A DNA stretch of 64,000 nucleotides from a virus: IMG/VR virus record IMGVR_UViG_3300010354_000054, positions 1-64,000 of that record; one strand, given 5' to 3'. Positions 1-64,000 of the stretch are shown here, one piece after another (positions within the stretch are counted from its first letter, which is position 1; each line of letters opens with the position of its first letter). Position numbers and translations under genes: made by a program. The notes under the pieces are model-generated. The model saw only the letters and a list, made by a program, of their open reading frames with translations, did not search any database and had not been told where the DNA came from.

Positions 1-1
1 C

Positions 2-538
2 AATGTCGAGGAAAACGTGAAGAAAGTTCAGCTTAGTCTAAAACGAGGTTCATCACCTGTATCTTTCACGTTGTATGACTCCGTGGAGTCTGCCTATTAT
101 CTAAAAGATGAGCCTCCATACCCAGACGGATTTGAAGAGGAATACAGAAAAATTGTTTCTCTGAACCGCGGAGAGATTCTCGAAGTAGAGTGGATAGGTT
201 CTGAATGGATCTTTGACGATGGATCTTCTGAGGATCCACAAGAATATCTGCGGAGAGGCGGAATCTTTGACAAATACGACAAAGTTAGAATTGGTAAAAT
301 TACACCACTCAAAGGCACTGAAGAGAAAATGGGTCTCCTTGAGGTGTATTCAGGATGGATGACTTCTGATGCTGTTCCCTGGCATGAGAAGTCGACGTCT
401 GAAGGAGTAAAAATAACTCAAGTCAAAGGAAAGATTGTTTCTAAGTTTGATTTTACAAAGTTATTTCTAGATCCTCAGATGGGACTCTTACAGCAAGAAA
501 CAGAAGAGGACATCGTCATAGGCGATGTCCTCAGCTAG
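2..538 (+). CDS. unknown protein, 5' end outside the window
   Basis: The reading frame is open from the first full codon (base 2), so this is probably the 3' part of a longer gene; a GTG at 17 is a possible start but has no clear ribosome site. The visible 178 or so residues are acidic and soluble, with no membrane segment. I recognise no family. It ends at TAG 536-538 and faces the end of the long leftward block. Its last codons overlap a perfect hairpin (506-532) that looks like the terminator of the opposing transcript. Confidence 0.75.
   Translation, partial: NVEENVKKVQLSLKRGSSPVSFTLYDSVESAYYLKDEPPYPDGFEEEYRKIVSLNRGEILEVEWIGSEWIFDDGSSEDPQEYLRRGGIFDKYDKVRIGKITPLKGTEEKMGLLEVYSGWMTSDAVPWHEKSTSEGVKITQVKGKIVSKFDFTKLFLDPQMGLLQQETEEDIVIGDVLS
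506..532 (-). terminator. intrinsic terminator of the leftward block
   Basis: A perfect 10-bp inverted repeat (506-515 with 523-532, 7-base loop). Read leftward it is followed by the U-rich run TTCTGTTTCTT, as in an intrinsic terminator. It lies about 25 bases past the stop of the last leftward gene, inside the last codons of the opposing gene. Read rightward there is no U-run. Confidence 0.65.
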
Positions 539-556
539 TCATTAAGTGACAGTAAA

Positions 557-862
557 TCACGCTACGGGAGGTGGGGCTGGTGGGTTGTCCCAGTAGCTTC
601 CGCTCTCTATAGACGTTATTGTGAGATTGAGTTGTGCGGCGAGCCACTCGTATACGTAGTCGTCGCTTTGACCCCACGCAAGATATTCCTCGCCTGAGAG
701 CTGAGTTCCTCCCGATTCATAGTCTCTACGATCCGTCTCTTGATCTCCCATGAGCGACCACTCAACGACGGCTCGGCTTCCAAGCTGTACCGATGTGTTT
801 CTTACGACGATGCACTTCGCCTGTCCTGTTCTGTATGTGATTGGTTCGATCTTTGCGTACAT
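557..862 (-). CDS. small conserved protein, paralogue of 1617-1874
   Basis: A 101-residue protein, the last gene of the leftward block. It clearly resembles the 85-residue product of 1617-1874. Both begin MYA-I-P--YR-G and share a WSLM motif, a GEEY--W motif and a D-YV--WLA--L--TI tail, so they arose by duplication. This copy has an extra Pro-rich C-terminus (PPAPPP). It has no signal peptide or membrane segment. Its position after three fibre genes suggests a fibre- or tail-associated role, such as assembly factor or small virion protein, but that is inference from position only. The family was not recognised. Confidence 0.75.
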   Translation of the reverse strand: MYAKIEPITYRTGQAKCIVVRNTSVQLGSRAVVEWSLMGDQETDRRDYESGGTQLSGEEYLAWGQSDDYVYEWLAAQLNLTITSIESGSYWDNPPAPPPVA

Positions 863-884
863 TTATGTTTGGCCTTTCGCTATG

Positions 885-1595
885 TTATTTATTATCGAAG
901 TTTGATTTGTTTTCCCAGTCTTTCTGATTTGCGGGCAGGGACAGACCAAATAGCTTTGCTATTCTGTGCATCTCGTCGAAAGCCGAATCATGTCGAAGAT
1001 ACATGTCCCTGTTTGCTTCTGCAATTCTTTCAGCAATAACGTAGCTTGGTTCATCTTGCATAAGATCGTAAGAACCAGCCGATCCAAGAGCAATAATCTT
1101 CACGTCTCTTCCATACGGGAGACTCTCCAGTCCAGCTCGAATGTTGTACTCATTTTCTAGATTGTTACCATCTGTCTTTCTAAGTCTATCTAGCACAGAA
1201 TTGACAGCAGGAGAGTCTCCTCTGTCAGAGGATATTTTCTTCCATACTCTCAATCCAAGACAGTAGAGTATTGTTGCCTCAATCGGTGAGTTCGCCCAAA
1301 GATATACAGCTTCGTAGCCGCCGGCGTGATGTTTTTTAACGGAGAAGATTCCATCGAGACTCAAATTTGTCTTGGGGGAATGTTCAATCACCCCCGAATA
1401 GAGACCTAAATTTTTGTGATTGTTCTTCTTGCTCCTCTTGTCTGAAAGTATCATCAAGAAGCTGTACGTAGGACAGTCAGCATCTGACACGAGATAGATT
1501 TCTTTTTCTTCTCTCGTGACTATCTCAGACAGCGAGACAGGATCTTTTGCTAGTCCTCTACAGCCAACCTCTATGATCTTTTTTATCTGCTCCAT
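885..1595 (-). CDS. unknown protein between two small paralogues
   Basis: About 236 residues from the ATG at 1595. A TTG at 1613, three bases after the upstream stop, would add six residues, and neither start has a good ribosome site. It is a soluble, mixed alpha/beta protein with several Cys in the first half. No catalytic motif or family was recognised. It sits between the paralogous small genes 557-862 and 1617-1874, so the three probably travel as a cassette downstream of the fibre genes. Confidence 0.65.
   Translation of the reverse strand: MEQIKKIIEVGCRGLAKDPVSLSEIVTREEKEIYLVSDADCPTYSFLMILSDKRSKKNNHKNLGLYSGVIEHSPKTNLSLDGIFSVKKHHAGGYEAVYLWANSPIEATILYCLGLRVWKKISSDRGDSPAVNSVLDRLRKTDGNNLENEYNIRAGLESLPYGRDVKIIALGSAGSYDLMQDEPSYVIAERIAEANRDMYLRHDSAFDEMHRIAKLFGLSLPANQKDWENKSNFDNK
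886..893 (-). promoter_or_regulatory. T4-type late promoter-like element (AATAAATA)
   Basis: Read leftward, the bases are AATAAATA, close to the T4 late -10 box TATAAATA. The element lies 23 bases before the ATG of the 557-862 gene. It overlaps the stop of the upstream gene, so codon content could explain it. The gp55-like sigma factor in this window makes such elements plausible. Confidence 0.25.
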
Positions 1596-1616
1596 CGCAG
1601 AAATATTAATCAAGAA

Positions 1617-1874
1617 TTAGGTGTGTATCTCAACGATAGTAACACTTAATTTTTCTGCAAGCCATCTCATGACGTACTCGTCATCTCCGAGCCAAGACGA
1701 ATACTCTTCACCTCCAAGCAGACTGGTTCCGTGCTCAAACAGGACTGTTCTGTCTTCGTTCATGAGTGACCAGCTCACAGCTGCTCCTCTACTCAGATCA
1801 ACGCTCGTCTGAGTTATTGAGAGAATTGTTGCGTTTCCTTGCCTGTAGCTTAGTGGCTGTATAGTGGCGTACAT
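1617..1874 (-). CDS. small conserved protein, paralogue of 557-862
   Basis: An 85-residue protein with the same framework as the 557-862 product: MYA-I-P--YR-G start, WSLM, GEEY--W, D-YV--WLA--L--TI end. A ribosome site (AAGGA) precedes the ATG. It follows the fibre gene at 1898 by 23 bases, a gap that contains GATAAATT, a weak late-promoter-like sequence. The family was not recognised. Its place directly after the last fibre gene suggests a fibre-linked role, by inference. Confidence 0.75.
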   Translation of the reverse strand: MYATIQPLSYRQGNATILSITQTSVDLSRGAAVSWSLMNEDRTVLFEHGTSLLGGEEYSSWLGDDEYVMRWLAEKLSVTIVEIHT

Positions 1875-1897
1875 AAATTTCCTTTTTCTAATTTATC

Positions 1898-4800
1898 TCA
1901 TGTCACTCTGTAAGTGATGGTCATGGCTATCTTTGTGCCTGCTCCAACATAAGTGCCGATGGGGGCCTTTGTGTTCGCTGCGCCGCTCGCGGTAGTGACA
2001 TACATTTCAACGTAAGTATTTCCTTCTTCAACCACACCTGATATCGTCGCGACGTTAGATGCCAATCCTGAATATTTTCCAACAGAAGCTATGCCGATAC
2101 CTGAAGACGAGGAGTAAGGAAGACCCGTTATTCTCCAATCTCCGCTTCCTGCTGTTCCAATAGAGCTTACCTCGGTGTACATAGAAACAACGACCAGCTT
2201 TCCGACTCTTACATAGTAGGCTTTTGTGTTTGCAAGCGTATATGTGCCTGCTGCTGAAGAACCTGCGAAAGCAGGGGACCAAGTTCCATAGTCGTAGTGA
2301 TCTAGTGTCTGTCCTGTTCTTGTTCCGTTTGTAGGGCCTGTCAAACCAGTCCAATTGACGCCGTACGTGTTGTTAAAAATTGCATTACCGTTGTAGACGT
2401 GAAGCTTTGTGTTCGCTGTCGTGTCAGGAGTTCCTGTTCCAACACCAACTCTCTGGGAGGTGTCAATAGTTACAGCTCTTGCAGAATTTGTTTCGAGAGC
2501 AAGCGCTTGACCAGAGCCGACTGCTGCAATTACTGTTTCAGCAGGTGCCGATAATCCGTACCTAACTTGCATTCTTCCGTATTCTGTTCCCGCTATAGAA
2601 AGAGAAAATTTAGCTGTACTTGAGCTAACACCGCTATATGGAGGTGCTTGAACTTCCACAGAAGTAGTTCCGTTAGTTGACGAGTTGTATACGGCCACGC
2701 TTGAATTGGGTTGTGTCGTTCCTATTCCAACGAAACCCGTAGATCCCGTAATGATCATCCTTAGGTTTCCGTTTCCGTCAGACAAGAAGATGTTGTTTGT
2801 CTGTGTGGCAAATGATCCACCTGCTCCGTACCCACCTATGACCACGTTGCCACCACCAGACGTGATGCTCGTTCCAGCCTGTGGTCCGAGAGCCACGTTG
2901 AAACCACCCGTGGATACACTGTAGAGAGAGCTGTAGCCAATTCCTACGTTGTAGCTTCCTCCTGCAACTGTTTGAAGTGAATATGAACCTACTGCGACAT
3001 TCGCGACGTCTGTGCTTGTCGAATAAAGCGTCTTGTATCCAACGGCAACGCTGTCTTGCCCTTGCGTTGATGTTGCCATAGCCAATGCGCCAACAGCAGT
3101 GTTTCTATTGTACTTGGAGAGCTTTGAAAGAGCATTTGATCCGATCGCCGTGTTGTTATTGCCTGTGTCGTTTAATTCAAGCGTGTATGCTCCTAATCCA
3201 ACGTTGTCTGTTCCCGTAGTATTTGCATTGAGAGATCTGTATCCCACAGCTGTCGTGTATGCTGCAGCTGCACCTGCAAGGGCTTGATAACCTATCGCGG
3301 TTCTTCCTGCAGAGCTGCCTCCATAACCTGCTTCTGCACCTACACCTACACTGTAGTTCGATGCACCTGCAGAATATAGAGACTTGTAACCAACAGCTGT
3401 GTTGTATGGTCCCGATGTAACTGCATAGAGAGCCTGAGACCCTACAGCAGTATTATAGGAAGCAGTGTTGCCATCCATTGCAACGTAACCTATTGCAGTG
3501 TTCTCGCCGCCGTTGCTCTGCCTGTTGGCATAGAATCCGACGGCAGTGTTGTACTGACCTGAAGTTACTGTTGAGTTGGCAGCGGATCCAAGCGCAACGT
3601 TAGTGCTATCAGCCGAAGCGCTCCCTCTTCCCACAGTGTGACTATTGATGAGAGCGTCAGAAGCATGAACGACAAGTTTTACGGACATCGACGACGTTCC
3701 GATGCCAACTCTACCAGTGTTGTCCATCTTGATTCCATTGGTCGAGTTCGTCCAGGGAGCTATTACGAGATTTCCAGTGTCTGTTGAGTTTCTCGAAAAA
3801 ATTATCGCAGAATCGCCTTGACCCACAAGCGGATTGTATGCACCTGCAGATCCCGATGGGAACAACCTTAACCACGATCGGAATGTTGCCGCTCCGTTTA
3901 TACCATCAATTTGCAACCCATCGTAGTCTGACGTGGTCCACACATGGAGTTTCGATCCAGGACTTGCAGTTCCGATGCCGACTCTCTGCGAGGTATCGAT
4001 CCTCATCGCTTCGTTGTTAACGGTCTTGAACACCATGGGAACGCCTGAGATTCCCAATATGCTGTGGGCTCCACCGTCAGACTGAATCCTGAATATTTCA
4101 CTTCCATTTTGAATATGAGAATGAACAGCGCCGCCCGTTCCATTGACTGCTAGCCATCCATACCCTGACGCTGCAAAGGGAGCAGCAGCAGTTGCAGTCA
4201 TTCCAATGCCTACGGTAGTTGATGTGCTGCTTGCAGACAAAACCATGGCAGTGTTACCACCAACACCCATGTTTATGTTGTAAGACTTAACACCTTGACC
4301 TATGGTGTAATTGAGATAGGGAGACCCGTTGTTGTCGTAGAGTTCGTGGCGAGCATATGAGTAGCCTGTTCCACCTATCATTCCAATTCTGGTGACGGCA
4401 CTGGTTCCTACCGTGGCATTTGTCACGGACAAGGCTGTCAGGCCGTTGTTGTCGTTTCTGACTACGAGTCTATTCGCTTCTCCGTAGTGACTCCCCGGAC
4501 TAGTTTCTCCAATTCCGACATTGCCAGAAGAATCCATCCTCAAGCCATTCGTACCGGTTGTCCATGGAGCAAGAACGAAAGCTCCCGTACCTGACGATCC
4601 GGCACTGAAGATGATTGCTGAATCGTTAGCCTGAGTGATATCATTATAAGACCCAGCGCTAGTTGTACCTGCAAGAACTCTCATCCATCGAGTTCCATCG
4701 CTCTGGTAGATACCCTGCGCAGATCCTGTCGCGTAGATCTCAAGCTTTCCATTAGTAGATGGATCTGTTCCTATTCCTGCACGTCCGTCTTGATATGGAA

Positions 4801-7654
4801 CAAGAGATATGTCTGACCTGCCAAGGTTTCTGTATGTTCCCTGGATTATGTTCTTGGTTGCTGTTGCATCATACAAGAAGAACGTATTATCAGTCTGCTT
4901 TCCAAATTGCCACTTGTCTGTCCCTCCATCAGCCAAGAGAATCTGAGACTGATACCCAGCTGTGTTGTCTATTCTAATACCAGACCTACTCGTGCTAGTT
5001 CCTCGAATGTAGATCTGATCTTGCGAAGAATCATATATAGAAAGTTTGTAACTGGGGTCTGTCGTTCCGATTCCAATCTTTGAGGGGGTGATGATGTTTC
5101 CCTTTGCCCTCATGATGTTGTAGTTAGTGGCAGAAAATGCGACGCTGTCACCAACTGACACTGTTCCACCAACTGTAGCCGCAGATGTTGCAAGAGATGC
5201 TGCGAACGTTATGTCTCCCACGGGAGACGTCATCACCGTTGCCTTGACTAAAACTGTCGGACCAGAACTCCAATAGAGCCTTGCCTCTACCCAACCGTCA
5301 TACGTGCTCACTGTGTCCCTGATTATTCTGACTTCACGTACAGCTGGGAATCCTCCATTTTCATTGACAATACAGTTGAGAACGTTTATCGCATATACAT
5401 CGCTGCCCACCCAGCCCTTGCTCACGGTAAATGTGACTGAGCTGTGAGCTGCAGTCGTCAACGTGCATATAGCAGCACCGGTGTTATCGTTATTCCCGAA
5501 TTTGAATATGGGAAACCAGTCACCTGTGACTCCTGTTATCGAAGTGTAGGACGCTGTCCTCACGGGCATGTTCGTTGTACTGAGATCAGAATAAGACAGC
5601 TGGGCGGGGACGAATCTCGTGCCGTCGGCACGGAGGACATATCCTGCAGTATTTGTCGCGCCGATAACTCCGTATGTGTTGTCAAACCTTATGTCACCGC
5701 TGACAACATGAAGCTTAGAAGAAGGATTATTGGTTCCGATTCCTACGTACCCAGAGGTGGGCTGAAGGAGTATTGCATTTGCTCCCGCCTGATATGAAAA
5801 ACCAATATTGAATGTTGTCTGGCTTCCTCCGCCGGAGTTTTCAAGACGAGAAGACATTCCGATCATGTCGTTCTGGTCGATTCCTGCAGCGGAAAACTTT
5901 CCATCAAACATGAGGTGTGTATTTGTGCTACCGTCTGCGAGTCCGCTTCTGTATACGTGAAGAGGATAAGCAGGAATCGTAGTACCAATTCCTACATTAG
6001 CAGACGTACCGCTAACTACCAGTCCTCTCGTAGACCTCGAAAATATAGAGACCATGTCGGGTCCATTAGAAGATCCTGCAATCGCCTCGCCCCTAAGAAA
6101 AACGCCTAGATCTGTAGCTGCAGATGATGCTCCGCCCACTTTTAATTCAAATACAGAAGAACCTCCATCGTTAACTCCGCTAGGGCTGTTTCCCTTTACA
6201 ACTATTGACCCATAGTCGTGAGTTCCTCTCGTTCCTACTGACGGAAGAGAGACAAAATTGATGGATCCCGTGTTGCTATTTAACACTGTATAAGATCTAT
6301 TCAGACCAACGTCTATTGAAGCCGGAGTGGAAGAAGATATCGTTAGTTTTGCGGTGGCATTTGTGGTTCCAATTCCTATATTTCCTGCACCCGTAATCCT
6401 GAGCTGCTCTGTGGTGTTATAGCCGCTGTTGTAGAGACTTCCAAATACCATGTCGACAGTTGTACCGTTGTAGCGTGTATCAATTTGTCCCGTAATGTTT
6501 GATCCATCTCGCCACGTTAAAGACTTATAAGTGCTGTCGCTGGGATAAGTCGTCTTTAGAGTAAGGATCTCTGCATTACCTGTTCCGTCTTTGTAGATGG
6601 TTAGTTTTCCGTGAGTAGTTGCAGTTCCGACGCCTACGTTCGTTGCGTCATCATAAATTTGTGAATTTCCAAGGGCATTACTTGTTGCCGTCCATTTTGC
6701 AACATAATTCTGCGTTCCTGTGCCAAGTCCAAAAGAGGACGCGTGATATCCATCGAGGAGGTCTGCATCGAGACCGCTTCCTGTACCGTCATTGCTGTTC
6801 CCCCAGAATCTGTTCGGTGTATAAGGACCTTGCTCAACTGTGTCAAAGGTAGTGATCCAGGACATCGACCATCCGTTCGACCAGTCTGCACTAAAACCAG
6901 AATATCCCGTCAGTACCTCGGTAATGTAAGCCTGCGGGTAAGTCCAGGTTGACGTCGTCTCTCCGATCCATATGCAGTCGCTCGTGCCGTCGTATCCAAA
7001 TCTTATCGAGTAGTTGGGACCTGAATCGGTTAAATTATATGCAAATACGTTGTACCAATTGCCAAGCGCATAATTGTAGCCGCCAATTCTGTACTCTTGC
7101 GTGCGACCTGTGACATACTCATAGATCTTAACAGTCAAAATTATCATTGTCGAGGAATTGTTCCTCGAAGACGGAAATCTTATTTTAAGCGCTCCCGTCT
7201 GAGACGGAGTCGTTCCAGTTATAGATCCACCACCAGGATTGACAAATCTTCGAGCACTTCCTCCGTCGGCATCATAGAAGCCGGTAGCATTGACTAGATT
7301 TAAAACTGAAGTACTTGCTGGGTCAACAAGATAAGATGTATTCTGAAGATCTACAAGTGCAGATGCACGCACCTGCCCGTTGACGTCGAGCTTGTACGAA
7401 GGCGTAGTTCCAATTCCAATATTTCCGCTTCCGCTCACAAATAGCAAAGATGAACCGCCTGAATTTTGAACATCTAATACGGCAGCACCAGCTAATTGAT
7501 CCGATGTACCAGGTCTAAAAATTACAGTCGTTTGACTCGTGACTGAATTAGATCCTGTCACAAACAGTCTTGCCTGCGGATTAGTTGAACCTATCCCTAT
7601 AGAACCCGTTGTGTCGATTACGAGAAAGTCGTTAAATGAAAAGTTTGTTGCCAT
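1898..7654 (-). CDS. giant tail fibre protein 1 (1918 aa) with YadA-head-like repeats and a C-terminal tip domain
   Basis: A very long Ser/Thr/Gly/Asn-rich fibre. Throughout it repeats short blocks ending in VGIGTT-P-, followed by L-V-G, a pattern common in phage fibres. Near residues 130-270 is a beta-domain with IYEY and CIWIGE motifs seen in other phage fibres. Near 690-825 is another beta-rich insert. Residues about 1345-1615 hold many NTAVG/NTAIG-type repeats like the left-handed beta-roll head of YadA adhesins. The last 135 or so residues (GTWSP, VGKLV, ITGLPY motifs) resemble a receptor-binding tip. No S74 chaperone was seen. It is the third and last of three consecutive fibre genes. 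The role (host attachment) is inferred from the fold family and position. Confidence 0.9.
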   Translation of the reverse strand: MATNFSFNDFLVIDTTGSIGIGSTNPQARLFVTGSNSVTSQTTVIFRPGTSDQLAGAAVLDVQNSGGSSLLFVSGSGNIGIGTTPSYKLDVNGQVRASALVDLQNTSYLVDPASTSVLNLVNATGFYDADGGSARRFVNPGGGSITGTTPSQTGALKIRFPSSRNNSSTMIILTVKIYEYVTGRTQEYRIGGYNYALGNWYNVFAYNLTDSGPNYSIRFGYDGTSDCIWIGETTSTWTYPQAYITEVLTGYSGFSADWSNGWSMSWITTFDTVEQGPYTPNRFWGNSNDGTGSGLDADLLDGYHASSFGLGTGTQNYVAKWTATSNALGNSQIYDDATNVGVGTATTHGKLTIYKDGTGNAEILTLKTTYPSDSTYKSLTWRDGSNITGQIDTRYNGTTVDMVFGSLYNSGYNTTEQLRITGAGNIGIGTTNATAKLTISSSTPASIDVGLNRSYTVLNSNTGSINFVSLPSVGTRGTHDYGSIVVKGNSPSGVNDGGSSVFELKVGGASSAATDLGVFLRGEAIAGSSNGPDMVSIFSRSTRGLVVSGTSANVGIGTTIPAYPLHVYRSGLADGSTNTHLMFDGKFSAAGIDQNDMIGMSSRLENSGGGSQTTFNIGFSYQAGANAILLQPTSGYVGIGTNNPSSKLHVVSGDIRFDNTYGVIGATNTAGYVLRADGTRFVPAQLSYSDLSTTNMPVRTASYTSITGVTGDWFPIFKFGNNDNTGAAICTLTTAAHSSVTFTVSKGWVGSDVYAINVLNCIVNENGGFPAVREVRIIRDTVSTYDGWVEARLYWSSGPTVLVKATVMTSPVGDITFAASLATSAATVGGTVSVGDSVAFSATNYNIMRAKGNIITPSKIGIGTTDPSYKLSIYDSSQDQIYIRGTSTSRSGIRIDNTAGYQSQILLADGGTDKWQFGKQTDNTFFLYDATATKNIIQGTYRNLGRSDISLVPYQDGRAGIGTDPSTNGKLEIYATGSAQGIYQSDGTRWMRVLAGTTSAGSYNDITQANDSAIIFSAGSSGTGAFVLAPWTTGTNGLRMDSSGNVGIGETSPGSHYGEANRLVVRNDNNGLTALSVTNATVGTSAVTRIGMIGGTGYSYARHELYDNNGSPYLNYTIGQGVKSYNINMGVGGNTAMVLSASSTSTTVGIGMTATAAAPFAASGYGWLAVNGTGGAVHSHIQNGSEIFRIQSDGGAHSILGISGVPMVFKTVNNEAMRIDTSQRVGIGTASPGSKLHVWTTSDYDGLQIDGINGAATFRSWLRLFPSGSAGAYNPLVGQGDSAIIFSRNSTDTGNLVIAPWTNSTNGIKMDNTGRVGIGTSSMSVKLVVHASDALINSHTVGRGSASADSTNVALGSAANSTVTSGQYNTAVGFYANRQSNGGENTAIGYVAMDGNTASYNTAVGSQALYAVTSGPYNTAVGYKSLYSAGASNYSVGVGAEAGYGGSSAGRTAIGYQALAGAAAAYTTAVGYRSLNANTTGTDNVGLGAYTLELNDTGNNNTAIGSNALSKLSKYNRNTAVGALAMATSTQGQDSVAVGYKTLYSTSTDVANVAVGSYSLQTVAGGSYNVGIGYSSLYSVSTGGFNVALGPQAGTSITSGGGNVVIGGYGAGGSFATQTNNIFLSDGNGNLRMIITGSTGFVGIGTTQPNSSVAVYNSSTNGTTSVEVQAPPYSGVSSSTAKFSLSIAGTEYGRMQVRYGLSAPAETVIAAVGSGQALALETNSARAVTIDTSQRVGVGTGTPDTTANTKLHVYNGNAIFNNTYGVNWTGLTGPTNGTRTGQTLDHYDYGTWSPAFAGSSAAGTYTLANTKAYYVRVGKLVVVSMYTEVSSIGTAGSGDWRITGLPYSSSSGIGIASVGKYSGLASNVATISGVVEEGNTYVEMYVTTASGAANTKAPIGTYVGAGTKIAMTITYRVT
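2820..3610 (-). repeat. YadA-head-like coding repeats in fibre 1
   Basis: About 15 degenerate repeats of 14-24 residues with the core N-(T/V)-A-(V/I)-G followed by -AL or -SL. This is the signature of a trimeric left-handed beta-roll in YadA-type adhesins. They form an internal block of the fibre (residues about 1345-1615) between VGIGTT-type segments. Confidence 0.8.
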
Positions 7655-7666
7655 GTGTTTTTCTCG

Positions 7667-10600
7667 TTAGAAGATTGTGACCGTGGTGGGAGCTCCTCCC
7701 GAGGATATCGCAGAAATATCTATTGTCATTGCTATGTTGACTGCACCACCTGAATTCTGAGATACGGTACAAGTTGTTACAGTCGCCGACGTCTTAGAAA
7801 AAGTAACGGTCAGATCATTTCCTGAATACGGCCCTGTGTCGACTGTCTTGAAAGACACGACGTTTGTTGAGCTCGTTCCGTACTGTGAAGCAACAGAATA
7901 TTTTCTTGCAACAGAGAAACCGCCTTCACTCACCACGAAAGATACGTCAAACATCGATGCTCCGTTATTCTCTGCGACAGTGAAGAACGTGGTATTTGTG
8001 GAAGAGTTAATCGTCTTTGTAGCAGTTAGACGGCCAGACTCGCCAGAAGCGAACGTTGTGACGTAAGTAGCGCCCGTAGAAACTGGTGAGAATACAACGT
8101 TTGATATTGATCCGGTCGCGACGTAGATCGTTTTCCAGCGCTTTCCGGAAGATCCTAGGCTATACGTGTTGTCGACGCCGGGAGTGACCGATCCCGTGAT
8201 TGCTGTCTCACCGCTGACAGACAATTTATTTCCGTTGGAAATGTTTGTTCCAATTCCTACGTTTCCTGATCCTGAGACAAAAAATAACGTCGTCCCATCA
8301 TTATTTTGAATATCAAGAACTGAAGCTACTGGTGACGGGAGACCCGATTTTACTGTAAGTCCTGCTGCTGTGGAATCGCTAGATCCCGTAACCATAAGGC
8401 GAGCGAGCGGGCTATACCCTGACCCGATAGCAGCAACGTTTCCTATTCCAACGTTTCCGTTGCTGTCTAGAGATAGCTTTCTAGTTGATCCGTCCGAGTG
8501 TCTGAAGATGTGTGTTGAAGCATCGTAATAGTTGAGAGAATAACCGACGAACTGAGCGCCTATGATTAGCCCGAATGCTGATGTTCCTGTGTTGCTGCTA
8601 GAAACTTGGAATTTTCCTCCTGCAATTGGAAAAGAAGGAGACGAAGGAGTATTTGTACCAATTCCAACGAATCCGCTTCCGCTGACGAAGAATAGAGAGT
8701 TACCTGTGTAACTTTGTGCGGCTAGAACACCAACTGCAGTACTGGAAGCTGTTATTCCTTCTTTTACAACCATGGTGGGAGTTGTGGAAGTGGAAGATCC
8801 TGAGACGAGAAGTCTTGCAGCTGATGTTGAAACGCTTCCTGCTAGGTCGCTTATTATGACAGACCCCGTGTCAGCAGCTATCTTCATTCTCTCAGTGGTT
8901 CCGTTCGCAAAGAACCTAATATGGCCCGTGGTGGTGCCGCTGTTTCCGTATCCGAGATACAAACCGTCCGTGTTTACAGAAGATTCATTCCTGACGACTC
9001 GGGCATTCATATAAATGTCAGAGCCGTTTGATCCCTGCGTATTGACAACAGCAGTTCCGTTAACTCTGAGAATTTTTGTCGAAGCTAGATTTATGTCGCC
9101 GTTGACATCAAGTTTGTATCCGGGCGTGGTGCTACCTATTCCCACGTTACCAGAAGAGTTGAAGACAATTACGTCTGTTCTTGCGGGTGAAAAGAGAACG
9201 TTTCCATTGTCGCTAGTCTGCGACATGTAGAAGTTTCCGGAAAGCTGTCCTATGCTGTAGTGAACAGTCCCAGCATCGTGAAACTTTATTCCGACTCCGT
9301 TGTTGAAAGTAAGTCCTGTAGTTGCATCGCCTATCCTGGCAAATGCGGCATTTATGTCGACAGAAGGCGTAGCTGTTGCATCATTTTGCGTGGTATAAAC
9401 AAATAGCTTAGAAGATGCAGCGGCCGTACCGATTCCAACGTTACCGGTCGACGTAAAATAATAGTTTCCGTTATTTCCATTTCCTGCTTGCAATTCCAGC
9501 GGAACAGTGGTTCCGAGGCTTTGAACGATACCGTTTCCGTTGCCGCCTTTGATGACAATTCCATAGCCACTATCTATGAGAGCTAGCGTTCTTGTTCCTA
9601 CAGAGGCTCCACTTCCTATTTGTAGGGTGTACCCAGGAGATGATGAACCTATTCCTACATTTCCATCGTCTCTCACAAACAGCAACGAGCTGTTGCTGCT
9701 GTTTACTAAGTGCATTGTTGATGTGGATGATGTTGCGCCCGATCCAGTAACAAGAAGTCGGGATGTCGCCAGTGTTCCTGTTCCGATTCCGACGTTACCG
9801 TTTCCGCCTATTATCATTGCCTCGTTTGTGGCTGTACCTCCAAGCGGGCCAGCGTAAAAGCTAAGTCTCTCAGACGCAGCATTCACGCTATTGACTTGCA
9901 TCTTGAAACGTGCAGAGTTATCGCTTGCTGTAAACTGTATGTGAGGTTGTTCACTTCCATTGTTGCCAATGATAATGCCTGTCGCATTACCTGAAGTTTG
10001 CAACCGTGTTTTGACTTGTCCCACTACGTCCATTGCATACGAAGGCGTAGTGTTTCCTATGCCTACATTGCCACTGCCAGTAACGAACAAGATCGAAGTA
10101 CCAGCTGAGTTCTGAACGTTTAATATTCCGACGCCACTTGTGGGTGAGGAGACACCTTCACGAACTATCATTGTAGGCGTAGAAGCGGTACTCGATCCCG
10201 ACACGAAGAATCTTGCAGCGTAGCTATTTGTTCCAACGCCAACACTTCCTGTCGAATAGATCGTGTTGATAGCAGACTCAAACCAATAGTTTGTAGAAGT
10301 CGCGCCGCCGCCGCCAGCAAGATTCGTAGACGCCGCGGCCCCGAGAGACGTAATGTCAAAGTAGCCGCCGCGGTTTGTTCCGCCCGTCTCAAATATTCTT
10401 ATCTTGTTTTGATACATGTCGATCGTGACGCCTGTGTTGATCGACGTGTTTGTCTGCGGCTTGGCAAAGAATATTTCTCCGCCTTCATCTCCGACTGAAT
10501 AAACAGATCGGAGAGATCCGCTAATTGTCAAGTTACCTGTTGAATTATCATAGGTAAAATTATTAGTTCCACTGAGGACTCCGCCCGTTCCGGCAACGAC

Positions 10601-12634
10601 GACCTGACCTGCGAGGACGTTGCTTCCGGTGAGGGAACCGGACACAGACGCGGCGTATACATTTCTCCAACGAAGCGCTGTGGATCCCAGGTCTTGTGTG
10701 TTGTCACTGCCGGGAGCAACATTTCCACCTGAAGAGATGGTGAGTCTCGTGTTGCCGCTGCCATCCCTGTAATAGTGCTGGTTGGCATCGTAGTAGTTGT
10801 TGGATCCCACGTATCCGACGTAGAGGTTCGCAGCGTTTGGCACGGATCCATTGACAACGTGGAAAGCGGCCTGCGGAGCCGTAGTACCAATGCCGACTCT
10901 CTGTGATCCTGTTACGAAAAGTATCGATGTTCCGGCAGAGTTTTGAACGTCAAAGACTCCGACTCCCGCCGTTGGAGATACAACACCTTCACGAACGATC
11001 ATAGTGGGTGTGGAAGAAGTGGAAGATCCGCTTACTTGGAATCTTGCAGAGATAGATGTTGTTGATCCAATTCCAACGCTTTCGCTTGAATTTGCTGTCA
11101 TCACGACAGTCGTGCCGTGAAGAAGAACAAAATTGTTTCCTGCCGCGGCGTATTTGATGACAGTGTCATTTCCTCCGAAGAGACCACCAGTCGCAGACTG
11201 AGTGTTATAGATGGGATAAAAACCAGCTGCCCCTGCTGAGTAAGTTCCCGCAGCTATGTAAGATTCGAGCCCTGTGCTGTACTTCGTGACGATGGTTCCG
11301 CTGACTGTAAGGAGAGCAGCAGGTGTTGCTGTTCCAATACCAACGTTTCCCGACGTATCGATTCTTACTTTTTCCGAAGCATTAGTTCCAAGAACTAATA
11401 TTTTGCTTGCATTTCCTTGTACATACAGCGCGCTTGAATCATTATAGATGCTTCCTACGGCAGTAGAGGACTGGTTATAGTCGGTTCTTCCGCCCGTAGT
11501 AGAACTTGCCAGAGTAAGAGTAGTGTATCCTGAATTACTATTGGGAATTGTCGTTCCAATACCAACATTTCCCGTAGTTGAAACAGACAAATACCTTCCC
11601 AGCGAAGTGTTATTGTATTGTAAAAAGAAAAAGTTAGAAGCGTTGTTATCAGTTATTAGCTGCCACAGATCTGTTGAATCTATTTTTAGATTGTAGCCCG
11701 AAGTTCCATTCGGAGATATTCCAGAAGAACCTGCTGCTGTAATCTGCGGGAAGCTATTATTTCCAAAAACATAGAGTGGGGAAGAATATGCAGGTGCCGC
11801 ACCGATTCCAACTTTACCGCTTCCACTAACCATGAGAATGGAAGTACCAGCTGAGTTCTGTACATTTAGAATATTTGCGCTTCCTATGGGAGATGCCACA
11901 CCTTCTCGAACAAGGAATGTTGTGTCCGAAGCTGTAGAGGAGCCCGTTATATAAAAACGAGCAAGAGGTGTAACGGTTCCAACACCTACATAACCGCCAC
12001 TATTAATAAAGAGTCTTTGCGTCGTCGTAAGAGAAGTTGGACTCTGGGAAATTACAAATCCATTGTTGACTATGTCATACCCTTCGCTCCAGCCTTGTCC
12101 GTCGCTGCTTCTCTGGTATGAGACTCTGGGTGCTGTGTCTGTTCTTATTGTGATGCCGTCAGAGCTGGAACCCGTCAAATAGAGCAGAGTTGTGAGTCCT
12201 GAACTCGTACCTATTCCTACTCTTTTGTTCGTATTGTCCCACCAAAAGACGTTGGACCCACTGAGCACTCCTCCCGTTCCTGCAACGACGACCTGTCCTG
12301 CGAGGACATTGCTTCCTGTCAAGGAACCGCTAATGCTTGTTGCAAATATGTTTGCCCAACGTTTTGTGCTAGATCCGAGATCATAAAGATCTGTGACACC
12401 AGGCAAGAATGATCCTGTAATCGCAGTTGTTCCACTGAGAAAAAGAGAGTTTAGCCCGCCACCGGCGACTGGGAAATCTGATATCTTGAATAAAGATCCT
12501 GACACACCAGTGAATTGAACAGATCCTTCACTGAGCACTTCAAGTCTCAACGGGTTGCCCGCAGATCCGCTGAACTGAATGTTAGGATTTCCCGATCCTG
12601 TTCTTTGAGGATCTATTAATATGTCGCGCGGCAT
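7667..12634 (-). CDS. giant tail fibre protein 2 (1655 aa)
   Basis: The middle one of three fibre genes. It is built almost wholly of VGIGTT/NVGIG-type blocks alternating with SGSSTS-TPTM-VREGV and LNVQNSAGTSILFV segments. Two copies (around 12229-12418 and 10540-10720) of a module DLGSS-(K/L)RW--(I/V)[25 protein letters not shown] are shared with fibre 3. The last 140 or so residues are a non-repeated beta-rich domain. It begins with MPRDILIDPQ and has no signal peptide. The spacing of 68 bases to fibre 3 and 12 to fibre 1 suits one transcript. It may form a proximal or middle fibre section; that is inference. Confidence 0.88.
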   Translation of the reverse strand: MPRDILIDPQRTGSGNPNIQFSGSAGNPLRLEVLSEGSVQFTGVSGSLFKISDFPVAGGGLNSLFLSGTTAITGSFLPGVTDLYDLGSSTKRWANIFATSISGSLTGSNVLAGQVVVAGTGGVLSGSNVFWWDNTNKRVGIGTSSGLTTLLYLTGSSSDGITIRTDTAPRVSYQRSSDGQGWSEGYDIVNNGFVISQSPTSLTTTQRLFINSGGYVGVGTVTPLARFYITGSSTASDTTFLVREGVASPIGSANILNVQNSAGTSILMVSGSGKVGIGAAPAYSSPLYVFGNNSFPQITAAGSSGISPNGTSGYNLKIDSTDLWQLITDNNASNFFFLQYNNTSLGRYLSVSTTGNVGIGTTIPNSNSGYTTLTLASSTTGGRTDYNQSSTAVGSIYNDSSALYVQGNASKILVLGTNASEKVRIDTSGNVGIGTATPAALLTVSGTIVTKYSTGLESYIAAGTYSAGAAGFYPIYNTQSATGGLFGGNDTVIKYAAAGNNFVLLHGTTVVMTANSSESVGIGSTTSISARFQVSGSSTSSTPTMIVREGVVSPTAGVGVFDVQNSAGTSILFVTGSQRVGIGTTAPQAAFHVVNGSVPNAANLYVGYVGSNNYYDANQHYYRDGSGNTRLTISSGGNVAPGSDNTQDLGSTALRWRNVYAASVSGSLTGSNVLAGQVVVAGTGGVLSGTNNFTYDNSTGNLTISGSLRSVYSVGDEGGEIFFAKPQTNTSINTGVTIDMYQNKIRIFETGGTNRGGYFDITSLGAAASTNLAGGGGATSTNYWFESAINTIYSTGSVGVGTNSYAARFFVSGSSTASTPTMIVREGVSSPTSGVGILNVQNSAGTSILFVTGSGNVGIGNTTPSYAMDVVGQVKTRLQTSGNATGIIIGNNGSEQPHIQFTASDNSARFKMQVNSVNAASERLSFYAGPLGGTATNEAMIIGGNGNVGIGTGTLATSRLLVTGSGATSSTSTMHLVNSSNSSLLFVRDDGNVGIGSSSPGYTLQIGSGASVGTRTLALIDSGYGIVIKGGNGNGIVQSLGTTVPLELQAGNGNNGNYYFTSTGNVGIGTAAASSKLFVYTTQNDATATPSVDINAAFARIGDATTGLTFNNGVGIKFHDAGTVHYSIGQLSGNFYMSQTSDNGNVLFSPARTDVIVFNSSGNVGIGSTTPGYKLDVNGDINLASTKILRVNGTAVVNTQGSNGSDIYMNARVVRNESSVNTDGLYLGYGNSGTTTGHIRFFANGTTERMKIAADTGSVIISDLAGSVSTSAARLLVSGSSTSTTPTMVVKEGITASSTAVGVLAAQSYTGNSLFFVSGSGFVGIGTNTPSSPSFPIAGGKFQVSSSNTGTSAFGLIIGAQFVGYSLNYYDASTHIFRHSDGSTRKLSLDSNGNVGIGNVAAIGSGYSPLARLMVTGSSDSTAAGLTVKSGLPSPVASVLDIQNNDGTTLFFVSGSGNVGIGTNISNGNKLSVSGETAITGSVTPGVDNTYSLGSSGKRWKTIYVATGSISNVVFSPVSTGATYVTTFASGESGRLTATKTINSSTNTTFFTVAENNGASMFDVSFVVSEGGFSVARKYSVASQYGTSSTNVVSFKTVDTGPYSGNDLTVTFSKTSATVTTCTVSQNSGGAVNIAMTIDISAISSGGAPTTVTIF
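10549..10720 (-). repeat. fibre module copy 1 ([11 protein letters not shown] module)
   Basis: Encodes LGS-ALRW followed by [21 protein letters not shown]. Three further copies lie near 12229-12418, 13720-13895 and 14915-15085. The nucleotide sequence is also close to that of the other copies, suggesting recent duplication or gene conversion. Confidence 0.8.
12229..12418 (-). repeat. fibre module copy 2 ([11 protein letters not shown] module)
   Basis: The same LGSS-KRW / SGSLTGSN / [11 protein letters not shown] module in the N-terminal part of fibre 2, here preceded by the ITGS-LPGV-D segment. It is close at the DNA level to the 10549-10720 copy. Confidence 0.8.
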
Positions 12635-12702
12635 TTCAGTCTCTAATTATCAGACAGAGATCAAGGTTCGACCAAGTTAAACTCTTGGAAGTAAGAAACT
12701 TG

Positions 12703-15700
12703 CTAAGCAACATACTCAGCTTCAAATTTGACATCTTTTCTGTTCGCAGTGACTGTATAGAAGAATTGAGGTTTAATTCCGAATAGCTTCATTAACCATC
12801 CTCTTCCAACTTTAATTCGATTATTTTCCACCCTCTCTATGAACAGAGACTGCCATCTTCCGATAGGCGTGATTTGTACCGTGATAGAAGCTTCGTCGAC
12901 GAGAGGTTCCCAATATTCTGGCAGCTCTATGGTTTCTGAATCTCCCGTTCCCCTGACGTACACTCCGTTTTCAGGTCCCTCAAGAGATCCATACCGAAGT
13001 TTCCACCCAGGTCTTGTCGGGTGAGCAATCACGAAGCTCTTGGTCGTTGCTGCGAATGTTCCGTTAACTTCGAGATTGAATCCAGGCGATGTTGTTCCGA
13101 TTCCTACGTTTCCTGAACCGTCTATGGTTGTTGCCGTGGAGAGAGACGAGCCCACCGTTCCATACTTGAAGAAAAACTTTCCTGATGATCTATCAAACTC
13201 TAATGTCCTGTAAGCTTCGGTGCTTGCGTTTGATCCCAGATAAATAGTTGAAACTGCACTTGATACCCCGAAGCCAACTCTGTCCTGCCCGCCCGATCTA
13301 TGGATTGAAAGATTTTCCGCTGGTGTTCGAGTTCCGATTCCAACATTGCCACTGCCGCTTACGAACAACAAAGACGCACCAGAAGATTTGCTCACTTCAA
13401 GAACGGCAACTCCACCTGTTTGTTCTTGCGGAGCCTGAGCTATGAAGGTTGCTTGAGAGGCAACACTTCCTGACACGTGAAGTCGGGCCGTATTTATTAT
13501 GTGTGTTCCGATTCCAACATCGCCGTTTCCATCGATTGCCATCCTCTGTGTACCATCGGCGTGATACCAGAGCTGCCTGGTTGCCGCGTATGTGTTTACA
13601 GAAAACAATCCCAAGAAATCAATTCCAATTCTTAGATTGGCATACCTGTTTCCTGAAAGACTGCTCGATACCTCTAGCAGTGCAACAGGAGAAGAAGTTC
13701 CTATTCCGACACTCCTAGTCGTATTGTTCCACCAGAAGTTGTTGGAACCGCTTAATGCGCCTCCTGTTCCTGCTACAACGACTTGACCTGCTGAAACATT
13801 GCTGCCTGTTATCGAACCAGATATCGAAGTTGCATAGAGATTTCTCCATCTCTTTGTTGATGATCCAAGATCCTGAGTATCATCTGTACCAGGAAGTGCA
13901 TGACCTGAGCTATTAAGCGTGAAAAGAGTTGACGGTGTTGAGAATGTGCCTCCAGCTGCAACTCTACCGACTGAAAAAGCATCTGTTCCCCACTCTAATG
14001 AGCCGCCACCGAGAAGAATTCTCCAAGACGGGAAAGAAGCATTTGACTGTGAGCCAGTGAACGCGTTATTGTCCAGGAAAAGACCGTTGTAGTTGGAGCT
14101 CACACCAGACGACGCACCAATTGTCGCACCCGTCGTCGACGATGTTCTTCCGGGATGGAAGCCGTAACCGGCGTTTGTTTGTGCGACGAGGACTCCTGAC
14201 GATGCTCGGGCATATCCCGCAACATCAAGAGGCAGACTCGGTTGTGTAGTTCCTATACCCACATTTCCCGTGGAGTCCACAACCATTCTAGTAGCTGCAG
14301 CTGCATTTTGTGCTGCTGTGAAGAAGGAGATTCCACCGTAACTAGATCCTATATTTGATCCCAGGTGGATTCCAACATTCATTGTTGATCCGTTGCCCTT
14401 GCTGTACAAACCGAGGCGCTGTGATCCGTAAATGTATGTGTCGTTCGCCGTTAGACCGTCAGTTCTAGAATCAGTTCCTGCAACAAGAAGCGTTAAATCT
14501 CTTGTACCAAGCTGCTGGCTTAGAGTAAGTCTAGCATCTCCGTAAGTAGCTCCGTCCGAAGATGCTATTTCAACAGAAGTCGGGTTGGCTTGATTTCCTT
14601 GCGCATAGATCGTAAGTTTGTCAGATGTTGCTGTTGCAGTTCCAATTCCAACGCTACCTCCAGAAGCTATTACAATTTGATCAGAATTGGACTCTCTGAA
14701 CCTTATTGCATTTCCTGAAGGTCTGTTTATGTAGAGCGTTTGATCAGATGCTCTCGACAAGATGTTATAGTCGTTGACAGAAGTACTGCCATTTAGGTTG
14801 ATTCCAACGTAGTTTGTAAATACTTCACCAATTCTGATGTTAGTGTTTGCCGTAGATCCAAAAATTGTTAGATTTGCAGTAAGGCTGCTTGTTCCTATTC
14901 CTACTCTGCTATTTGAGTTGTCCCACCAGAAGTTGTTGGAACCGCTGAGGACTCCACCTGTTCCTGCTACTACAACCTGTCCTGAAACGACGTTACTGCC
15001 AGTTAATGAACCGCTAATGTTGAAGGCATAGATGCTGTTCCATCTCTTCGCAGACGACCCAAGATTATATGTGTTGTCAACTCCGGGCAGTATAGAACCT
15101 GTGACTCCCACTTCGCTTCCAACAGACGACAGAACGCTATCCCCTATTGTCGAAGTTCCTGTCCACTTTGTAAGGAAGTTGGTGGTACCCGTTCCCGTAA
15201 CTGTTCCCGAAGGCGACGAAGACGCTATCGTAACCTGACCGTTCGATCCGGTCGTAATTGCGACATTGGAGCCTGCAACTAGGTACGATATGCCGTTCGT
15301 GAGCTGGGTAAGAGATCCGCTCAGACCGGCGTTAAATTTAGCAGCTCCCGTGAAGGTCGATCCGCTAATCGTGGCAACGATAGAATCGTTTATTGCAAGA
15401 GTTACGCTGTTATTTGCACCTCCGTCTGTGAGGATCAAGCCTGTTCCGGACGCGAGAGATCTCTCATTCGAAAGATTTGAATCGTTTCCTATTGTGACGA
15501 ATGCCGAGGTGGACGGAGCAAGATTTGGAGCAGACAAAGTCACAGCGCCATTTGCGCCTGTGACAACTGTCATGTTAGATCCGGCAATTAAGTACGATGT
15601 TCCATCGCTTAACTTTGTTAAAGATCCGCTGAGACCCTGATTGAACTTGACAGCACCTGCAAATGTAGATCCGCTTATTGTCGCTACAACAGAATCATTT

Positions 15701-18700
15701 ATTCCCAGCGTAACGCTACTGTTAGATCCACCATCAACAAGATTTAATCCCGTTCCTGCAGCTAGAGCCCTCTCATTTGTGAGCGTAGAATCGTTGCCTA
15801 TTGTAACAAAAGCCGCTGTAGAAGAAGCGAGATTCGGAGCAGAAACTGTTATCGATCCGTTTGATCCTGTCGCAACTGTTACGTTGTTACCTGCTACAAT
15901 ATATGATGTTCCGTCACTGAGTCTCGTGAGAGATCCGCTGATAGAAGTAGACACCATATTGGACCATCTTGCAGAAGATGATCCCAGCATATAGGCGTTA
16001 TCTGATCCTGGAAGTATTGACCCTGTCACAGACAAAGAACCATTTACTACCAGTTTGCTATTGATGCCAGAAGCCGTTCCAATTCCAACGTTACCGTTGA
16101 AAGCTATTCTCATGGACTCTGTGCCATCTGCGAGCTGGAATACCTGCGTGAATCCTCTGTACAGGTTTATAGAAGTTCCGAAGAACTGTGCACCTACTAT
16201 CAGTTGAGAATTTGCGTTGCCTGTTAGGCTACTTGAGACGTGCAGAATGCTGCCAGCCGAAGTTCCGTTTTGAGTGTTTGTACCAATTCCGACGAACCCA
16301 CTGCCACTCACAAAAAGCAGTGAAGATCCTGTATAGCTCTGTGCATCAAGTACGCCTACTGCCGTCGAGGACGCAGCTACACCTTCTCTGATCGTTACCA
16401 CAGGCGACGTCGAAGATGAAGATCCTGAAATGTAGAGCCTCGAACTGTAAGTACTCGTACCGATTCCAACATTTCCGCTTGTATCGATCCTCACTCTCTC
16501 TGAGTTTGATGTTCTGAGTGCTATGACTCTTCCGACACCAGATTCCAACTGCAGACCGCTTAATTCCTGCATGTAAGTTCCGGAATCTCTGAATAAAAGC
16601 TTTGAAGCTCCATTCAGCAAAAGAGTTGCTGAATCGTTGTTGCCCACATGAAGAGTGGCCGAAGGTGATGTGTTGTTCACGCCGACGGAGGTGCCATCAT
16701 CGTATACAAGACTATTTGCTATGGCATTTCCACTCGTGAACTTTACGTGGTAGTTTGCGGTTCCGCTGCCCGTGATGACACTGCTACCGCTAACGAGTAA
16801 TCCAAAGTCGATCCATGTAGGCGAAGAAGTGCCTGCGGATCGAAGAATCTGACCTGAAGTACCGGCAGCAGAAGAAGAGAGGTACCCAGACGTGTTGAAG
16901 TATCCTACGCCGCCCTGCGTACCGCCAGAAATTGTGTTAGAAGAAACTCCCGATATCGGTATCGTCTTATTAAAGAGATTATCTGTCGATCCCGTGGTGA
17001 CAAGGTTGATCTCGTTTCCGACGTAACCTGCCTTCCATCTGTCTGTGACGGTGTCCCAGATCATTGATCCCGTGGTACCTGCCGTCGTGTCAGCTACGTA
17101 TATTCCTCCGAAGCTGAGCGGGGCTGGACCGGCATTGAGAAGGATGGCATTGTCCTTGATGTTCACCACCTCAGAGTTGATGATGGAGGAAGTTCCCAGC
17201 ACCCGGAGATCGCCAGATACGCTTAGATCTCCCGAGAAGGAACCGGTGCGAGCGTACACATCTCGCCACGCGGCAGTTGACGATCCCAGATCGTAAGTGA
17301 GGCTGAGGCCTGGTAGGAAGGAGCCTGTGAGAGCAGTTGTTCCTAGGACGGAGAGGGCGTTTCCGTTGAGCACAGTGGTTCCGATGCCAACAGCTCCGCC
17401 TGCATTGTAGATGGTGGAGGAGTTTCCAATGGATCCGGCGTCTGTGAACACTGGGACGTATCCTGTGGTTCCCGTTCCCGTTACGGTGCTAGGAGATGAG
17501 ATGTTAACGGATCCGTTGGAGCCCGTTGCGATCGTGATGTTAGTTCCTGCAATGAGGTACGAAGTTCCATCTGTGAGCTTTGTGAGAGAACCGCTAAGAC
17601 CCTGAGGTGCCTTTATGGTTCCTGAGATAACATTGACTCCTGCGGCTGTTCCAATGTTTAGAGACGTCGCAGCACCGGCAAAATTAACTGTAGTTGCCGC
17701 CGTATTGAACACTGAGACAGACGTGCCTGTGGTCGAAAGAAGCCCTGAGTCTCCTATCGAAACGTTACCTATCGTTAGAGTGTCGGTCGTCTTGTTATAA
17801 GTTAGACCGGCCTCTCCGCCAAATGTTGATCCTCCGTCGTTGAATTGGACGTATGTGTCGAGACCCCCAGGAACAGTTGCTCCAATTCCAGCTCCACCGC
17901 CGCCTATGCCAGAGCCTCTAAAAAGACCGCCTTGAACAAATCGAGCTTGCGACGTGTTTGATAGATCATTTGCATTACCTTTTACGAGGACAGCTCCGAC
18001 ATATATTGCAGCTTCTAGAGTGTTGTCTCCCTCTGTGAATATTTCTGTCGCGAGACCCGCCTCTGCAAGGTCAAGAGTTGCGTACGTGTTGTTTCCGTAA
18101 TAGACGTAAAGGGCTTTGTTTACAGAATTTGGATACCAATAAACACGTTGAATTGTGAATTGTCCGGCAGCAACAGTGCTTAAGGTTCCGTTATTGTTAT
18201 AAAATGTTGGGTCTATTACAGAATAACCAGCATTCGCTATCCCGGTGTCAATAACTGGTGTTGAACCGCTCAGATATTCTCTGAATATCTTGCAGGTTGT
18301 AGGCGCAGGGTCTGTTGCGGGAAGAACCAAATTGGGAGAATCAGGATTAGAGGTGTAATTTCTTCCTGGAACGTATGAAACGCCTGCCGTCTTCGCGATC
18401 GACAAGTTGGAACCGCTGTTTGACAGTACGTGACCAGACACCTTGAGTGGACCGAAAGCTCTGTGAAATTGCTCGTTAGTAAAAGTGTTTGCATATGCAA
18501 CAACAGGGGCAGTAATCGTTCCATTCGTGACGCTACCCGTCTGGTGCAAGACTCGCCCGATCGCTATTCTGTCTGAAAAATCGTTCCCATAGAAGGGCGA
18601 TGTCTGCTGAATTACACCGCCGGACGAGTTTATACCAACATACGTTATTTGAGCAGATCCGCTGTAGGTGAGAGATATTGAAGACCTCGTTGGCCACTCA

Positions 18701-20466
18701 ACGTATTTGATTGTAGGGTATGGATCCGACGTAGTAGAGGCGTTGTACGTTACTATTATACCTGCACCGGCTGTGATGTTGAAAGTTGTTGATCCGACTG
18801 TGGTTGAGAGGACACCTCCGTTAAGAAGTCCTGTAGCTAGCTCACCTTCAAGCCACCTGAGACGTGTCGTGTTTGTGAATCCTGTTCCCGGCTGATACTG
18901 AGTGAAATAGATGTCATTTGTGGATCCCGAAGTATAGATGTACGACGCTGTAGTGTTTGTTGGAATTCTGAGGGCTCCAACTGGCTTCATCTGTACGTAA
19001 TCCGAAACACCAAATGCACCAGATACGAAAGTGTCTCCTCTGAAAACTATCGATGGATCATCTGCGCCTGTTGAAGTCCTCGTTCCTGAAACGTAGAAGT
19101 TTACGTGTGCTCCTATGTCATAGGGAGAATCTACTCCGACTTGATTTCCTATAAATGCAACAGAGCCGGTAGTGTAAATCGACCCAGGCGTTGTGCTGAA
19201 GAAGAAGTCTTGATTTGCCGTTGCAGTCGTGCTTATTGTGACAGAACCGTTAGATGCCGAAGATATTCCAATATTATTTCCGGCTATGAGATAGGAAGTT
19301 CCATCCGAAAGTCTTGTGAGAGAACCACTAATTCCTTCTGTCGCGACGATCGTACCGCTGACCTCTAGGACGTCTCCAAACATCTCAAGAGAGCCACTGA
19401 CAGAAACATCACCTCCGAAGACAGATTTCTTCGAATTAGAACCAGACCCTGTTATAGAACCGCTTACAAAGAAGAAGACGTCAGATCCGACATTCGTAAC
19501 GTTGTAGGAAGAACCTAGCGCACCTGCTATTGAAATGGACGCTGTCGTGTTTAGTGAAGGAGATGGTGAAAGTTCACTCCACTGATAAAACCGGGGCGCG
19601 ATGTTCGATATAGTAACTGAGCCGTTTGCTCCGGAGACTATTCCGATGTTGTTGCCGGCAACAAGATATGAAGTTCCGTCTGTGAGTTTCGTTAAAGATC
19701 CTGAAAATCCCGTAGCAGCAACAACGTAAGTTCCTGTGAGCGCCTGCGTCGTTTTGTTGTAAGTAAGACCGGAAGAACCTGCGGCTACCCCGCCATCGTT
19801 GAAGACAACTTGTGTGTCTGACCCACCTATAGGCCCGGTACTTCCTGTAGCGCCTGTTGCTCCTGTTGCGCCCGTAAGACCAGCAGGTCCAGTTGCCCCT
19901 GTTGCACCGGTTGGCCCTGCAGCGCCTGGACTTCCGGAGGAGCCTGTTGCTCCTGTTGCGCCTGTAGGACCCGTTGGTCCTGTGGGCCCTGTCGCGCCGC
20001 CTCCGCCGCCGCCTGTTTGTTCGCTCAACGTTATCCATTTTCCTCCCACCCATGCGACAGCTACGCTGTCATAGTTGTTGGAGAGAATCTTGGTTTGGGA
20101 TCCATTTATTAGGACTGAATTACTGTGTCCTTTTAAAATGATGTTATTTGAAGAACATTTACCCTGAGAGTCTTTTATGTAATAAATCGTTCCTTCACGT
20201 GGACTGCTGGGTAGTACGATTGTGACGCTTCCCGATCCGTTCTTGATAGAAATGTCCAAGATTGTCGAGGCTTTACCGACGCTATAAGAACCACCCGGGG
20301 TTGCACTGATTGACTTGGTGCTGAGCGTGATGTCACCGGTTATTTGAAGTTCAGACTCTGATCCTGCAGTTCCGACCTGAACATCCGTTGTAAGTACAGT
20401 CCTCTTTATACTTCCGTTTTCTGAGGCAAAAACGATTACATCATTTGGTTTTTTGTTTATCGCCAT
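12703..20466 (-). CDS. giant tail fibre protein 3 (2587 aa) with collagen-like segment and conserved C-terminal domain
   Basis: The longest gene here. The first 150 or so residues form a non-repeated head-like region, followed by a poly-Gly and collagen-like G-X-Y stretch (about 152-215). Next come six copies of a SLT-L-(T/S)DGTSYL(I/V)AG-N segment and many VGIGTT blocks. Two copies of the [11 protein letters not shown] module are shared with fibre 2. The last 110 or so residues ([35 protein letters not shown] motifs) form a C-terminal domain found at the ends of other marine phage fibres. It is the first of the three fibre genes to be read, two bases after the upstream virion gene. Role: main fibre or side-fibre shaft, by family and position. 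Confidence 0.9.
13720..13895 (-). repeat. fibre module copy 3 ([11 protein letters not shown] module)
   Basis: Encodes [17 protein letters not shown] and [11 protein letters not shown] in fibre 3. It is the third of four copies split between two adjacent fibre genes. Confidence 0.8.
14915..15085 (-). repeat. fibre module copy 4 ([11 protein letters not shown] module)
   Basis: Encodes [17 protein letters not shown] and [10 protein letters not shown] in fibre 3. It is the fourth copy of the shared module. Confidence 0.8.
19825..20014 (-). repeat. collagen-like G-X-Y coding repeat in fibre 3
   Basis: About 20 G-X-Y triplets, mostly GPT, GAT and GPA, preceded by a run of six glycines. Such segments form trimeric collagen-like rods in phage fibres. 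The DNA shows short tandem repeats that could slip and change the rod length. Confidence 0.9.
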
Positions 20467-20467
20467 A

Positions 20468-23035
20468 TCAAGTTACCGTCAGTCCGTTCGGTCCGAATTG
20501 CAACGATGTGAGAGTTGCATCAGTAATTAATAAGAGGTCTTCTTCTTGTCTCAGTTTTGCTTCTCCGTCGAAGTAAGGAACAGACGAAGTGACCTCGGGA
20601 CTTAGGTTTTGTGATATCGTGAGGCGTGGATCGACTTTTTCGTTGTAGATGTAACCTATCCCTCTTTCGTCTTTCTTGTATCTTTGACGAACGAAGTTTA
20701 CTTCTGCTACAGAGGGTCCCAAGTTTTCAAAATTGTTATTTTTTAACAAATAATTTTCTTGATCAAAGTCAACCACTTGATCGTTTGAATCAAAAGATAC
20801 ATTGACAAATTTTGTATACTGTCTTTGCTCAAGCATGTCTCTAAATTGACCGAATTTGTCTCTTCTAAATATTGCCCTTGTGTTAGTGGGAAATCCGCTG
20901 TAAAGACCGTACTTCCAGCCTCTTATCTCGGGAGATACACACAGTATGTGTGATTCATATATCGAAGAAGATCCTGTCACAAGGCTAGCATTTGAAAAAA
21001 TTGCATTTTCATCATAAGGACTGCTAAGAAATGCTGGGTCAAATCTATTGTCAACTATCTTCTTTTTATATCGTGGATAGTTGTTACCACCAATCTTTTT
21101 TCCTTTGTAGTCTGGTTTTATCGAGGTTAATTGTGTAACTTTGAAATTTTTAATGGCTGCAACGTACGGTTGCAGTGGTGACGATCCAAGAATTCCGTGC
21201 AAAATAGATCCAAATATAAAAGAAATTCTATATTCTCCGGGTTCGAAGAGGTAACCTTTTGCTTCGTTGTTGTAAAGACCTGAATAATTTGCACCCAAAA
21301 ATCCATTTTCTTTTGAATCGTACTTACTCATAAATCCCTGAGCTTTAGATCCCACTTCTACGGCTGTTCCTACGACAGAATCCAGCACGATAACTGATCC
21401 TAACGGATTGTATGTGGGCATATTATAAGCGTCTACGCTGTTTTGATGCGTAGGAACCCCGGGAACACCTGAAAAGACTACGGTAAGAGATGCTAGATAA
21501 TCAGCAGCTACACCTCTTTCGTAGCTAAAATGCCACGGAAAAGAAGAAGTTACGTCAACAGACGCAATGGAAAAATCGTCTGCTAGCATTCCTGGATTGC
21601 CTGAAAATCCTGTATAAGTTTCTGAAACTAATGCGTACTGGTCTGTGTACGATGAAGGAAACCAATAAAGTCCGTCATCACCCGGCGTGCTTGATGACAA
21701 GTAGTAGTAGTTATTAGAAGAAATATTTGCACTTCCTGATTTTTGCTGTCTTTTCCATGACCAATAAGGACTTGGTGCATTAGACCAGGATACTATTAGA
21801 TTACTATTATTTAAATCTTTATACCACTCTGATTCTGTTTTTCCCGTTGATTTTCCGACAGTAAAGTCTGTTAAGCTTCCTGAGATCGCGGAGTCGTCTA
21901 ATACAAAGTCTCCATAGGTCAAATTATTGACATCTCCGAATCCAAAAAGAAACTTAATTGTGTCTGAAGAGCTAATTGAAGACGTTAGAAATTCCGCTGC
22001 TAAATTCTTTGTTAATTTTAGACTGCTATACGAAGTAAGATAATCGTGGGAAACTTTTTTTGAAAAGTCTACATCGCACGGAATCATAACGCAGTAACCG
22101 CCGTCGGGTGTATCTCCAAGGGAACTTGAAGATTCAAATCTTATATTGTGCTTCTGTGATCCTGAAGTTACAGTTACAAATTTTCTAAGGCTGTTACGGG
22201 CATTTGCTGGGAGTTCGCTTGGATCAATAAAACCTGGAAGAAGAGGTACAAATCTTTCAACGGGCTTTCTGTTCTTTTCAATTATAGAAGTCGGCACATG
22301 AGACTTAGAAAATCTCTCTAAGTCTACGCTATTCTGTAGCGCCCTGGGATATGAACAACTTAAGACATAGTCTACTTCTATCGATGAAAAATCAACTCCC
22401 ATATTTTTTTTGAAATTTAACAGCCTGTTGTTGGGAGAGTATTTATTTTCATAAGGATAGGACCAAGTCCACGTATTGTTTGTAGTAGAATCAAAATCAA
22501 GATCTTCTTGATCTCTACTTGTTGTGTAGTAATTAAAGAAAAGATACCCGACAGAAGAAGTCACGAAGTTTTCATAGGGGCTTAGGAATCTTTGCGTCTT
22601 GCTTCTATTAAGCGTCCATACTTCTGAACTATCTACCCTAAGACAAGCATTCACGTCTGGTAGACATGAATCATAATATCTTTCATTTTTGTCAAAGGCT
22701 TGCGAAATTCTATATGCCGTTCTTGAAACTTTTTCATTTCCAGGTGTTATTCTGCTCGAAAGGAAAGGATTTTCTAAAAGAGCTGCAGTTCCCTCTGCGT
22801 ATTCAGGCTGAGTTGCAGAATTTGAAAAAAATTTACTAAAGTATCTTCCACGAAGTCCCTCAGTAAGAACAGTTTTTGTTCCTATCTTTGTAGACTTTAA
22901 AATTGAACCCGTTATGTAATCATCTTGCATCGTTCCGTAGAACGATGCTTCGTAAAATGTGTCAAACTGATCTAATACAGGTTCATTTCCTATTACGTCC
23001 TTAATGACGTCAGTGAAGAATTTTTCGCTGCTCAT
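20468..23035 (-). CDS. large virion protein, probable tail/baseplate component (855 aa)
   Basis: An 855-residue protein rich in Ser, Tyr, Asn and Gly, with many SSS and TGS strings as in beta-rich virion proteins. It has no membrane segment or enzyme motif. It overlaps the next upstream gene by four bases (ATGA) and runs straight into fibre 3. With 23032-24678 and 24675-26000 it forms a tight trio between the lectin-like baseplate protein and the fibres. It could connect the fibre to the baseplate. The family was not recognised, and the structural role is inferred from position and composition. Confidence 0.75.
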
Positions 23036-24678
23036 GGGGTGTAGCTGTTTCCTGCTCTTACATATGAGCCGTAGAAAGTTATGTTTATGGAACCGGTGTT
23101 TAACTGAACGTCATGTCCATTCAAGCTTGTTGTGCATGGTATTGAATTAATATATGAAGAGGAAAGAAGAGTTCCTATCCCCTTTGTTTCAGCGTCTGGA
23201 TTTGTCGTTGTATTGATGTCGATCTTTAGATTTTTGAAAGCGGGTCTTGTCTTGCTTACGGCAAGAACTAGTCTTTCTCCTGGGTAGATTAGATAGGGAG
23301 AGGGTCTACTTGATGCAAAATAGCTCTTAGCGATACTGATCGCTGTATTTGGTGTGTGATTGGCAAAAGAGCTTAATGCTGAAATTGTAGACTGCCTTTC
23401 TGATTCATTAGAAATGTAGAGATCGTTTTTCTGGAGACCATCTTTTCTTAGATTGCTTTGATCTGTCGTATATTCTCTTCCAAATATAGAACCACCGCTC
23501 GGAGAAAATCCAGACATTCCCCTGCCAAAGGAGTCAATCCCTGTCAATACAGTAGAATAAGGCTTGTAATAGTCCTGTGAAATTTTACTGTTAATCCAAG
23601 AGATGAGCTGTGAAGATCCTGGATTTATTATTGAGTCTGCTGAAAATGTATAAATACCGTTAGATATGGATGCCTCCGATTTTACCTGGATGCTGCCCGT
23701 AAAGAATCTTTTTGTGCCGTTTTTCTCGGGTTTTACTAAACAATCTACCTCGTCTGTGTCTACGCCGTTTCTTCCGAGAGACCAAAGCAGAAATTTGTAA
23801 GGAGAAGGAGAATAACCTCCTGACATAATTGGAGCTAAAATTACCTCTCTGTTTGTGTCTTCTTCATGAGTTATCATGCTGTGACATATTAAGTCTCTTA
23901 TTGATCCTGTTCCGTAATTCTTTTGGCAGAATAGAGAGAGTGTAATACCAGGTCCACCTTGATCTACTAGAAAAATTTCAGTAACTCCGCCACCTACGGA
24001 ACCTCCATTTTTTGTCAAATCACCACCAGAAGATGTTGCAAAATTTAGACTTGTCTTGTCGTAAAACCATCCGCTTCCAAGACAAATTGGTAATTCAAAA
24101 ACTACTTTTTCTATTAGAAAAGGATCTTGTACGGGTATTGTGAAGGTTTCTGAAGAAGACGCTTCGTAAGAAGAATTACGTTGAACACTTTTTGGAAAGT
24201 CTCTGGACATGTATTCACTTTGCTTGTCCCTAGAGAGCGTTGGTCCTATGTATCCAAAATTATCTTCTATCTTCTGAGCGTAACCATCTGGGTACATATT
24301 TCTCTGTATTGAAAGACTACCTGATACAACTGCATTCCCAAGACAGTCAAATCCTATTGCATCTTCTATGAATGTGGAACCATTTGTAAGTGCTGTTCTA
24401 ATGCTTACATTTCCAAAAGGGCCAACGTGATCTTTTAGAGAAGTGTTCGGTATGTTCCATTGCCCAGTAGACGCATTGAAATAGTATAAACTGCTGCTGT
24501 TTGGAAGCATTTGCGTTCTATTTTTTACAGCAAATGCTATTCTTATTTGTTCTTTGCTGGAGAGATTTGCTGAAAAGCTTCCTGGTGTCTCACCTATTGA
24601 AGCAATAGATCCTGTTGCATAGAAAGGATCGTTATTGTTTCCTTGTTCAAATCTTGCGTCCTCAGAAAAAGGCTTCAT
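23032..24678 (-). CDS. large virion protein (548 aa), unknown family
   Basis: A 548-residue Ser/Gly/Asn-rich soluble protein of the same style as its neighbours (SSSYE, TGSI-, SGG strings). It overlaps both neighbours by four bases, so translation is probably coupled and stoichiometry may be linked. No known domain was recognised. The context (baseplate genes before, fibres after) suggests a baseplate or tail-collar part. Confidence 0.72.
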   Translation of the reverse strand: MKPFSEDARFEQGNNNDPFYATGSIASIGETPGSFSANLSSKEQIRIAFAVKNRTQMLPNSSSLYYFNASTGQWNIPNTSLKDHVGPFGNVSIRTALTNGSTFIEDAIGFDCLGNAVVSGSLSIQRNMYPDGYAQKIEDNFGYIGPTLSRDKQSEYMSRDFPKSVQRNSSYEASSSETFTIPVQDPFLIEKVVFELPICLGSGWFYDKTSLNFATSSGGDLTKNGGSVGGGVTEIFLVDQGGPGITLSLFCQKNYGTGSIRDLICHSMITHEEDTNREVILAPIMSGGYSPSPYKFLLWSLGRNGVDTDEVDCLVKPEKNGTKRFFTGSIQVKSEASISNGIYTFSADSIINPGSSQLISWINSKISQDYYKPYSTVLTGIDSFGRGMSGFSPSGGSIFGREYTTDQSNLRKDGLQKNDLYISNESERQSTISALSSFANHTPNTAISIAKSYFASSRPSPYLIYPGERLVLAVSKTRPAFKNLKIDINTTTNPDAETKGIGTLLSSSYINSIPCTTSLNGHDVQLNTGSINITFYGSYVRAGNSYTP

Positions 24679-26000
24679 GAATTCATCAATCTTTCGCTTA
24701 GAATAATACTATCTTTTAGAGAAGAATCAAACATACCGGGTCTGATTGTTCTCTCTACTCTTATGCCTCCCGGGCTGCATATTTCTGAAGCCGATCTTGA
24801 CATCAAACCAACAGAAGAAGTCAATAGAGTAGAAGGTATCATGGAAGGATATTCTATAAGCTGCGAGTTACAAGCTATAGTATTAAGATCGTTAAACTCC
24901 GATCCTGCTGAAATGAATGATGAGTTGTCTCTCTCGCCTAATATAGATTTATTTTGTTTTCTAAACGTACTTTTCTTGTATCCACCGTATGCTATTGAAT
25001 CAGTTCCTCTATCAGTTTGGTCATAAACAAAGCCGCAGGTTACAGATCTCTCTCTTGCTGTAACATACGTAGTGCCGCCCGGAGGTAGACTCTCAAGCAC
25101 AGATTCCATGTCTGCCGTGTACGTTGAATTTGACTCTTCGCCTCTTGGATAAATTTTATCTTCAAAGAAGGACGCAGGATTCTCGTCCATGTTGAAATAT
25201 CCTTCTGCAGGACCTACTCCGACGGATCCGTTACCAGTGCTTAATTTTTTTACGTCAGACGCGTCAAGAAAGAAAGCGTAATTCTTTCTTGTCCTATCAA
25301 ACTCTTCTACAGAAACTACAGAATCGGAAGAATTCCTCCAGTTTATGTTACCATTTCCAAATTGTCCTTTTGTTGAATGAGGCTCAAAAGGAAAGTTTAT
25401 TGAAAAATTCGCTATTACAGGCCTGATTGGAAAAGGTTCGATTATTCCGTTTAGAACGTGATTTTCTGCTTCGTTACTGTTAGAAGTTATTATGGGATAT
25501 GAGAAATCCTGAGACGATTTGACATAAGCAACAGGGTTAAATACTTCTATCTCGTAATAAGTGTCTGGTCCCAGTATGTCTAAGTCAGAATAACCGAATC
25601 TGAGAGACTCGTATAAATGACCTGGTGTGCCTGCCGTTATCTTTGCCACACCTGCTGTCCAGTGCTTTTCCTGTGTTATTTCTACACCGTTTCTATAAGA
25701 ATCGATGCTTGAAGAAACAAGATAGTCATTAGCAGAAGAAAGAATCTTTCTTTGATTACCGCTAGAATCTACTGCTACTGAGCTTGTCAGGTAAGAATCT
25801 GAATTAAAGACGTTGTCGTCTTTAATGATTCTTTTTCTTGACATGAGTCCAGCTACAGAATTCGATCCAGACAAACGAGAAGCCGAAGTTGTCTCTACAA
25901 AGTAGTTAGCTCTCCTCGTCCGTATCTGTTCTTTTGTGTCAAAGTAATTTCCTTCACTATCGATGTTAATGAAGTCTATTTTTCTTGCTTGCTGCGGCAT
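24675..26000 (-). CDS. large virion protein (441 aa), unknown family
   Basis: A 441-residue soluble protein rich in Ser and Asn, beginning MPQQARKIDFIN. Its ATG lies three bases after the upstream stop, and its end overlaps the next gene by four bases. No catalytic or membrane features were seen. It is probably a tail or baseplate structural protein by position. The family was not recognised. Confidence 0.72.
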   Translation of the reverse strand: MPQQARKIDFINIDSEGNYFDTKEQIRTRRANYFVETTSASRLSGSNSVAGLMSRKRIIKDDNVFNSDSYLTSSVAVDSSGNQRKILSSANDYLVSSSIDSYRNGVEITQEKHWTAGVAKITAGTPGHLYESLRFGYSDLDILGPDTYYEIEVFNPVAYVKSSQDFSYPIITSNSNEAENHVLNGIIEPFPIRPVIANFSINFPFEPHSTKGQFGNGNINWRNSSDSVVSVEEFDRTRKNYAFFLDASDVKKLSTGNGSVGVGPAEGYFNMDENPASFFEDKIYPRGEESNSTYTADMESVLESLPPGGTTYVTARERSVTCGFVYDQTDRGTDSIAYGGYKKSTFRKQNKSILGERDNSSFISAGSEFNDLNTIACNSQLIEYPSMIPSTLLTSSVGLMSRSASEICSPGGIRVERTIRPGMFDSSLKDSIILSERLMNS

Positions 26001-26003
26001 AAT

Positions 26004-29000
26004 TCAGTACTTCTTCAACTTTCCGACAATTTGCTGAACAAGCAAGCTGTCTTCTATAGTCTGCCTTTGTCCGAGGTAGTTGTCACTGTGTCTATAGATG
26101 TTCTTGTGTCTTTCAAGCATGTGAGACTCAACAACGTAGTTCGTACCCTTATAGAGAGTTTTGCTCGGAATCAACTGCTCAATGAAAGAAGAGATTGACA
26201 CATCAAACCACCTGTAGAACTCAAGAAACTTTCTAAAGTCGGGCTTTCCTGAGAGTCTATTGAAGTAGACATCTCTGAGGCGCTCTAGATCTGGGTAGTC
26301 AGGAGAGAACATTAGTTCAGGTGATCCAAGAGCGTCGTTCAATACGTCGAACGACGAGAACATCGAAATTATGTCTTTGTCGAGGGAGTCAACCATCGAA
26401 AACTCAATTGATAGTCTTAGATCGTCTTGCGGTTCTTCTTGCAAGAACCTCTCAGCACTGAGATAGGTAGGTGCAGGCAAAGCCCAAGGATTTTCTTCTA
26501 GAAGACTGCTGTCTTCGAAGCTTCTTATTCTTATCTTGTCTTCTGTGGCAGCCTCATCAAAGAAGGGAGAGAGATAAGAGTAGTTGAATATCTCACCAAC
26601 GAGAGCTCTCTCACCAGGCTCGTAGCCTGTACCAGAAGCTGTTAGATTATTTTTACTAAAGTCCAGGAACTGTATGTTTCCAAGACTATCTGTATTTTTC
26701 TCAGGTTGCTTCTGTAGCGTGTCCATTCTAAGCTTCTGGAATGAGCCTGACAGACGCGACGTGAAGTTGTAGTTTATGAAGGGATCTTCGACACCCACAG
26801 ACTTGGGATTTCTTACGTGCTCCTTCCACTCTTCTGTTGTCATAGATTTCGACCAGAATCTAAGATTTGCAGCTCTTCCCAAGAACTGTGTTGTCCTCGC
26901 TATGTCATCAACTTCTAGCGTGTTATTTAAGAATAAGTAACTAATTCCGCTTGGTATGTTTTGATTTGTACCTATCGACACCATAGCGCCTCGGGAATTG
27001 TAACTAAGAGATCCCGATCTAAATGCATTTCCTTCACCAGAATTCTGCTCGTAAAAGTAGGATGATGCAACATATGTTTCGGAGAGATCTCCGGATTCAC
27101 ATTTTCCTACTCTCAAGTAGTATGAAGAAGAAACATTAGATGATATTTCATCGTTTCTAGTGCATCCAAGAGAAACATTCCATATGTCTCCATCGAACAA
27201 ACCTTTTCCTTTCATGTCGACACTTAATGTCAAGAGAGGTGACCCTGAAGACATTCCAGGTCTGATATATGCATTTACTCTAGCGGGTTGATGTGGATAT
27301 TCAGAGTGTTGTGTAGCAACTACGTTTGCTATGAGACCAACTTGCGAAGCAGGATTGCTACCTGTCACAATCATTCTAAAGAGAGATTGTCCTTCTACAT
27401 TAGCAGCATTTGTTAGATTTTGAGGTGGCACTTTAAACACACCTTCAAGGTTCCAAGAACCAGATGTTAACAATCCATCCCACCCGTAGTTAGTACCTGC
27501 GTTTTTTCCATCACTTCCCAGATAAAAACTTCCAACAGGAGATGGGAATCCTGGTTCGATTCTTGAGGCGGACAATGGCGCTGTCGTGACAAGAGAAGAC
27601 GTCAGAAATTCTACCATTGCAGACGACTCTATCCTCTTCTCTCTGGCAGAGGATATCTGCTTTATTGATGGCCCACCATATTCTCTTATTCTCAAGCTAT
27701 TGTCAGGATCTATTCCGACAGATCTCAGGAAAGACTTAATACTGTGCTGAGTGCCCTTAGACTTAATGATGTCAGGCATGTTTATTAGCACTCTTCTCAG
27801 AAGTATTGATTGTATCTTCTTGAGGGGCGTCTCAAAATTTGTCAGTCCTTCAATCGATTGTCCTTCCGCAAATTGTTCTACTGTGGCGTTATTGAAAAAT
27901 TTGGGGAGATAGAAGCCATAGTGTCTGACCATGTCCTCCAAGAAGTTGTCAGGAATGCTTGCTTCGTCGTCATAACTAACAGTCTTTAACGTCACAAATG
28001 CATCGATGTAAGTCTTTATTTCATCAAAAAACTTGGCCCAAATATAGAGAAACGACAGAATTATCTGTACAGAGCCTCGCTTGCCTTGGCCAGGTATTCC
28101 TTCTCCCCCATAAGGATTTCCACCATTTCCTTCTACGTTTTCAAATCCGTCTTGGGAGGCGCCCTCTAAGAGGTAATGTTGCGGTATTAATTTGATGATG
28201 TTGTTTGGATTATTTCTATCAAAGTTGCTTGCTGAGACTAGCAGCTGTGAGTTGAAAGAAAGTATTTCTGAATAGGCAGGGAATAGAATTTTTTGAAAAT
28301 CTTTTCTCTCGTTGACTAAAAGGTTATTTTCATCTTCCGCTGCGTTTATTCTCAGCGCTGGATTGAAATTATTTATGTTTGAATGCAAAGAATTGCCGGA
28401 GCTGTCTAGTACTATTGAGTCTATTGATGAGTTACCATTTAGAGAAAGCGACCCTCCCGGCTCGTTAAATCTATAGTAAAGCTTTAGATCAGGTGTAGAG
28501 TACAGTCCCATTGAAGAAAACATCATTTGGGTCTTTTCATCTCTAACGGAATGAAACAGTCTTAACTCGTCTAGAGTTCCGCTTAATGTTTGCGTTGGCG
28601 TAACGAGAGACGAGCCTGAATAAAAAGAGCTACCAGAACCAATCAAGAAATAAGCGTCGTCGATGTTCATCTTTTGAATTTTCAAAAGATTTTCACTTTG
28701 TGACTCAAGCTTCTCATTTACGAAAAACTGAAGTCTGTGATCTCTTGCGTCTTGCTTGTTTAGGACTAGACACAAGTGATTGTATCTTCCTTTCACGAGT
28801 GAGGTAGAAACACTGTTTCTTACGGATCCGGAGGACACACAAAAGACAGCTTTTGTCGAATCAGTTGACGTAGAAGGCTCAAGGTAAAAAGTAAAACCAT
28901 CAACTGCAGAAGAAGACTTTTGAAAGACAACCTGCGTATCGTTCGTAATTGTGGGTAAAAATAGAAGAACTTCTATTGACAAAGAATCTTCATCCCCCGG

Positions 29001-29501
29001 ATTCAACACGGGATCTCCCTTTTTATTTTTCGCAAGGTCTGGGTAAAGGGTACCAGACTTATCTTTTACAGATATCCAGTTTCCGCTTGTTTCTGATGGT
29101 ACTTCTCCGACCTGTGTACCGGAAAAATGAAGAGCTCCTGACCAGCTTGGAAAAGAATCGAAAACCCACTTCTCGTATCCCGTCAGAGAATCAAGAAATT
29201 CTTCTACTTCCTTTTTGGTTCCGTCAAACGGATAGCCGTTAATTATTTTGTTGAAAGCTTCGTTGACTTTAACTTCTGCAGATGAGAAAAAAGTATGATT
29301 TTCGAATTTAGACCAGTCAAGATTTAATTGCTGCGTACTTTTTAGTGGGTAGTCTAATGGATCGTATTTAAAAGAGTCTTGACTTTCACTGTTAGAGTCC
29401 GAGAGATTAAAATCAGAATACGTCAGCTGTATTGGCTTAGATTCTTTTATTGAATTTCTTATAAAAGACGGAACAAAAGGAGAGTTAGAGCGTGTGGTCA
29501 T
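26004..29501 (-). CDS. large baseplate/tail protein with two LamG (concanavalin A-like) domains (1165 aa)
   Basis: It starts at an ATG with a good ribosome site (GGAG). Residues about 150-330 look like a LamG/concanavalin A-like lectin fold (SIEVLLFLP, NHLCLVLNKQ, GTLDELRLFHSV). A second one lies about 690-920 (YLFLNNTLEV, LRFWSKSMTTEEW). The middle part (IDAFVTLKTVSYDD, FYLPKFF) and the C-terminus (FLEFYRWFDVSISSFIEQLIPSKT) resemble large structural proteins of marine myoviruses. It follows the gp6-like and DNRLRE-like genes, so a peripheral baseplate protein that binds carbohydrate or carries fibres is likely. Lectin folds in virions often bind glycans; the substrate is unknown. Confidence 0.8.
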   Translation of the reverse strand: MTTRSNSPFVPSFIRNSIKESKPIQLTYSDFNLSDSNSESQDSFKYDPLDYPLKSTQQLNLDWSKFENHTFFSSAEVKVNEAFNKIINGYPFDGTKKEVEEFLDSLTGYEKWVFDSFPSWSGALHFSGTQVGEVPSETSGNWISVKDKSGTLYPDLAKNKKGDPVLNPGDEDSLSIEVLLFLPTITNDTQVVFQKSSSAVDGFTFYLEPSTSTDSTKAVFCVSSGSVRNSVSTSLVKGRYNHLCLVLNKQDARDHRLQFFVNEKLESQSENLLKIQKMNIDDAYFLIGSGSSFYSGSSLVTPTQTLSGTLDELRLFHSVRDEKTQMMFSSMGLYSTPDLKLYYRFNEPGGSLSLNGNSSIDSIVLDSSGNSLHSNINNFNPALRINAAEDENNLLVNERKDFQKILFPAYSEILSFNSQLLVSASNFDRNNPNNIIKLIPQHYLLEGASQDGFENVEGNGGNPYGGEGIPGQGKRGSVQIILSFLYIWAKFFDEIKTYIDAFVTLKTVSYDDEASIPDNFLEDMVRHYGFYLPKFFNNATVEQFAEGQSIEGLTNFETPLKKIQSILLRRVLINMPDIIKSKGTQHSIKSFLRSVGIDPDNSLRIREYGGPSIKQISSAREKRIESSAMVEFLTSSLVTTAPLSASRIEPGFPSPVGSFYLGSDGKNAGTNYGWDGLLTSGSWNLEGVFKVPPQNLTNAANVEGQSLFRMIVTGSNPASQVGLIANVVATQHSEYPHQPARVNAYIRPGMSSGSPLLTLSVDMKGKGLFDGDIWNVSLGCTRNDEISSNVSSSYYLRVGKCESGDLSETYVASSYFYEQNSGEGNAFRSGSLSYNSRGAMVSIGTNQNIPSGISYLFLNNTLEVDDIARTTQFLGRAANLRFWSKSMTTEEWKEHVRNPKSVGVEDPFINYNFTSRLSGSFQKLRMDTLQKQPEKNTDSLGNIQFLDFSKNNLTASGTGYEPGERALVGEIFNYSYLSPFFDEAATEDKIRIRSFEDSSLLEENPWALPAPTYLSAERFLQEEPQDDLRLSIEFSMVDSLDKDIISMFSSFDVLNDALGSPELMFSPDYPDLERLRDVYFNRLSGKPDFRKFLEFYRWFDVSISSFIEQLIPSKTLYKGTNYVVESHMLERHKNIYRHSDNYLGQRQTIEDSLLVQQIVGKLKKY

Positions 29502-29511
29502 TTTTGTCTCC

Positions 29512-31023
29512 TCATGTGTTTAGTCTTTTTTCTATTCTGAAGACTCCTGATACGTCTTTAAACACGCTCTTCGCTCCATTGTGTGATATCATTATATCAA
29601 TCTTGTAGGTTCTGCCTTGAGAAAGGTTCGACATGTCAAGTTTGAAAAACATTCCTGAGGAATCACTTGATACTTTAGTTGAATTTTTTGTTTCGTCAAA
29701 TGGTATCACTACTTCATCAGAAACTGCATCACGTATCTGGTAAAAAGTGTCCCTGATCACAGACCGCGGTGACTCCACGGGAAGTCTTGAAAGCTTTATC
29801 TTTGGGTTTGATTCGTCAAAAATGTTAACCCTAACGTCCGCTTCTTCATCCAAAAAATAAGAATCTTTTAGATCTGTAATTGTCACAACAAACTTTTTTA
29901 TATCTCTAGAAGATCCCCTTGCAGGCATTTCGAAATAGATCTTGCTGCCAGTGAGATATCCCACAGATCCATCAATAGAAGACCATATAGGAGTAAATTC
30001 TATTGAGCTGGAGTTTGCTATCTTTAGCTTTAGTGATGGGTCTGACGAGGCTAAGTTAACTGTCGCTGTGTAAGTTCCTGTTACAGGATTTGATCCGAGA
30101 GATAATTGAGAACCGTTAAATTGGGTCTCGTAAACACCACCAGAAATTTCAGTCAATAACCTTAATATCAAACAGTTGCTACCTGTTATCTGTGCTAAGG
30201 AGCTTCCCGAAAGTATGTTTGACAGATCACTACCAGCGTAGCTGTAAAGATTTATTCTGCAGTCTGTATCGAAAGTTAAGTTCTGTGTGTCATCTGAGAC
30301 AGAATCGTCGAATCCAAAAACAAGTTTTGGTCTTTTTAGCTCACTATAAGCACTCCTAGATGCAAATCTTTTTACGAAATAAGTCTGTCCATTGTCTTCA
30401 AGAGAATTTTTAAAACTTATTCTAAGACCGCTGTCGGGTAACTCTCCTGATAACGTTGCTGACACGATAGACGTGACATCTACTACAAGATCTTCTGATC
30501 CGTCTACAAATCTTTGAACAACTTCTGTAGATGCAAGACTCAAAGAGCTTGTTATGTAATCACCTTGATCTGACGAATCTACGCCAAGTCCGCATCCGGG
30601 AGACAACCAGACAGTGTCTGAAGATGCAGACAACCAGTTGCATACATCGTAGTCAGAAAAGTATGTAATGTCTTTACCGACGCCTTCTGAAAAAGAAGCC
30701 GAAAGCGGAAATACGCTCACATCAAAGTTGACAGGAGTTGTTTGTCCACCGTATACATCTTTTAGGTGCAATTTGCACCAAAAACTGTCGTCTCCGAAAT
30801 CTACTTTTCCTTGACCAACAAGCTTCTTAATTTCTGATAGGTCGAAATGTATCAGAATCCTTGACAGCTCTGTGTTGGGTGACGAACCAGAAAAAGATGC
30901 TCCGTAAATCTTGAATAGATCGAGCGTACCAGAACCGCCTGTATTCGAGTTATTCTTTCTTTCACCGCGAATTACCTTGTTGGTAATGTAGGCGTCTTTG
31001 TCTGCTTTGACTATTTTAATCAT
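29512..31023 (-). CDS. virion protein with DNRLRE-like N-terminal domain (503 aa)
   Basis: The first 230 or so residues (ADKDAYITNK, DLFKIYG, SRILIHFDLSEI, VVDVTSIV, RPKLVFGF) look like the DNRLRE-type beta-sandwich found in carbohydrate-linked surface proteins and marine phage virions. The rest is beta-rich and Ser/Asp-rich with no recognised motif. A good ribosome site (AGGAAG) precedes the ATG. It sits between gp6 and the LamG protein, 12 bases after gp6, so it is probably part of the baseplate periphery. Confidence 0.75.
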   Translation of the reverse strand: MIKIVKADKDAYITNKVIRGERKNNSNTGGSGTLDLFKIYGASFSGSSPNTELSRILIHFDLSEIKKLVGQGKVDFGDDSFWCKLHLKDVYGGQTTPVNFDVSVFPLSASFSEGVGKDITYFSDYDVCNWLSASSDTVWLSPGCGLGVDSSDQGDYITSSLSLASTEVVQRFVDGSEDLVVDVTSIVSATLSGELPDSGLRISFKNSLEDNGQTYFVKRFASRSAYSELKRPKLVFGFDDSVSDDTQNLTFDTDCRINLYSYAGSDLSNILSGSSLAQITGSNCLILRLLTEISGGVYETQFNGSQLSLGSNPVTGTYTATVNLASSDPSLKLKIANSSSIEFTPIWSSIDGSVGYLTGSKIYFEMPARGSSRDIKKFVVTITDLKDSYFLDEEADVRVNIFDESNPKIKLSRLPVESPRSVIRDTFYQIRDAVSDEVVIPFDETKNSTKVSSDSSGMFFKLDMSNLSQGRTYKIDIMISHNGAKSVFKDVSGVFRIEKRLNT

Positions 31024-31035
31024 TATTTCTTCCTA

Positions 31036-32907
31036 TCAAAGGTTGGTGACGCATTTGCCGATGATGTTAACGTCTGGGTACTTTATCTCGAATATGGTTC
31101 CCTCAGGCGGGTAAATTATTTGATTCTTTGTGTTGAGTTGAACGTCAAATGCTACAGGTGAGTACTGCCTGTTCTTGACTGAACCATATAGGTTATTGAT
31201 CTTAATTGAGTCTACAGAGATAACACCACTCTTTGAAAAAATTGTTGATATTATGTCTGATATGACTATGGGTTGCCCTATGTGAAAATTCGTTATGGAG
31301 AACTGTGACTTCAAGTCAGATATTATGCTTTGCAATACAAGTTGCTTGTTGAGTGAAGGATCTACGACTATCTGGAAGAATATTTCGAGGTTTATTATTC
31401 CTGCGTCCATTACGTCGATTGCGTCTGATATCATTCTGTAAGAACTTAAGTACCTCTTTAGATTTATCTTCAGATCGTCCGGAGATGTTATCAGTTGATT
31501 CTCTGTGTTTCTTGATATTATAAAGAGCCTCGAGGCCATGGGGTTGTTGGGATTTTTTACTATTGATGCCCTGAAGACTCTGCCAAAATTGCTTGGCATT
31601 GTATAGACTCTTGAAATCAGATCTTCTTTTGTAACAATTCTTTCTTGTGAATTCCTGATCGTAGGAACGAGAGCAAGCAATTCTTCTGCTGTAGGAGCAT
31701 CTTCGCCTCCAGAAGCTGGGCTTGGATTTGAAGCCTCTATAGAGCCTCTAATTTGTGCTTGCTGACCAGGCGTAGGATTGTTAGGAAACGAAATTGATAT
31801 GTTCGTAATGTTTCTTATTGTGTTTGCAGGAACATTGTGAGAAAGACCACCACCATAACGATACGTAACAGTCAAGGTCGTGTTTGCTGCAGCTACTCCA
31901 AGCGTTGAAGTCTGTAGTAATTTTTGTGGATTTACTGGTACTCTAGAGAACATTTGAGAATACGGCAGCGGGATTGAAAATTCAGACGGATCAGGAATTA
32001 CGTCGTCTTCAAGATTATCAGCAGTTCCTCCTCCGAAAATAAGAGTTGTTCTTCTGTCCCTTAAAGTAACTTCTTTAGCAAACCTATATGGTGCAGGAAT
32101 TGCCTTTAGATTGTCTTTTACTAGAGACAGAGTGTTTGAATTTGTCGTATTGTTCAGGACGTTTTTGTAGACGACGTCGTGAGTTAAATTTCCTACTTCG
32201 TAATAAGTGTTTCCAAGAGCATCTACGACTGACATTATTTGAGTTACGTTCGTGTTATTCAGAGACAATTTTCTAAATTGCACGAAGTCTCCAATGGAGA
32301 ATGTATCAGTTGCTTGAGCTCCTGAAGTGCAGACTCCTGATTTCTTCAGTATTTTCGATACAACTTCACCGTTTATTCTTCTGCCATTTACTACTTCAAC
32401 AGAAGAATTTACGGAGATTTCACTTGATACTGGGTCCACGTACCAAAATTGTACGTCTTCAAGGAGCGTGAATTCTACACCGTTGTCTGATCCGATAATG
32501 GCTCCAGCTGTAATGGTTGGTAAAAGATTCGGGTCTGGTCTTAGGGAGCCATCGTTTAAGACGGGTACTTCTATGTAGAAATCTACCGTTGCAATTGCGG
32601 AAGATGCACCTACAATTGGCACGCCTGCGTTTCTCAGTGCACGCTCGATGTTAACGGTTTCAACGACTGTGTCGTTGTGTAACTCTCCGTAAAGATGATC
32701 GAGATAGAAAGACATGTTGTCTCCAACATAAGCAGCCATGTCTAGCAAGAGACCACCTAGCGAAGATTCAGAAAAGTCTTGAATTCTATCTGGATAGTAT
32801 TGCTTTGCATAATCCAACAAGACAGTCCTAAATCCGTCAAAGTCTCTTGCCAGATAATTTCTTTGTCTTACAGACTTAAGTGCAGTTTTGTTGTCGTTGA
32901 TTGCCAT
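31036..32907 (-). CDS. baseplate wedge protein, T4 gp6-like (J family)
   Basis: A 623-residue protein, close to the 660 of T4 gp6. The N-terminus has the family signature YLARDFDGFRTVLLDYAKQY, followed by DFSESSLGGLLLDMAAYVGDNMSFYLDHL and an IERALRNAGVP segment. The C-terminal half (TKEDLISRVYTMPSNFGRV, LKRYLSSYRMISDAIDV) matches baseplate J/gp6 proteins. Gp6 dimers form the inner ring of the baseplate that ties the wedges together around the hub. It lies next to the gp25-like gene, the usual partner, which supports a contractile tail. Confidence 0.93.
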   Translation of the reverse strand: MAINDNKTALKSVRQRNYLARDFDGFRTVLLDYAKQYYPDRIQDFSESSLGGLLLDMAAYVGDNMSFYLDHLYGELHNDTVVETVNIERALRNAGVPIVGASSAIATVDFYIEVPVLNDGSLRPDPNLLPTITAGAIIGSDNGVEFTLLEDVQFWYVDPVSSEISVNSSVEVVNGRRINGEVVSKILKKSGVCTSGAQATDTFSIGDFVQFRKLSLNNTNVTQIMSVVDALGNTYYEVGNLTHDVVYKNVLNNTTNSNTLSLVKDNLKAIPAPYRFAKEVTLRDRRTTLIFGGGTADNLEDDVIPDPSEFSIPLPYSQMFSRVPVNPQKLLQTSTLGVAAANTTLTVTYRYGGGLSHNVPANTIRNITNISISFPNNPTPGQQAQIRGSIEASNPSPASGGEDAPTAEELLALVPTIRNSQERIVTKEDLISRVYTMPSNFGRVFRASIVKNPNNPMASRLFIISRNTENQLITSPDDLKINLKRYLSSYRMISDAIDVMDAGIINLEIFFQIVVDPSLNKQLVLQSIISDLKSQFSITNFHIGQPIVISDIISTIFSKSGVISVDSIKINNLYGSVKNRQYSPVAFDVQLNTKNQIIYPPEGTIFEIKYPDVNIIGKCVTNL

Positions 32908-32937
32908 TTTATTGTCCGATAATAAATAAACAAAACA

Positions 32938-33405
32938 TCACATAACATATAGCACAATTTGAAGTGACTTTTTTGTCACCTCTAGCGCAGGAATGTTATA
33001 CGTGATTGTAATCTTTATAATTGCTGTATTTTTATTTTCGTTCCTGTCCACGACTGAAGAAAAATCTTCAAGATCTATGAAGGGCATCCATTTCTGTACA
33101 GCACTTCTAATTTTCTCTATAGCCTCATTGTCAAACGAGTCTTGAGAGACAAATTCTGACGTCAAGGGCTTTAAGTTAGCTCCAAAATCATAAAGACCGA
33201 GTCGCTCTCCCCAATTTGTCAGCAGCAAATTTCGCAAGTTATCTGCAAATTGATCTGAAAGGCTATAGTTCATGGAGAGGATTCCCTCCCCTGTACCAAG
33301 AGATAGCGGTGTCTTAATTCCAAAAGGTACTCGAGAGACCGCAGGGGTCTCTTCTGTAATCTGTTCTTTTGTTTTTCCTGCGCTTTTAAAGCTATACGAC
33401 GCCAT
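32938..33405 (-). CDS. baseplate wedge protein, gp25-like
   Basis: 155 residues, slightly longer than T4 gp25. It has the family core with NLRNLLLTNWGERLGLYDFG and the I-SAVQKWMPFIDLEDF helix-strand segment, ending in a strand pair with I-ITITYNIP. Gp25 bridges gp6 and the sheath and helps start sheath assembly; the name lysozyme-like is historical, and no lysozyme active site is claimed. The ATG lacks a close ribosome site; a strong AAGGAG lies 19 bases upstream. Confidence 0.9.
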   Translation of the reverse strand: MASYSFKSAGKTKEQITEETPAVSRVPFGIKTPLSLGTGEGILSMNYSLSDQFADNLRNLLLTNWGERLGLYDFGANLKPLTSEFVSQDSFDNEAIEKIRSAVQKWMPFIDLEDFSSVVDRNENKNTAIIKITITYNIPALEVTKKSLQIVLYVM

Positions 33406-33460
33406 AGGACTTAACTATCAATCAGATCTCCTTGACGTATGAAGTTTTTATGAGACAAGA

Positions 33461-34927
33461 CTACTTCATAAGAACTTTTTTTGCAAAAGTTCCCAGACCT
33501 GTTCCACCCTTAAGAAGTCCGCTGGGGGAAGTACCTTGAATCCCTCCCATCGTGTCGATTATGGGAGTGCCTTTTACTTCTCCTGTTATTTCATATCCAG
33601 GATTCGCTGATTCGCACAATACAGCTAAATCTGCATCGTCTCCGCCAAGCTTGATAACACCCTTTTCAGACGGAGTAAAGACAATGTCTCCATTTGACTT
33701 AATGACAATAGAAGACCACTTCTTTAAGTCCTTGCTTTCATCTTTTCTTTCATTTTTGTCAGGAGCAGTACCGCTCTCAAATCCAGTTACAAGAATCTCT
33801 ACGTCAGATCTTGCTATCATTCTAATCTTGTCAGACTTGATGACAATCGCAGCGTCTCCTGTCGAAGAGTCTTTAACTTCAGGCTTCTTAAATTGATCGT
33901 TGTAATTTTTTACTTGAAAATTTTGATCAACAGAAGTTCTCTGTGAGACTAAGATTCTGCTTCTGTCATTCGTTAAGTCAGGATCACCTTCGTTGGGCTG
34001 TAGACTCTCAAACGACTTATCAAGCTCTTTCTTTATTTCTTTCCGTTCTTTATCAATTATGCTTGTAGTTGAAGTTACCTTACCTGAAGTCTCGGGAGTT
34101 TGTCCTCTTCCTGCTACTATGTCTATGGAACCATTGTCAAATTTTGTTTTTTCAATCGGTCCCAGTCTGTCTGTTCCAAGAACGACAAGCGTGTTATTTG
34201 TACCTTCTAAAACTACATCACCAGGTCTTTTCCTGAAGCGAGGCACAGCGCTATAAGACATCAATTTCGATGCATTTGATTCCGTTATTATCTTTTCAAA
34301 GACGTCTTCTTTTTCTCCTCTGAGAAAAATGTTACTAGTTGCTGTTCTTCTTTCACCCTCTACACTTATCACTGGACCATTTCTTAATTCACTCCACGTG
34401 GAAGGAAATGACTCTCCCTTCTTTTCTTTTTCTACCCTCTCTACCTTAGTAAGAGAATTTGATATCTCAAAAGAATTGCCAATGTGAGTGTGATTAATGT
34501 CATCAGTAAAGTGAGGCTCTACTATCCTGCAAAACCAAAATGCCATGTCTGCTTCTGACGCATTTGGGTTTTCAAACATGACCCACATGCATTCTCCTGG
34601 TTTGCAAGGCATTGATAGATGCGATGGAAAAAACGGGAAGACAAACATGGGGTCGACATCTTCTCCAACCCTCTTTGCTATTATTGTATTTCTTGGAAGT
34701 GAATCTGCGTATCTCATATTTGAGATGCCCATTGACTGCCAAGAAACCTTTTTGTCTTCGCTCTTTAGATCTGTGTTGGGATCAGAGATTACATCTAGGA
34801 CAATCATTCTAACAAAAGTCGAAGATTGATGCGTAGGGGGTACGTAATTCTCTGTGTCAAACCTTCCCTCGGCTATCTCCCTAAGATTGTCAGAAAATTT
34901 AGTTTTTGTCGAAGACTTAAGCGTCAT
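33461..34927 (-). CDS. baseplate hub/spike candidate, gp5-like OB and beta-repeat protein
   Basis: 488 residues. The N-terminal 170 or so residues contain a beta-barrel-like region (FPFFPSHLSMPCKPGECMWVMFE, then FWFCRIV) similar in pattern to the OB fold of gp5/VgrG hub proteins. The C-terminal part (IVIKSDKIRMIARSDVEILV, IVIKSNGDIVFTP, IKLGGDDADLAVL) resembles the beta-stranded tail of marine-phage gp5-like proteins. No lysozyme insertion was seen. It is next to gp25 and gp6, as expected for baseplate core genes. It may form or hold the cell-puncturing spike. The match is by pattern, so confidence is moderate. Confidence 0.7.
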   Translation of the reverse strand: MTLKSSTKTKFSDNLREIAEGRFDTENYVPPTHQSSTFVRMIVLDVISDPNTDLKSEDKKVSWQSMGISNMRYADSLPRNTIIAKRVGEDVDPMFVFPFFPSHLSMPCKPGECMWVMFENPNASEADMAFWFCRIVEPHFTDDINHTHIGNSFEISNSLTKVERVEKEKKGESFPSTWSELRNGPVISVEGERRTATSNIFLRGEKEDVFEKIITESNASKLMSYSAVPRFRKRPGDVVLEGTNNTLVVLGTDRLGPIEKTKFDNGSIDIVAGRGQTPETSGKVTSTTSIIDKERKEIKKELDKSFESLQPNEGDPDLTNDRSRILVSQRTSVDQNFQVKNYNDQFKKPEVKDSSTGDAAIVIKSDKIRMIARSDVEILVTGFESGTAPDKNERKDESKDLKKWSSIVIKSNGDIVFTPSEKGVIKLGGDDADLAVLCESANPGYEITGEVKGTPIIDTMGGIQGTSPSGLLKGGTGLGTFAKKVLMK

Positions 34928-34929
34928 TA

Positions 34930-35271
34930 CTAAGAACCTATCTTTTTAAACATTTCTTCTGGGTCTATGTCTTCTTCTTGCTTTTGCTCCGACTTAGATA
35001 CCAATTCCGCAAGCTTTATTATTTGATCGTTTGCTCTGCTCATTCTTTCGATATAAGTCGCCATTGTCTTTCCGTGTATGGCATGCTCTGTACTCTTGTC
35101 TTGTACCATCTCGACCAGAGTAGTGAACAAAACATATGCATTTTGACGATCAGTTACAGCGTTCTCATAAATCTCTTTCCAGAGTCGCTTTTTCTTATCT
35201 GTGACGCCATCTATCTGTTGCAATAGGTCTGAAAAATCTTTAATTTTCTCTTCCAGGGTCATTTTCTTCAT
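34930..35271 (-). CDS. small helical protein between sigma factor and hub genes
   Basis: A 113-residue, highly charged, all-helical-looking protein with a KRLWKEIYENAVTDRQNAYVLF core and an ERMSRANDQIIKLAELV helix. It is not the T4 gp33 sequence, though it sits next to the gp55-like sigma gene where a co-activator would be of interest. It has no membrane segment or Cys. The function is unknown; a tail-assembly or transcription accessory role is only a guess from position. Confidence 0.7.
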   Translation of the reverse strand: MKKMTLEEKIKDFSDLLQQIDGVTDKKKRLWKEIYENAVTDRQNAYVLFTTLVEMVQDKSTEHAIHGKTMATYIERMSRANDQIIKLAELVSKSEQKQEEDIDPEEMFKKIGS

Positions 35272-35286
35272 AGCTCCTCCGTAGAC

Positions 35287-36075
35287 TTACAAGTCCCTGA
35301 AGTCGAATCTTGATTTTTTATATCTTCTCTTTATAGATTGCATTGCAGTCGTTAATTGCTTTGGAGAAAGCCCTGAAAGCTCTCTCATATACAGGAGGAC
35401 AGCACTCTTGTTAAGAAGATCTATTTCGTCAATATTCTCAAAAATTGTAATTATTGCATTTATGCAAGTCAATTCATTTTCTGTTTTAACTCTTGACCTT
35501 ATCTCGTAGAGAAGCCCTACAGTGCTTTCGACTGTGCTACTTGGTTCAAGAAAAAAATCATTTGCCTCAATGGTATTGTGCTCTTCTATGATTAGAGACT
35601 CATGCGTAGTAAGAGACTGTGGATCGTCAAGACTCACACTCTTCTTGGTTCTTTGAGACTTTTGCTTTGTCTTAATGATAAGCCAATTTTTAGCAACTAC
35701 GTTAAAGTAAGAGAAAGCGTTTGTTCCACGAGAAGCATCGAACTTATGAATTGTTTCAAAGAGAAAATTGACACAATCGTTTTTTAGCTCTTCATATGTG
35801 TCATGCATTCCCGTGAACTTATGAATGTTTATTAAGTTTTCAACAAGTTTCTTAAAAGCAGGAAGAATTTTTTCTACGTACAGCTTGTCTTTTTCTTTTT
35901 TTGAAAATTCAGACTGGTATGCTACTATTGCATCTTGTGTGTCTGAGTTGAAATAGAGTTTTAGCTTGTCTTTCTCCTCTTTGGTGTCTTTCTTTTGAGA
36001 CAACTCTGACGTATTTTCTTCGGAGATTTTCTTATTCTTTTTCTCCCTTCTCTTTTTTGAAACATTTGTTTTCAT
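35287..36075 (-). CDS. late-transcription RNA polymerase sigma factor, T4 gp55-like
   Basis: 262 residues with a lysine-rich N-terminus (1-65). Residues about 96-133 form a region-2-like segment (ELKNDCVNFLFETIHKFD, then GTNAFSYFNVVAKNWLI) very like gp55 of T4-type and marine phages. The last 70 residues are helical and end in a basic tail (SIKRRYKKSRFDFRDL). Gp55 binds host RNA polymerase and directs it to late promoters (TATAAATA-like), with help from the sliding clamp. It sits in the middle of the leftward virion block it probably serves. Confidence 0.88.
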   Translation of the reverse strand: MKTNVSKKRREKKNKKISEENTSELSQKKDTKEEKDKLKLYFNSDTQDAIVAYQSEFSKKEKDKLYVEKILPAFKKLVENLINIHKFTGMHDTYEELKNDCVNFLFETIHKFDASRGTNAFSYFNVVAKNWLIIKTKQKSQRTKKSVSLDDPQSLTTHESLIIEEHNTIEANDFFLEPSSTVESTVGLLYEIRSRVKTENELTCINAIITIFENIDEIDLLNKSAVLLYMRELSGLSPKQLTTAMQSIKRRYKKSRFDFRDL

Positions 36076-36386
36076 TCTTCTGCTTCTTTGCTTTCATTTG
36101 TTTCTGTATCTAGCGAATCATCGAGTATCTTTGCCACATTGATAACTGCATTTTTTGATTCAACGATGTCTTTTATTAGATTTCTTACAACTGGTTCGTC
36201 TGAAAAAACTTCTAGGCGTGACTTTTGATCAATTTTTTGCTTTTGTATCTCTAGGATCTCTAGAGAATTCTGAATTGTTTCTTGAATTTCATCAAATTTG
36301 TCCATAAACTCTAGGTTCTTTTTAAGACTTACGGCGAGAATTGCCGTAAGTGAAATTGATAAAATTGAAAGAAACTCAATGATCAT
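36072..36386 (-). CDS. small membrane-anchored coiled-coil protein
   Basis: 104 residues. Residues 2-21 form one hydrophobic membrane segment (IIEFLSILSISLTAILAVSL), followed by a long heptad-like helix (about 25-55) and an acidic C-terminus. It overlaps both neighbours by four bases. One N-terminal membrane segment with a cytoplasmic or periplasmic coiled coil fits a spanin-like, holin-accessory or membrane-tether protein. No lysis gene is adjacent, so the function is open. Confidence 0.7.
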   Translation of the reverse strand: MIIEFLSILSISLTAILAVSLKKNLEFMDKFDEIQETIQNSLEILEIQKQKIDQKSRLEVFSDEPVVRNLIKDIVESKNAVINVAKILDDSLDTETNESKEAEE

Positions 36387-37579
36387 ATCAAGTCTTTTGT
36401 TGCTTCTTCATACAGCGATTTTACAGCCTCTATGGAGTATTTCTCTTGAATTTTTAAACTTAAGTCTTTTGCCCATTCTTTTGGAATGGAAGATGCAGAC
36501 CTAAACTTAAGAATCTTTCTCTTGAAGTCGTCTTCTTGTGCAATTGCCCACTTACTTCCTCTCATGAAGATTCTGTTATCGACTCTTGTGCTGTGAATTT
36601 CGCTCAACTTGTAGTCTACTTCGATAAACTTTCCATGAGACAAGAAATCCTTGTGTCCTGACCAATTTGTTGCAATGACAGGAAGAGATGATGCTGCAGC
36701 CTCAAGAATTGGTAATCCATATCCCTCACCCTTAGTAAGGGAAACTAAGGCTTTGATCTGCGGATGTCTGTAAAGGGAAGAAACTTCCTCATCAGATAGA
36801 TCTCCATGTAAAAGATGAACTCTTGGGCTAATTCCTCTTCTTACCTCTTTCACCAGACTTTCAAAAGTTTGCTGCACTAGCTTTCTGTCTATACAGGTAT
36901 TTCTTCCAGAATTAGTCTTAACGACAATTCCTACGTCCTTGTCTTTTTCAAATGCCTCACAGAGCCACTTGACTGTATAGAAGATGTTTTTTCTTTCATT
37001 CTCCGGGTTGTTTCCCGTTATTTGTCCAAAGATCAAAAAATTGAAATTAGTAGAAAATTCAAGATCATCTACTTTGGTCTTTACATTTTTTGTTATTGCC
37101 TCAGTGTAAGATTCTGGCACTACTTTTATTGGTGTTGTTACATTTCCCGTCGATGTCAGGCTGCTCTTCGAGTGCTGTGAAGGAACTATGACTAGACTCA
37201 TTCTGTTGCAATCCGCAATCCATTCTGGATTGCACTTGTCTGTCTCTACAGACGCCGTAACTCCTATGTTGACTTTGGAGAAACTCGTGTCCCATTCATT
37301 GGGCAGTTGTATTTGAATAGTTGCATCATAGTGTCTACCAGAAGGATCTGTGGTTTTTTCCATAATTCTTCCAATAAAACCGTCATATAGATTTCTATCA
37401 ATTAACCACGGGGTATCTCCCCAAGGCAAAGCCTGCACATCGACGTCCAGATCGTCTCTATCAAGGAGCCACTTTGCTATTTGACGAGCGTGAACGCCAT
37501 AGCCTGACTGTGTTAAGACGGGTCCCCTGATTAGAATTTTCTTCTTTTTTAAACCACCTGTTAAATCGAAAAGATTCAT
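36383..37579 (-). CDS. GT4-type glycosyltransferase
   Basis: 398 residues with a GT-B two-domain layout. The N-terminal domain begins with RGPVLTQSGYGVHARQIAKW. The C-terminal nucleotide-sugar domain carries the E-x7-E-type motif EGYGLPILEAAASSLPVIAT at about 285-305, with FGQIT near 185. It should transfer a sugar from an activated donor with retention, but donor and acceptor are unknown. Its start overlaps the upstream glycosyltransferase end by four bases. This pair is separated from the main glycan island by the nuclease gene. Confidence 0.88.
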   Translation of the reverse strand: MNLFDLTGGLKKKKILIRGPVLTQSGYGVHARQIAKWLLDRDDLDVDVQALPWGDTPWLIDRNLYDGFIGRIMEKTTDPSGRHYDATIQIQLPNEWDTSFSKVNIGVTASVETDKCNPEWIADCNRMSLVIVPSQHSKSSLTSTGNVTTPIKVVPESYTEAITKNVKTKVDDLEFSTNFNFLIFGQITGNNPENERKNIFYTVKWLCEAFEKDKDVGIVVKTNSGRNTCIDRKLVQQTFESLVKEVRRGISPRVHLLHGDLSDEEVSSLYRHPQIKALVSLTKGEGYGLPILEAAASSLPVIATNWSGHKDFLSHGKFIEVDYKLSEIHSTRVDNRIFMRGSKWAIAQEDDFKRKILKFRSASSIPKEWAKDLSLKIQEKYSIEAVKSLYEEATKDLI

Positions 37580-38829
37580 ATCTCAGACACCTTCCACTTA
37601 GTATCGATCTTAGCATTCCACTTTTCAATTGTGTCTGTTAAAGTTCTATCCCAGTCTGATACTACGTCTTTCAGGTTATATTCTTTCTTGGCTCTTTCCA
37701 TAGCTTTTTTACCCAGCTCTTCTCTAGCTTCAGGACCCATCTCATACATTTTCATAAATGCATTTGTTACAGTCTTGTGAGAGACAAAATCTTCATAGAT
37801 GTAAGGAACCATGTGATTTCCAACCATGGTCCTAACCTCTGGGTCCATTCCTACGCCAAATTGCTCACCTGTTACTGGGTCTTCTACTTGGCGTGTTAGA
37901 CCACCAGTCTTCAGTGCTATGATTGGCTTTCCACACATCATCATTTCAAGGGTAGGAAGACCAAATCCTTCATTACAGCTTCTATTTACAATTGTGTCAC
38001 ACATATTGTAAAGAGACCGCATCTCATTAAATCCTATTCTATCCTTAGAAAAGACTATGTTCTCCCTAAGGTTGAGGAGATCTATGACTTGATGTAAGTT
38101 AGTTCCTTCTTGATCCATAGGGTCAGTATGCAACACCAGTGTTGCTTTTTTGTGACCATGCTTTGCCTGAAGCTCTTCTACGAAATCCTTCCAAGAGACA
38201 AGAATGTCGCTTATCATCTTGCGTCTTGCATTCCTCGAGACATAGAGGCACGTGAAATGGTCGGATCTGTCTTTCCCGAGAAGCGCAATCTTAAATTTCT
38301 GAGATTCTTCCTTCGGAAGGGGACAAAACAGGTCTTCCGGTACTGCATGCGGTATGTAATTCGTCTTTTCCGGGAACCGTTCCTTCACCATCTCATAGGT
38401 CGGGTAATTAATGCAGTTTATGAGATCAGTCGACTCATAAAGAGGACTATTGAATGCAGGCCAAGGCGGATTATCCCAAAGATGCCAATAGACTATGGGA
38501 CATATTTGGTGTATTTCATCTGACATCTCCCATGTCCAGATGAAAAACCTTGGATCAGTGAAGAGAAAAACAGCATCTGGTCGAACTTGTGCAAGAGTCT
38601 TTCTCAAAAGTGCCTTATCACCAAAGCCATTAGTGGGCTTAATGACAAAATCTGGATTGACAACTACAGTTTCGTAGTTGTCGTGCCTAATAGCGCCTCC
38701 AAAACACTTAAAGCTGTACTTACCCGTATTGATTAAACCACTTATTAGCCATCTTGCCTGAGTTCCTACACCTGAAGTCGACAGGGGATGATCAGACAAA
38801 AATAAAATAGTCTTCTTTTGATTCTGCAT
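37576..38829 (-). CDS. GT4-type glycosyltransferase
   Basis: About 417 residues from the ATG at 38829, which has AGGGA just upstream; a TTG at 38847 would add six residues. It is a GT-B protein with a GVGTQARWL N-terminal loop and the donor-binding motif NEGFGLPTLEMMMCGKPIIA at about 285-305. It is paired with 36383-37579 (ATGA overlap). The neighbourhood suggests that it builds a glycan, but the acceptor cannot be read from sequence. Confidence 0.88.
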   Translation of the reverse strand: MQNQKKTILFLSDHPLSTSGVGTQARWLISGLINTGKYSFKCFGGAIRHDNYETVVVNPDFVIKPTNGFGDKALLRKTLAQVRPDAVFLFTDPRFFIWTWEMSDEIHQICPIVYWHLWDNPPWPAFNSPLYESTDLINCINYPTYEMVKERFPEKTNYIPHAVPEDLFCPLPKEESQKFKIALLGKDRSDHFTCLYVSRNARRKMISDILVSWKDFVEELQAKHGHKKATLVLHTDPMDQEGTNLHQVIDLLNLRENIVFSKDRIGFNEMRSLYNMCDTIVNRSCNEGFGLPTLEMMMCGKPIIALKTGGLTRQVEDPVTGEQFGVGMDPEVRTMVGNHMVPYIYEDFVSHKTVTNAFMKMYEMGPEAREELGKKAMERAKKEYNLKDVVSDWDRTLTDTIEKWNAKIDTKWKVSEI

Positions 38830-38874
38830 TGTCCCTATATTACGCAAAAATAAAAAGTTGTAACAAAAGTTTAG

Positions 38875-39690
38875 TTAAGTGCAGTGCTCTGTGCCTTTAT
38901 ACTCACAGTAAGTACAAGAATCACGATTCTTAAGAGCAATTCCACGCTTAACAGAAGTAATCATGTTGCTTACAACCTTAAGAGACTTCTTAATCGGAAC
39001 TTCCCCGAGAGACACTGAAAAAAGCTCACAATGCTGTCCTGCTTTTGCAGATTTCTTAAGAATTGCGAAGGCACATCTAATGTCTTTGAGAGGAACTTGA
39101 GGATTCTTCTGATGCCAATAGTTCTTGTAAAGAGCAAGCTGAGCCTTAATCATCTCATCAGACCGCTTTTCTCTACGCCAGCCATTAGCCGACGTCTTCC
39201 AGTCAATAATCCAGTACAAATCTTCTCCTCGCTTACCTTTGCACTTGATTACACCGTCAATAAAGCCTTTAAAGGCGTGTGGATGACCTTCAACTGACTC
39301 ATATAGCGCGTGTTCTGCATCCACCACGGTCCACTCAGGGAATTCCTTGTCTAAGAATGCAGGCACCTCTGAGAGAATTACTTCAGACTCTGCCTTTGCA
39401 ATCCTTAAGGCTTTTTCTGAGAATTCTTCTTGCCCTTCGTGCTTCTTCCAAGCCTGTTCTAGCGAGTCGTGACACAGTTTTACATCCATCTCGCGTGTAA
39501 GCAGATACTTCTCACATGAAGCATGAACCGAAGTTCCAAACACAAGAACGGGCGAAGGCTTTGATAGATCTACTTTTTTTACGTGGTATAGGTGGTGTCT
39601 ATACGAACAATCCTTCCACGTTTTTACCTCTGAGAATGAAACATGAGGCTTCCCTGTAGGAAGTGATTGAAAACCTGTTGTGTCTGACAT
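38875..39690 (-). CDS. Cas4/RecB-like PD-(D/E)XK nuclease with Fe-S cluster cysteines
   Basis: 271 residues. The nuclease core is visible as GFIDGVI followed by IIDWKTS (D and K of the PD-(D/E)XK site). A QLALYKNYW helix corresponds to the QxxxY motif. One N-terminal Cys (28) and three C-terminal Cys (259, 262, 270) match the four-cysteine iron-sulfur pattern of Cas4 and AddB nucleases. Related genes in T4-like marine phages are thought to process DNA ends in recombination or replication. It lies between glycan genes but is unrelated to them. Its start codon is inside a 12-bp inverted repeat (39683-39715), suggesting own control. Confidence 0.85.
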   Translation of the reverse strand: MSDTTGFQSLPTGKPHVSFSEVKTWKDCSYRHHLYHVKKVDLSKPSPVLVFGTSVHASCEKYLLTREMDVKLCHDSLEQAWKKHEGQEEFSEKALRIAKAESEVILSEVPAFLDKEFPEWTVVDAEHALYESVEGHPHAFKGFIDGVIKCKGKRGEDLYWIIDWKTSANGWRREKRSDEMIKAQLALYKNYWHQKNPQVPLKDIRCAFAILKKSAKAGQHCELFSVSLGEVPIKKSLKVVSNMITSVKRGIALKNRDSCTYCEYKGTEHCT

Positions 39691-39715
39691 GTTAATGTGA
39701 TACTAACATGTCAGA
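39683..39715 (-). promoter_or_regulatory. 12-bp perfect inverted repeat over the nuclease start codon
   Basis: TCTGACATGTTA (39683-39694) and its exact complement (39704-39715) are separated by nine bases. The ATG of the nuclease gene (39690-39688) is within one arm, and there is no clear ribosome site upstream. In RNA it would fold into a hairpin that hides the start; as DNA it could be an operator. There is no U-run, so it is not a terminator. Confidence 0.6.
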
Positions 39716-39725
39716 TTCACATAGT

Positions 39726-40646
39726 TCAAGTGTTCTTTCGACTGACAGCTCTTCCCGACATCTTCTCCCAGTCTCTTTGTTCAGGAGATCTTACTTCTAG
39801 ATTTTTCTCCCATGCTGCTTTCAAAACTTTAGGATCGACATTGTTCTTCTTTGCAACGTCTATCATTGCATTTACGTCTTTTGGAAAGCAGTGTCCTCCG
39901 TAGCCTCTTGATCCATCGGGACCCGGTACGTTCCAGTGACTTTCTCCTAGGCGCTTGTCATACTTTGCATATTCCACGACTTTATCATAGTCTACGTTAA
40001 GTCCTGACTTATCGAGAGCTTCACATATCTGAGCAATCTCGTTAGCAAATGCAACCTTAACTGTAAGAAAATTATTGGTCAGATACTTTACCATCTCAGC
40101 AGTGGTAGAAGACGTTTTTATGATTGGAACTTTTGGAAATGCCGTCTGAAATACCTGCTTTACAGCGTTAATCCATGGGCGAGGGCCACCTAAAACAATT
40201 CTGTTCTGGTTTCTCATGTCATCAAGCGCGTTTGCCTCAGTTAAAAACTCTGGGTTGAAAACGATGTGCAGTCCCTTCTCGCTGTATTTCTCGTTCCATC
40301 TCTCTGTTGAGCCTGGCGGTACTGTTGATTTGACTACTGCGATTCTTTCACCTGGAATCTGAGAGAGTTCTTCCAGAACACTTTCTACGATGCTCAGGTC
40401 TGCAGAACCATCTTCGAACATGGGTGTTGGAAGACAGACAAAGTATACTCCTGAGAAACCCTCAACAGATTCAGCAAATTCAACAAGACTCTTAGTAGAG
40501 CTTGGTCTGTAGTCATTTGCCCCCACGGCAGTCTTACCCGCTTTGTCGTACGTAAAGACACTAAACCCATGCTCTGAAAAGACTGTTGTGAGTGATCCCC
40601 CCACAAAACCTTGCCCAATGACTGCTATTGACTTTTTCATGTTCAC
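39726..40646 (-). CDS. UDP-sugar 6-dehydrogenase family protein, short form
   Basis: 306 residues against about 390-450 for usual UDP-glucose/UDP-mannose-type dehydrogenases. It has the NAD-binding motif GQGFVG (11-16), NPEFLTEANA (131-140) and the active-site GYGGHCFPKD (248-257) with Cys253. It ends some 50 residues later, so the C-terminal UDP-binding domain is missing. Full-length enzymes oxidise a UDP-sugar to the uronic acid with two NAD+. This one may act as a short variant or use a different substrate. It starts at GTG 40646, overlapping the previous stop; an ATG at 40640 is an alternative. Confidence 0.85.
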   Translation of the reverse strand: MNMKKSIAVIGQGFVGGSLTTVFSEHGFSVFTYDKAGKTAVGANDYRPSSTKSLVEFAESVEGFSGVYFVCLPTPMFEDGSADLSIVESVLEELSQIPGERIAVVKSTVPPGSTERWNEKYSEKGLHIVFNPEFLTEANALDDMRNQNRIVLGGPRPWINAVKQVFQTAFPKVPIIKTSSTTAEMVKYLTNNFLTVKVAFANEIAQICEALDKSGLNVDYDKVVEYAKYDKRLGESHWNVPGPDGSRGYGGHCFPKDVNAMIDVAKKNNVDPKVLKAAWEKNLEVRSPEQRDWEKMSGRAVSRKNT

Positions 40647-41746
40647 TTTGTTTGATCGTTAAAGAGTTTTATCGCGGCGGCCAGCGCCTGATGCATATCA
40701 TAATACTTGTATCTACCAAGTCTACCTGCAACGATGTATTTTGAATCTTTCTTAGATAGAGATTCATACTTTTCATATACAGAATTATTGTTACTGTCGT
40801 TTATAGGGTAATAAGGGACTGAATCGTTGGTCCACTCTGCAGGTGTTTCTGTTGTGATAACAGACTTTTTACCGCTAGCGAACTCAAAGTGTTTGTGCTC
40901 TATTCTTCTAGTCCAGGGAACAGATAGATCGCAGTAGTTGAATATTGCATTTCCTTGGAAATCATCTACATCTTCGATTCTTGTTTCAAACTTTAGAGTT
41001 CTGTATTCAAGAGGACCAAACTTGTAGTCATACAGCCTGTCGACACAACCCGTATAGAGAATCTTTTTTCCAAGCTTCTCTAGAGAAGACTTTTCTTTGA
41101 AAAAGTCTACGCTGAGCTTGACCTCAATCCCGTCCAGCATGTTTTCGAAAATCTTCGTGTAACCATCCTTGGGAATTCCTTGATAGCAGTCTTCGAAATA
41201 ATTGTCATCCCATGTTAATCTGATGGGAAGTCTCTTGAGTATGCTTGCAGGAAGGGAACTAGGCTCTCTTTTCCATTGCTTAGTCGTATATCCATGCACG
41301 AACATCTCATAGATGTCTTTTCCCACTTGCGTGAGTGCCCACTCTTCCATATTTCTTGGATTTGGGTACTTCCTAACATATTCTTCAGTGACTTCATTTA
41401 GTTTCTTCTTTGCCTGGTCTGGGGTTTCAACTCCCCAAAGCTGATAAAGAGTCATCATGTTTATAGGAAAAGAAAATATTCTACCACCAGACACTGCCTT
41501 TGGTCTGTTAACATAATGATTGAATTCGGAAAATCTGTTGATGAATTGCCAGACTTTTTTATCCGATGTGTGAAAAATATGAGGTCCGTAAACGTGAACG
41601 TTTATTCCTTCAATTTTCTGGGTATAACAGTTTCCACCGATGTGGTCTCTCTTGTCTATTACTAGACAGGACTTGCCTGACTCTTTTGCTAGATGCGCAA
41701 ATGTTGCGCCCGTTAATCCGGATCCTACTATCACATAGTCATACAT
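40643..41746 (-). CDS. glf: UDP-galactopyranose mutase
   Basis: 367 residues, normal length for the family. It has the FAD-binding motif GSGLTGATFAHLA (8-20), then DKRDHIGGNCYT and the VHVYGPHIFHT active-site region. It also has the family segments MMTLYQLWGVETPDQA and YTTKQWKREPSSLPASILKRLP. The enzyme interconverts UDP-galactopyranose and UDP-galactofuranose with reduced FAD, supplying Galf for surface glycans. It overlaps its neighbours (8 bases upstream, 4 downstream) within the glycan island, so a Galf-containing glycan is likely. Confidence 0.93.
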   Translation of the reverse strand: MYDYVIVGSGLTGATFAHLAKESGKSCLVIDKRDHIGGNCYTQKIEGINVHVYGPHIFHTSDKKVWQFINRFSEFNHYVNRPKAVSGGRIFSFPINMMTLYQLWGVETPDQAKKKLNEVTEEYVRKYPNPRNMEEWALTQVGKDIYEMFVHGYTTKQWKREPSSLPASILKRLPIRLTWDDNYFEDCYQGIPKDGYTKIFENMLDGIEVKLSVDFFKEKSSLEKLGKKILYTGCVDRLYDYKFGPLEYRTLKFETRIEDVDDFQGNAIFNYCDLSVPWTRRIEHKHFEFASGKKSVITTETPAEWTNDSVPYYPINDSNNNSVYEKYESLSKKDSKYIVAGRLGRYKYYDMHQALAAAIKLFNDQTK

Positions 41747-42650
41747 AGCTCTCTCTTATTGCTGTAACAATATCCAGCCAGTTAAAATTTTCTCTAATGT
41801 ATTCTACAGATCTATAGGTGACAGTGTCAACTGTGTCACTTCTTTCTTCTAGAAGTCTTTTTATTGTCTTTACGGAATGATCAAAATCTTGAAATCCAAT
41901 TTTTGCTGGTATGTCTTCAGCAGAACCGTAAGCATTGTATTCTGGTTCGTAGTCTCTTATGCTAATGCATCCTCTTGCACACGCTTCGATGTCTTTTATC
42001 CACATTGCGTTGGCAGGTATTTTTTCTCCCTCAACTACCCAGTCGACCTTTTCACAATGAGCAAAAATTTTTATCCTTGAAAGCGTCTTCAAGTATCCTG
42101 AATAACCAGAGGTTGGTAGAATTTTTACATTAATTCCATTGTTAGAAAGATGATCGAAAAATTTCTTTCTATAGGGATGAATTTGTCCGCAAAATCCTAC
42201 TTCAATGTCTTTCTTCTGCCAGGCCGTGTGTTCACAATAGCTAGAAAGAACACCCATTCTAACAAACCTAGACGGTAAGTTATTTGATCTAACATGAGAA
42301 GACCACCAGCTGGATGTGTTTAAAAATGTTTTTACATTTAGAGACTTTGCAATTCTATGATAAGAGCCTTTGTAAGGTGAATCGTCTTTAAATGATTCCC
42401 ACGGATCTTGTTCATAAACTATAACGGGATTCTCATTAAGGCATCTCTTGAGATGCTCTAGGCTTCTGTCCAGTGTTCTTAGCTTTAAACAAGAAATAAC
42501 AGGTGATTTGTCGACAGTGTACCCTGATAGAATCTCAGGCATCGTGATTAGTCTAACTTCAAAGTTAGATGCTAACGTATTTATGACTTGATGCTGATAA
42601 CAATTACCCGTGACGTATTCGATAGAATCGACTAATACGTTAATCTTCAT
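41739..42650 (-). CDS. GT-B-like glycosyltransferase
   Basis: 303 residues. The C-terminal half has a GT-B-like acceptor/donor region: EVGFCGQIHPYRKKFF at about 158-175 and a late EACARGCISIRDYEPEYN segment like the donor loop of glycosyltransferases. The N-terminus is a Rossmann-like start. It overlaps glf by eight bases, so it may transfer Galf or the next sugar. Specificity cannot be assigned. Confidence 0.72.
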   Translation of the reverse strand: MKINVLVDSIEYVTGNCYQHQVINTLASNFEVRLITMPEILSGYTVDKSPVISCLKLRTLDRSLEHLKRCLNENPVIVYEQDPWESFKDDSPYKGSYHRIAKSLNVKTFLNTSSWWSSHVRSNNLPSRFVRMGVLSSYCEHTAWQKKDIEVGFCGQIHPYRKKFFDHLSNNGINVKILPTSGYSGYLKTLSRIKIFAHCEKVDWVVEGEKIPANAMWIKDIEACARGCISIRDYEPEYNAYGSAEDIPAKIGFQDFDHSVKTIKRLLEERSDTVDTVTYRSVEYIRENFNWLDIVTAIRESYV

Positions 42651-43390
42651 AAGGACTTCTCTAAATTTGCTATAAGAATATCTTGATCACCAGGCGAAAG
42701 ATTCAGTGCTTCTTCATAAGACTCTATGAACACACTGTTGCTGTAGGAACTATTGTCACCAGACAAAAACTTGCTTTTACTGTTTAAGGCAAAAGATGCT
42801 CCTAAAAGAGCAAATTTTCTTTGCTCTTCTCTTTTAGCTTTTGACACCTTTCGCATGGTTTCTACTTGATTCTTCAGCATCCTGTGAAGACCATAATGAA
42901 AAGATTGCGCAAGAGATGGATTTTTGCAATGGTACCCTATTGGCTCTAGGTGCTTAACGCAGTCTCCTTTTAGAACGACATCATGATTTGTATCTACTCT
43001 ATCACAATAGAGGTCAGGGCTAGTATTGAATTTCACAACAGGTGAAAAGAAATTAAGACCTGATATCAAGCTATCTGTGAAATAGTCGTGTAGACGAATT
43101 TGTACACCTGTGACTCTTTTGTTTTCTTCAAAAAGTTTCCAGACTCGCGATATTGAATATTCGTCCATTAGCACAGTATCTGCGTCTATCTTTACGAATA
43201 AGTCAAAGTTTTCTTTCTGAGATTCCCAGGAAGCCCAAAGCGCATTGTGAGCTTCTTTCTCTTGCAATCCTTCGATTATCTGGTGATGATGGCTTTGCAA
43301 GTCTTTTTGCAATGATACCATAAGTTTGCATTGATCAAATTCAGACTCATTGCTGTGCATCGTTCCAAAAAATACGCGTGGATAATTCAT
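42647..43390 (-). CDS. GT-A-like glycosyltransferase candidate
   Basis: 247 residues. It has a DxD-type metal/nucleotide site in FVKIDADTVLMDE at about 66-78, as in GT2 and related GT-A folds. The short N-terminus ends before a QKDLQSHHHQIIEGLQ loop. No membrane segment was seen. It is flanked by a glycosyltransferase and an acetyltransferase with four-base overlaps. Sugar and acceptor are unknown. Confidence 0.65.
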   Translation of the reverse strand: MNYPRVFFGTMHSNESEFDQCKLMVSLQKDLQSHHHQIIEGLQEKEAHNALWASWESQKENFDLFVKIDADTVLMDEYSISRVWKLFEENKRVTGVQIRLHDYFTDSLISGLNFFSPVVKFNTSPDLYCDRVDTNHDVVLKGDCVKHLEPIGYHCKNPSLAQSFHYGLHRMLKNQVETMRKVSKAKREEQRKFALLGASFALNSKSKFLSGDNSSYSNSVFIESYEEALNLSPGDQDILIANLEKSL

Positions 43391-43884
43391 GTCAAAATTT
43401 TATACATACAAATTTGATCAAAAAATTTGCCGTCTCTATACAAGGAGGAAACCATCTTTCCTTCCTCTATAAATCCAAGCCCTCTATAGACTTTTTGTCC
43501 TACGAGATTGTACTCTGCTGTTGTTAAGCTTACTCTATGCAACCCCCAGCTCTTACAAAGATCTAACATTAGGGACCACATTCCTTTTGCATATCCCATA
43601 CCTCGAAAGTCTTTGTGTATGTCTGCGCCGAGAACACAATTCTTGTTTGTTTGATCAATGCTGTAGAACTTTACAAATCCTACTCTTTGATCATCAACCA
43701 AGAATATTTGCCTTTTTTGAGAAGCGTCTTTCTGTATTTTGCTCCACCAAGACATGTGCTGGTTGAGATCTATCGGATTGGGATGTGTTAAATTTCTCAG
43801 AACTAACGGATCATTGTGAAGATCGACTAGCCACTGATGATCTTCGTCAATTACGTCCCTTAGCGACAATTTTTGGTTTTTCAT
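43387..43884 (-). CDS. GNAT N-acetyltransferase, PseH/RimJ-like
   Basis: 165 residues from the ATG at 43884; GTG codons at 43887 and 43890 are possible but weaker starts. It shows the GNAT fold: HNDPLVLRNL near 25, the acetyl-CoA loop DFRGMGYAKG at about 90-105 and a VYRGLGFIEEG end motif. PseH-type members acetylate the 4-amino group of UDP-4-amino-trideoxy sugars made by PseB/PseC-like enzymes, which are encoded just upstream. It could also be a protein acetyltransferase, but the context favours a sugar role. Confidence 0.78.
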   Translation of the reverse strand: MKNQKLSLRDVIDEDHQWLVDLHNDPLVLRNLTHPNPIDLNQHMSWWSKIQKDASQKRQIFLVDDQRVGFVKFYSIDQTNKNCVLGADIHKDFRGMGYAKGMWSLMLDLCKSWGLHRVSLTTAEYNLVGQKVYRGLGFIEEGKMVSSLYRDGKFFDQICMYKILT

Positions 43885-43895
43885 CACCACTTATC

Positions 43896-44699
43896 TTACA
43901 CAAGATTTTTAAAGTACTCGTCTAAGCAGTTATAGAACTTTTTAGATAGCTCGTGCTGTCTATATGCTTTAGAAAGAGATCCTCTTTGATGAGCCAAAAA
44001 AGGAACACCGTCAAGCTGATACTCCTCGTGGTAGTTGTCACCAGTTCTTAAAACCTTTGCATTGTCTGTTGGCTTTTCTTGAACTAGTATCTTGTAAGGT
44101 ATCTGATTATCATTTAAGTAAGAGGGTATCTGCCAGCCAGTATCCCTTAGCAATTCATATCCAACCGGTAGGTTGTAAAGCTCTGAAAGCTCTGAATTTG
44201 AAATCTGTAAATTGTTTCCTTTTGCAGGAGTTACATCCATGCTAGAAAAACTGTATTTTTTCGAAGCAGCAAACCATGTAAATGAAGGTTTGTCTTTATA
44301 TGTCTGTACAGTACCAGAACCAGAGCATCTTCCGCCTATTCTTTCGTAAGAGCTTCCAAAAACTCCGACATTTTTCAAGATATCGACTGTTGTCTCATCC
44401 CAGCCTTTTACTAGCATTGCAGTATCAGTATCGGCAATAATATCGATTGAATCTGGGTCTGTTTTTTCAAAATTACCCAATGCCACTCTAACAGCATTGC
44501 AATGACCAGTAGTTCCACTTCCGTCAGGAACTCTTACGGGAGTTGAAGTATTTGATACTGAATTATAGCTTTCGTTGTCAAGACAATAGCAATAGAAAGA
44601 AATTGCATGCTTTGTCGCCATATTCAAATAGTTTTCCCTCATGTATTCATAGAAGGGAACTGAAAAACTACTGACAGTAGCATGTACGTTTATTATCAT
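43896..44699 (-). CDS. GT-A-like glycosyltransferase candidate
   Basis: 267 residues. It has GHCNAVRVAL near residue 66 and an IIADTDTAML stretch near residue 90 that reads like the DxD donor site of GT-A enzymes. The rest has no known motif. Its ATG overlaps the stop of the aminotransferase (ATGA). The glycosyltransferase call rests on one motif and context, so it is tentative. Confidence 0.6.
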   Translation of the reverse strand: MIINVHATVSSFSVPFYEYMRENYLNMATKHAISFYCYCLDNESYNSVSNTSTPVRVPDGSGTTGHCNAVRVALGNFEKTDPDSIDIIADTDTAMLVKGWDETTVDILKNVGVFGSSYERIGGRCSGSGTVQTYKDKPSFTWFAASKKYSFSSMDVTPAKGNNLQISNSELSELYNLPVGYELLRDTGWQIPSYLNDNQIPYKILVQEKPTDNAKVLRTGDNYHEEYQLDGVPFLAHQRGSLSKAYRQHELSKKFYNCLDEYFKNLV

Positions 44700-45841
44700 T
44701 TCAGGTAATCTCCCAAAGAATCAATAACAATTCTGGATATTTCCTTTATGTCTTCTTCTGACAACCACCATCCGCAGGGCAAAGAAAATTGAGTGTTTGA
44801 AAATTCTCTTACGCCCGGTAGATCTTTTTTAAATTTTGAGAAGCACGTATAATCATCATTGGGTACATGCACAAGACCCGCCTTGATACCGAATGAATTG
44901 AGTTTTTCTATAAGGCTTAGTTTATCACTTTCCTTTAAAGGTGTTCTAACGGTATAGACCCATCTTGCCGTGTCCTCATCCTTCGATCTAACTAGTGGCG
45001 TAATAGAAGTTCCTGAAAAGAGAGAATCATACAAGGCAGAATTTCTCTTGTGTGTCTCAATTATGTTAGCAACGTGAGGCAATTGAGAGATTCCTACAGC
45101 AGCCGTCAAATTGTTCATGTTAAATTTGTAACCTGCTTCTATTATGTCAACGTCCCACTGCTGACCTTTCCAGTCTCCTTTTGCATCTTTGCTAGAGTCC
45201 CTATCTAAACCAAACCACTTAAGTGATTTTGCTCTTGCAAAAGAATCAGCGTGCCTTGAAGTTAGTATTCCACCGTCGCCGGTCGTGACGTGCTTTATAG
45301 CTTGCAAGCTATAGCAAACATAGTCTGCGACATTCAGCGAAGGATCTACGCCTTTATATTTTGCGTTAAAAGAATGAGCTGCATCTAAGATCAAAGGTAT
45401 TCCTTTGCTCTTGCAGACTTCATATACTTCTTCGATTCTTCCTAGATTTCCTGCCCACGCAACGTAAATGACAGCCTTAGTTTTTTCTGTTATCGCGCTA
45501 AGGATCTGGTCTGGGCCTGGCATGCCTGTTTCGGGATCTATGTCTGTCCAAACTATATTTGCACCTGATGTTACAACAGGTGTATTTGTTGCAACACAAG
45601 TCATGGGGGTCGTTACTACATCATCGCCGTGTGAAACACCGCACAGCTTAAGAGAAAGTGTAATCGCACTTGTGCAGCTATTTAACAATGCTACGTTTGT
45701 TCCGAAAATTTTGCCTAGAGCTTCTTCGAAGTTTTTGACTTGTATTCCTTCGTTGATATAACCAGACTCAAGAACTTCTCTTATTGAAGAGATTGCATTC
45801 TCTACATCGACATGAACTTTAAAGAGTGGATATGATTTCAT
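44696..45841 (-). CDS. DegT/DnrJ/EryC1 sugar aminotransferase, PseC-like
   Basis: 381 residues, normal for the family. It has ESGYINEGIQVKNFE at the start, LNSCTSAI (54-61) for PLP phosphate, LDAAHSFNA (152-160) and the PLP lysine at SLQAIKHVTTGDGG (K183). It ends with a QFSLPCGWWLSEEDI segment typical of these enzymes. PseC converts the 4-keto sugar made by a PseB-type dehydratase to a 4-amino sugar using glutamate. The dehydratase gene is directly upstream with a four-base overlap, supporting this pathway. Confidence 0.88.
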   Translation of the reverse strand: MKSYPLFKVHVDVENAISSIREVLESGYINEGIQVKNFEEALGKIFGTNVALLNSCTSAITLSLKLCGVSHGDDVVTTPMTCVATNTPVVTSGANIVWTDIDPETGMPGPDQILSAITEKTKAVIYVAWAGNLGRIEEVYEVCKSKGIPLILDAAHSFNAKYKGVDPSLNVADYVCYSLQAIKHVTTGDGGILTSRHADSFARAKSLKWFGLDRDSSKDAKGDWKGQQWDVDIIEAGYKFNMNNLTAAVGISQLPHVANIIETHKRNSALYDSLFSGTSITPLVRSKDEDTARWVYTVRTPLKESDKLSLIEKLNSFGIKAGLVHVPNDDYTCFSKFKKDLPGVREFSNTQFSLPCGWWLSEEDIKEISRIVIDSLGDYLK

Positions 45842-46869
45842 TGCTTAGCTCCGTCAATCTCTTCAATAGTTCTACCTTCAAACTTTTCAAGACCCATATC
45901 GAGTATTCCGAGCTTCATTAGCTTGTCTTCAAGTTGTTCAGCAGTCATTACATCGTCAGCAGACGTATATTCAAAAGCCTTTTCATCTCCCGGCGTCAGA
46001 GAAGAAGAGATTGCTATAACCTCATCCTTGATGGTACATCTGACGGATTCTGAAGCATTGATCAATGCTTCGTGCATCTTCTCTCCAGGCCTTAGTCCTA
46101 CCACCTTTATAGGTTTGCCAGATCTCTTTGAAAATATTTCAGCTAGATCTCCAATTCTCATTGACGGAAGTCGAGGAACAAATATCTGACCTGATTCTGC
46201 ACCGTTGATTGCGCTGACTATAAGGTTAACACTCTCATCAAGTGTCATAACAAACCTAGTCATCTCTGGGTCAGTTACGGTGAGATGCGGTAGATTTTCT
46301 GACTGGTATTTGAATAGTGGAATGATGCTTCCTCTTGACTCAAGCACATTTCCGTATCGGACTCCGATGTATCTCGATTTTGTTTGAGTATCGAAAGACA
46401 TGCTCGTTACAAGTCTTTCTGAGACTGCCTTGCACATTCCATAAACATTTATTGGAGAGCATGCCTTGTCAGTACTCACAAAGAGAAGCGTCCTAGTCTT
46501 TCCTGTAAGTTTCTCAAGCTCATAAACGGACTCGACAACATTTTGTGTTCCTTGCAAATTTGTAAGGACGCTTTCTCTGGGAGAGAGTTCACAAGTATCA
46601 ACTTGCTTTAATGCTGCAGCAACAATTACGATATCGGCATCGGTTTGATGAAGAGCTTGAGTTACTCTTTGTTTATCTCTAATGTCGCCAACAATAAAGT
46701 TGACATTTTTAAAACCTTCAACAGTAGAAAGTTCATTTCTTATAGTCCAATGCTTGGCCTCATCTCTTGAGTAAGCATAGACTTTGTTATCCGCCATAAA
46801 TCTCTTTATAAGCGTCTTCCCTAAAGAACCAGTACCACCAAAAATAAGAATGTTTTTTGACTCAGACAT
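45838..46869 (-). CDS. UDP-GlcNAc 4,6-dehydratase family, PseB/CapE-like
   Basis: 343 residues of the extended SDR fold. It has FGGTGSLG (10-17) for NAD(P), AAALKQVD (84-91), the TDK site (133-135) and YGMCK (143-147). It also has DPEMTRFVMTLDESVNLI in the middle and a C-terminal extension. PseB/CapE-type enzymes make a UDP-4-keto-6-deoxy-aminosugar from UDP-GlcNAc, the first step to pseudaminic acid, bacillosamine-like or fucosamine-type sugars. It is followed by the PseC-like and acetyltransferase genes. Its start codon is in a small AGACA/TGTCT hairpin. Confidence 0.9.
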   Translation of the reverse strand: MSESKNILIFGGTGSLGKTLIKRFMADNKVYAYSRDEAKHWTIRNELSTVEGFKNVNFIVGDIRDKQRVTQALHQTDADIVIVAAALKQVDTCELSPRESVLTNLQGTQNVVESVYELEKLTGKTRTLLFVSTDKACSPINVYGMCKAVSERLVTSMSFDTQTKSRYIGVRYGNVLESRGSIIPLFKYQSENLPHLTVTDPEMTRFVMTLDESVNLIVSAINGAESGQIFVPRLPSMRIGDLAEIFSKRSGKPIKVVGLRPGEKMHEALINASESVRCTIKDEVIAISSSLTPGDEKAFEYTSADDVMTAEQLEDKLMKLGILDMGLEKFEGRTIEEIDGAKQ

Positions 46870-46891
46870 TTTGTCTAAGTATAAACTATTT

Positions 46892-47722
46892 CTATCCGAC
46901 GTTCACGAAATTTTCTTCGTTAACAGCCTGAATAGAGTCTTCTCTAGTCATTTTATATCCGTGTTGCTGAAGCTTGTTCTTGTCACTCCAGCTGCCTGTA
47001 AGTGTATCTGACTCGAAAGATTCTTTTGTGTTAAAGATGCCTCCGTCATATACGGCTGACTCTTTATAAAACTTAAAGTATTGTTCTTGAAAGTCAATTT
47101 CTGTAAATTTTCCCATTTTTCTGAGTTCACAGAAAGCATTTTCCATAAAACTTATTCTGTTCAATGAACAAACTTGAGGTGACAAATTTGTTCTGTAGAT
47201 GCTTCCTTCAGGTCTCTCAAAGTAAGCTTTCTGATTAGTGAAATGGTTTGACTGTCTCATCCACGCCCATTTTCTTGAGTCTTGCGTGGGAAAGTTTTTG
47301 TCGTATAGATGCTTTTCTTTTACTGAAAACTCTTGCAGTCTAATGGATCCTACGTCGGCATTATTTTCTAAATATTTTTCGCATTCAACGATTGACTCTA
47401 CGTATCCTGGGAAGTGTATTGCGTCCGACTCTATGACATAGACGTAATCTAGCTTACTTTTCAGTATAGACTCATAATTTTGCAAGCACCAGTCTACTGC
47501 AGTCCAAAATCCATAATTCGTAGAAGAGAAGAAGGAATTTTTAGTCAGGCTTTTTAATTTCTCTTTAGTGTTTTGGTAAACTGAAGAATTATCAAAAGCG
47601 ATTACTCTGTCTTTTGGTAGATCTTGTATGGAATTGACAACTTTTTCAGCTATTTCATCTCGAATTTTATCTCGAGAGCAAGTTACCAATACGAAAAGAG
47701 TGTTCTTTGGTACTTCTTTCAC
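46892..47722 (-). CDS. GT-A-like glycosyltransferase candidate
   Basis: About 276 residues from the GTG at 47722. This start forms a GTGA overlap with the previous stop and has GGAGAAGG four bases upstream, so I prefer it to the ATG at 47749, which has the ribosome site too close. A YVYVIESDAIHFPGYVESI stretch near residue 95 looks like the donor site of GT2/GT-A enzymes, and a KWAWMRQSNHFTN segment lies further on. No more is recognised, and no membrane segment was seen. Confidence 0.65.
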   Translation of the reverse strand: MKEVPKNTLFVLVTCSRDKIRDEIAEKVVNSIQDLPKDRVIAFDNSSVYQNTKEKLKSLTKNSFFSSTNYGFWTAVDWCLQNYESILKSKLDYVYVIESDAIHFPGYVESIVECEKYLENNADVGSIRLQEFSVKEKHLYDKNFPTQDSRKWAWMRQSNHFTNQKAYFERPEGSIYRTNLSPQVCSLNRISFMENAFCELRKMGKFTEIDFQEQYFKFYKESAVYDGGIFNTKESFESDTLTGSWSDKNKLQQHGYKMTREDSIQAVNEENFVNVG

Positions 47723-48828
47723 GACACCTTCTCCAAGAAAGATCTCCATCCTTCCCAGTAAGCTTCATTTATGAGACTATTCTTCATGTCTTTCATTCCT
47801 GCCGAAAGCTTTGAAAATTCTTTCTCATCTAGAAGTCTTTCTATTGAATTTGCAGCTTCTTCTGGAGAGCTAATATGAATGCTATTTACGCCGTCAACAA
47901 GATACTTCCCAGAATTAGATTTCTCAACGTATCTCCTGGTTGTGACTACGGGAGTATGACTAAAAAGTGAGTGAAAGAATACTCCACCGCCCCAGTCTGT
48001 CTGTTTAAAATGTACCACTCCAGTTAAAGTCTTGTATTTCTTAATTGTCTCTATGGGAGAAAGCGTTTCATAGTTACCTACGGGGCCTCCGTTGCTATAG
48101 CGAATATCAGCGCCCATCGCTCTTATGTTGCCTCCGTAATTGGTAACTTTTTGAATGCCTTTCTTTGATAAAATCTCGTTCATCTTGCAAAAAAGATCGT
48201 AGTCATCGGGCTGTCTAACATGAAAATTATGATTAAAAGATGCAAAGCATTTTTGACGATTTTGTTCTTCTTTGCTGAGAGAAAACAAGTCATATTCTAT
48301 GTCTAGACACCACATATTGAAAGAATTTTCATATTTTGTACTTTCATAGCGAGCAGGCAATATTTTTGCAACGTTTCTAGGCGATAGACCTCCTGGTTTG
48401 TCTTCCCAGGCATTAACCGTTGAGGATACCCAGACAGCCTTCTTTTTCTCCATTAGGCTCTTGTAGTGAAGTAGATGATTTTCGCCTCCACGTAACGTGT
48501 GATAGATGTTAATTTCTGTGTCTGCTATTTCTTCTTCAGAGCAAATTCTTACTAATGGAACATCTTTAGATGTGGGTATATTTTGCACTTCTATGAAAGC
48601 ATCTTCTCCAAAAAAAGCACCTTCTTTACGAAGACCATGAAGCTCCAAATTTCTCTTTCCCGAGTCAGGATCAAGACACAAAAGAGCTGGCCACTGTGCT
48701 CCTGTAGACCAGTCCAGACCTAGCGTTCCATGCTTTGGTACGTGTACTTTATGTCCAAGCTTGTTGTAGTGAGCAATAGCTGACGCAAGGCCGAGACGAT
48801 CGCTTGTTGGAAAAATTAATACGTTCAT
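47719..48828 (-). CDS. GT-B-like glycosyltransferase candidate
   Basis: 369 residues. It begins MNVLIFPTSDRLGLASAI, a Rossmann start. The C-terminal half has DWGGGVFFHSLFSHTPVVTT at about 275-295, like the donor-binding loop of GT-B enzymes, followed by SPEEAANSIERLLDE. The ribosome site GAGAAAA precedes the ATG. It lies between two likely glycosyltransferases, and its specificity is unknown. Confidence 0.7.
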   Translation of the reverse strand: MNVLIFPTSDRLGLASAIAHYNKLGHKVHVPKHGTLGLDWSTGAQWPALLCLDPDSGKRNLELHGLRKEGAFFGEDAFIEVQNIPTSKDVPLVRICSEEEIADTEINIYHTLRGGENHLLHYKSLMEKKKAVWVSSTVNAWEDKPGGLSPRNVAKILPARYESTKYENSFNMWCLDIEYDLFSLSKEEQNRQKCFASFNHNFHVRQPDDYDLFCKMNEILSKKGIQKVTNYGGNIRAMGADIRYSNGGPVGNYETLSPIETIKKYKTLTGVVHFKQTDWGGGVFFHSLFSHTPVVTTRRYVEKSNSGKYLVDGVNSIHISSPEEAANSIERLLDEKEFSKLSAGMKDMKNSLINEAYWEGWRSFLEKVS

Positions 48829-48834
48829 TTTTTC

Positions 48835-49734
48835 TCACAAATTAGAAATTAATCTTCTATATTGAACATAACCTTCTGGCAATTTCCAGGAAGATACATC
48901 CGGTATGTTTGGTATTGCCTCAGATATGTTGTCGTTTATTGAGTCCAAAGGTAAAACTTGGCTTGCAATTCCGACATTTCTTGATATTACAGGAATATCA
49001 AGAAGGCCACATTCTATTAACGATTGAGGTCCGCCCTCTGTTCTTGCAGTAACTGGATATAGATCAAGACACTGATATAAGTCATTTATTGTGTCGTGGG
49101 GTGGTCTTTCAAAATAAGCATAAGGAATTCCTGCCTTCTCCAGGCGGGATATGACGTATTGTCTTCTCCAGCCCGCTAAAACTACAAACAAATCTTTCCT
49201 TTTAAGGAATAGTTTCTCCAAGTAGTCAGCTAGAATATCAGGTCCCTTTTCTAGCTTTGGGCTTTTTAAATCATGACCTTCTGTATCTCTTTGAAAAGAT
49301 CCAACCAGGTAAGCGCCAGCAGGTAAATTATATTTTACTCTTAGGCTTAATCTATCTTCTGTTTTTTTCCAAATTTTCTGATTAGCCCAGTAGGGTATCA
49401 GGTGTATTGGTTTGCTAGTAAGCGGTCTTATGAAGTCTAAAGTAGACTGATTATAGACGTGATAAACAGTAGTAATGCTATCTCTTAAAGCGAAATCATC
49501 TTTTTCTTTTTCCCCAAACTTTTCGGGAACTATATGATGAACTGTCGTTATTACTTTCTTAGTGGATAAAATGGAAGGTGGAACGTTCCTCCAGCACCAA
49601 TCTGCTAAAAGCCAAATAACATCTGCATTATGTGGGTTGTCTACACACATATCAGCATTGTCTTCGGTCCACTCCTTGACCATTCTATCAACTATCCATC
49701 CCTCTCCTGGTGGAAGAACATAGACTTTGGGCAT
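48835..49734 (-). CDS. GT4-type glycosyltransferase
   Basis: 299 residues. It has the GT-B pattern VGSFQRDTEG (donor-domain start), FVVLAGWRR and the acidic donor motif TEGGPQSLIECGLLDIPVIS at about 235-255. The N-terminal domain includes TTVHHIVPEKFGEKE. It is short but complete. It is part of the unbroken glycosyltransferase run and has no signal peptide, so it acts in the cytoplasm. Confidence 0.82.
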   Translation of the reverse strand: MPKVYVLPPGEGWIVDRMVKEWTEDNADMCVDNPHNADVIWLLADWCWRNVPPSILSTKKVITTVHHIVPEKFGEKEKDDFALRDSITTVYHVYNQSTLDFIRPLTSKPIHLIPYWANQKIWKKTEDRLSLRVKYNLPAGAYLVGSFQRDTEGHDLKSPKLEKGPDILADYLEKLFLKRKDLFVVLAGWRRQYVISRLEKAGIPYAYFERPPHDTINDLYQCLDLYPVTARTEGGPQSLIECGLLDIPVISRNVGIASQVLPLDSINDNISEAIPNIPDVSSWKLPEGYVQYRRLISNL

Positions 49735-49758
49735 AAAAGTAACTATATTAACAATCTT

Positions 49759-50688
49759 CTACTTTGTATTCGTCTTTAACTTCTGCAGAAGATGTACAAC
49801 TCTTCTAACATTTTCTTCCATGTCATGGATCTCTTCAGTTGCTGATGAATATGTCTCTATTCTTCTGATGAGGCTTTCTTTGTTGCTTAGACATTCTTTT
49901 ATTTTGCTTATTATTTTTTCTTCTGAGTCGCTTTCTTCTATTGATAGCATACTCTCTGACATTCTCTTGTCCATGTAAGTGGGTACATCTCCCACGGGCA
50001 AAACTTTCGAAAATCCAAACTCAACATATTTGGCAACTAATCTGTCTCTAAAATTTCCTGCTTTGCAAGTTACGCCCAGCCAGCATCTATCTAGCAGTTC
50101 TAGAAATTTTTCTCCATGATACTGGTGTGTTGCTTTTGAAGCTTCCATACCTGAGTGAGGTAGATAGGCAAATTTTACATCCGACTTGCTCAATGCACTT
50201 AGAATCTTAGTTCTTGTTGGATAATAAGACGCATCCATTTGGCCCGAAACAAGCACATCGATATCTTTGTTTGATATGTCTACCATTCTTTTAGATCCAC
50301 AAAGCGGTAGAGTAATAACTTCCAGCCCTTTAGACGATAAGAAATCTAAATTTCTCTTAGAGGGATAAGCATTTATGATAGTGTTAGATCCTACTTCTTC
50401 TAGAAATTTTAGCTGAGTTCTGTACAGAATTGCATCACTTTTGCTTTCGTCTATTGAATGTAAAACTTTTACACAGTTTAAAGACTTAAGTTTCTCTAGA
50501 CTCTTTTGAGATTCTACTGAGATATAGACGACTACTACGTCTTCATCTGATGGATTGAAATTGCTATTAAGAAAATTTGATTCAGTAAGTGCTATGCATC
50601 CGTTTTTTTCAAACGTAGATATCAAATCTGATCCGCTTGATTTACACGTGTAATCTTTTTGAGAGTCTTTAAAAACGTAGTAGATCAT
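49759..50688 (-). CDS. GT-B-like protein, probable glycosyltransferase
   Basis: 309 residues. Two Rossmann-like halves: DVVVVYISVESQKSLEKL early and DIDVLVSGQMDASYYPTRTKIL near 150. A RCWLGVTCKAGNFRDRLVAKYVEFGFSKVLPVG region follows, where GT-B enzymes bind the donor. The usual E-x7-E motif is absent. The call is tentative and rests on fold pattern and neighbours. It ends in a helical C-terminus. Confidence 0.6.
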   Translation of the reverse strand: MIYYVFKDSQKDYTCKSSGSDLISTFEKNGCIALTESNFLNSNFNPSDEDVVVVYISVESQKSLEKLKSLNCVKVLHSIDESKSDAILYRTQLKFLEEVGSNTIINAYPSKRNLDFLSSKGLEVITLPLCGSKRMVDISNKDIDVLVSGQMDASYYPTRTKILSALSKSDVKFAYLPHSGMEASKATHQYHGEKFLELLDRCWLGVTCKAGNFRDRLVAKYVEFGFSKVLPVGDVPTYMDKRMSESMLSIEESDSEEKIISKIKECLSNKESLIRRIETYSSATEEIHDMEENVRRVVHLLQKLKTNTK

Positions 50689-51617
50689 TTCAATAGTCTT
50701 TCAAATATGTCTAGATACTTGTTGACACAAGATTCAATAGAGACGTCTATGTCGTAAGTAAGGTCTTTCTTTTCAGGAAGATATTTTAGCTGAGTAACGT
50801 CTAAATCTGGTGGATTATCGTAATCCGTAAGCTGATATTCGTAAGGAATATTTTCTTTTAAGACTATTCCAAAACTTCCAAGAAGTTCTTTTGTGCCTCC
50901 GTCTTCGGAGCATATGACTGGTGTTCTTACAGATAGTGCTTCGACAACTGTATTGGGGCAATGATCCAACCAACCAAGATGAATCATCCAGTCTGATTCT
51001 TTGAATATTTGCATACAGACATCATGCGGTATGTTTCCTGTAACATACACGTCTTTTTCATTAAGTCTTCCATCTAAAGATCCCATTATCACGAGACAAG
51101 AATTCTTGTGAAAGTTATTCTTGATGTAGTTAAAAAGCTCTATATTGCTTTTTAACCTTTTTTGAGGATGCCAGTTAGCAGAAGACACAAAAATTTTTTC
51201 ATGTCTTTCTCTTAGATTTTTTATGGCATTTTCAGTCTCTTGACTAAAGCTTTTTGGCTGTGGACATCCATTCCTTATCACTGATCCTAGCTTAGGAATC
51301 CCCCACCACTTAGTAATCATACTTTTATCAAATTCTGATTGCCATACCACGTAATCAGCGGACTGGTATGTTGATTTTATACCCGTGTTGTTGGTATAAA
51401 ATTGATTAGGAGCAAACCAAATACCATCTATCCGCTGTACTACTTTCGGTGCAAGCGGTCTTCCTGATTTTTCTATAAAAACCAGAGAAATATCAGCATC
51501 TTTACCAGAAAAAGTGATTTCATGACCCAGCTCAATCACTTTTTCAGAAAATCTTTTTGCAAATGAATTAGGACCTGATCTAGAGCTTAAGTTAACATTG
51601 TCTAGATGTATTTTCAT
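50685..51617 (-). CDS. GT4-type glycosyltransferase
   Basis: 310 residues. The N-terminus MKIHLDNVNLSSRSGPNSFAKRF and WQSEFDKSMI are GT-B-like. FVSSANWHPQKRLKSNIELFNY (donor-domain start) and CPNTVVEALSVRTPVICSEDGGTKELLG (about 245-270) are typical of GT4. It overlaps both neighbours by four bases. It is likely retaining; donor and acceptor are unknown. Confidence 0.88.
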   Translation of the reverse strand: MKIHLDNVNLSSRSGPNSFAKRFSEKVIELGHEITFSGKDADISLVFIEKSGRPLAPKVVQRIDGIWFAPNQFYTNNTGIKSTYQSADYVVWQSEFDKSMITKWWGIPKLGSVIRNGCPQPKSFSQETENAIKNLRERHEKIFVSSANWHPQKRLKSNIELFNYIKNNFHKNSCLVIMGSLDGRLNEKDVYVTGNIPHDVCMQIFKESDWMIHLGWLDHCPNTVVEALSVRTPVICSEDGGTKELLGSFGIVLKENIPYEYQLTDYDNPPDLDVTQLKYLPEKKDLTYDIDVSIESCVNKYLDIFERLLK

Positions 51618-51970
51618 GATCTTCTCTTGACAGCAGAAATGAACACATCACCGAATACCGTTCCATTCATCATAGTTGCCAACAAAGCCAACTCTTTTGT
51701 CGGTATTTCAGTCGTTGTTGCTCGCTTCGTGAAGATTGAGGGATCTAACTCCTGGTTTCCGTTAACTGTTACGCTGTCATAATACATCTGAGAAAGAAGA
51801 TTGACCGATTCATTGCTAAGTGGAGTTTGTGTCTCTTTGACAAGTTCAGATATGGTGTAAAAAATGTCTCCATAAATTTCCATACACGTAGACTTATCAA
51901 ATTTCTGCTCTAGCCTTCTTTGAAGTCTATCATTTAAAAGTTTAGTAACTGCTTCGTGTATGCTTTTCAT
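51614..51970 (-). CDS. small unknown protein embedded in the glycosyltransferase run
   Basis: 118 residues, basic at both ends, with RLQRRLEQKFD near 20 and VNGNQELDPSIFTKRATTTEIP in the second half. It has no glycosyltransferase motif, membrane segment or metal site. The gene overlaps the following glycosyltransferase by four bases and starts one base after the previous one. It may be a conserved phage protein caught in the island or a small partner of the glycosyltransferases. The function is unknown. Confidence 0.7.
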   Translation of the reverse strand: MKSIHEAVTKLLNDRLQRRLEQKFDKSTCMEIYGDIFYTISELVKETQTPLSNESVNLLSQMYYDSVTVNGNQELDPSIFTKRATTTEIPTKELALLATMMNGTVFGDVFISAVKRRS

Positions 51971-52876
51971 TCAATTCACTTTCTTTAAAACTTCATAGAA
52001 ACTTTTTACACAAGCTTCCCAATTCTTAGGTAGCCAACAAGTGTTCTTAGAATATGATTTGCTTGACAAGATGTTTAATAGCTGATTGACGTCTTGGTAT
52101 ACGTGATCTTGACCTGCAAATTCCACGCATCCACCGCCATCTTTGTGAACATAAGTTGGTAATCCGCAAGATATAGATTCTATGATGTGATTGGGACCAG
52201 GATCAAATCTTGAAGCAGATACATAAACATCGTATTTACCAAGTTCTTCTCCTAGCTCTTTTCCAAATAAAGGCTTTACAACTTTAGCATTCTTGAAAGT
52301 TCCTCTTTCTCTGCCGATGTATGTGAAAGTAAAGTCCTGATTCTTTAAAGTCCACTCATCTATTAAATCATAGATGTCAAATCCTTTCATAACATTGTCG
52401 GACCAGTGATGTGTCACAATGTTTATCTTTTCATTCTGTAATTTTGGTGATTCTCTATAGATTTGACTGTCGACACCGTTGTAGATATAGGAGGCTTTTT
52501 CACCCAGGCTTTCTGCTTGAAAGTAATCGTATAGCCATCTGGAAACGAAAACTACGTGATCACAATGTCTTGCAATTCTTCTTATTGAATCATCTACACC
52601 TGTAGTAGATTTTCTTGCGTCATTCTCGTTTACCCTCATGACAAGTCTTACGTTTCTTCCATGAGATGCTGACATTTCTTTGTATCTAATCGCTTCATCA
52701 GCTGATATACAGTTGCCTTCTCTGCCTATTCCTGCGATTAAAATAACATCTGGTGATTCCGATATCTCTACAAGAGATATTCCAAGGCTTGGAAGAATGC
52801 TGTACATAGATTGTACCCACATATTTCCACCTCCCCATGGACCAACAACAGGCTTTCTGTTTATGTAGACTTTCAT
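51971..52876 (-). CDS. GT4-type glycosyltransferase
   Basis: 301 residues. It has GGGNMWVQSM near the start, HVVFVSRWLYDYF, YIYNGVDSQIYR and the donor motif RFDPGPNHIIESISCGLPTY at about 230-250. This is the standard GT-B arrangement with a short N-terminal domain. It begins in a four-base overlap with the GT2 gene. Function: adds one sugar to an unknown acceptor. Confidence 0.88.
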   Translation of the reverse strand: MKVYINRKPVVGPWGGGNMWVQSMYSILPSLGISLVEISESPDVILIAGIGREGNCISADEAIRYKEMSASHGRNVRLVMRVNENDARKSTTGVDDSIRRIARHCDHVVFVSRWLYDYFQAESLGEKASYIYNGVDSQIYRESPKLQNEKINIVTHHWSDNVMKGFDIYDLIDEWTLKNQDFTFTYIGRERGTFKNAKVVKPLFGKELGEELGKYDVYVSASRFDPGPNHIIESISCGLPTYVHKDGGGCVEFAGQDHVYQDVNQLLNILSSKSYSKNTCWLPKNWEACVKSFYEVLKKVN

Positions 52877-53598
52877 TCTACGTAGCCTCTGCTTCTTAGG
52901 AAGACAGCTTCGTCTCTTTGAAACCTTGCATCATCAGTCTGATAAGTTTCAGGAACGTCTTTAATCGTGTAGTGATACATTACTCTTGGAATAAAAACTC
53001 TATTGCTAGAATTTCTTAAGGCGGGCAAATAAATTGCCTGATCACCTGCTCGCCTTATGTAATTTCCGTCTTCGCCCCTAAAGTTTTCGTCCTTAACGTC
53101 TCTTAAAAGTTTCTTTCTAAATGTTTTTAGATGACTTGATACCCACGGGTGAGAATAAGGATCTGCATCATTTGACATTGGTCCGCTAATGTTCTTATCT
53201 GAAAAACTCCATCGATGTGCAGTCCAGGCAATGTCACACTTTGTGTTCTCGTAAGTGTAATTGATGATAGCAAGACCGTCTAAGTCTGTAAGCCAATCAT
53301 CCGCATCTATTCTGCAGACTATGTCTTCATCATTACACATCGATATTCCTTTTAGAACATTAGAGACTTCCCATTCTTTAGTGTCGTTCCAAATGGCTGT
53401 TGTTTTACCTGGTTTTAATTCTTCGAATTTTCTGACTGTTTCTTTTGCAGCTTCGCTATGATCCTTGTTAGATACATCATCTATTAGTACCAATCTCCAG
53501 TTATCGTAAGACTGACCATACAAGGAGTGCATCATTCTAGGTAGAGTTTCCGATGCATTGAACATCGGTGCTACAAAAACGAAGTTGTTAGACTTCAT
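52873..53598 (-). CDS. GT2-type glycosyltransferase
   Basis: 241 residues. It is a GT-A fold with the family start VAPMFNASETLPRMMHSLYGQSYDNWRLVLIDDVS and the DxD motif CRIDADDWLTD at about 93-103. It ends with GDQAIYLPAL. It inverts the sugar from a nucleotide donor using a metal ion. It shares four-base overlaps with the methyltransferase and GT4 genes, so the three are likely co-translated. Confidence 0.9.
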   Translation of the reverse strand: MKSNNFVFVAPMFNASETLPRMMHSLYGQSYDNWRLVLIDDVSNKDHSEAAKETVRKFEELKPGKTTAIWNDTKEWEVSNVLKGISMCNDEDIVCRIDADDWLTDLDGLAIINYTYENTKCDIAWTAHRWSFSDKNISGPMSNDADPYSHPWVSSHLKTFRKKLLRDVKDENFRGEDGNYIRRAGDQAIYLPALRNSSNRVFIPRVMYHYTIKDVPETYQTDDARFQRDEAVFLRSRGYVE

Positions 53599-54308
53599 AG
53601 TAGCTCCGGTTTTGTCATCAAAACTTGACCATAATCGACTTGATCGTCCGGTATTCTTCGGTCGTCGAAGAATATTCTTCTATCCATTATGATCAGCTCT
53701 TTTGTAGCATCTTCAATACTGTCTATTAGATCTCTGCATTGTATGCCGGGATCATTTTTTGTGGGCATATGATAGTCGTCGAACAATATGCACTTGTTCC
53801 ACTTGTCCTTAGTCATCTCCCAGTCAAATTTAGTCCCTTCATACGAATGATCTCCATCGATATAGACAAGATCAAATTTCTCATTGATTTGCGGGAGTGC
53901 TTGAGTGGAAGTACCCTTCATGAAAGTAATGCAATCAAACCAGCTTGAAGGGAATACAGACTGTAAGTTTCTTATGTGATTCTCATCGAAGTTAGGGTCA
54001 ACCGTTACAATTCTTCCCTTTATTCCCGCATCGCTAAAAGCTTTTGCTGCGCAAAAAGTTGAATATCCTCTTCCGAATCCTATCTCAAGCATTGACTCTA
54101 TCTTGTATTTCTTGATAAGCTCGCTTATTAGAATTCCTCTCTCGTAATTTGATCTATAGAAAGCACCGACTTTTCTATAGAGCTCACTTTCTTGACCTCT
54201 ACTTCTTTCAGCAGTAAATCTTCCAATTATATCGAAATCTCCTAGAGCAACATTCTCTACAGAAGTCCCTAGATCAATCAGCTTTTTTCTTATGTCGATA
54301 ATCTTCAT
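53595..54308 (-). CDS. class I SAM-dependent methyltransferase
   Basis: 237 residues. It has SAM motif I LEIGFGRGYST at about 74-84, VTVDPNF (motif II acid) and YIDGDHSYEGTKFDW near 150, the pattern of Methyltransf_24-type enzymes that methylate sugars or small molecules. An N-terminal helical part precedes the domain. In this island the likely target is a sugar hydroxyl of the growing glycan, often a capping step; that is inference. Confidence 0.88.
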   Translation of the reverse strand: MKIIDIRKKLIDLGTSVENVALGDFDIIGRFTAERSRGQESELYRKVGAFYRSNYERGILISELIKKYKIESMLEIGFGRGYSTFCAAKAFSDAGIKGRIVTVDPNFDENHIRNLQSVFPSSWFDCITFMKGTSTQALPQINEKFDLVYIDGDHSYEGTKFDWEMTKDKWNKCILFDDYHMPTKNDPGIQCRDLIDSIEDATKELIIMDRRIFFDDRRIPDDQVDYGQVLMTKPELL

Positions 54309-54323
54309 TTCTTTTTAGACTTT

Positions 54324-56231
54324 CTAGCTTGACATTATCTTTGGTTGCGTCTTTTTTACAACAATGTGTGGTGTTGATCGACCATCCCACTTTCTATGCC
54401 AAATCCATCCGCCTGTTTTTTCAGTGAGTAATTTTGCTCTTTCTTCTATCATTTCTTCGGTGACTTCTGACCAAGGCACGTCAAACATCATATTCGTTGA
54501 AGATGTGTCTTCAAGAGAACCATTAAAAAGAGAATTCCAATGACGTGTCCAGTAGTCTCTATAGAGTCTCATTTTTCTTGACATGTTATACCAAGAATAG
54601 TGATGAACACCAGGTATATTTTCAACAACTCTGTTGAACCAGTCTTGATAAACAGAGATTGCCTCCAAATTTCCAGAGACAGCAGCAATTCTTACTCTTT
54701 CTGACTCCTCCGTATGAAAAGTCAAATGATTGATAATTTCTCCGGTTACCTTGTGAATCATGTCACAGCCATCGGTACCTTGCAAAGCATAAACACCTAG
54801 TTTATCTTCTCTCCTCAAGTGTGAGGGTATTCCGTGCGTGATATGAGGAAGATTTCTACTCAGTCTCCATTTCCAGGGCTGAATGTCTGCTCGAACCTTT
54901 TCTGGTCCTCCCCAGTATTCTATGACTGGAAGTGAAAGAATTTCTACATTGGCGGGGAATTTGCTACAGAGGTCTACAATCTTTTGATAATCTTCTTCGT
55001 GAACAACTTCGTCAGAGTCCATCTGCCAGCAAAATTCAGACGTGCACATAGATCTTGCTTCTGCCTTCTGCATACCGTCAAAAACAGCATGTCTTGGGTG
55101 AGACCAGTCTCTTTGTACCTTTTTTACTTTTAGACGAGGATCTTGTCTGGAGATCTTCTCGAGATTTTCTAGAGTTCCGTCAGTGCTACCGCCGTCTACA
55201 ACACAAACTTCGTCACAAAATCCAAGCATGGATTTGATAGATTGCTCGTATGGGTATCCCTGCTTTTCACAGTTATAAGTAGTGATGTAACCACTAATCG
55301 TAGGCTTCTTGTTCATAATTTTAGTTATCGCTTTCCAGAAAAGATCTGGTGATACACTTAGGTACTCTTCGATCGAATCCAAATCATCTGTTGCAAACCA
55401 TGTTTCATCTTTGTGCTGAACGTTTTCATTAATATGAAGTTTGCATCCCAAAAGTTTTGCTTCTATGACCATTCTTGGACATGTGTCTCCGCCTGAAGGC
55501 AAGTAGACAAATCCTTCTGCCGCAGCCATTTTTGCCAAGAGCTGTTCATAAGGAACATCCCAAACTATTTCATAGTTTTTCTTATTTTCTTCACACCAAG
55601 TCTTTGCTGCCTCAAATCCTTTTACCCACGACTGAGATCCCAAAACAATCCAACCATTACGTTCATCTTCTTTGATAGTCTCTCTCAAAAGTTTAAGAAT
55701 TCCAAGAGTTTTTCTGGAGAATACAGAAGATAAAACGATGTTGTCTTTTTCAGCAAGAAAAGGAAAAAGAGTGTGATATCTTTCTTTTTGCTTCTCTGAC
55801 ATCCACCACATAGACTGAGCGCCGTAGTAGAAAGCTGATATCAGTTTTCCATTCATCTGATTGTGACAGTCGCAAAGAAGTCCTGTAGAAACCTGATGTT
55901 TCTCGGGAGATCTAAACTTACAATACTTGTAGTCGTACTCAAGAATAGAATATTTGAGATTTGCAACGATGCTTGGAATTAGCTCTGGGTTCATTTGAGA
56001 AAAGTTACCAAATAACCAGAACTTTTTAAGTCCTTGATTCAATACTGAAAGATTGACATCTTTTGCGTAGATCTTTTGAATCTTGTAGGGTGATCTTTGA
56101 ATTATCGCTTCCGATGTCATCTCTGCACCACCAGCGTAATCTTCTTCAAATAGATCAGCTACAAATACTACTTCTGTATCATCTCTGATTAGTTTATTTG
56201 GATTTATAAAGATCTGATCTTTAAAATTCAT
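54324..56231 (-). CDS. two-domain glycosyltransferase, GT4-like plus GT2
   Basis: About 635 residues from the ATG at 56231 (GAGAAA upstream). A TTG at 56246 would add five residues. The first half is GT-B-like: FEEDYAGGAEMTSEAII, WIVLGSQSWVKGFEAAKTW, FVYLPSGGDTCPRMVIEAKLLG. The second half is GT2: ISGYITTYNCEKQGYPYEQSI, VVDGGSTDGT and a CWQMDSDEVVHEED donor site, then an extension with ITHGIPSHLRRED. It is the first gene of the leftward block. A fusion of two transferases may add two sugars in order. The substrates are unknown. Confidence 0.85.
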   Translation of the reverse strand: MNFKDQIFINPNKLIRDDTEVVFVADLFEEDYAGGAEMTSEAIIQRSPYKIQKIYAKDVNLSVLNQGLKKFWLFGNFSQMNPELIPSIVANLKYSILEYDYKYCKFRSPEKHQVSTGLLCDCHNQMNGKLISAFYYGAQSMWWMSEKQKERYHTLFPFLAEKDNIVLSSVFSRKTLGILKLLRETIKEDERNGWIVLGSQSWVKGFEAAKTWCEENKKNYEIVWDVPYEQLLAKMAAAEGFVYLPSGGDTCPRMVIEAKLLGCKLHINENVQHKDETWFATDDLDSIEEYLSVSPDLFWKAITKIMNKKPTISGYITTYNCEKQGYPYEQSIKSMLGFCDEVCVVDGGSTDGTLENLEKISRQDPRLKVKKVQRDWSHPRHAVFDGMQKAEARSMCTSEFCWQMDSDEVVHEEDYQKIVDLCSKFPANVEILSLPVIEYWGGPEKVRADIQPWKWRLSRNLPHITHGIPSHLRREDKLGVYALQGTDGCDMIHKVTGEIINHLTFHTEESERVRIAAVSGNLEAISVYQDWFNRVVENIPGVHHYSWYNMSRKMRLYRDYWTRHWNSLFNGSLEDTSSTNMMFDVPWSEVTEEMIEERAKLLTEKTGGWIWHRKWDGRSTPHIVVKKTQPKIMSS

Positions 56232-56306
56232 AATTTCATTTCTCAAATTTCTAAATTTATTTCTATTTAACAGAGATAGAAATTACTGTCCCAGGGAGAA
56301 ATGTAT
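56232..56306. promoter_or_regulatory. divergent promoter region between leftward and rightward blocks
   Basis: An AT-rich gap of 75 bases separating the two divergent transcription units. Read leftward it contains TTAAATAGAAATAAATTTAG, with AATAAAT close to a T4-type late -10 box, about 30 bases before the ATG at 56231. Read rightward a ribosome site (GGAG, 56295-56298) is clear, but no strong promoter is seen. Confidence 0.35.
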
Positions 56307-56822
56307 ATGAAGAAAAAATCAACTGCGAAGAATCCTGTATCTACAAACAGTTCTTCTACAAATCATAAGCAAACTCTCAGTGAGATTCAGAAAAAGCTTG
56401 CTAGTAGTGCAGCTCTGAACGGTGGATTTGACACTCTTTTATTTAAGATCGACAAGATTGAACAAAGTCAAGGTAACCTGGTTACAAAGGTTGACAAGAT
56501 ACACGAAGCAATCTATGATCCTCAGGATGGTATTTTTTCTAAACTCTCAGAGTACAGACTTAACAATACGAATGAAGTAAACGACGTTAAACAAAAAATA
56601 ACAGAACTTCAAGTCTGGAAGATTCACTCTGAAAGAGACGATATGAGAGATGACAGAGCAGTGGAAATTGCAACTAAAAAAATTGCTGTTCTTGAGAACT
56701 CTGTTAATTCTCTTTCAAAGAGCAAAGAAGCAGCCTGGTCAATACTTCGCTGGCTCTTTGTTGCTGTGGGAGGAGCTCTAGTTACTTTTATTTTTGATTG
56801 GGCTCAAAAGAGATTTAATTGA
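56307..56822 (+). CDS. coiled-coil protein with C-terminal membrane anchor (XhlA-like layout)
   Basis: 171 residues from the second ATG (56307), eight bases after GGAG. The ATG at 56301 is only two bases from it. A basic, Ser-rich N-terminus leads to a long coiled coil (about 35-125) and one hydrophobic segment near the end (ILRWLFVAVGGALVTFIF) with a basic tail. This is the layout of XhlA-type holin-associated proteins, but the sequence match is not strong. It could also tether another factor to the membrane. It is the first rightward gene, divergent from the glycan island. Confidence 0.72.
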   Translation: MKKKSTAKNPVSTNSSSTNHKQTLSEIQKKLASSAALNGGFDTLLFKIDKIEQSQGNLVTKVDKIHEAIYDPQDGIFSKLSEYRLNNTNEVNDVKQKITELQVWKIHSERDDMRDDRAVEIATKKIAVLENSVNSLSKSKEAAWSILRWLFVAVGGALVTFIFDWAQKRFN

Positions 56823-56854
56823 CCAAAACAAGTATAAGTTGTTAGAATCTTGAT

Positions 56855-57988
56855 GTGTTACTTCAAGATGAAACCTTGTCGAAGGTAAAAGACATAGTTA
56901 GAGAAAATTTAGAAGTAAATCTTTCTTTAGATCTACTCTCTAAAGAGATACGAACTAGAAGAAATTTTCAACACTTGTCTTGTCTAAATCCTAAAGAGAA
57001 ATCTACAAAAATTGTCTTAGACAGTCTTTTGAGCTATGCTTTTCAAGCAGAAACTAAGTGTCCGCTTTCCGGTTCTTTATTTCTAAAGATGTTTTGTGGT
57101 TTTTCTGTAGACCCAACGCTCCACAGAATACCAAGAGACAAAAAATCAGTTATAAAAATTCTAAAAGATAGGAATTATTCGAACGTTGTAGTCGACTTAT
57201 TGGAAGAGGCAATGAACTTGTCTTCATCTAATACTAGAATTTTGTTGAAGAAGTCTTCAACAAGTAACTCTTACGTTGAGCTTTCAGAGGGTTACAATTT
57301 CGACATAACGTCTTTGCTAAATCTTAAAAATCAAGAATCTTTCAACGTAAAAGTTGCTTGCATAGACGGTTATATTGAAAGCATTTCTGAGATTCATCAT
57401 CTGCTAAGCTATCTTTCTGAATCTGGAAGGACATGCCTTTTGGTATCTCGCGGTATGTCAAATGATGTTCTAAATACCATCAAGGTAAATAACGATAGAA
57501 AGACACTCTCTGTTTTTCCGTATAGAAGTCCGTTTGACGTAGAAAGTGTGAATACCCTTGTAGATGTTGCAATTGCGTCAGGAAACGACGTAGTTTCAAC
57601 TACAAAAGGAAATCTAATCTCCACAATCAAACCAGAAGATCTCGGAGAATTGAAGAGCTGTACATTTTCAAATTTGTCTGTCAGAGCAAAATCTAACTTT
57701 CACACAGCCTCTATAAAAAATCACGTCAGGAATCTAAGAAAAACAGCAGAGGAAAGACCTGAGATATCTTCTCTTCTGTACAAAAGAGTAAGATCTCTTT
57801 CCTCTTCTTGTGTAGACATCTGCATACCAGATGACATCAATTACTATTCTAGGTCAAGCCAGATCGATGAAGGCATAAGGATAATTTCTTCTGTCATGAA
57901 CAACACATATGATCCTTACGAGACTTCAAAATTTTTTTACAGATCTTTTCAGGATAATTTTGAAAATTCTGCAAAACTTTTACTTTAG
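56855..57988 (+). CDS. divergent GroEL-like protein (intermediate plus apical domain; ATPase signature absent)
   Basis: 377 residues from GTG 56855, the first start after an in-frame stop. Residues about 129-153 (ILLKK-x10-VELSEGYNFD) align with the GroEL strand and VVEGMQFDRGYLSPYF segment. Residues 166-276 follow the apical domain: VKVACIDGYIESISEI with ILLADKKISNIREM; SGRTCLLVSRG with AGKPLLIIAED; VDVAIASGNDVVSTTKG with LQDIATLTGGTVISEE; and IKPEDLGELKSCTF with ATLEDLGQAKRVVI. Residues 307-324 (LLYKRVRSLSSSCVDICI) match LQERVAKLAGGVAVI. The GDGTT nucleotide loop is not found and most of the C-terminal equatorial domain is missing. It is probably a substrate- or GroES-binding module rather than an ATP-driven chaperonin. 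The homology call is mine by eye. Confidence 0.75.
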   Translation: MLLQDETLSKVKDIVRENLEVNLSLDLLSKEIRTRRNFQHLSCLNPKEKSTKIVLDSLLSYAFQAETKCPLSGSLFLKMFCGFSVDPTLHRIPRDKKSVIKILKDRNYSNVVVDLLEEAMNLSSSNTRILLKKSSTSNSYVELSEGYNFDITSLLNLKNQESFNVKVACIDGYIESISEIHHLLSYLSESGRTCLLVSRGMSNDVLNTIKVNNDRKTLSVFPYRSPFDVESVNTLVDVAIASGNDVVSTTKGNLISTIKPEDLGELKSCTFSNLSVRAKSNFHTASIKNHVRNLRKTAEERPEISSLLYKRVRSLSSSCVDICIPDDINYYSRSSQIDEGIRIISSVMNNTYDPYETSKFFYRSFQDNFENSAKLLL

Positions 57989-57997
57989 ACCTTACTT

Positions 57998-58231
57998 GTG
58001 TATAAAAAAATCATGAACAGCATTGATAAAATTTCAAAAGATTCAAAGATTCTTATCGAGAGCGCCAAGGATTCAATTAACTCAAATTTGGTTTCTTTGG
58101 TAGCAAATAAAGAGATCAACTTAGAGCCTGCTCAGGTTGAAAAGCTATTGAATCTTATAAATATTTCTCTTGATGAAGGATACCAAAAGGCGCTTCCTTA
58201 CTATCAGAATACTATCAAGAAGCATCTCTGA
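57998..58231 (+). CDS. small unknown helical protein
   Basis: 77 residues from a GTG at 57998, or 72 from the ATG at 58013, which is more usual; neither has a ribosome site. It is predominantly helical, Lys/Ser-rich and soluble (NSIDKISKDSKILIESAKDSI, then AQVEKLLNLINISLDEGYQKAL). The stop shares one base with the next start (TGATG). The family was not recognised. Confidence 0.6.
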   Translation: MYKKIMNSIDKISKDSKILIESAKDSINSNLVSLVANKEINLEPAQVEKLLNLINISLDEGYQKALPYYQNTIKKHL

Positions 58232-58704
58232 TGAGAGGACAAAGACATCTTGTCAAGTGCAGGTGTGTACTCCCCCAATTTAAAGGGGTTGTAAATCCTC
58301 CTGCCCATCAATTTGTCGTATTTTCAGTTATTTCTGATGATAACTCTGTCAAGCCTAAATACTCTCAGTGCAATAACTGTGGAATAATTCACAAAGTAGT
58401 TGACATTTGTACCTCTGAGATACTTTCTGGAAAAGAAGCGATGGGATCCATCGTTAAAATAGAAGACATTAAACTCTCTCTGCCTGCTAACCTTGCAGAC
58501 ATACTAGAGAGAAATAATGTTGATATTGCGACCTGGGAATCTGCTCAGTTTATACTTGAAAATAAAGAATGGGGAAACTTTGTTATCCTAGCTCAAGAAG
58601 AAGAGTCTGGTACAAAGCAAGGAAAGTATGTTAGGATCATGAGTGAGACCTTCTTCAAGGTGGAGTCATTTTCCCGAGAAGAAGTAGCAGTTCCATCGGA
58701 GTAA
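58231..58704 (+). CDS. small protein with possible zinc ribbon
   Basis: 157 residues. Cys10, Cys12, Cys47 and Cys50 (CRC and CNNCG) form a plausible four-cysteine zinc site in the N-terminal 55 residues. The rest is mixed helix and strand with WESAQFILENKEWGNFVIL. It could be a DNA- or RNA-polymerase-associated regulator, but no family was recognised. It starts on the stop of the previous gene and is two bases before the next. Confidence 0.65.
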   Translation: MRGQRHLVKCRCVLPQFKGVVNPPAHQFVVFSVISDDNSVKPKYSQCNNCGIIHKVVDICTSEILSGKEAMGSIVKIEDIKLSLPANLADILERNNVDIATWESAQFILENKEWGNFVILAQEEESGTKQGKYVRIMSETFFKVESFSREEVAVPSE

Positions 58705-58706
58705 GC

Positions 58707-58955
58707 ATGTCAGAAATATATGGACAACTCGAGTCTGAAAAACTCGCAGCTGACAATAAAGTAGCACACGAAATCGTTAGAGAGATAAACCAATTTGGCA
58801 TAAACGATCGCCAGAGATGGCTAGTGATTTACTACTTGGCTCTTGAACTAGAGAACGTGGACGAAATGAAAGAACTAACAGGCTATGTCAAGGAGACTAA
58901 GGGTAAAGACCTTTTCATCTCCAGAATCTACGGCGCAAGCGAAGGAGACGAGTGA
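58707..58955 (+). CDS. small unknown protein
   Basis: 82 residues, acidic and helical, with VAHEIVREINQFGINDRQRWLVIYYLALELENVDEM. Proteins of this kind (EIVREI-FGI, YLALELEN) occur in T4-like marine phages next to replication and protease genes; no function is known to me. The stop overlaps the start of the ClpP-like gene (TGATG). Confidence 0.7.
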   Translation: MSEIYGQLESEKLAADNKVAHEIVREINQFGINDRQRWLVIYYLALELENVDEMKELTGYVKETKGKDLFISRIYGASEGDE

Positions 58956-59548
58956 TGGGAAGATCTGTAACAAATTCAGCAAAAATTTCTAAGAATAACA
59001 GCGAAGAGTCCTCTACTACGATGGGGATAGCAATGGGAGACTCGCAGCGCCTCGTTGTTCTCCACGGAGATGTCAATGAGGCATCGATCTCACTCGTGGT
59101 AGCTCAGTTACTCCATTTAGCATCTCAAAACCATAAGCCTATCCATCTAGTTATCTCTACGTACGGCGGATCAGTGGACGAGATGTTTACTCTCTATGAC
59201 ACTATTAAGTTTCTCCCGTGCCCAGTCCATACCATTGCTCTTGGCAAAGTTATGAGTGCAGGAGTTCTACTTCTCGCCACTGGAGCTAAGGGTAAGAGGA
59301 TGATTGGACGTAATGCTCGTGTGATGATCCATCCCATCTCCGGAGGAGTCGGAGGTAACGTATTCGAGGTCATTAACGAGTCTAAGGAGCACAAGCGCAT
59401 GCAGGACCAGATGGTTGATGCAATTGTTCGTGAAACAAAGGCTTCAAAGACTGAGATCGAAAAGATCATGAAGTCTGGACATGACTTCTACCTCCTTCCG
59501 GACCAAGCTGTTAAGCTTGGTATTGTCGACAAGATCATTGGTGACTGA
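58955..59548 (+). CDS. clpP: ClpP-like serine protease
   Basis: 197 residues from the ATG at 58955, preceded by AAGGAG (a GTG at 58952 is unlikely). The ClpP/S14 fold is clear: ISTYGGSVDEMFTLYDTI (oxyanion Gly-Gly), GKVMSAGVLLLATGAKGKR with nucleophile Ser101, IHPISGG with His126 and GHDFYLLP with Asp177. All three catalytic residues are present. The first 25 residues are disordered and Ser-rich. ClpP degrades proteins with a Clp ATPase; in phages it may remodel host proteins or aid head processing. No phage Clp ATPase is seen in the window, so it may use the host partner. Confidence 0.92.
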   Translation: MGRSVTNSAKISKNNSEESSTTMGIAMGDSQRLVVLHGDVNEASISLVVAQLLHLASQNHKPIHLVISTYGGSVDEMFTLYDTIKFLPCPVHTIALGKVMSAGVLLLATGAKGKRMIGRNARVMIHPISGGVGGNVFEVINESKEHKRMQDQMVDAIVRETKASKTEIEKIMKSGHDFYLLPDQAVKLGIVDKIIGD

Positions 59549-59554
59549 TATAAT
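59526..59554 (+). promoter_or_regulatory. sigma70-type promoter, TCGACA-17-TATAAT with TGn extension
   Basis: A TCGACA box (59526-59531) is 17 bases upstream of TATAAT (59549-59554), and TGA directly precedes TATAAT, forming an extended -10. It overlaps the end of clpP and would start a transcript near 59561, ahead of the helicase gene. It is the best host-type promoter seen in the window. Confidence 0.7.
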
Positions 59555-59571
59555 GCAAAGTATGCCTCACG

Positions 59572-59591
59572 TGGTATAATGTTGGGCCAAC
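59572..59591 (+). promoter_or_regulatory. second extended -10 box and short palindrome before the helicase ATG
   Basis: TGGTATAAT (59572-59580) is a second exact extended -10, without a clear -35. It is followed by GTTGGGCCAAC (59581-59591), an inverted repeat that touches the ATG at 59592. A transcript from here would have almost no leader. The palindrome could be an operator or initiation-region hairpin. Confidence 0.45.
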
Positions 59592-61241
59592 ATGCCTAAA
59601 CATGACTACGTGAGGTATTTTCCATTTGACAGGATCCGTCCTGAACAACGCAAGGCGATTGAGTTCGCACTCGATGCATACGAGTCGGGTAAGAAAGCAG
59701 TTCTACTAGAGATGGGAACCGGCACGGGCAAATCTGCCACCGGTATCTGTATTGCCCGTTACATGGAGGCCCACGCTCCCGTGGTTAAGGACGAGGAGGG
59801 AATGCCCCTCACCGGAGCCTACGTGATCACTACACAGAAGATACTCCAGGAACAGTACATGGACGACTTCGGGCCACAGTCAGGGAGGAACCTCATCAGG
59901 ACCATCAAGTCCTCCTCCAACTACCGGTGTAAGCACTACTCTGATAACTCCTGCGCTGAGTCTAAGCGCCTGCTACAGAAGCTCGGCAAGCAGGTTGCCG
60001 GAACCGACTTCGCGAAGACCTGCAAGAACGAGTGCACGTACTCCCTAGAAAAACAGGACTTTATCGAGTGTCCCATCTCCATCACGAATTTCTCTTATTT
60101 TCTGGCGGAGACCACGTACGCCGGAAAGTTGACTCCTAGATCTCTCCTAGTGGTGGATGAGTGCCACAACACAGAAACGGAACTGGGTAAATTCATCGAG
60201 GTGAGTTTCTCTGAGAAGTTTGCTCGTGACATCCTCAAGTGTAAGATTCCCAAGCTAGATACTCAAGAGGCCGTCCTCGAATGGGTGAAGGGACCTTATC
60301 GCAAGGCAGTAAACAAGTACGTTCGTGAACTTGAGAAGAACCTCGTGAAACTTTCTGATTCTGAGGGCCACAACGAGTTCTCTAAACAGTACGAGATGCT
60401 GGAGAAACACACGGGAAAGATCGATCAGTTCATCGAGGTGTATAACCCTACTAACTGGGTCATGAACGTGGCTTATCCTCAGGAGGGTAACCGGAGAGGC
60501 GCTCGAAAGTTCGAGTTCAAGCCTGTAGATCTAGGACCGTACTCTCAGAAGGTATTCCTCAAGTCCGGTGCCCGCACCCTGATGATGAGTGCCACTGTGG
60601 TGGACCACGAAGTATTCTGTAAGTCGATTGGACTGGATCCTGCAGAAGTGGCCTACCTCCGCATAGGATCACCCTTCCCAGTGGAGAACAGACCTGCCCA
60701 CTACATCCCCGTAGGATCAATGGGAAAGGATTCAATCGACAAGACCCTACCGGTCATGGCGGAGGCGGTCAAGATGATCCTCGATAAACATCCGAATGAG
60801 AAGGGAATCATTCACACCGCGAACTACAAGGTGGCGAAGTACCTCGTGGAGAACGTGAAGACAAATCGTTTCCTCACCCACGAGTCCGCCAACCGCGATG
60901 AGATTCTTAAGTTCCACGTGAACTCTTCAGAACCCACTGTACTCCTGTCTCCCTCGATGATGGAAGGCGTCGACCTCGCTGATGATGCCTCGCGGTTTCA
61001 GATACTGTGCAAGGTTCCCTTCCCATACCTCGGTGACCTCGTGATCAAGAAGCGAATGGAGAAAGACAAAATGTGGTACCCATACACCACAGCGAAGTCA
61101 GTAATCCAGGCTTTCGGTCGATCCATCCGAAACGAGAAAGATCATGCGGTTTCCTACATTCTAGACGCGGACTGGGATCGATTCTATTCTCGCAATCTTC
61201 ACATGTTCCCGCAGGAATTTAGGTCATCCTTCGTCAAGTAG
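59592..61241 (+). CDS. XPD/DinG-type superfamily 2 helicase with Fe-S cysteines
   Basis: 549 residues. Walker A MGTGTGKSAT (41-50), DECH box (189-192), and C-terminal helicase motifs LLSPSMMEGVDLADDASRF and QAFGRSIRNEKD. Cys113, 121, 144, 148 and 160 lie between motif Ia and the DECH box, where XPD/DinG enzymes bind a 4Fe-4S cluster. Family members unwind DNA 5' to 3' in repair and replication. This gene is much richer in G/C than its neighbours (39 of 60 bases in 59761-59820) and prefers AAG, CTC and ACC codons. It has its own promoter. It may be a recent acquisition or be tuned for high expression. Confidence 0.92.
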   Translation: MPKHDYVRYFPFDRIRPEQRKAIEFALDAYESGKKAVLLEMGTGTGKSATGICIARYMEAHAPVVKDEEGMPLTGAYVITTQKILQEQYMDDFGPQSGRNLIRTIKSSSNYRCKHYSDNSCAESKRLLQKLGKQVAGTDFAKTCKNECTYSLEKQDFIECPISITNFSYFLAETTYAGKLTPRSLLVVDECHNTETELGKFIEVSFSEKFARDILKCKIPKLDTQEAVLEWVKGPYRKAVNKYVRELEKNLVKLSDSEGHNEFSKQYEMLEKHTGKIDQFIEVYNPTNWVMNVAYPQEGNRRGARKFEFKPVDLGPYSQKVFLKSGARTLMMSATVVDHEVFCKSIGLDPAEVAYLRIGSPFPVENRPAHYIPVGSMGKDSIDKTLPVMAEAVKMILDKHPNEKGIIHTANYKVAKYLVENVKTNRFLTHESANRDEILKFHVNSSEPTVLLSPSMMEGVDLADDASRFQILCKVPFPYLGDLVIKKRMEKDKMWYPYTTAKSVIQAFGRSIRNEKDHAVSYILDADWDRFYSRNLHMFPQEFRSSFVK

Positions 61242-61256
61242 TTTACTTTTTTATTT
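61236..61256 (+). terminator. weak terminator after the helicase
   Basis: AAGTA/TACTT (5-bp stem, 3-base loop) overlaps the helicase stop and is followed by a T-run (TTTTTTATTT). The stem is short and A/T-rich, so termination would be partial. Confidence 0.3.
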
Positions 61257-61277
61257 GCCACCATATATTCCTGAATC

Positions 61278-61283
61278 AGGAGG
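61278..61283 (+). promoter_or_regulatory. consensus ribosome binding site for the Hc1-like gene
   Basis: A full AGGAGG, 12 bases before the ATG at 61296. The spacing is a little long, but the site is the strongest of the window and suggests high translation of the nucleoid protein. Confidence 0.7.
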
Positions 61284-61295
61284 TCACATTAACCA

Positions 61296-61499
61296 ATGAG
61301 TGATAACCCAATCGTAGCGAAGTGGAATGAATTGAAGACCCTCGTGGAGAGCCTCGAGGCTGATGTTGCTAAGAACGCAAAGGGCGTTGCAGCCGCGGGC
61401 GTGAGAGCTCGCAAGGGACTTCGATTGCTTCAGGCAAAGTCTAAGGAACTTGTCAAGCTTACACTTGAAACTGAAAAGTCAGAGAAGCAAGAGAAGTAA
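61296..61499 (+). CDS. Hc1/histone H1-like nucleoid protein
   Basis: 67 residues. The pattern WNELKTLVESLEADVAKNA followed by GVAAAGVRARKGLRLLQAKSKEL matches the Hc1/histone H1-like family, in which a basic helix follows a short acidic helix. Such proteins bind and compact DNA in chlamydiae and other bacteria and occur in phages. It may protect or package phage DNA or silence host DNA. The next gene starts one base after the stop; a terminator hairpin follows at 61565-61600. Confidence 0.75.
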   Translation: MSDNPIVAKWNELKTLVESLEADVAKNAKGVAAAGVRARKGLRLLQAKSKELVKLTLETEKSEKQEK

Positions 61500-61500
61500 C

Positions 61501-61788
61501 ATGAGACATGTTGAATTACTTCGAAGAGTTGTAGCAAAAAAACTTCGAGAGGATTCTAAAAAGAAAAGAAAGGCGGTGGAAAAACCTGCCGCCTTTCTTT
61601 CTGAAAAGTCTGAAAATGTCCCAGTTAAGACAAGTGAAGATTTTATTCTTTCTGAGACAGCAAAGAGTATTCCTGAATCTCTAGAAGAAAACACTGAAAC
61701 AACTCCTTTGGCATCTGAAGAGAAGACTTCTTCCAGCAAGAAGAAGCCTTTCCCAAAGAAGAAAAAAGAAGAAGATCCAATCAGTTAG
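61501..61788 (+). CDS. small Lys/Glu/Ser-rich protein of unknown function
   Basis: 95 residues from the ATG at 61501 (AGAGAAG upstream). It begins with a basic helix (MRHVELLRRVVAKKLREDSKKKRK) and continues as a low-complexity acidic and Ser/Thr-rich tail ending KKKPFPKKKKEEDPIS. It contains a 12-bp hairpin typical of a terminator, so either only part of the transcripts extends through it or the frame is accidental. Its stop overlaps the end of the convergent gene by four bases. It could be a disordered DNA-binding protein like its neighbour. Confidence 0.5.
   Translation: MRHVELLRRVVAKKLREDSKKKRKAVEKPAAFLSEKSENVPVKTSEDFILSETAKSIPESLEENTETTPLASEEKTSSSKKKPFPKKKKEEDPIS
61565..61600. terminator. 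bidirectional intrinsic terminator hairpin
   Basis: A perfect 12-bp inverted repeat (61565-61576 with 61589-61600, 12-base loop) with a GGCGG/CCGCC core. Read leftward the right side is TTTCTTTTCTTTTTAG, an excellent U-run; read rightward it is CTTTCTTTCTGA. It can end the Hc1 transcript and the leftward 61785-62054 transcript. It lies inside the 61501-61788 frame. Confidence 0.7.
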
Positions 61789-62054
61789 CACTGAATAAAA
61801 CTTCTAATCTTCTGATAGATGTTCTTTTCTATCTGGCAAATACGCATTCTCGTCAGGCCGTAGATCTTTCCTATTTCACTTAGGGTTAAAGGTCCGGCTT
61901 GAGTCGTTATTAGTGTGCAATTTTTACCTTGCGGGAAATCGATCCACTGTTTGCATGACTTTCTTTCACATGCACATGTGCTTTTTTCAACTGCTTCGTA
62001 GCACTTATTATCTTGCAACACATTTAACTTTATTTTTTGTTGATTGTTACTCAT
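61785..62054 (-). CDS. small regulator with Cys cluster and sigma-region-4-like helix-turn-helix
   Basis: 89 residues. The last 36 or so residues (PLTLSEIGKIYGLTRMRICQIEKNIYQKI) match the DNA-binding helix-turn-helix of sigma70 region 4. Before it lies a cysteine cluster (STCACERKSCKQW, then GKNC), probably a zinc site. There is no sigma region 2, so it is not a complete sigma factor; it may bind the -35 region or the polymerase. It is the only leftward gene in the rightward block, divergent from phoH, and ends at a strong terminator. Confidence 0.78.
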   Translation of the reverse strand: MSNNQQKIKLNVLQDNKCYEAVEKSTCACERKSCKQWIDFPQGKNCTLITTQAGPLTLSEIGKIYGLTRMRICQIEKNIYQKIRSFIQC

Positions 62055-62115
62055 GGATCTTGTGTAAGATATTTTAGTAAGGAATGATTTTTGTATAAGT
62101 CAACTTCTAAATCAC
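62055..62115. promoter_or_regulatory. divergent control region between the regulator and phoH
   Basis: 61 AT-rich bases. Just before the leftward ATG is ATCTTGTGTAAGAT (62057-62070), a 5-bp inverted repeat. The same 14 bases occur on the minus strand near 43886-43899, by the acetyltransferase start. Rightward there is GTATAAG near 62092, a possible -10, without a good -35. Confidence 0.3.
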
Positions 62116-63519
62116 ATGAAAAAAACTTACATCCTAGACACCAACGTCCTCCTAAGCGATCCAAACTGCTTCAATAACTTTCAAGACAATGATTTAATAA
62201 TTCCTATCCTTGTTCTTGAAGAGCTGGATAAACATAAGGGAAGATCTGACGAGGTCGGAAGAGCTGCTCGAGAAGTAAACAGAATTCTCGACAAGATAAG
62301 CGAATCAGGATCTCTAAGAGACGGTGTCTCTCTCCCGTGCGGAGGAACACTTAGAGTAATGTCTTCGCCTACGGGATACAGCGCTCTTCTCCCGCCGGAG
62401 CTCGTTCTTGGTTCTTCTGTTGATAACATGATCATCGGATTCGTTCTGATGATGAAAAAAGATCATCCTGATGCAGTGCTGGTTTCGAAGGACATTAACG
62501 TTAGAGTTAAGTGTTCTTCTCTTGGCATCGAGGCACAGGATTATCTGTCTAACAGGGCTACGGATTCAGCCGAGCATCTCTACACGGGAGTCAAGGTGTT
62601 TGTCGTTCCCTACGAAGTAGTGGAAATGTTTTACGCGAGAGATTCGATACACGTAGACAACGTAACCTCAGAAAAGTTGTACCCCAACCAGATTCTCGTG
62701 ATCAAGTCTGTAGATTCAGAAGGAAATACCCTTAAGTCTGCAATCTGTCGTGTTAAGGGAGATATGCTCCACCACTGCAGAAAAATAGATCAAGTCTTTG
62801 GGGTAAAACCACGTAACAAAGAGCAAACATTCTCTATTGAGCTTCTGATGGACCCTAGCATCAAGCTTTTGACTCTTACGGGAAAGGCTGGCTGCGGCAA
62901 GACTCTTCTTGCTATTGCCGCCGGATTAGAGCAGCTCGAAGCAATGGGAAATGATGGACCATATCAGAAACTGATTGTTTCACGCCCCGTCCAACCTGTA
63001 GGTAGAGACATTGGATTCCTTCCAGGTACTCTTGCAGAAAAGATGGAACCCTGGATTGCTCCCATTAGAGACAATCTAGAGTACCTTCTAAGCAGTAAGT
63101 CAGGAAAGAAGGGACAATCTCGAGGAAGAAAGAAGTCAGATGAACTCATGGGAGGAAGCGGTGTTTCAGGTCTCAGTAAAGACCCGTTCCTTGAGCTCAT
63201 GCAGTCTAAGGGACTCATCGAGGTCGAGGCCATTACCTTCATCCGTGGTCGTTCTATTCCTAACGCTTTTATCATCATAGACGAGGCTCAGAACCTCTCG
63301 ATGCATGAGCTCAAGACTATTGTAACGAGAGCCGGGGAGGGAACGAAGATTGTCCTTACTGGTGACGTTGAGCAGATTGACAATAACCACGTAGATACAT
63401 TCACAAACGGACTCACACACGCTGTAGAGAAGTTCAAAGAATATGATATTTCTGGGCACGTGACCCTCTTGAAGGGAGAGAGAAGTGAGCTGGCAACACT
63501 TGCATCTAAGATTCTTTGA
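62116..63519 (+). CDS. phoH: PIN-PhoH family protein
   Basis: 467 residues in the PhoH2 order. An N-terminal PIN domain (1-155) has TYILDTNVLLSDP, ILVLEELDKHK and VSKDINVRVK, giving the acidic nuclease residues. The C-terminal PhoH ATPase has Walker A TGKAGCGKT (255-263), Walker B IIIDEAQNLS (386-395) and TGDVEQID. A KGKKS-rich linker (about 325-350) interrupts the ATPase. PhoH2 proteins are RNA helicases/RNases; phoH is a common marine phage gene of uncertain role, once linked to phosphate stress. Confidence 0.93.
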   Translation: MKKTYILDTNVLLSDPNCFNNFQDNDLIIPILVLEELDKHKGRSDEVGRAAREVNRILDKISESGSLRDGVSLPCGGTLRVMSSPTGYSALLPPELVLGSSVDNMIIGFVLMMKKDHPDAVLVSKDINVRVKCSSLGIEAQDYLSNRATDSAEHLYTGVKVFVVPYEVVEMFYARDSIHVDNVTSEKLYPNQILVIKSVDSEGNTLKSAICRVKGDMLHHCRKIDQVFGVKPRNKEQTFSIELLMDPSIKLLTLTGKAGCGKTLLAIAAGLEQLEAMGNDGPYQKLIVSRPVQPVGRDIGFLPGTLAEKMEPWIAPIRDNLEYLLSSKSGKKGQSRGRKKSDELMGGSGVSGLSKDPFLELMQSKGLIEVEAITFIRGRSIPNAFIIIDEAQNLSMHELKTIVTRAGEGTKIVLTGDVEQIDNNHVDTFTNGLTHAVEKFKEYDISGHVTLLKGERSELATLASKIL

Positions 63520-63568
63520 TCTAAAGGTGGCTAGATATTGATGTCTCGCCATATTTTCCTAAAGAGCA

Positions 63569-64000
63569 ATGAGCGGAATTTTAGATAGCAAGTCGAGAAT
63601 AATTGATGCCATCCTTACGTCTGAAGGTAGACGACAAATGGCAGAAGGAACATTTGAGGTTTCTTATGTCACTTTTACAGATTCAGGTGTATCTTATGTT
63701 CCTGATTTAATGGATGGTCATCAAGATCCAACAGGAAGAATTTATTTTGAAGCTTGCAATCTCCCCCAAGACCAAATAACTTTTGAAGCGAATGATGAAG
63801 GTAAGCTAGTACCTTTCAGATCTCATGACATTAAAGTTAGCAATCTTGGAGGAAATATACCTTCAGAATACTCTGAAGGCTCCATAGTCAACGGAAGATT
63901 GACTGCCTATCAATACCATCACGGAAGAAGAGTAAAGACTTCTTTAATATCTGAAAATGTCAATGATGACAACAAAGGATTCATTTATTCAGATACTCTG
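63569..64000 (+). CDS. probable virion structural protein, 3' end outside the window
   Basis: The first 144 residues of a gene that continues past the window. The ATG at 63569 follows AAAGAG. The start GILDSKSRIIDAILTSEGRR, then GTFEVSYVTFTDSGVSY, is a conserved N-terminal pattern of a family of structural proteins in large marine phages (S-R-ID-ILT-EGRRQ, V-FTD). It points to the next structural module being read rightward. Exact role unknown. Confidence 0.7.
   Translation, partial: MSGILDSKSRIIDAILTSEGRRQMAEGTFEVSYVTFTDSGVSYVPDLMDGHQDPTGRIYFEACNLPQDQITFEANDEGKLVPFRSHDIKVSNLGGNIPSEYSEGSIVNGRLTAYQYHHGRRVKTSLISENVNDDNKGFIYSDTL

Follow-up and report, generated by a model that had tools for sequence, protein, structure and literature searches.

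Glycosyltransferase (GT) islands are common in phages, and their target, whether DNA, the host surface or the virion, has been argued mostly from annotation. The hypervariable host-recognition cluster of pelagimyophages (PMC7029224) resembles the locus described here in being a large, non-syntenic island with GTs and a UDP-glucose dehydrogenase in the structural region of T4-like phages; however, it lies between VrlC and gp14 and is mixed with fibres, whereas the present locus lies between a sigma/GT4 pair and the gene w38, has constant end genes and is compact and sugar-only in content. The capsular-polysaccharide modification clusters of jumbo cyanophages are likewise polymorphic sets of GT and sugar-nucleotide genes that vary between related phages, but they have other gene sets and another neighbourhood, and the part of that report cited here (PMC7824862) describes no constant w38/w34 frame. 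Also aquatic and jumbo in size are the moraphages (PMC12619734), compared by description only: they have four core GT orthogroups along with a sigma factor, gp25/gp6 and variable islands, but a w38-framed locus is absent from the portion of their description used here. In bacteria (Geobacillus is one example, PMC5109656), flagellin glycosylation islands vary between strains, have genes of the PseB/PseC type or for nonulosonates next to the gene for the acceptor and are predicted to yield distinct glycans; in contrast to these, the present locus is not bacterial, and neither flagellin nor a Maf-like transferase was seen in it. In chlorovirus PBCV-1 (PMC9614988), capsid glycosylation depends on virus-encoded, mostly soluble GTs, multidomain enzymes and methyltransferases, and a conserved core carries virus-specific outer sugars, but the virus is eukaryotic and the glycan N-linked. 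Mycobacteriophages also encode GTs, and glycans were shown on capsid and tail-tube C-termini (Freeman 2023, as summarized in PMC12619734). The capsid protein of PBCV-1 is a proven acceptor, whereas those considered for the present locus are candidates, and the present locus is far larger than its mycobacteriophage counterparts. The target question becomes testable here, because w38, w34 and w21-w18 give the locus a defined frame and different cassettes occur in two phages whose fibres are near-identical. Should the glycans be located on virions, phages would show serotype-like variation that is missed by fibre-based host prediction.

The window, the 64,000-nucleotide stretch of viral DNA analyzed here (part of a 98.6 kb contig), encodes at 39726-56231, leftward and without a break, nucleotide-sugar enzymes, GTs and one methyltransferase (table 1). 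As originally predicted, all genes are leftward and tightly packed (gaps of -31 to 68 bp across a 38-gene run), and the block runs on to a gp55-like sigma factor, baseplate genes and very long fibres, via the nuclease w20 and the two GT4s w19 and w18. The right boundary, earlier placed at 56231, was corrected, since this position is an internal ATG and the frame of w38 starts at TTG 56246. The G+C content of the island (36-41%) matches that of the baseplate region, and a foreign origin judged by composition was therefore rejected. The sugar-nucleotide enzymes named in the original prediction (dehydrogenase, Galf mutase, dehydratase, aminotransferase and acetyltransferase) were all supported by Pfam/TIGRFAM profiles, and the methyltransferase, present in 8 of 20 islands, proved to be O-methyltransferase-like. 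About 13 transferases had been counted; profile support extended to eight, of which w18, w19, w33, w36 and w38 exceeded the Pfam cut-off and w29, w31 and w35 fell under it with E < 1e-3 (w29 also matched the C domain of w38 at 83% probability), whereas w23, w24, w26, w30 and w32 had no Pfam match and reached at most 22% probability in profile comparison with the supported GTs. The suggested long glycan is plausible, yet with fewer transferases behind it than stated. There is good support for a dedicated phage locus that builds and transfers a complex glycan.

Table 1. Features of the sugar locus and its neighbours, in window positions.
Feature	Position	Strand	Evidence
Three giant Ser/Thr-rich fibre proteins w4-w6, candidate acceptors	1898..20466	-	composition
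gp55-like late sigma factor, downstream neighbour	35287..36075	-	phrog_234
GT4 w18, constant left end	36383..37579	-	PF00534 37 bits
GT4 w19, constant left end	37576..38847	-	PF00534 48.9 bits
PD-(D/E)XK exonuclease-like protein w20, constant left flank	38875..39690	-	PHROG exonuclease matches
Short UDP-sugar 6-dehydrogenase w21	39726..40646	-	PF03721 + PF00984; TIGR03026
UDP-galactopyranose mutase w22	40643..41746	-	TIGR00031
Candidate transferase w23	41739..42650	-	no Pfam match; no profile similarity to supported GTs
Candidate GT-A transferase w24	42647..43390	-	DAD motif; no Pfam match; w36 similarity 22% probability
GNAT N-acetyltransferase w25, nearest PseH	43387..43890	-	PF13302 51 bits
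Candidate GT-A transferase w26	43896..44699	-	DxD-like DTD at residue 90 only; no Pfam match
DegT sugar aminotransferase w27, nearest PseC	44696..45841	-	PF01041 236 bits
UDP-GlcNAc 4,6-dehydratase-like SDR w28, nearest PseB	45838..46869	-	PF02719 266 bits
GT2-like w29	46892..47749	-	PF00535 E 2.9e-4
Candidate GT-B transferase w30	47719..48828	-	no Pfam match; w33 similarity 15% probability
GT4-like w31, core, 17/20	48835..49734	-	PF00534 E 1.4e-5, just under cut-off
Candidate transferase w32	49759..50688	-	no Pfam match; no profile similarity to supported GTs
GT4 w33, core, 16/20	50685..51617	-	PF00534 47.8 bits
118-aa helical protein w34	51614..51970	-	conserved, 19/20 islands (main family)
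GT4-like w35, core, 17/20	51971..52876	-	PF13439 E 4.6e-5, under cut-off
GT2 w36, core, 17/20 in main family	52873..53598	-	PF00535 54 bits
SAM-dependent O-methyltransferase-like w37	53595..54308	-	PF13578 62.9 bits
Two-domain glycosyltransferase w38, first gene of locus	54324..56246	-	PF00535 over cut-off

The dehydrogenase w21, found at the left end in 18 of 20 islands, is of the UDP-glucose/GDP-mannose type (TIGR03026 210.9, cut-off 189.8; active site GGHCFPKD), but the C-terminal PF03720 of a three-domain UDP-glucose 6-dehydrogenase (PF03721, PF00984, PF03720) is missing. The mutase w22 passed the equivalog TIGR00031 (384.1 bits vs. a cut-off of 303.75) and occurs in only two islands; an attempt to trace a donor or host through it was abandoned, since its genome matches (50-56%) were spread over many phyla. 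PseB, PseC and PseH were the best-scoring families for w28, w27 and w25, yet all three proteins stayed below the equivalog cut-offs (269.7 of 407.75 bits for TIGR03589, 204.7 of 423.5 for TIGR03588 and 47 of 93.1 for TIGR03585, respectively), and the PDB relatives of w28 are CapE/FlaA1-type. In addition, the NeuB/PseI synthase (PF03102) is absent from the 98.6 kb contig, although present in three relatives (G002, G006 and G008). On these grounds, a pseudaminic acid (CMP-Pse) pathway in the window was not supported.

The main feature of the locus, invisible from one sequence, is an exchangeable middle between constant ends. The locus was recovered in 19 related jumbo T4-like contigs, giving 20 islands with the window, and this recurrence in at least 19 other contigs indicated that it is not a chance grouping; at the nucleotide level, no annotated phage matched the island. 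The islands are 14-27 kb long and occupy a fixed position beside the tail genes of large T4-like freshwater phages. The right end is w38 (20 of 20 islands) and the left end comprises the UDP-sugar dehydrogenase, the PD-(D/E)XK nuclease and the two GT4s, with w34 also constant. In the hypervariable middle, 401 proteins fell into 150 families, 99 of them occurring once; variable families are chiefly transferases, epimerases/dehydratases, methyltransferases and nucleotidyltransferases. Which variable genes an island carries does not follow backbone relatedness: of the window's 11, only one is shared by the two relatives closest in backbone (86% and 79%), whereas seven are shared by relatives at only 53-54%. 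The window and G001 share 97.6% DNA identity across 1-9603, and one near relative has a fibre 99.9% identical over 1,918 aa together with a chemically different cassette. The cassette of G001 combines DegT, MocA, a hexapeptide transferase and a carbamoyltransferase, and that of G002 combines NeuB and a CMP-transferase. Conserved flanks thus enclose a non-orthologous middle in close relatives, as in a hypervariable island at a fixed site.

Among the constant proteins, w38 has an N-terminal half with no Pfam match and a conserved E262AK motif, and a C-terminal GT2/GT-A domain with an invariant D410-S-D412. The top PDB fold match of its AlphaFold model (pLDDT 88.5) was the SunS peptide S-glycosyltransferase (E 3e-11, at fold level only, with 15% identity), and matches of similar rank include teichoic-acid and chondroitin transferases; w38 had no match in annotated phages and no relative in 84,980 species genomes. 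A diverged tandem paralogue of w34 occurs in several islands, and w34 itself (AlphaFold pLDDT 88) had no Pfam match and nothing below E 1.8 in PDB and viral fold searches. The three fibres (7667-12634, 12703-20466 and 1898-7654) contain 26, 25.5 and 23% Ser/Thr, respectively, compared with a contig median of 14.8%; these are the highest values of all contig proteins, in agreement with their earlier description as Ser/Thr-rich.

As read from the sequences, the locus has constant genes at both ends and a transferase core; its middle varies, and machinery for membrane export is absent. We proposed, with moderate confidence, that it is a cytosolic virion-protein glycosylation system with exchangeable outer sugars. 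The peptide glycosyltransferase as top fold match of w38 was counted in support, as was the persistence of the GT pair in RM378 and Mel-JY01, both of which lack any PF00303 gene. Island enzymes would make activated sugars from host UDP-sugars: the mutase may supply UDP-Galf, the dehydrogenase a UDP-uronic acid, and the dehydratase, aminotransferase and acetyltransferase together a UDP-diacetamido-trideoxyhexose-like sugar. Soluble GTs would then attach sugars one by one, w38, w18, w19 and the core GTs acting first, to a soluble virion protein encoded in the same leftward run, the likeliest acceptors being surface proteins such as the Ser/Thr-rich fibres. Outer sugars and the groups that decorate them (methyl, carbamoyl, acetyl, nonulosonate in relatives) would be set by the cassette, so that related phages would differ in glycotype with their fibres unchanged; the likely benefit would be altered surface recognition, in the form of escape from binding, defence or exclusion. 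Since the ends are constant and the middle is swapped wholesale, even between phages with near-identical fibres, sugar coats probably vary among these phages much like serotypes among bacteria. More tentatively, we suggested a serotype locus, in which a constant initiator, w34 as helper or acceptor and swappable cassettes would produce different virion glycan coats in phages alike in other respects, even where the receptor-binding fibre is the same, old cassette types being kept across diverged lineages.

The host surface is a less likely acceptor. In this reading, O-antigen or capsule units on the host's lipid carrier would be lengthened by the GTs in the cytosol and then displayed by the flippase, polymerase and ligase of the host, so that the receptor is changed and competing phages are blocked. 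Hypervariable transferase islands have been interpreted in this way in pelagimyophages (PMC7029224) and, in the part of the report cited here, jumbo cyanophages (PMC7824862), and Galf, diacetamido sugars, uronic acids and nonulosonates are typical of bacterial surface glycans. However, the flippase, polymerase and bactoprenol initiator that the original prediction had not seen in the window were absent from its relatives as well: initiator, flippase and lipid-carrier families (PF02397, PF01943 and PF00953) were not found in 24 records, nor the polymerase family (PF04932) in 19, with positive controls detected in both searches. Membrane GTs were also missing from all records tested, and the window's island proteins have no transmembrane segments. 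A Wzx/Wzy-dependent polysaccharide locus was not supported, since the tested records contain no initiating phosphoglycosyltransferase, flippase or polymerase. Phage transferases could draw on a host lipid carrier and flippase, which weighs against a virion acceptor. Against the host surface, the gene order continues into virion genes, and the cassettes differ between two phages whose fibres are almost the same. Genes for membrane proteins, flippases or lipid carriers are missing from all 20 islands, and this favours an acceptor that is soluble and cytosolic, for example a virion protein.

DNA as the acceptor appears less likely still. Some or all GTs would build glycans on 5-hydroxymethylcytosine of the phage DNA, conferring nuclease resistance. 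Phage clusters reportedly place mono- to trisaccharides on hmC, but the at least eight transferases and the wholesale exchange of outer sugars exceed the short DNA glycans known. Seven of 24 records, mostly the largest, encode dCMP-hydroxymethylase-like proteins with Asp at the substrate-selecting position, a residue that marks cytosine substrates (PMC5175136). These genes lie outside the islands, and none was found in the window's 98.6 kb contig, itself a fragment; the island contains no hydroxylase or methylase. Furthermore, RM378 and Mel-JY01 have w19 and w18 although PF00303 genes are lacking in both, and the PF00303 protein of immuto is thymidylate-synthase-like and keeps the thymidylate-synthase Asn. 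A search for T4-type AGT gave no match, its control being equally silent. DNA was not among the targets first considered, and the hydroxymethylase-like genes of the seven large relatives make it a real rival.

A mixed system, in which the acceptor of the constant end GTs (w38, w18 and w19) is not that of the exchangeable middle and the locus is a shared parking place and not one pathway, seems very improbable: Flavobacterium phage immuto, Mel-JY01 and Rhodothermus phage RM378 lack relatives of w38 and w34 but keep the w20-w19-w18 module or its GT pair (w19 homologues in all three, w20 syntenic with the pair in immuto and Mel-JY01), whereas in L074/L075 a fusion of w18 to the N-domain of w38 (L074:2171-4276), adjoining w19, w20 and w36/w33 relatives, ties both ends together.

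Late expression of the locus was inferred with gene order as the only basis, since the T4 late promoter TATAAATA was not enriched (2 found vs. 1.9 expected). Promoter-like sites were no commoner than in shuffles, and the Flavobacterium-type promoter TTTG-N-TAnnTTTG (7 vs. 0-4 in mononucleotide shuffles) was not convincing. Terminator-like sites were in slight excess (15 vs. 10.9 in shuffles).

The locus region was taken from 19 related contigs and its genes were called, giving, with the window, 20 islands (14-27 kb where complete) with a fixed frame around a variable middle. The usual order was divergent replication-side genes, the two-domain glycosyltransferase w38, the core (w36, w35, w34, w33, and w31, all glycosyltransferases except w34), the variable middle, and then w21, w20, w19, w18, w17, sigma, and baseplate genes; exceptions were few, one being contig G007, which has w34 and a w33-related gene beside w20. 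w38 occurred in all 20 islands, w34 in 19, w21 in 18, and w36, w35, and w31 each in 17. With a minimum length of 100 aa, the islands encode 401 proteins in 150 families, 99 of them singletons; the commonest Pfam assignments of non-window families were glycosyltransferases, methyltransferases, epimerases/dehydratases, aminotransferases, and nucleotidyltransferases.

Pfam and NCBIfam profiles confirmed the originally predicted dehydrogenase, dehydratase, aminotransferase, acetyltransferase, and methyltransferase, and the UDP-galactopyranose mutase scored over its NCBIfam equivalog cut-off. About 13 transferases had been claimed, of which eight were supported by profiles and five remain candidates. 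The description of a compact leftward block also held, as all island genes lie in a 38-gene leftward run (gaps of at most 68 bases) extending into sigma, baseplate, and fibres. The best families of the dehydratase, aminotransferase, and acetyltransferase were PseB, PseC, and PseH, all below equivalog cut-offs, and later pseudaminic-pathway genes were absent from the window's cassette, which together suggest a UDP-diacetamido-trideoxyhexose-like product, not CMP-pseudaminic acid. w21 lacks the C-terminal domain, retains the active-site Cys, and appears to be a consistently shortened UDP-sugar dehydrogenase (family median in relatives, 318 aa).

Coordinates of the locus and compared regions (window unless stated)
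Feature	Positions	Remark
Island	39726-56231	leftward
w38	54324-56246	two-domain glycosyltransferase
w34	51614-51970	118 aa, helical
w21	39726-40646	306 aa
w20	38875-39690	PD-(D/E)XK exonuclease-like
w19	37576-38847	GT4
w18	36383-37579	GT4
Sigma	35287-36075	gp55-like
Fibres	1898-20466	
Fibre protein	1898-7654	99.9% identical to G001 over 1,918 residues
Distal fibre DNA	1-9603	97.6% to G001
DNA	10056-20940	88% to G001
DNA	24476-40466	75.7% to G001
DNA	40467-48947	no alignment to G001
Baseplate-side proteins	20468-24678	about 40-42% identical to G001 (L163, L204, L205)
Divergent neighbour gene	56855-57988	protein partly similar to phage GroEL (phrog_5725)
Second tandem w34 copy, strongly diverged	L058:15666-16453, L069:14446-15209, L057:7624-8384, L053:14546-15285, L060:14589-15384	
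w18/w38 N-domain fusion	L074:2171-4276	702 aa

Backbone identity (w19, w18, w15, and w14) was set against shared variable genes in 120 pairs. Of 11 variable genes in the window, 1 is shared with its closest relatives, contigs G001 (85.5%) and G002 (79.3%), and 7 with G016 and G019 (53-54%). By the DNA and fibre comparisons tabulated above, the window phage and G001 carry practically the same fibre, with different sugar cassettes. The distal fibre module itself appears to have been recently exchanged between phages, given the far lower identity of the nearby baseplate-side proteins. Cassette chemistry is likewise predicted to differ: alongside Galf mutase, the window's cassette encodes PseB/C/H-like enzymes; that of G001 comprises a MocA-type oxidoreductase, a DegT aminotransferase, and a hexapeptide acyltransferase, a putative WbpB/WbpE/WbpD-like set, with a carbamoyltransferase and a nucleotidyltransferase; and G002 carries NeuB and a CMP-transferase with a weak UDP-GlcNAc 2-epimerase-like match, a nonulosonate set. 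NeuB was additionally found in G006 and G008. Earlier work on T4-like and jumbo phages describes hypervariable glycosyltransferase islands and interprets them as host-surface modifiers (PMC7029224, PMC7824862); a 2025 report describes a jumbo lineage with four core glycosyltransferase families and unexplained variable islands (PMC12619734). Within the part of the literature covered, no description was found of the fixed-frame locus with constant w34, of cassette exchange between same-fibre phages, or of phage nonulosonate cassettes.

The solubility of the enzymes, the order of the genes, and the high Ser/Thr content of the fibres agree with a virion component as the glycan acceptor, to which we give an even chance. 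No transmembrane segments were predicted in the window island proteins; w17, beside sigma, was the only recurrent protein near the locus with such segments. The N-terminal half of w38 is unannotated and its C-terminal domain is a GT2 with an invariant D-x-D; the best fold match of its confident structure model was the peptide S-glycosyltransferase SunS, followed by ThuS, chondroitin polymerase, TarS, and RmlT, matches compatible with a polypeptide acceptor without proving one. The host surface is a less probable acceptor. Lipid-linked export genes, which the original note had not seen in the window either, were not found (19-24 records, controls working); this counts against an autonomous pathway for O-antigen or capsule and leaves borrowing of host export unaffected. 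Thymidylate-synthase-family genes of seven relatives (L197, L198, L199, L200, L201, L202, L203) have Asp for Asn at the cytosine-selecting position, the dCMP-hydroxymethylase signature (PMC5175136), and hydroxymethylcytosine may thus occur in the group. Despite this signature, DNA is the least probable of the three acceptors; the GT pair (w19-w18) is kept in Rhodothermus phage RM378 and Microcystis phage Mel-JY01, both lacking such a gene, and in Flavobacterium phage immuto, whose thymidylate-synthase-like gene has Asn.

w34 had no family or fold match and may be a helper, a regulator, or an acceptor. In the distant lineage L074/L075, a w18 relative and the w38 N-domain share one frame, which suggests that both island ends are functionally linked. 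Relatives of w20-w19-w18 occur in identical order in immuto and Mel-JY01, and RM378 has the GT pair. In immuto (L159), a separate island of its own transferase and aminotransferase genes continues from this module; 7-deazaguanine DNA-modification genes are also present.

The viral metagenome record (98,644 bases, the window being bases 1-64000 and the remainder having been read too) contains gp55-like sigma and gp6- and gp25-like baseplate genes, in the window, and terminase, portal, and capsid genes recognized from translations, which mark it as part of the genome of a distant T4-like phage. Relatives of its terminase and sigma occur on contigs as long as 369 kb, which indicates a jumbo group. 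By baseplate protein, the nearest isolates were immuto and Mel-JY01, along with the uncultured phage LR756508, at ~30% identity. A Shine-Dalgarno-like motif preceded only 14 of 50 called window genes, a scarcity that hints weakly at a Bacteroidota host.
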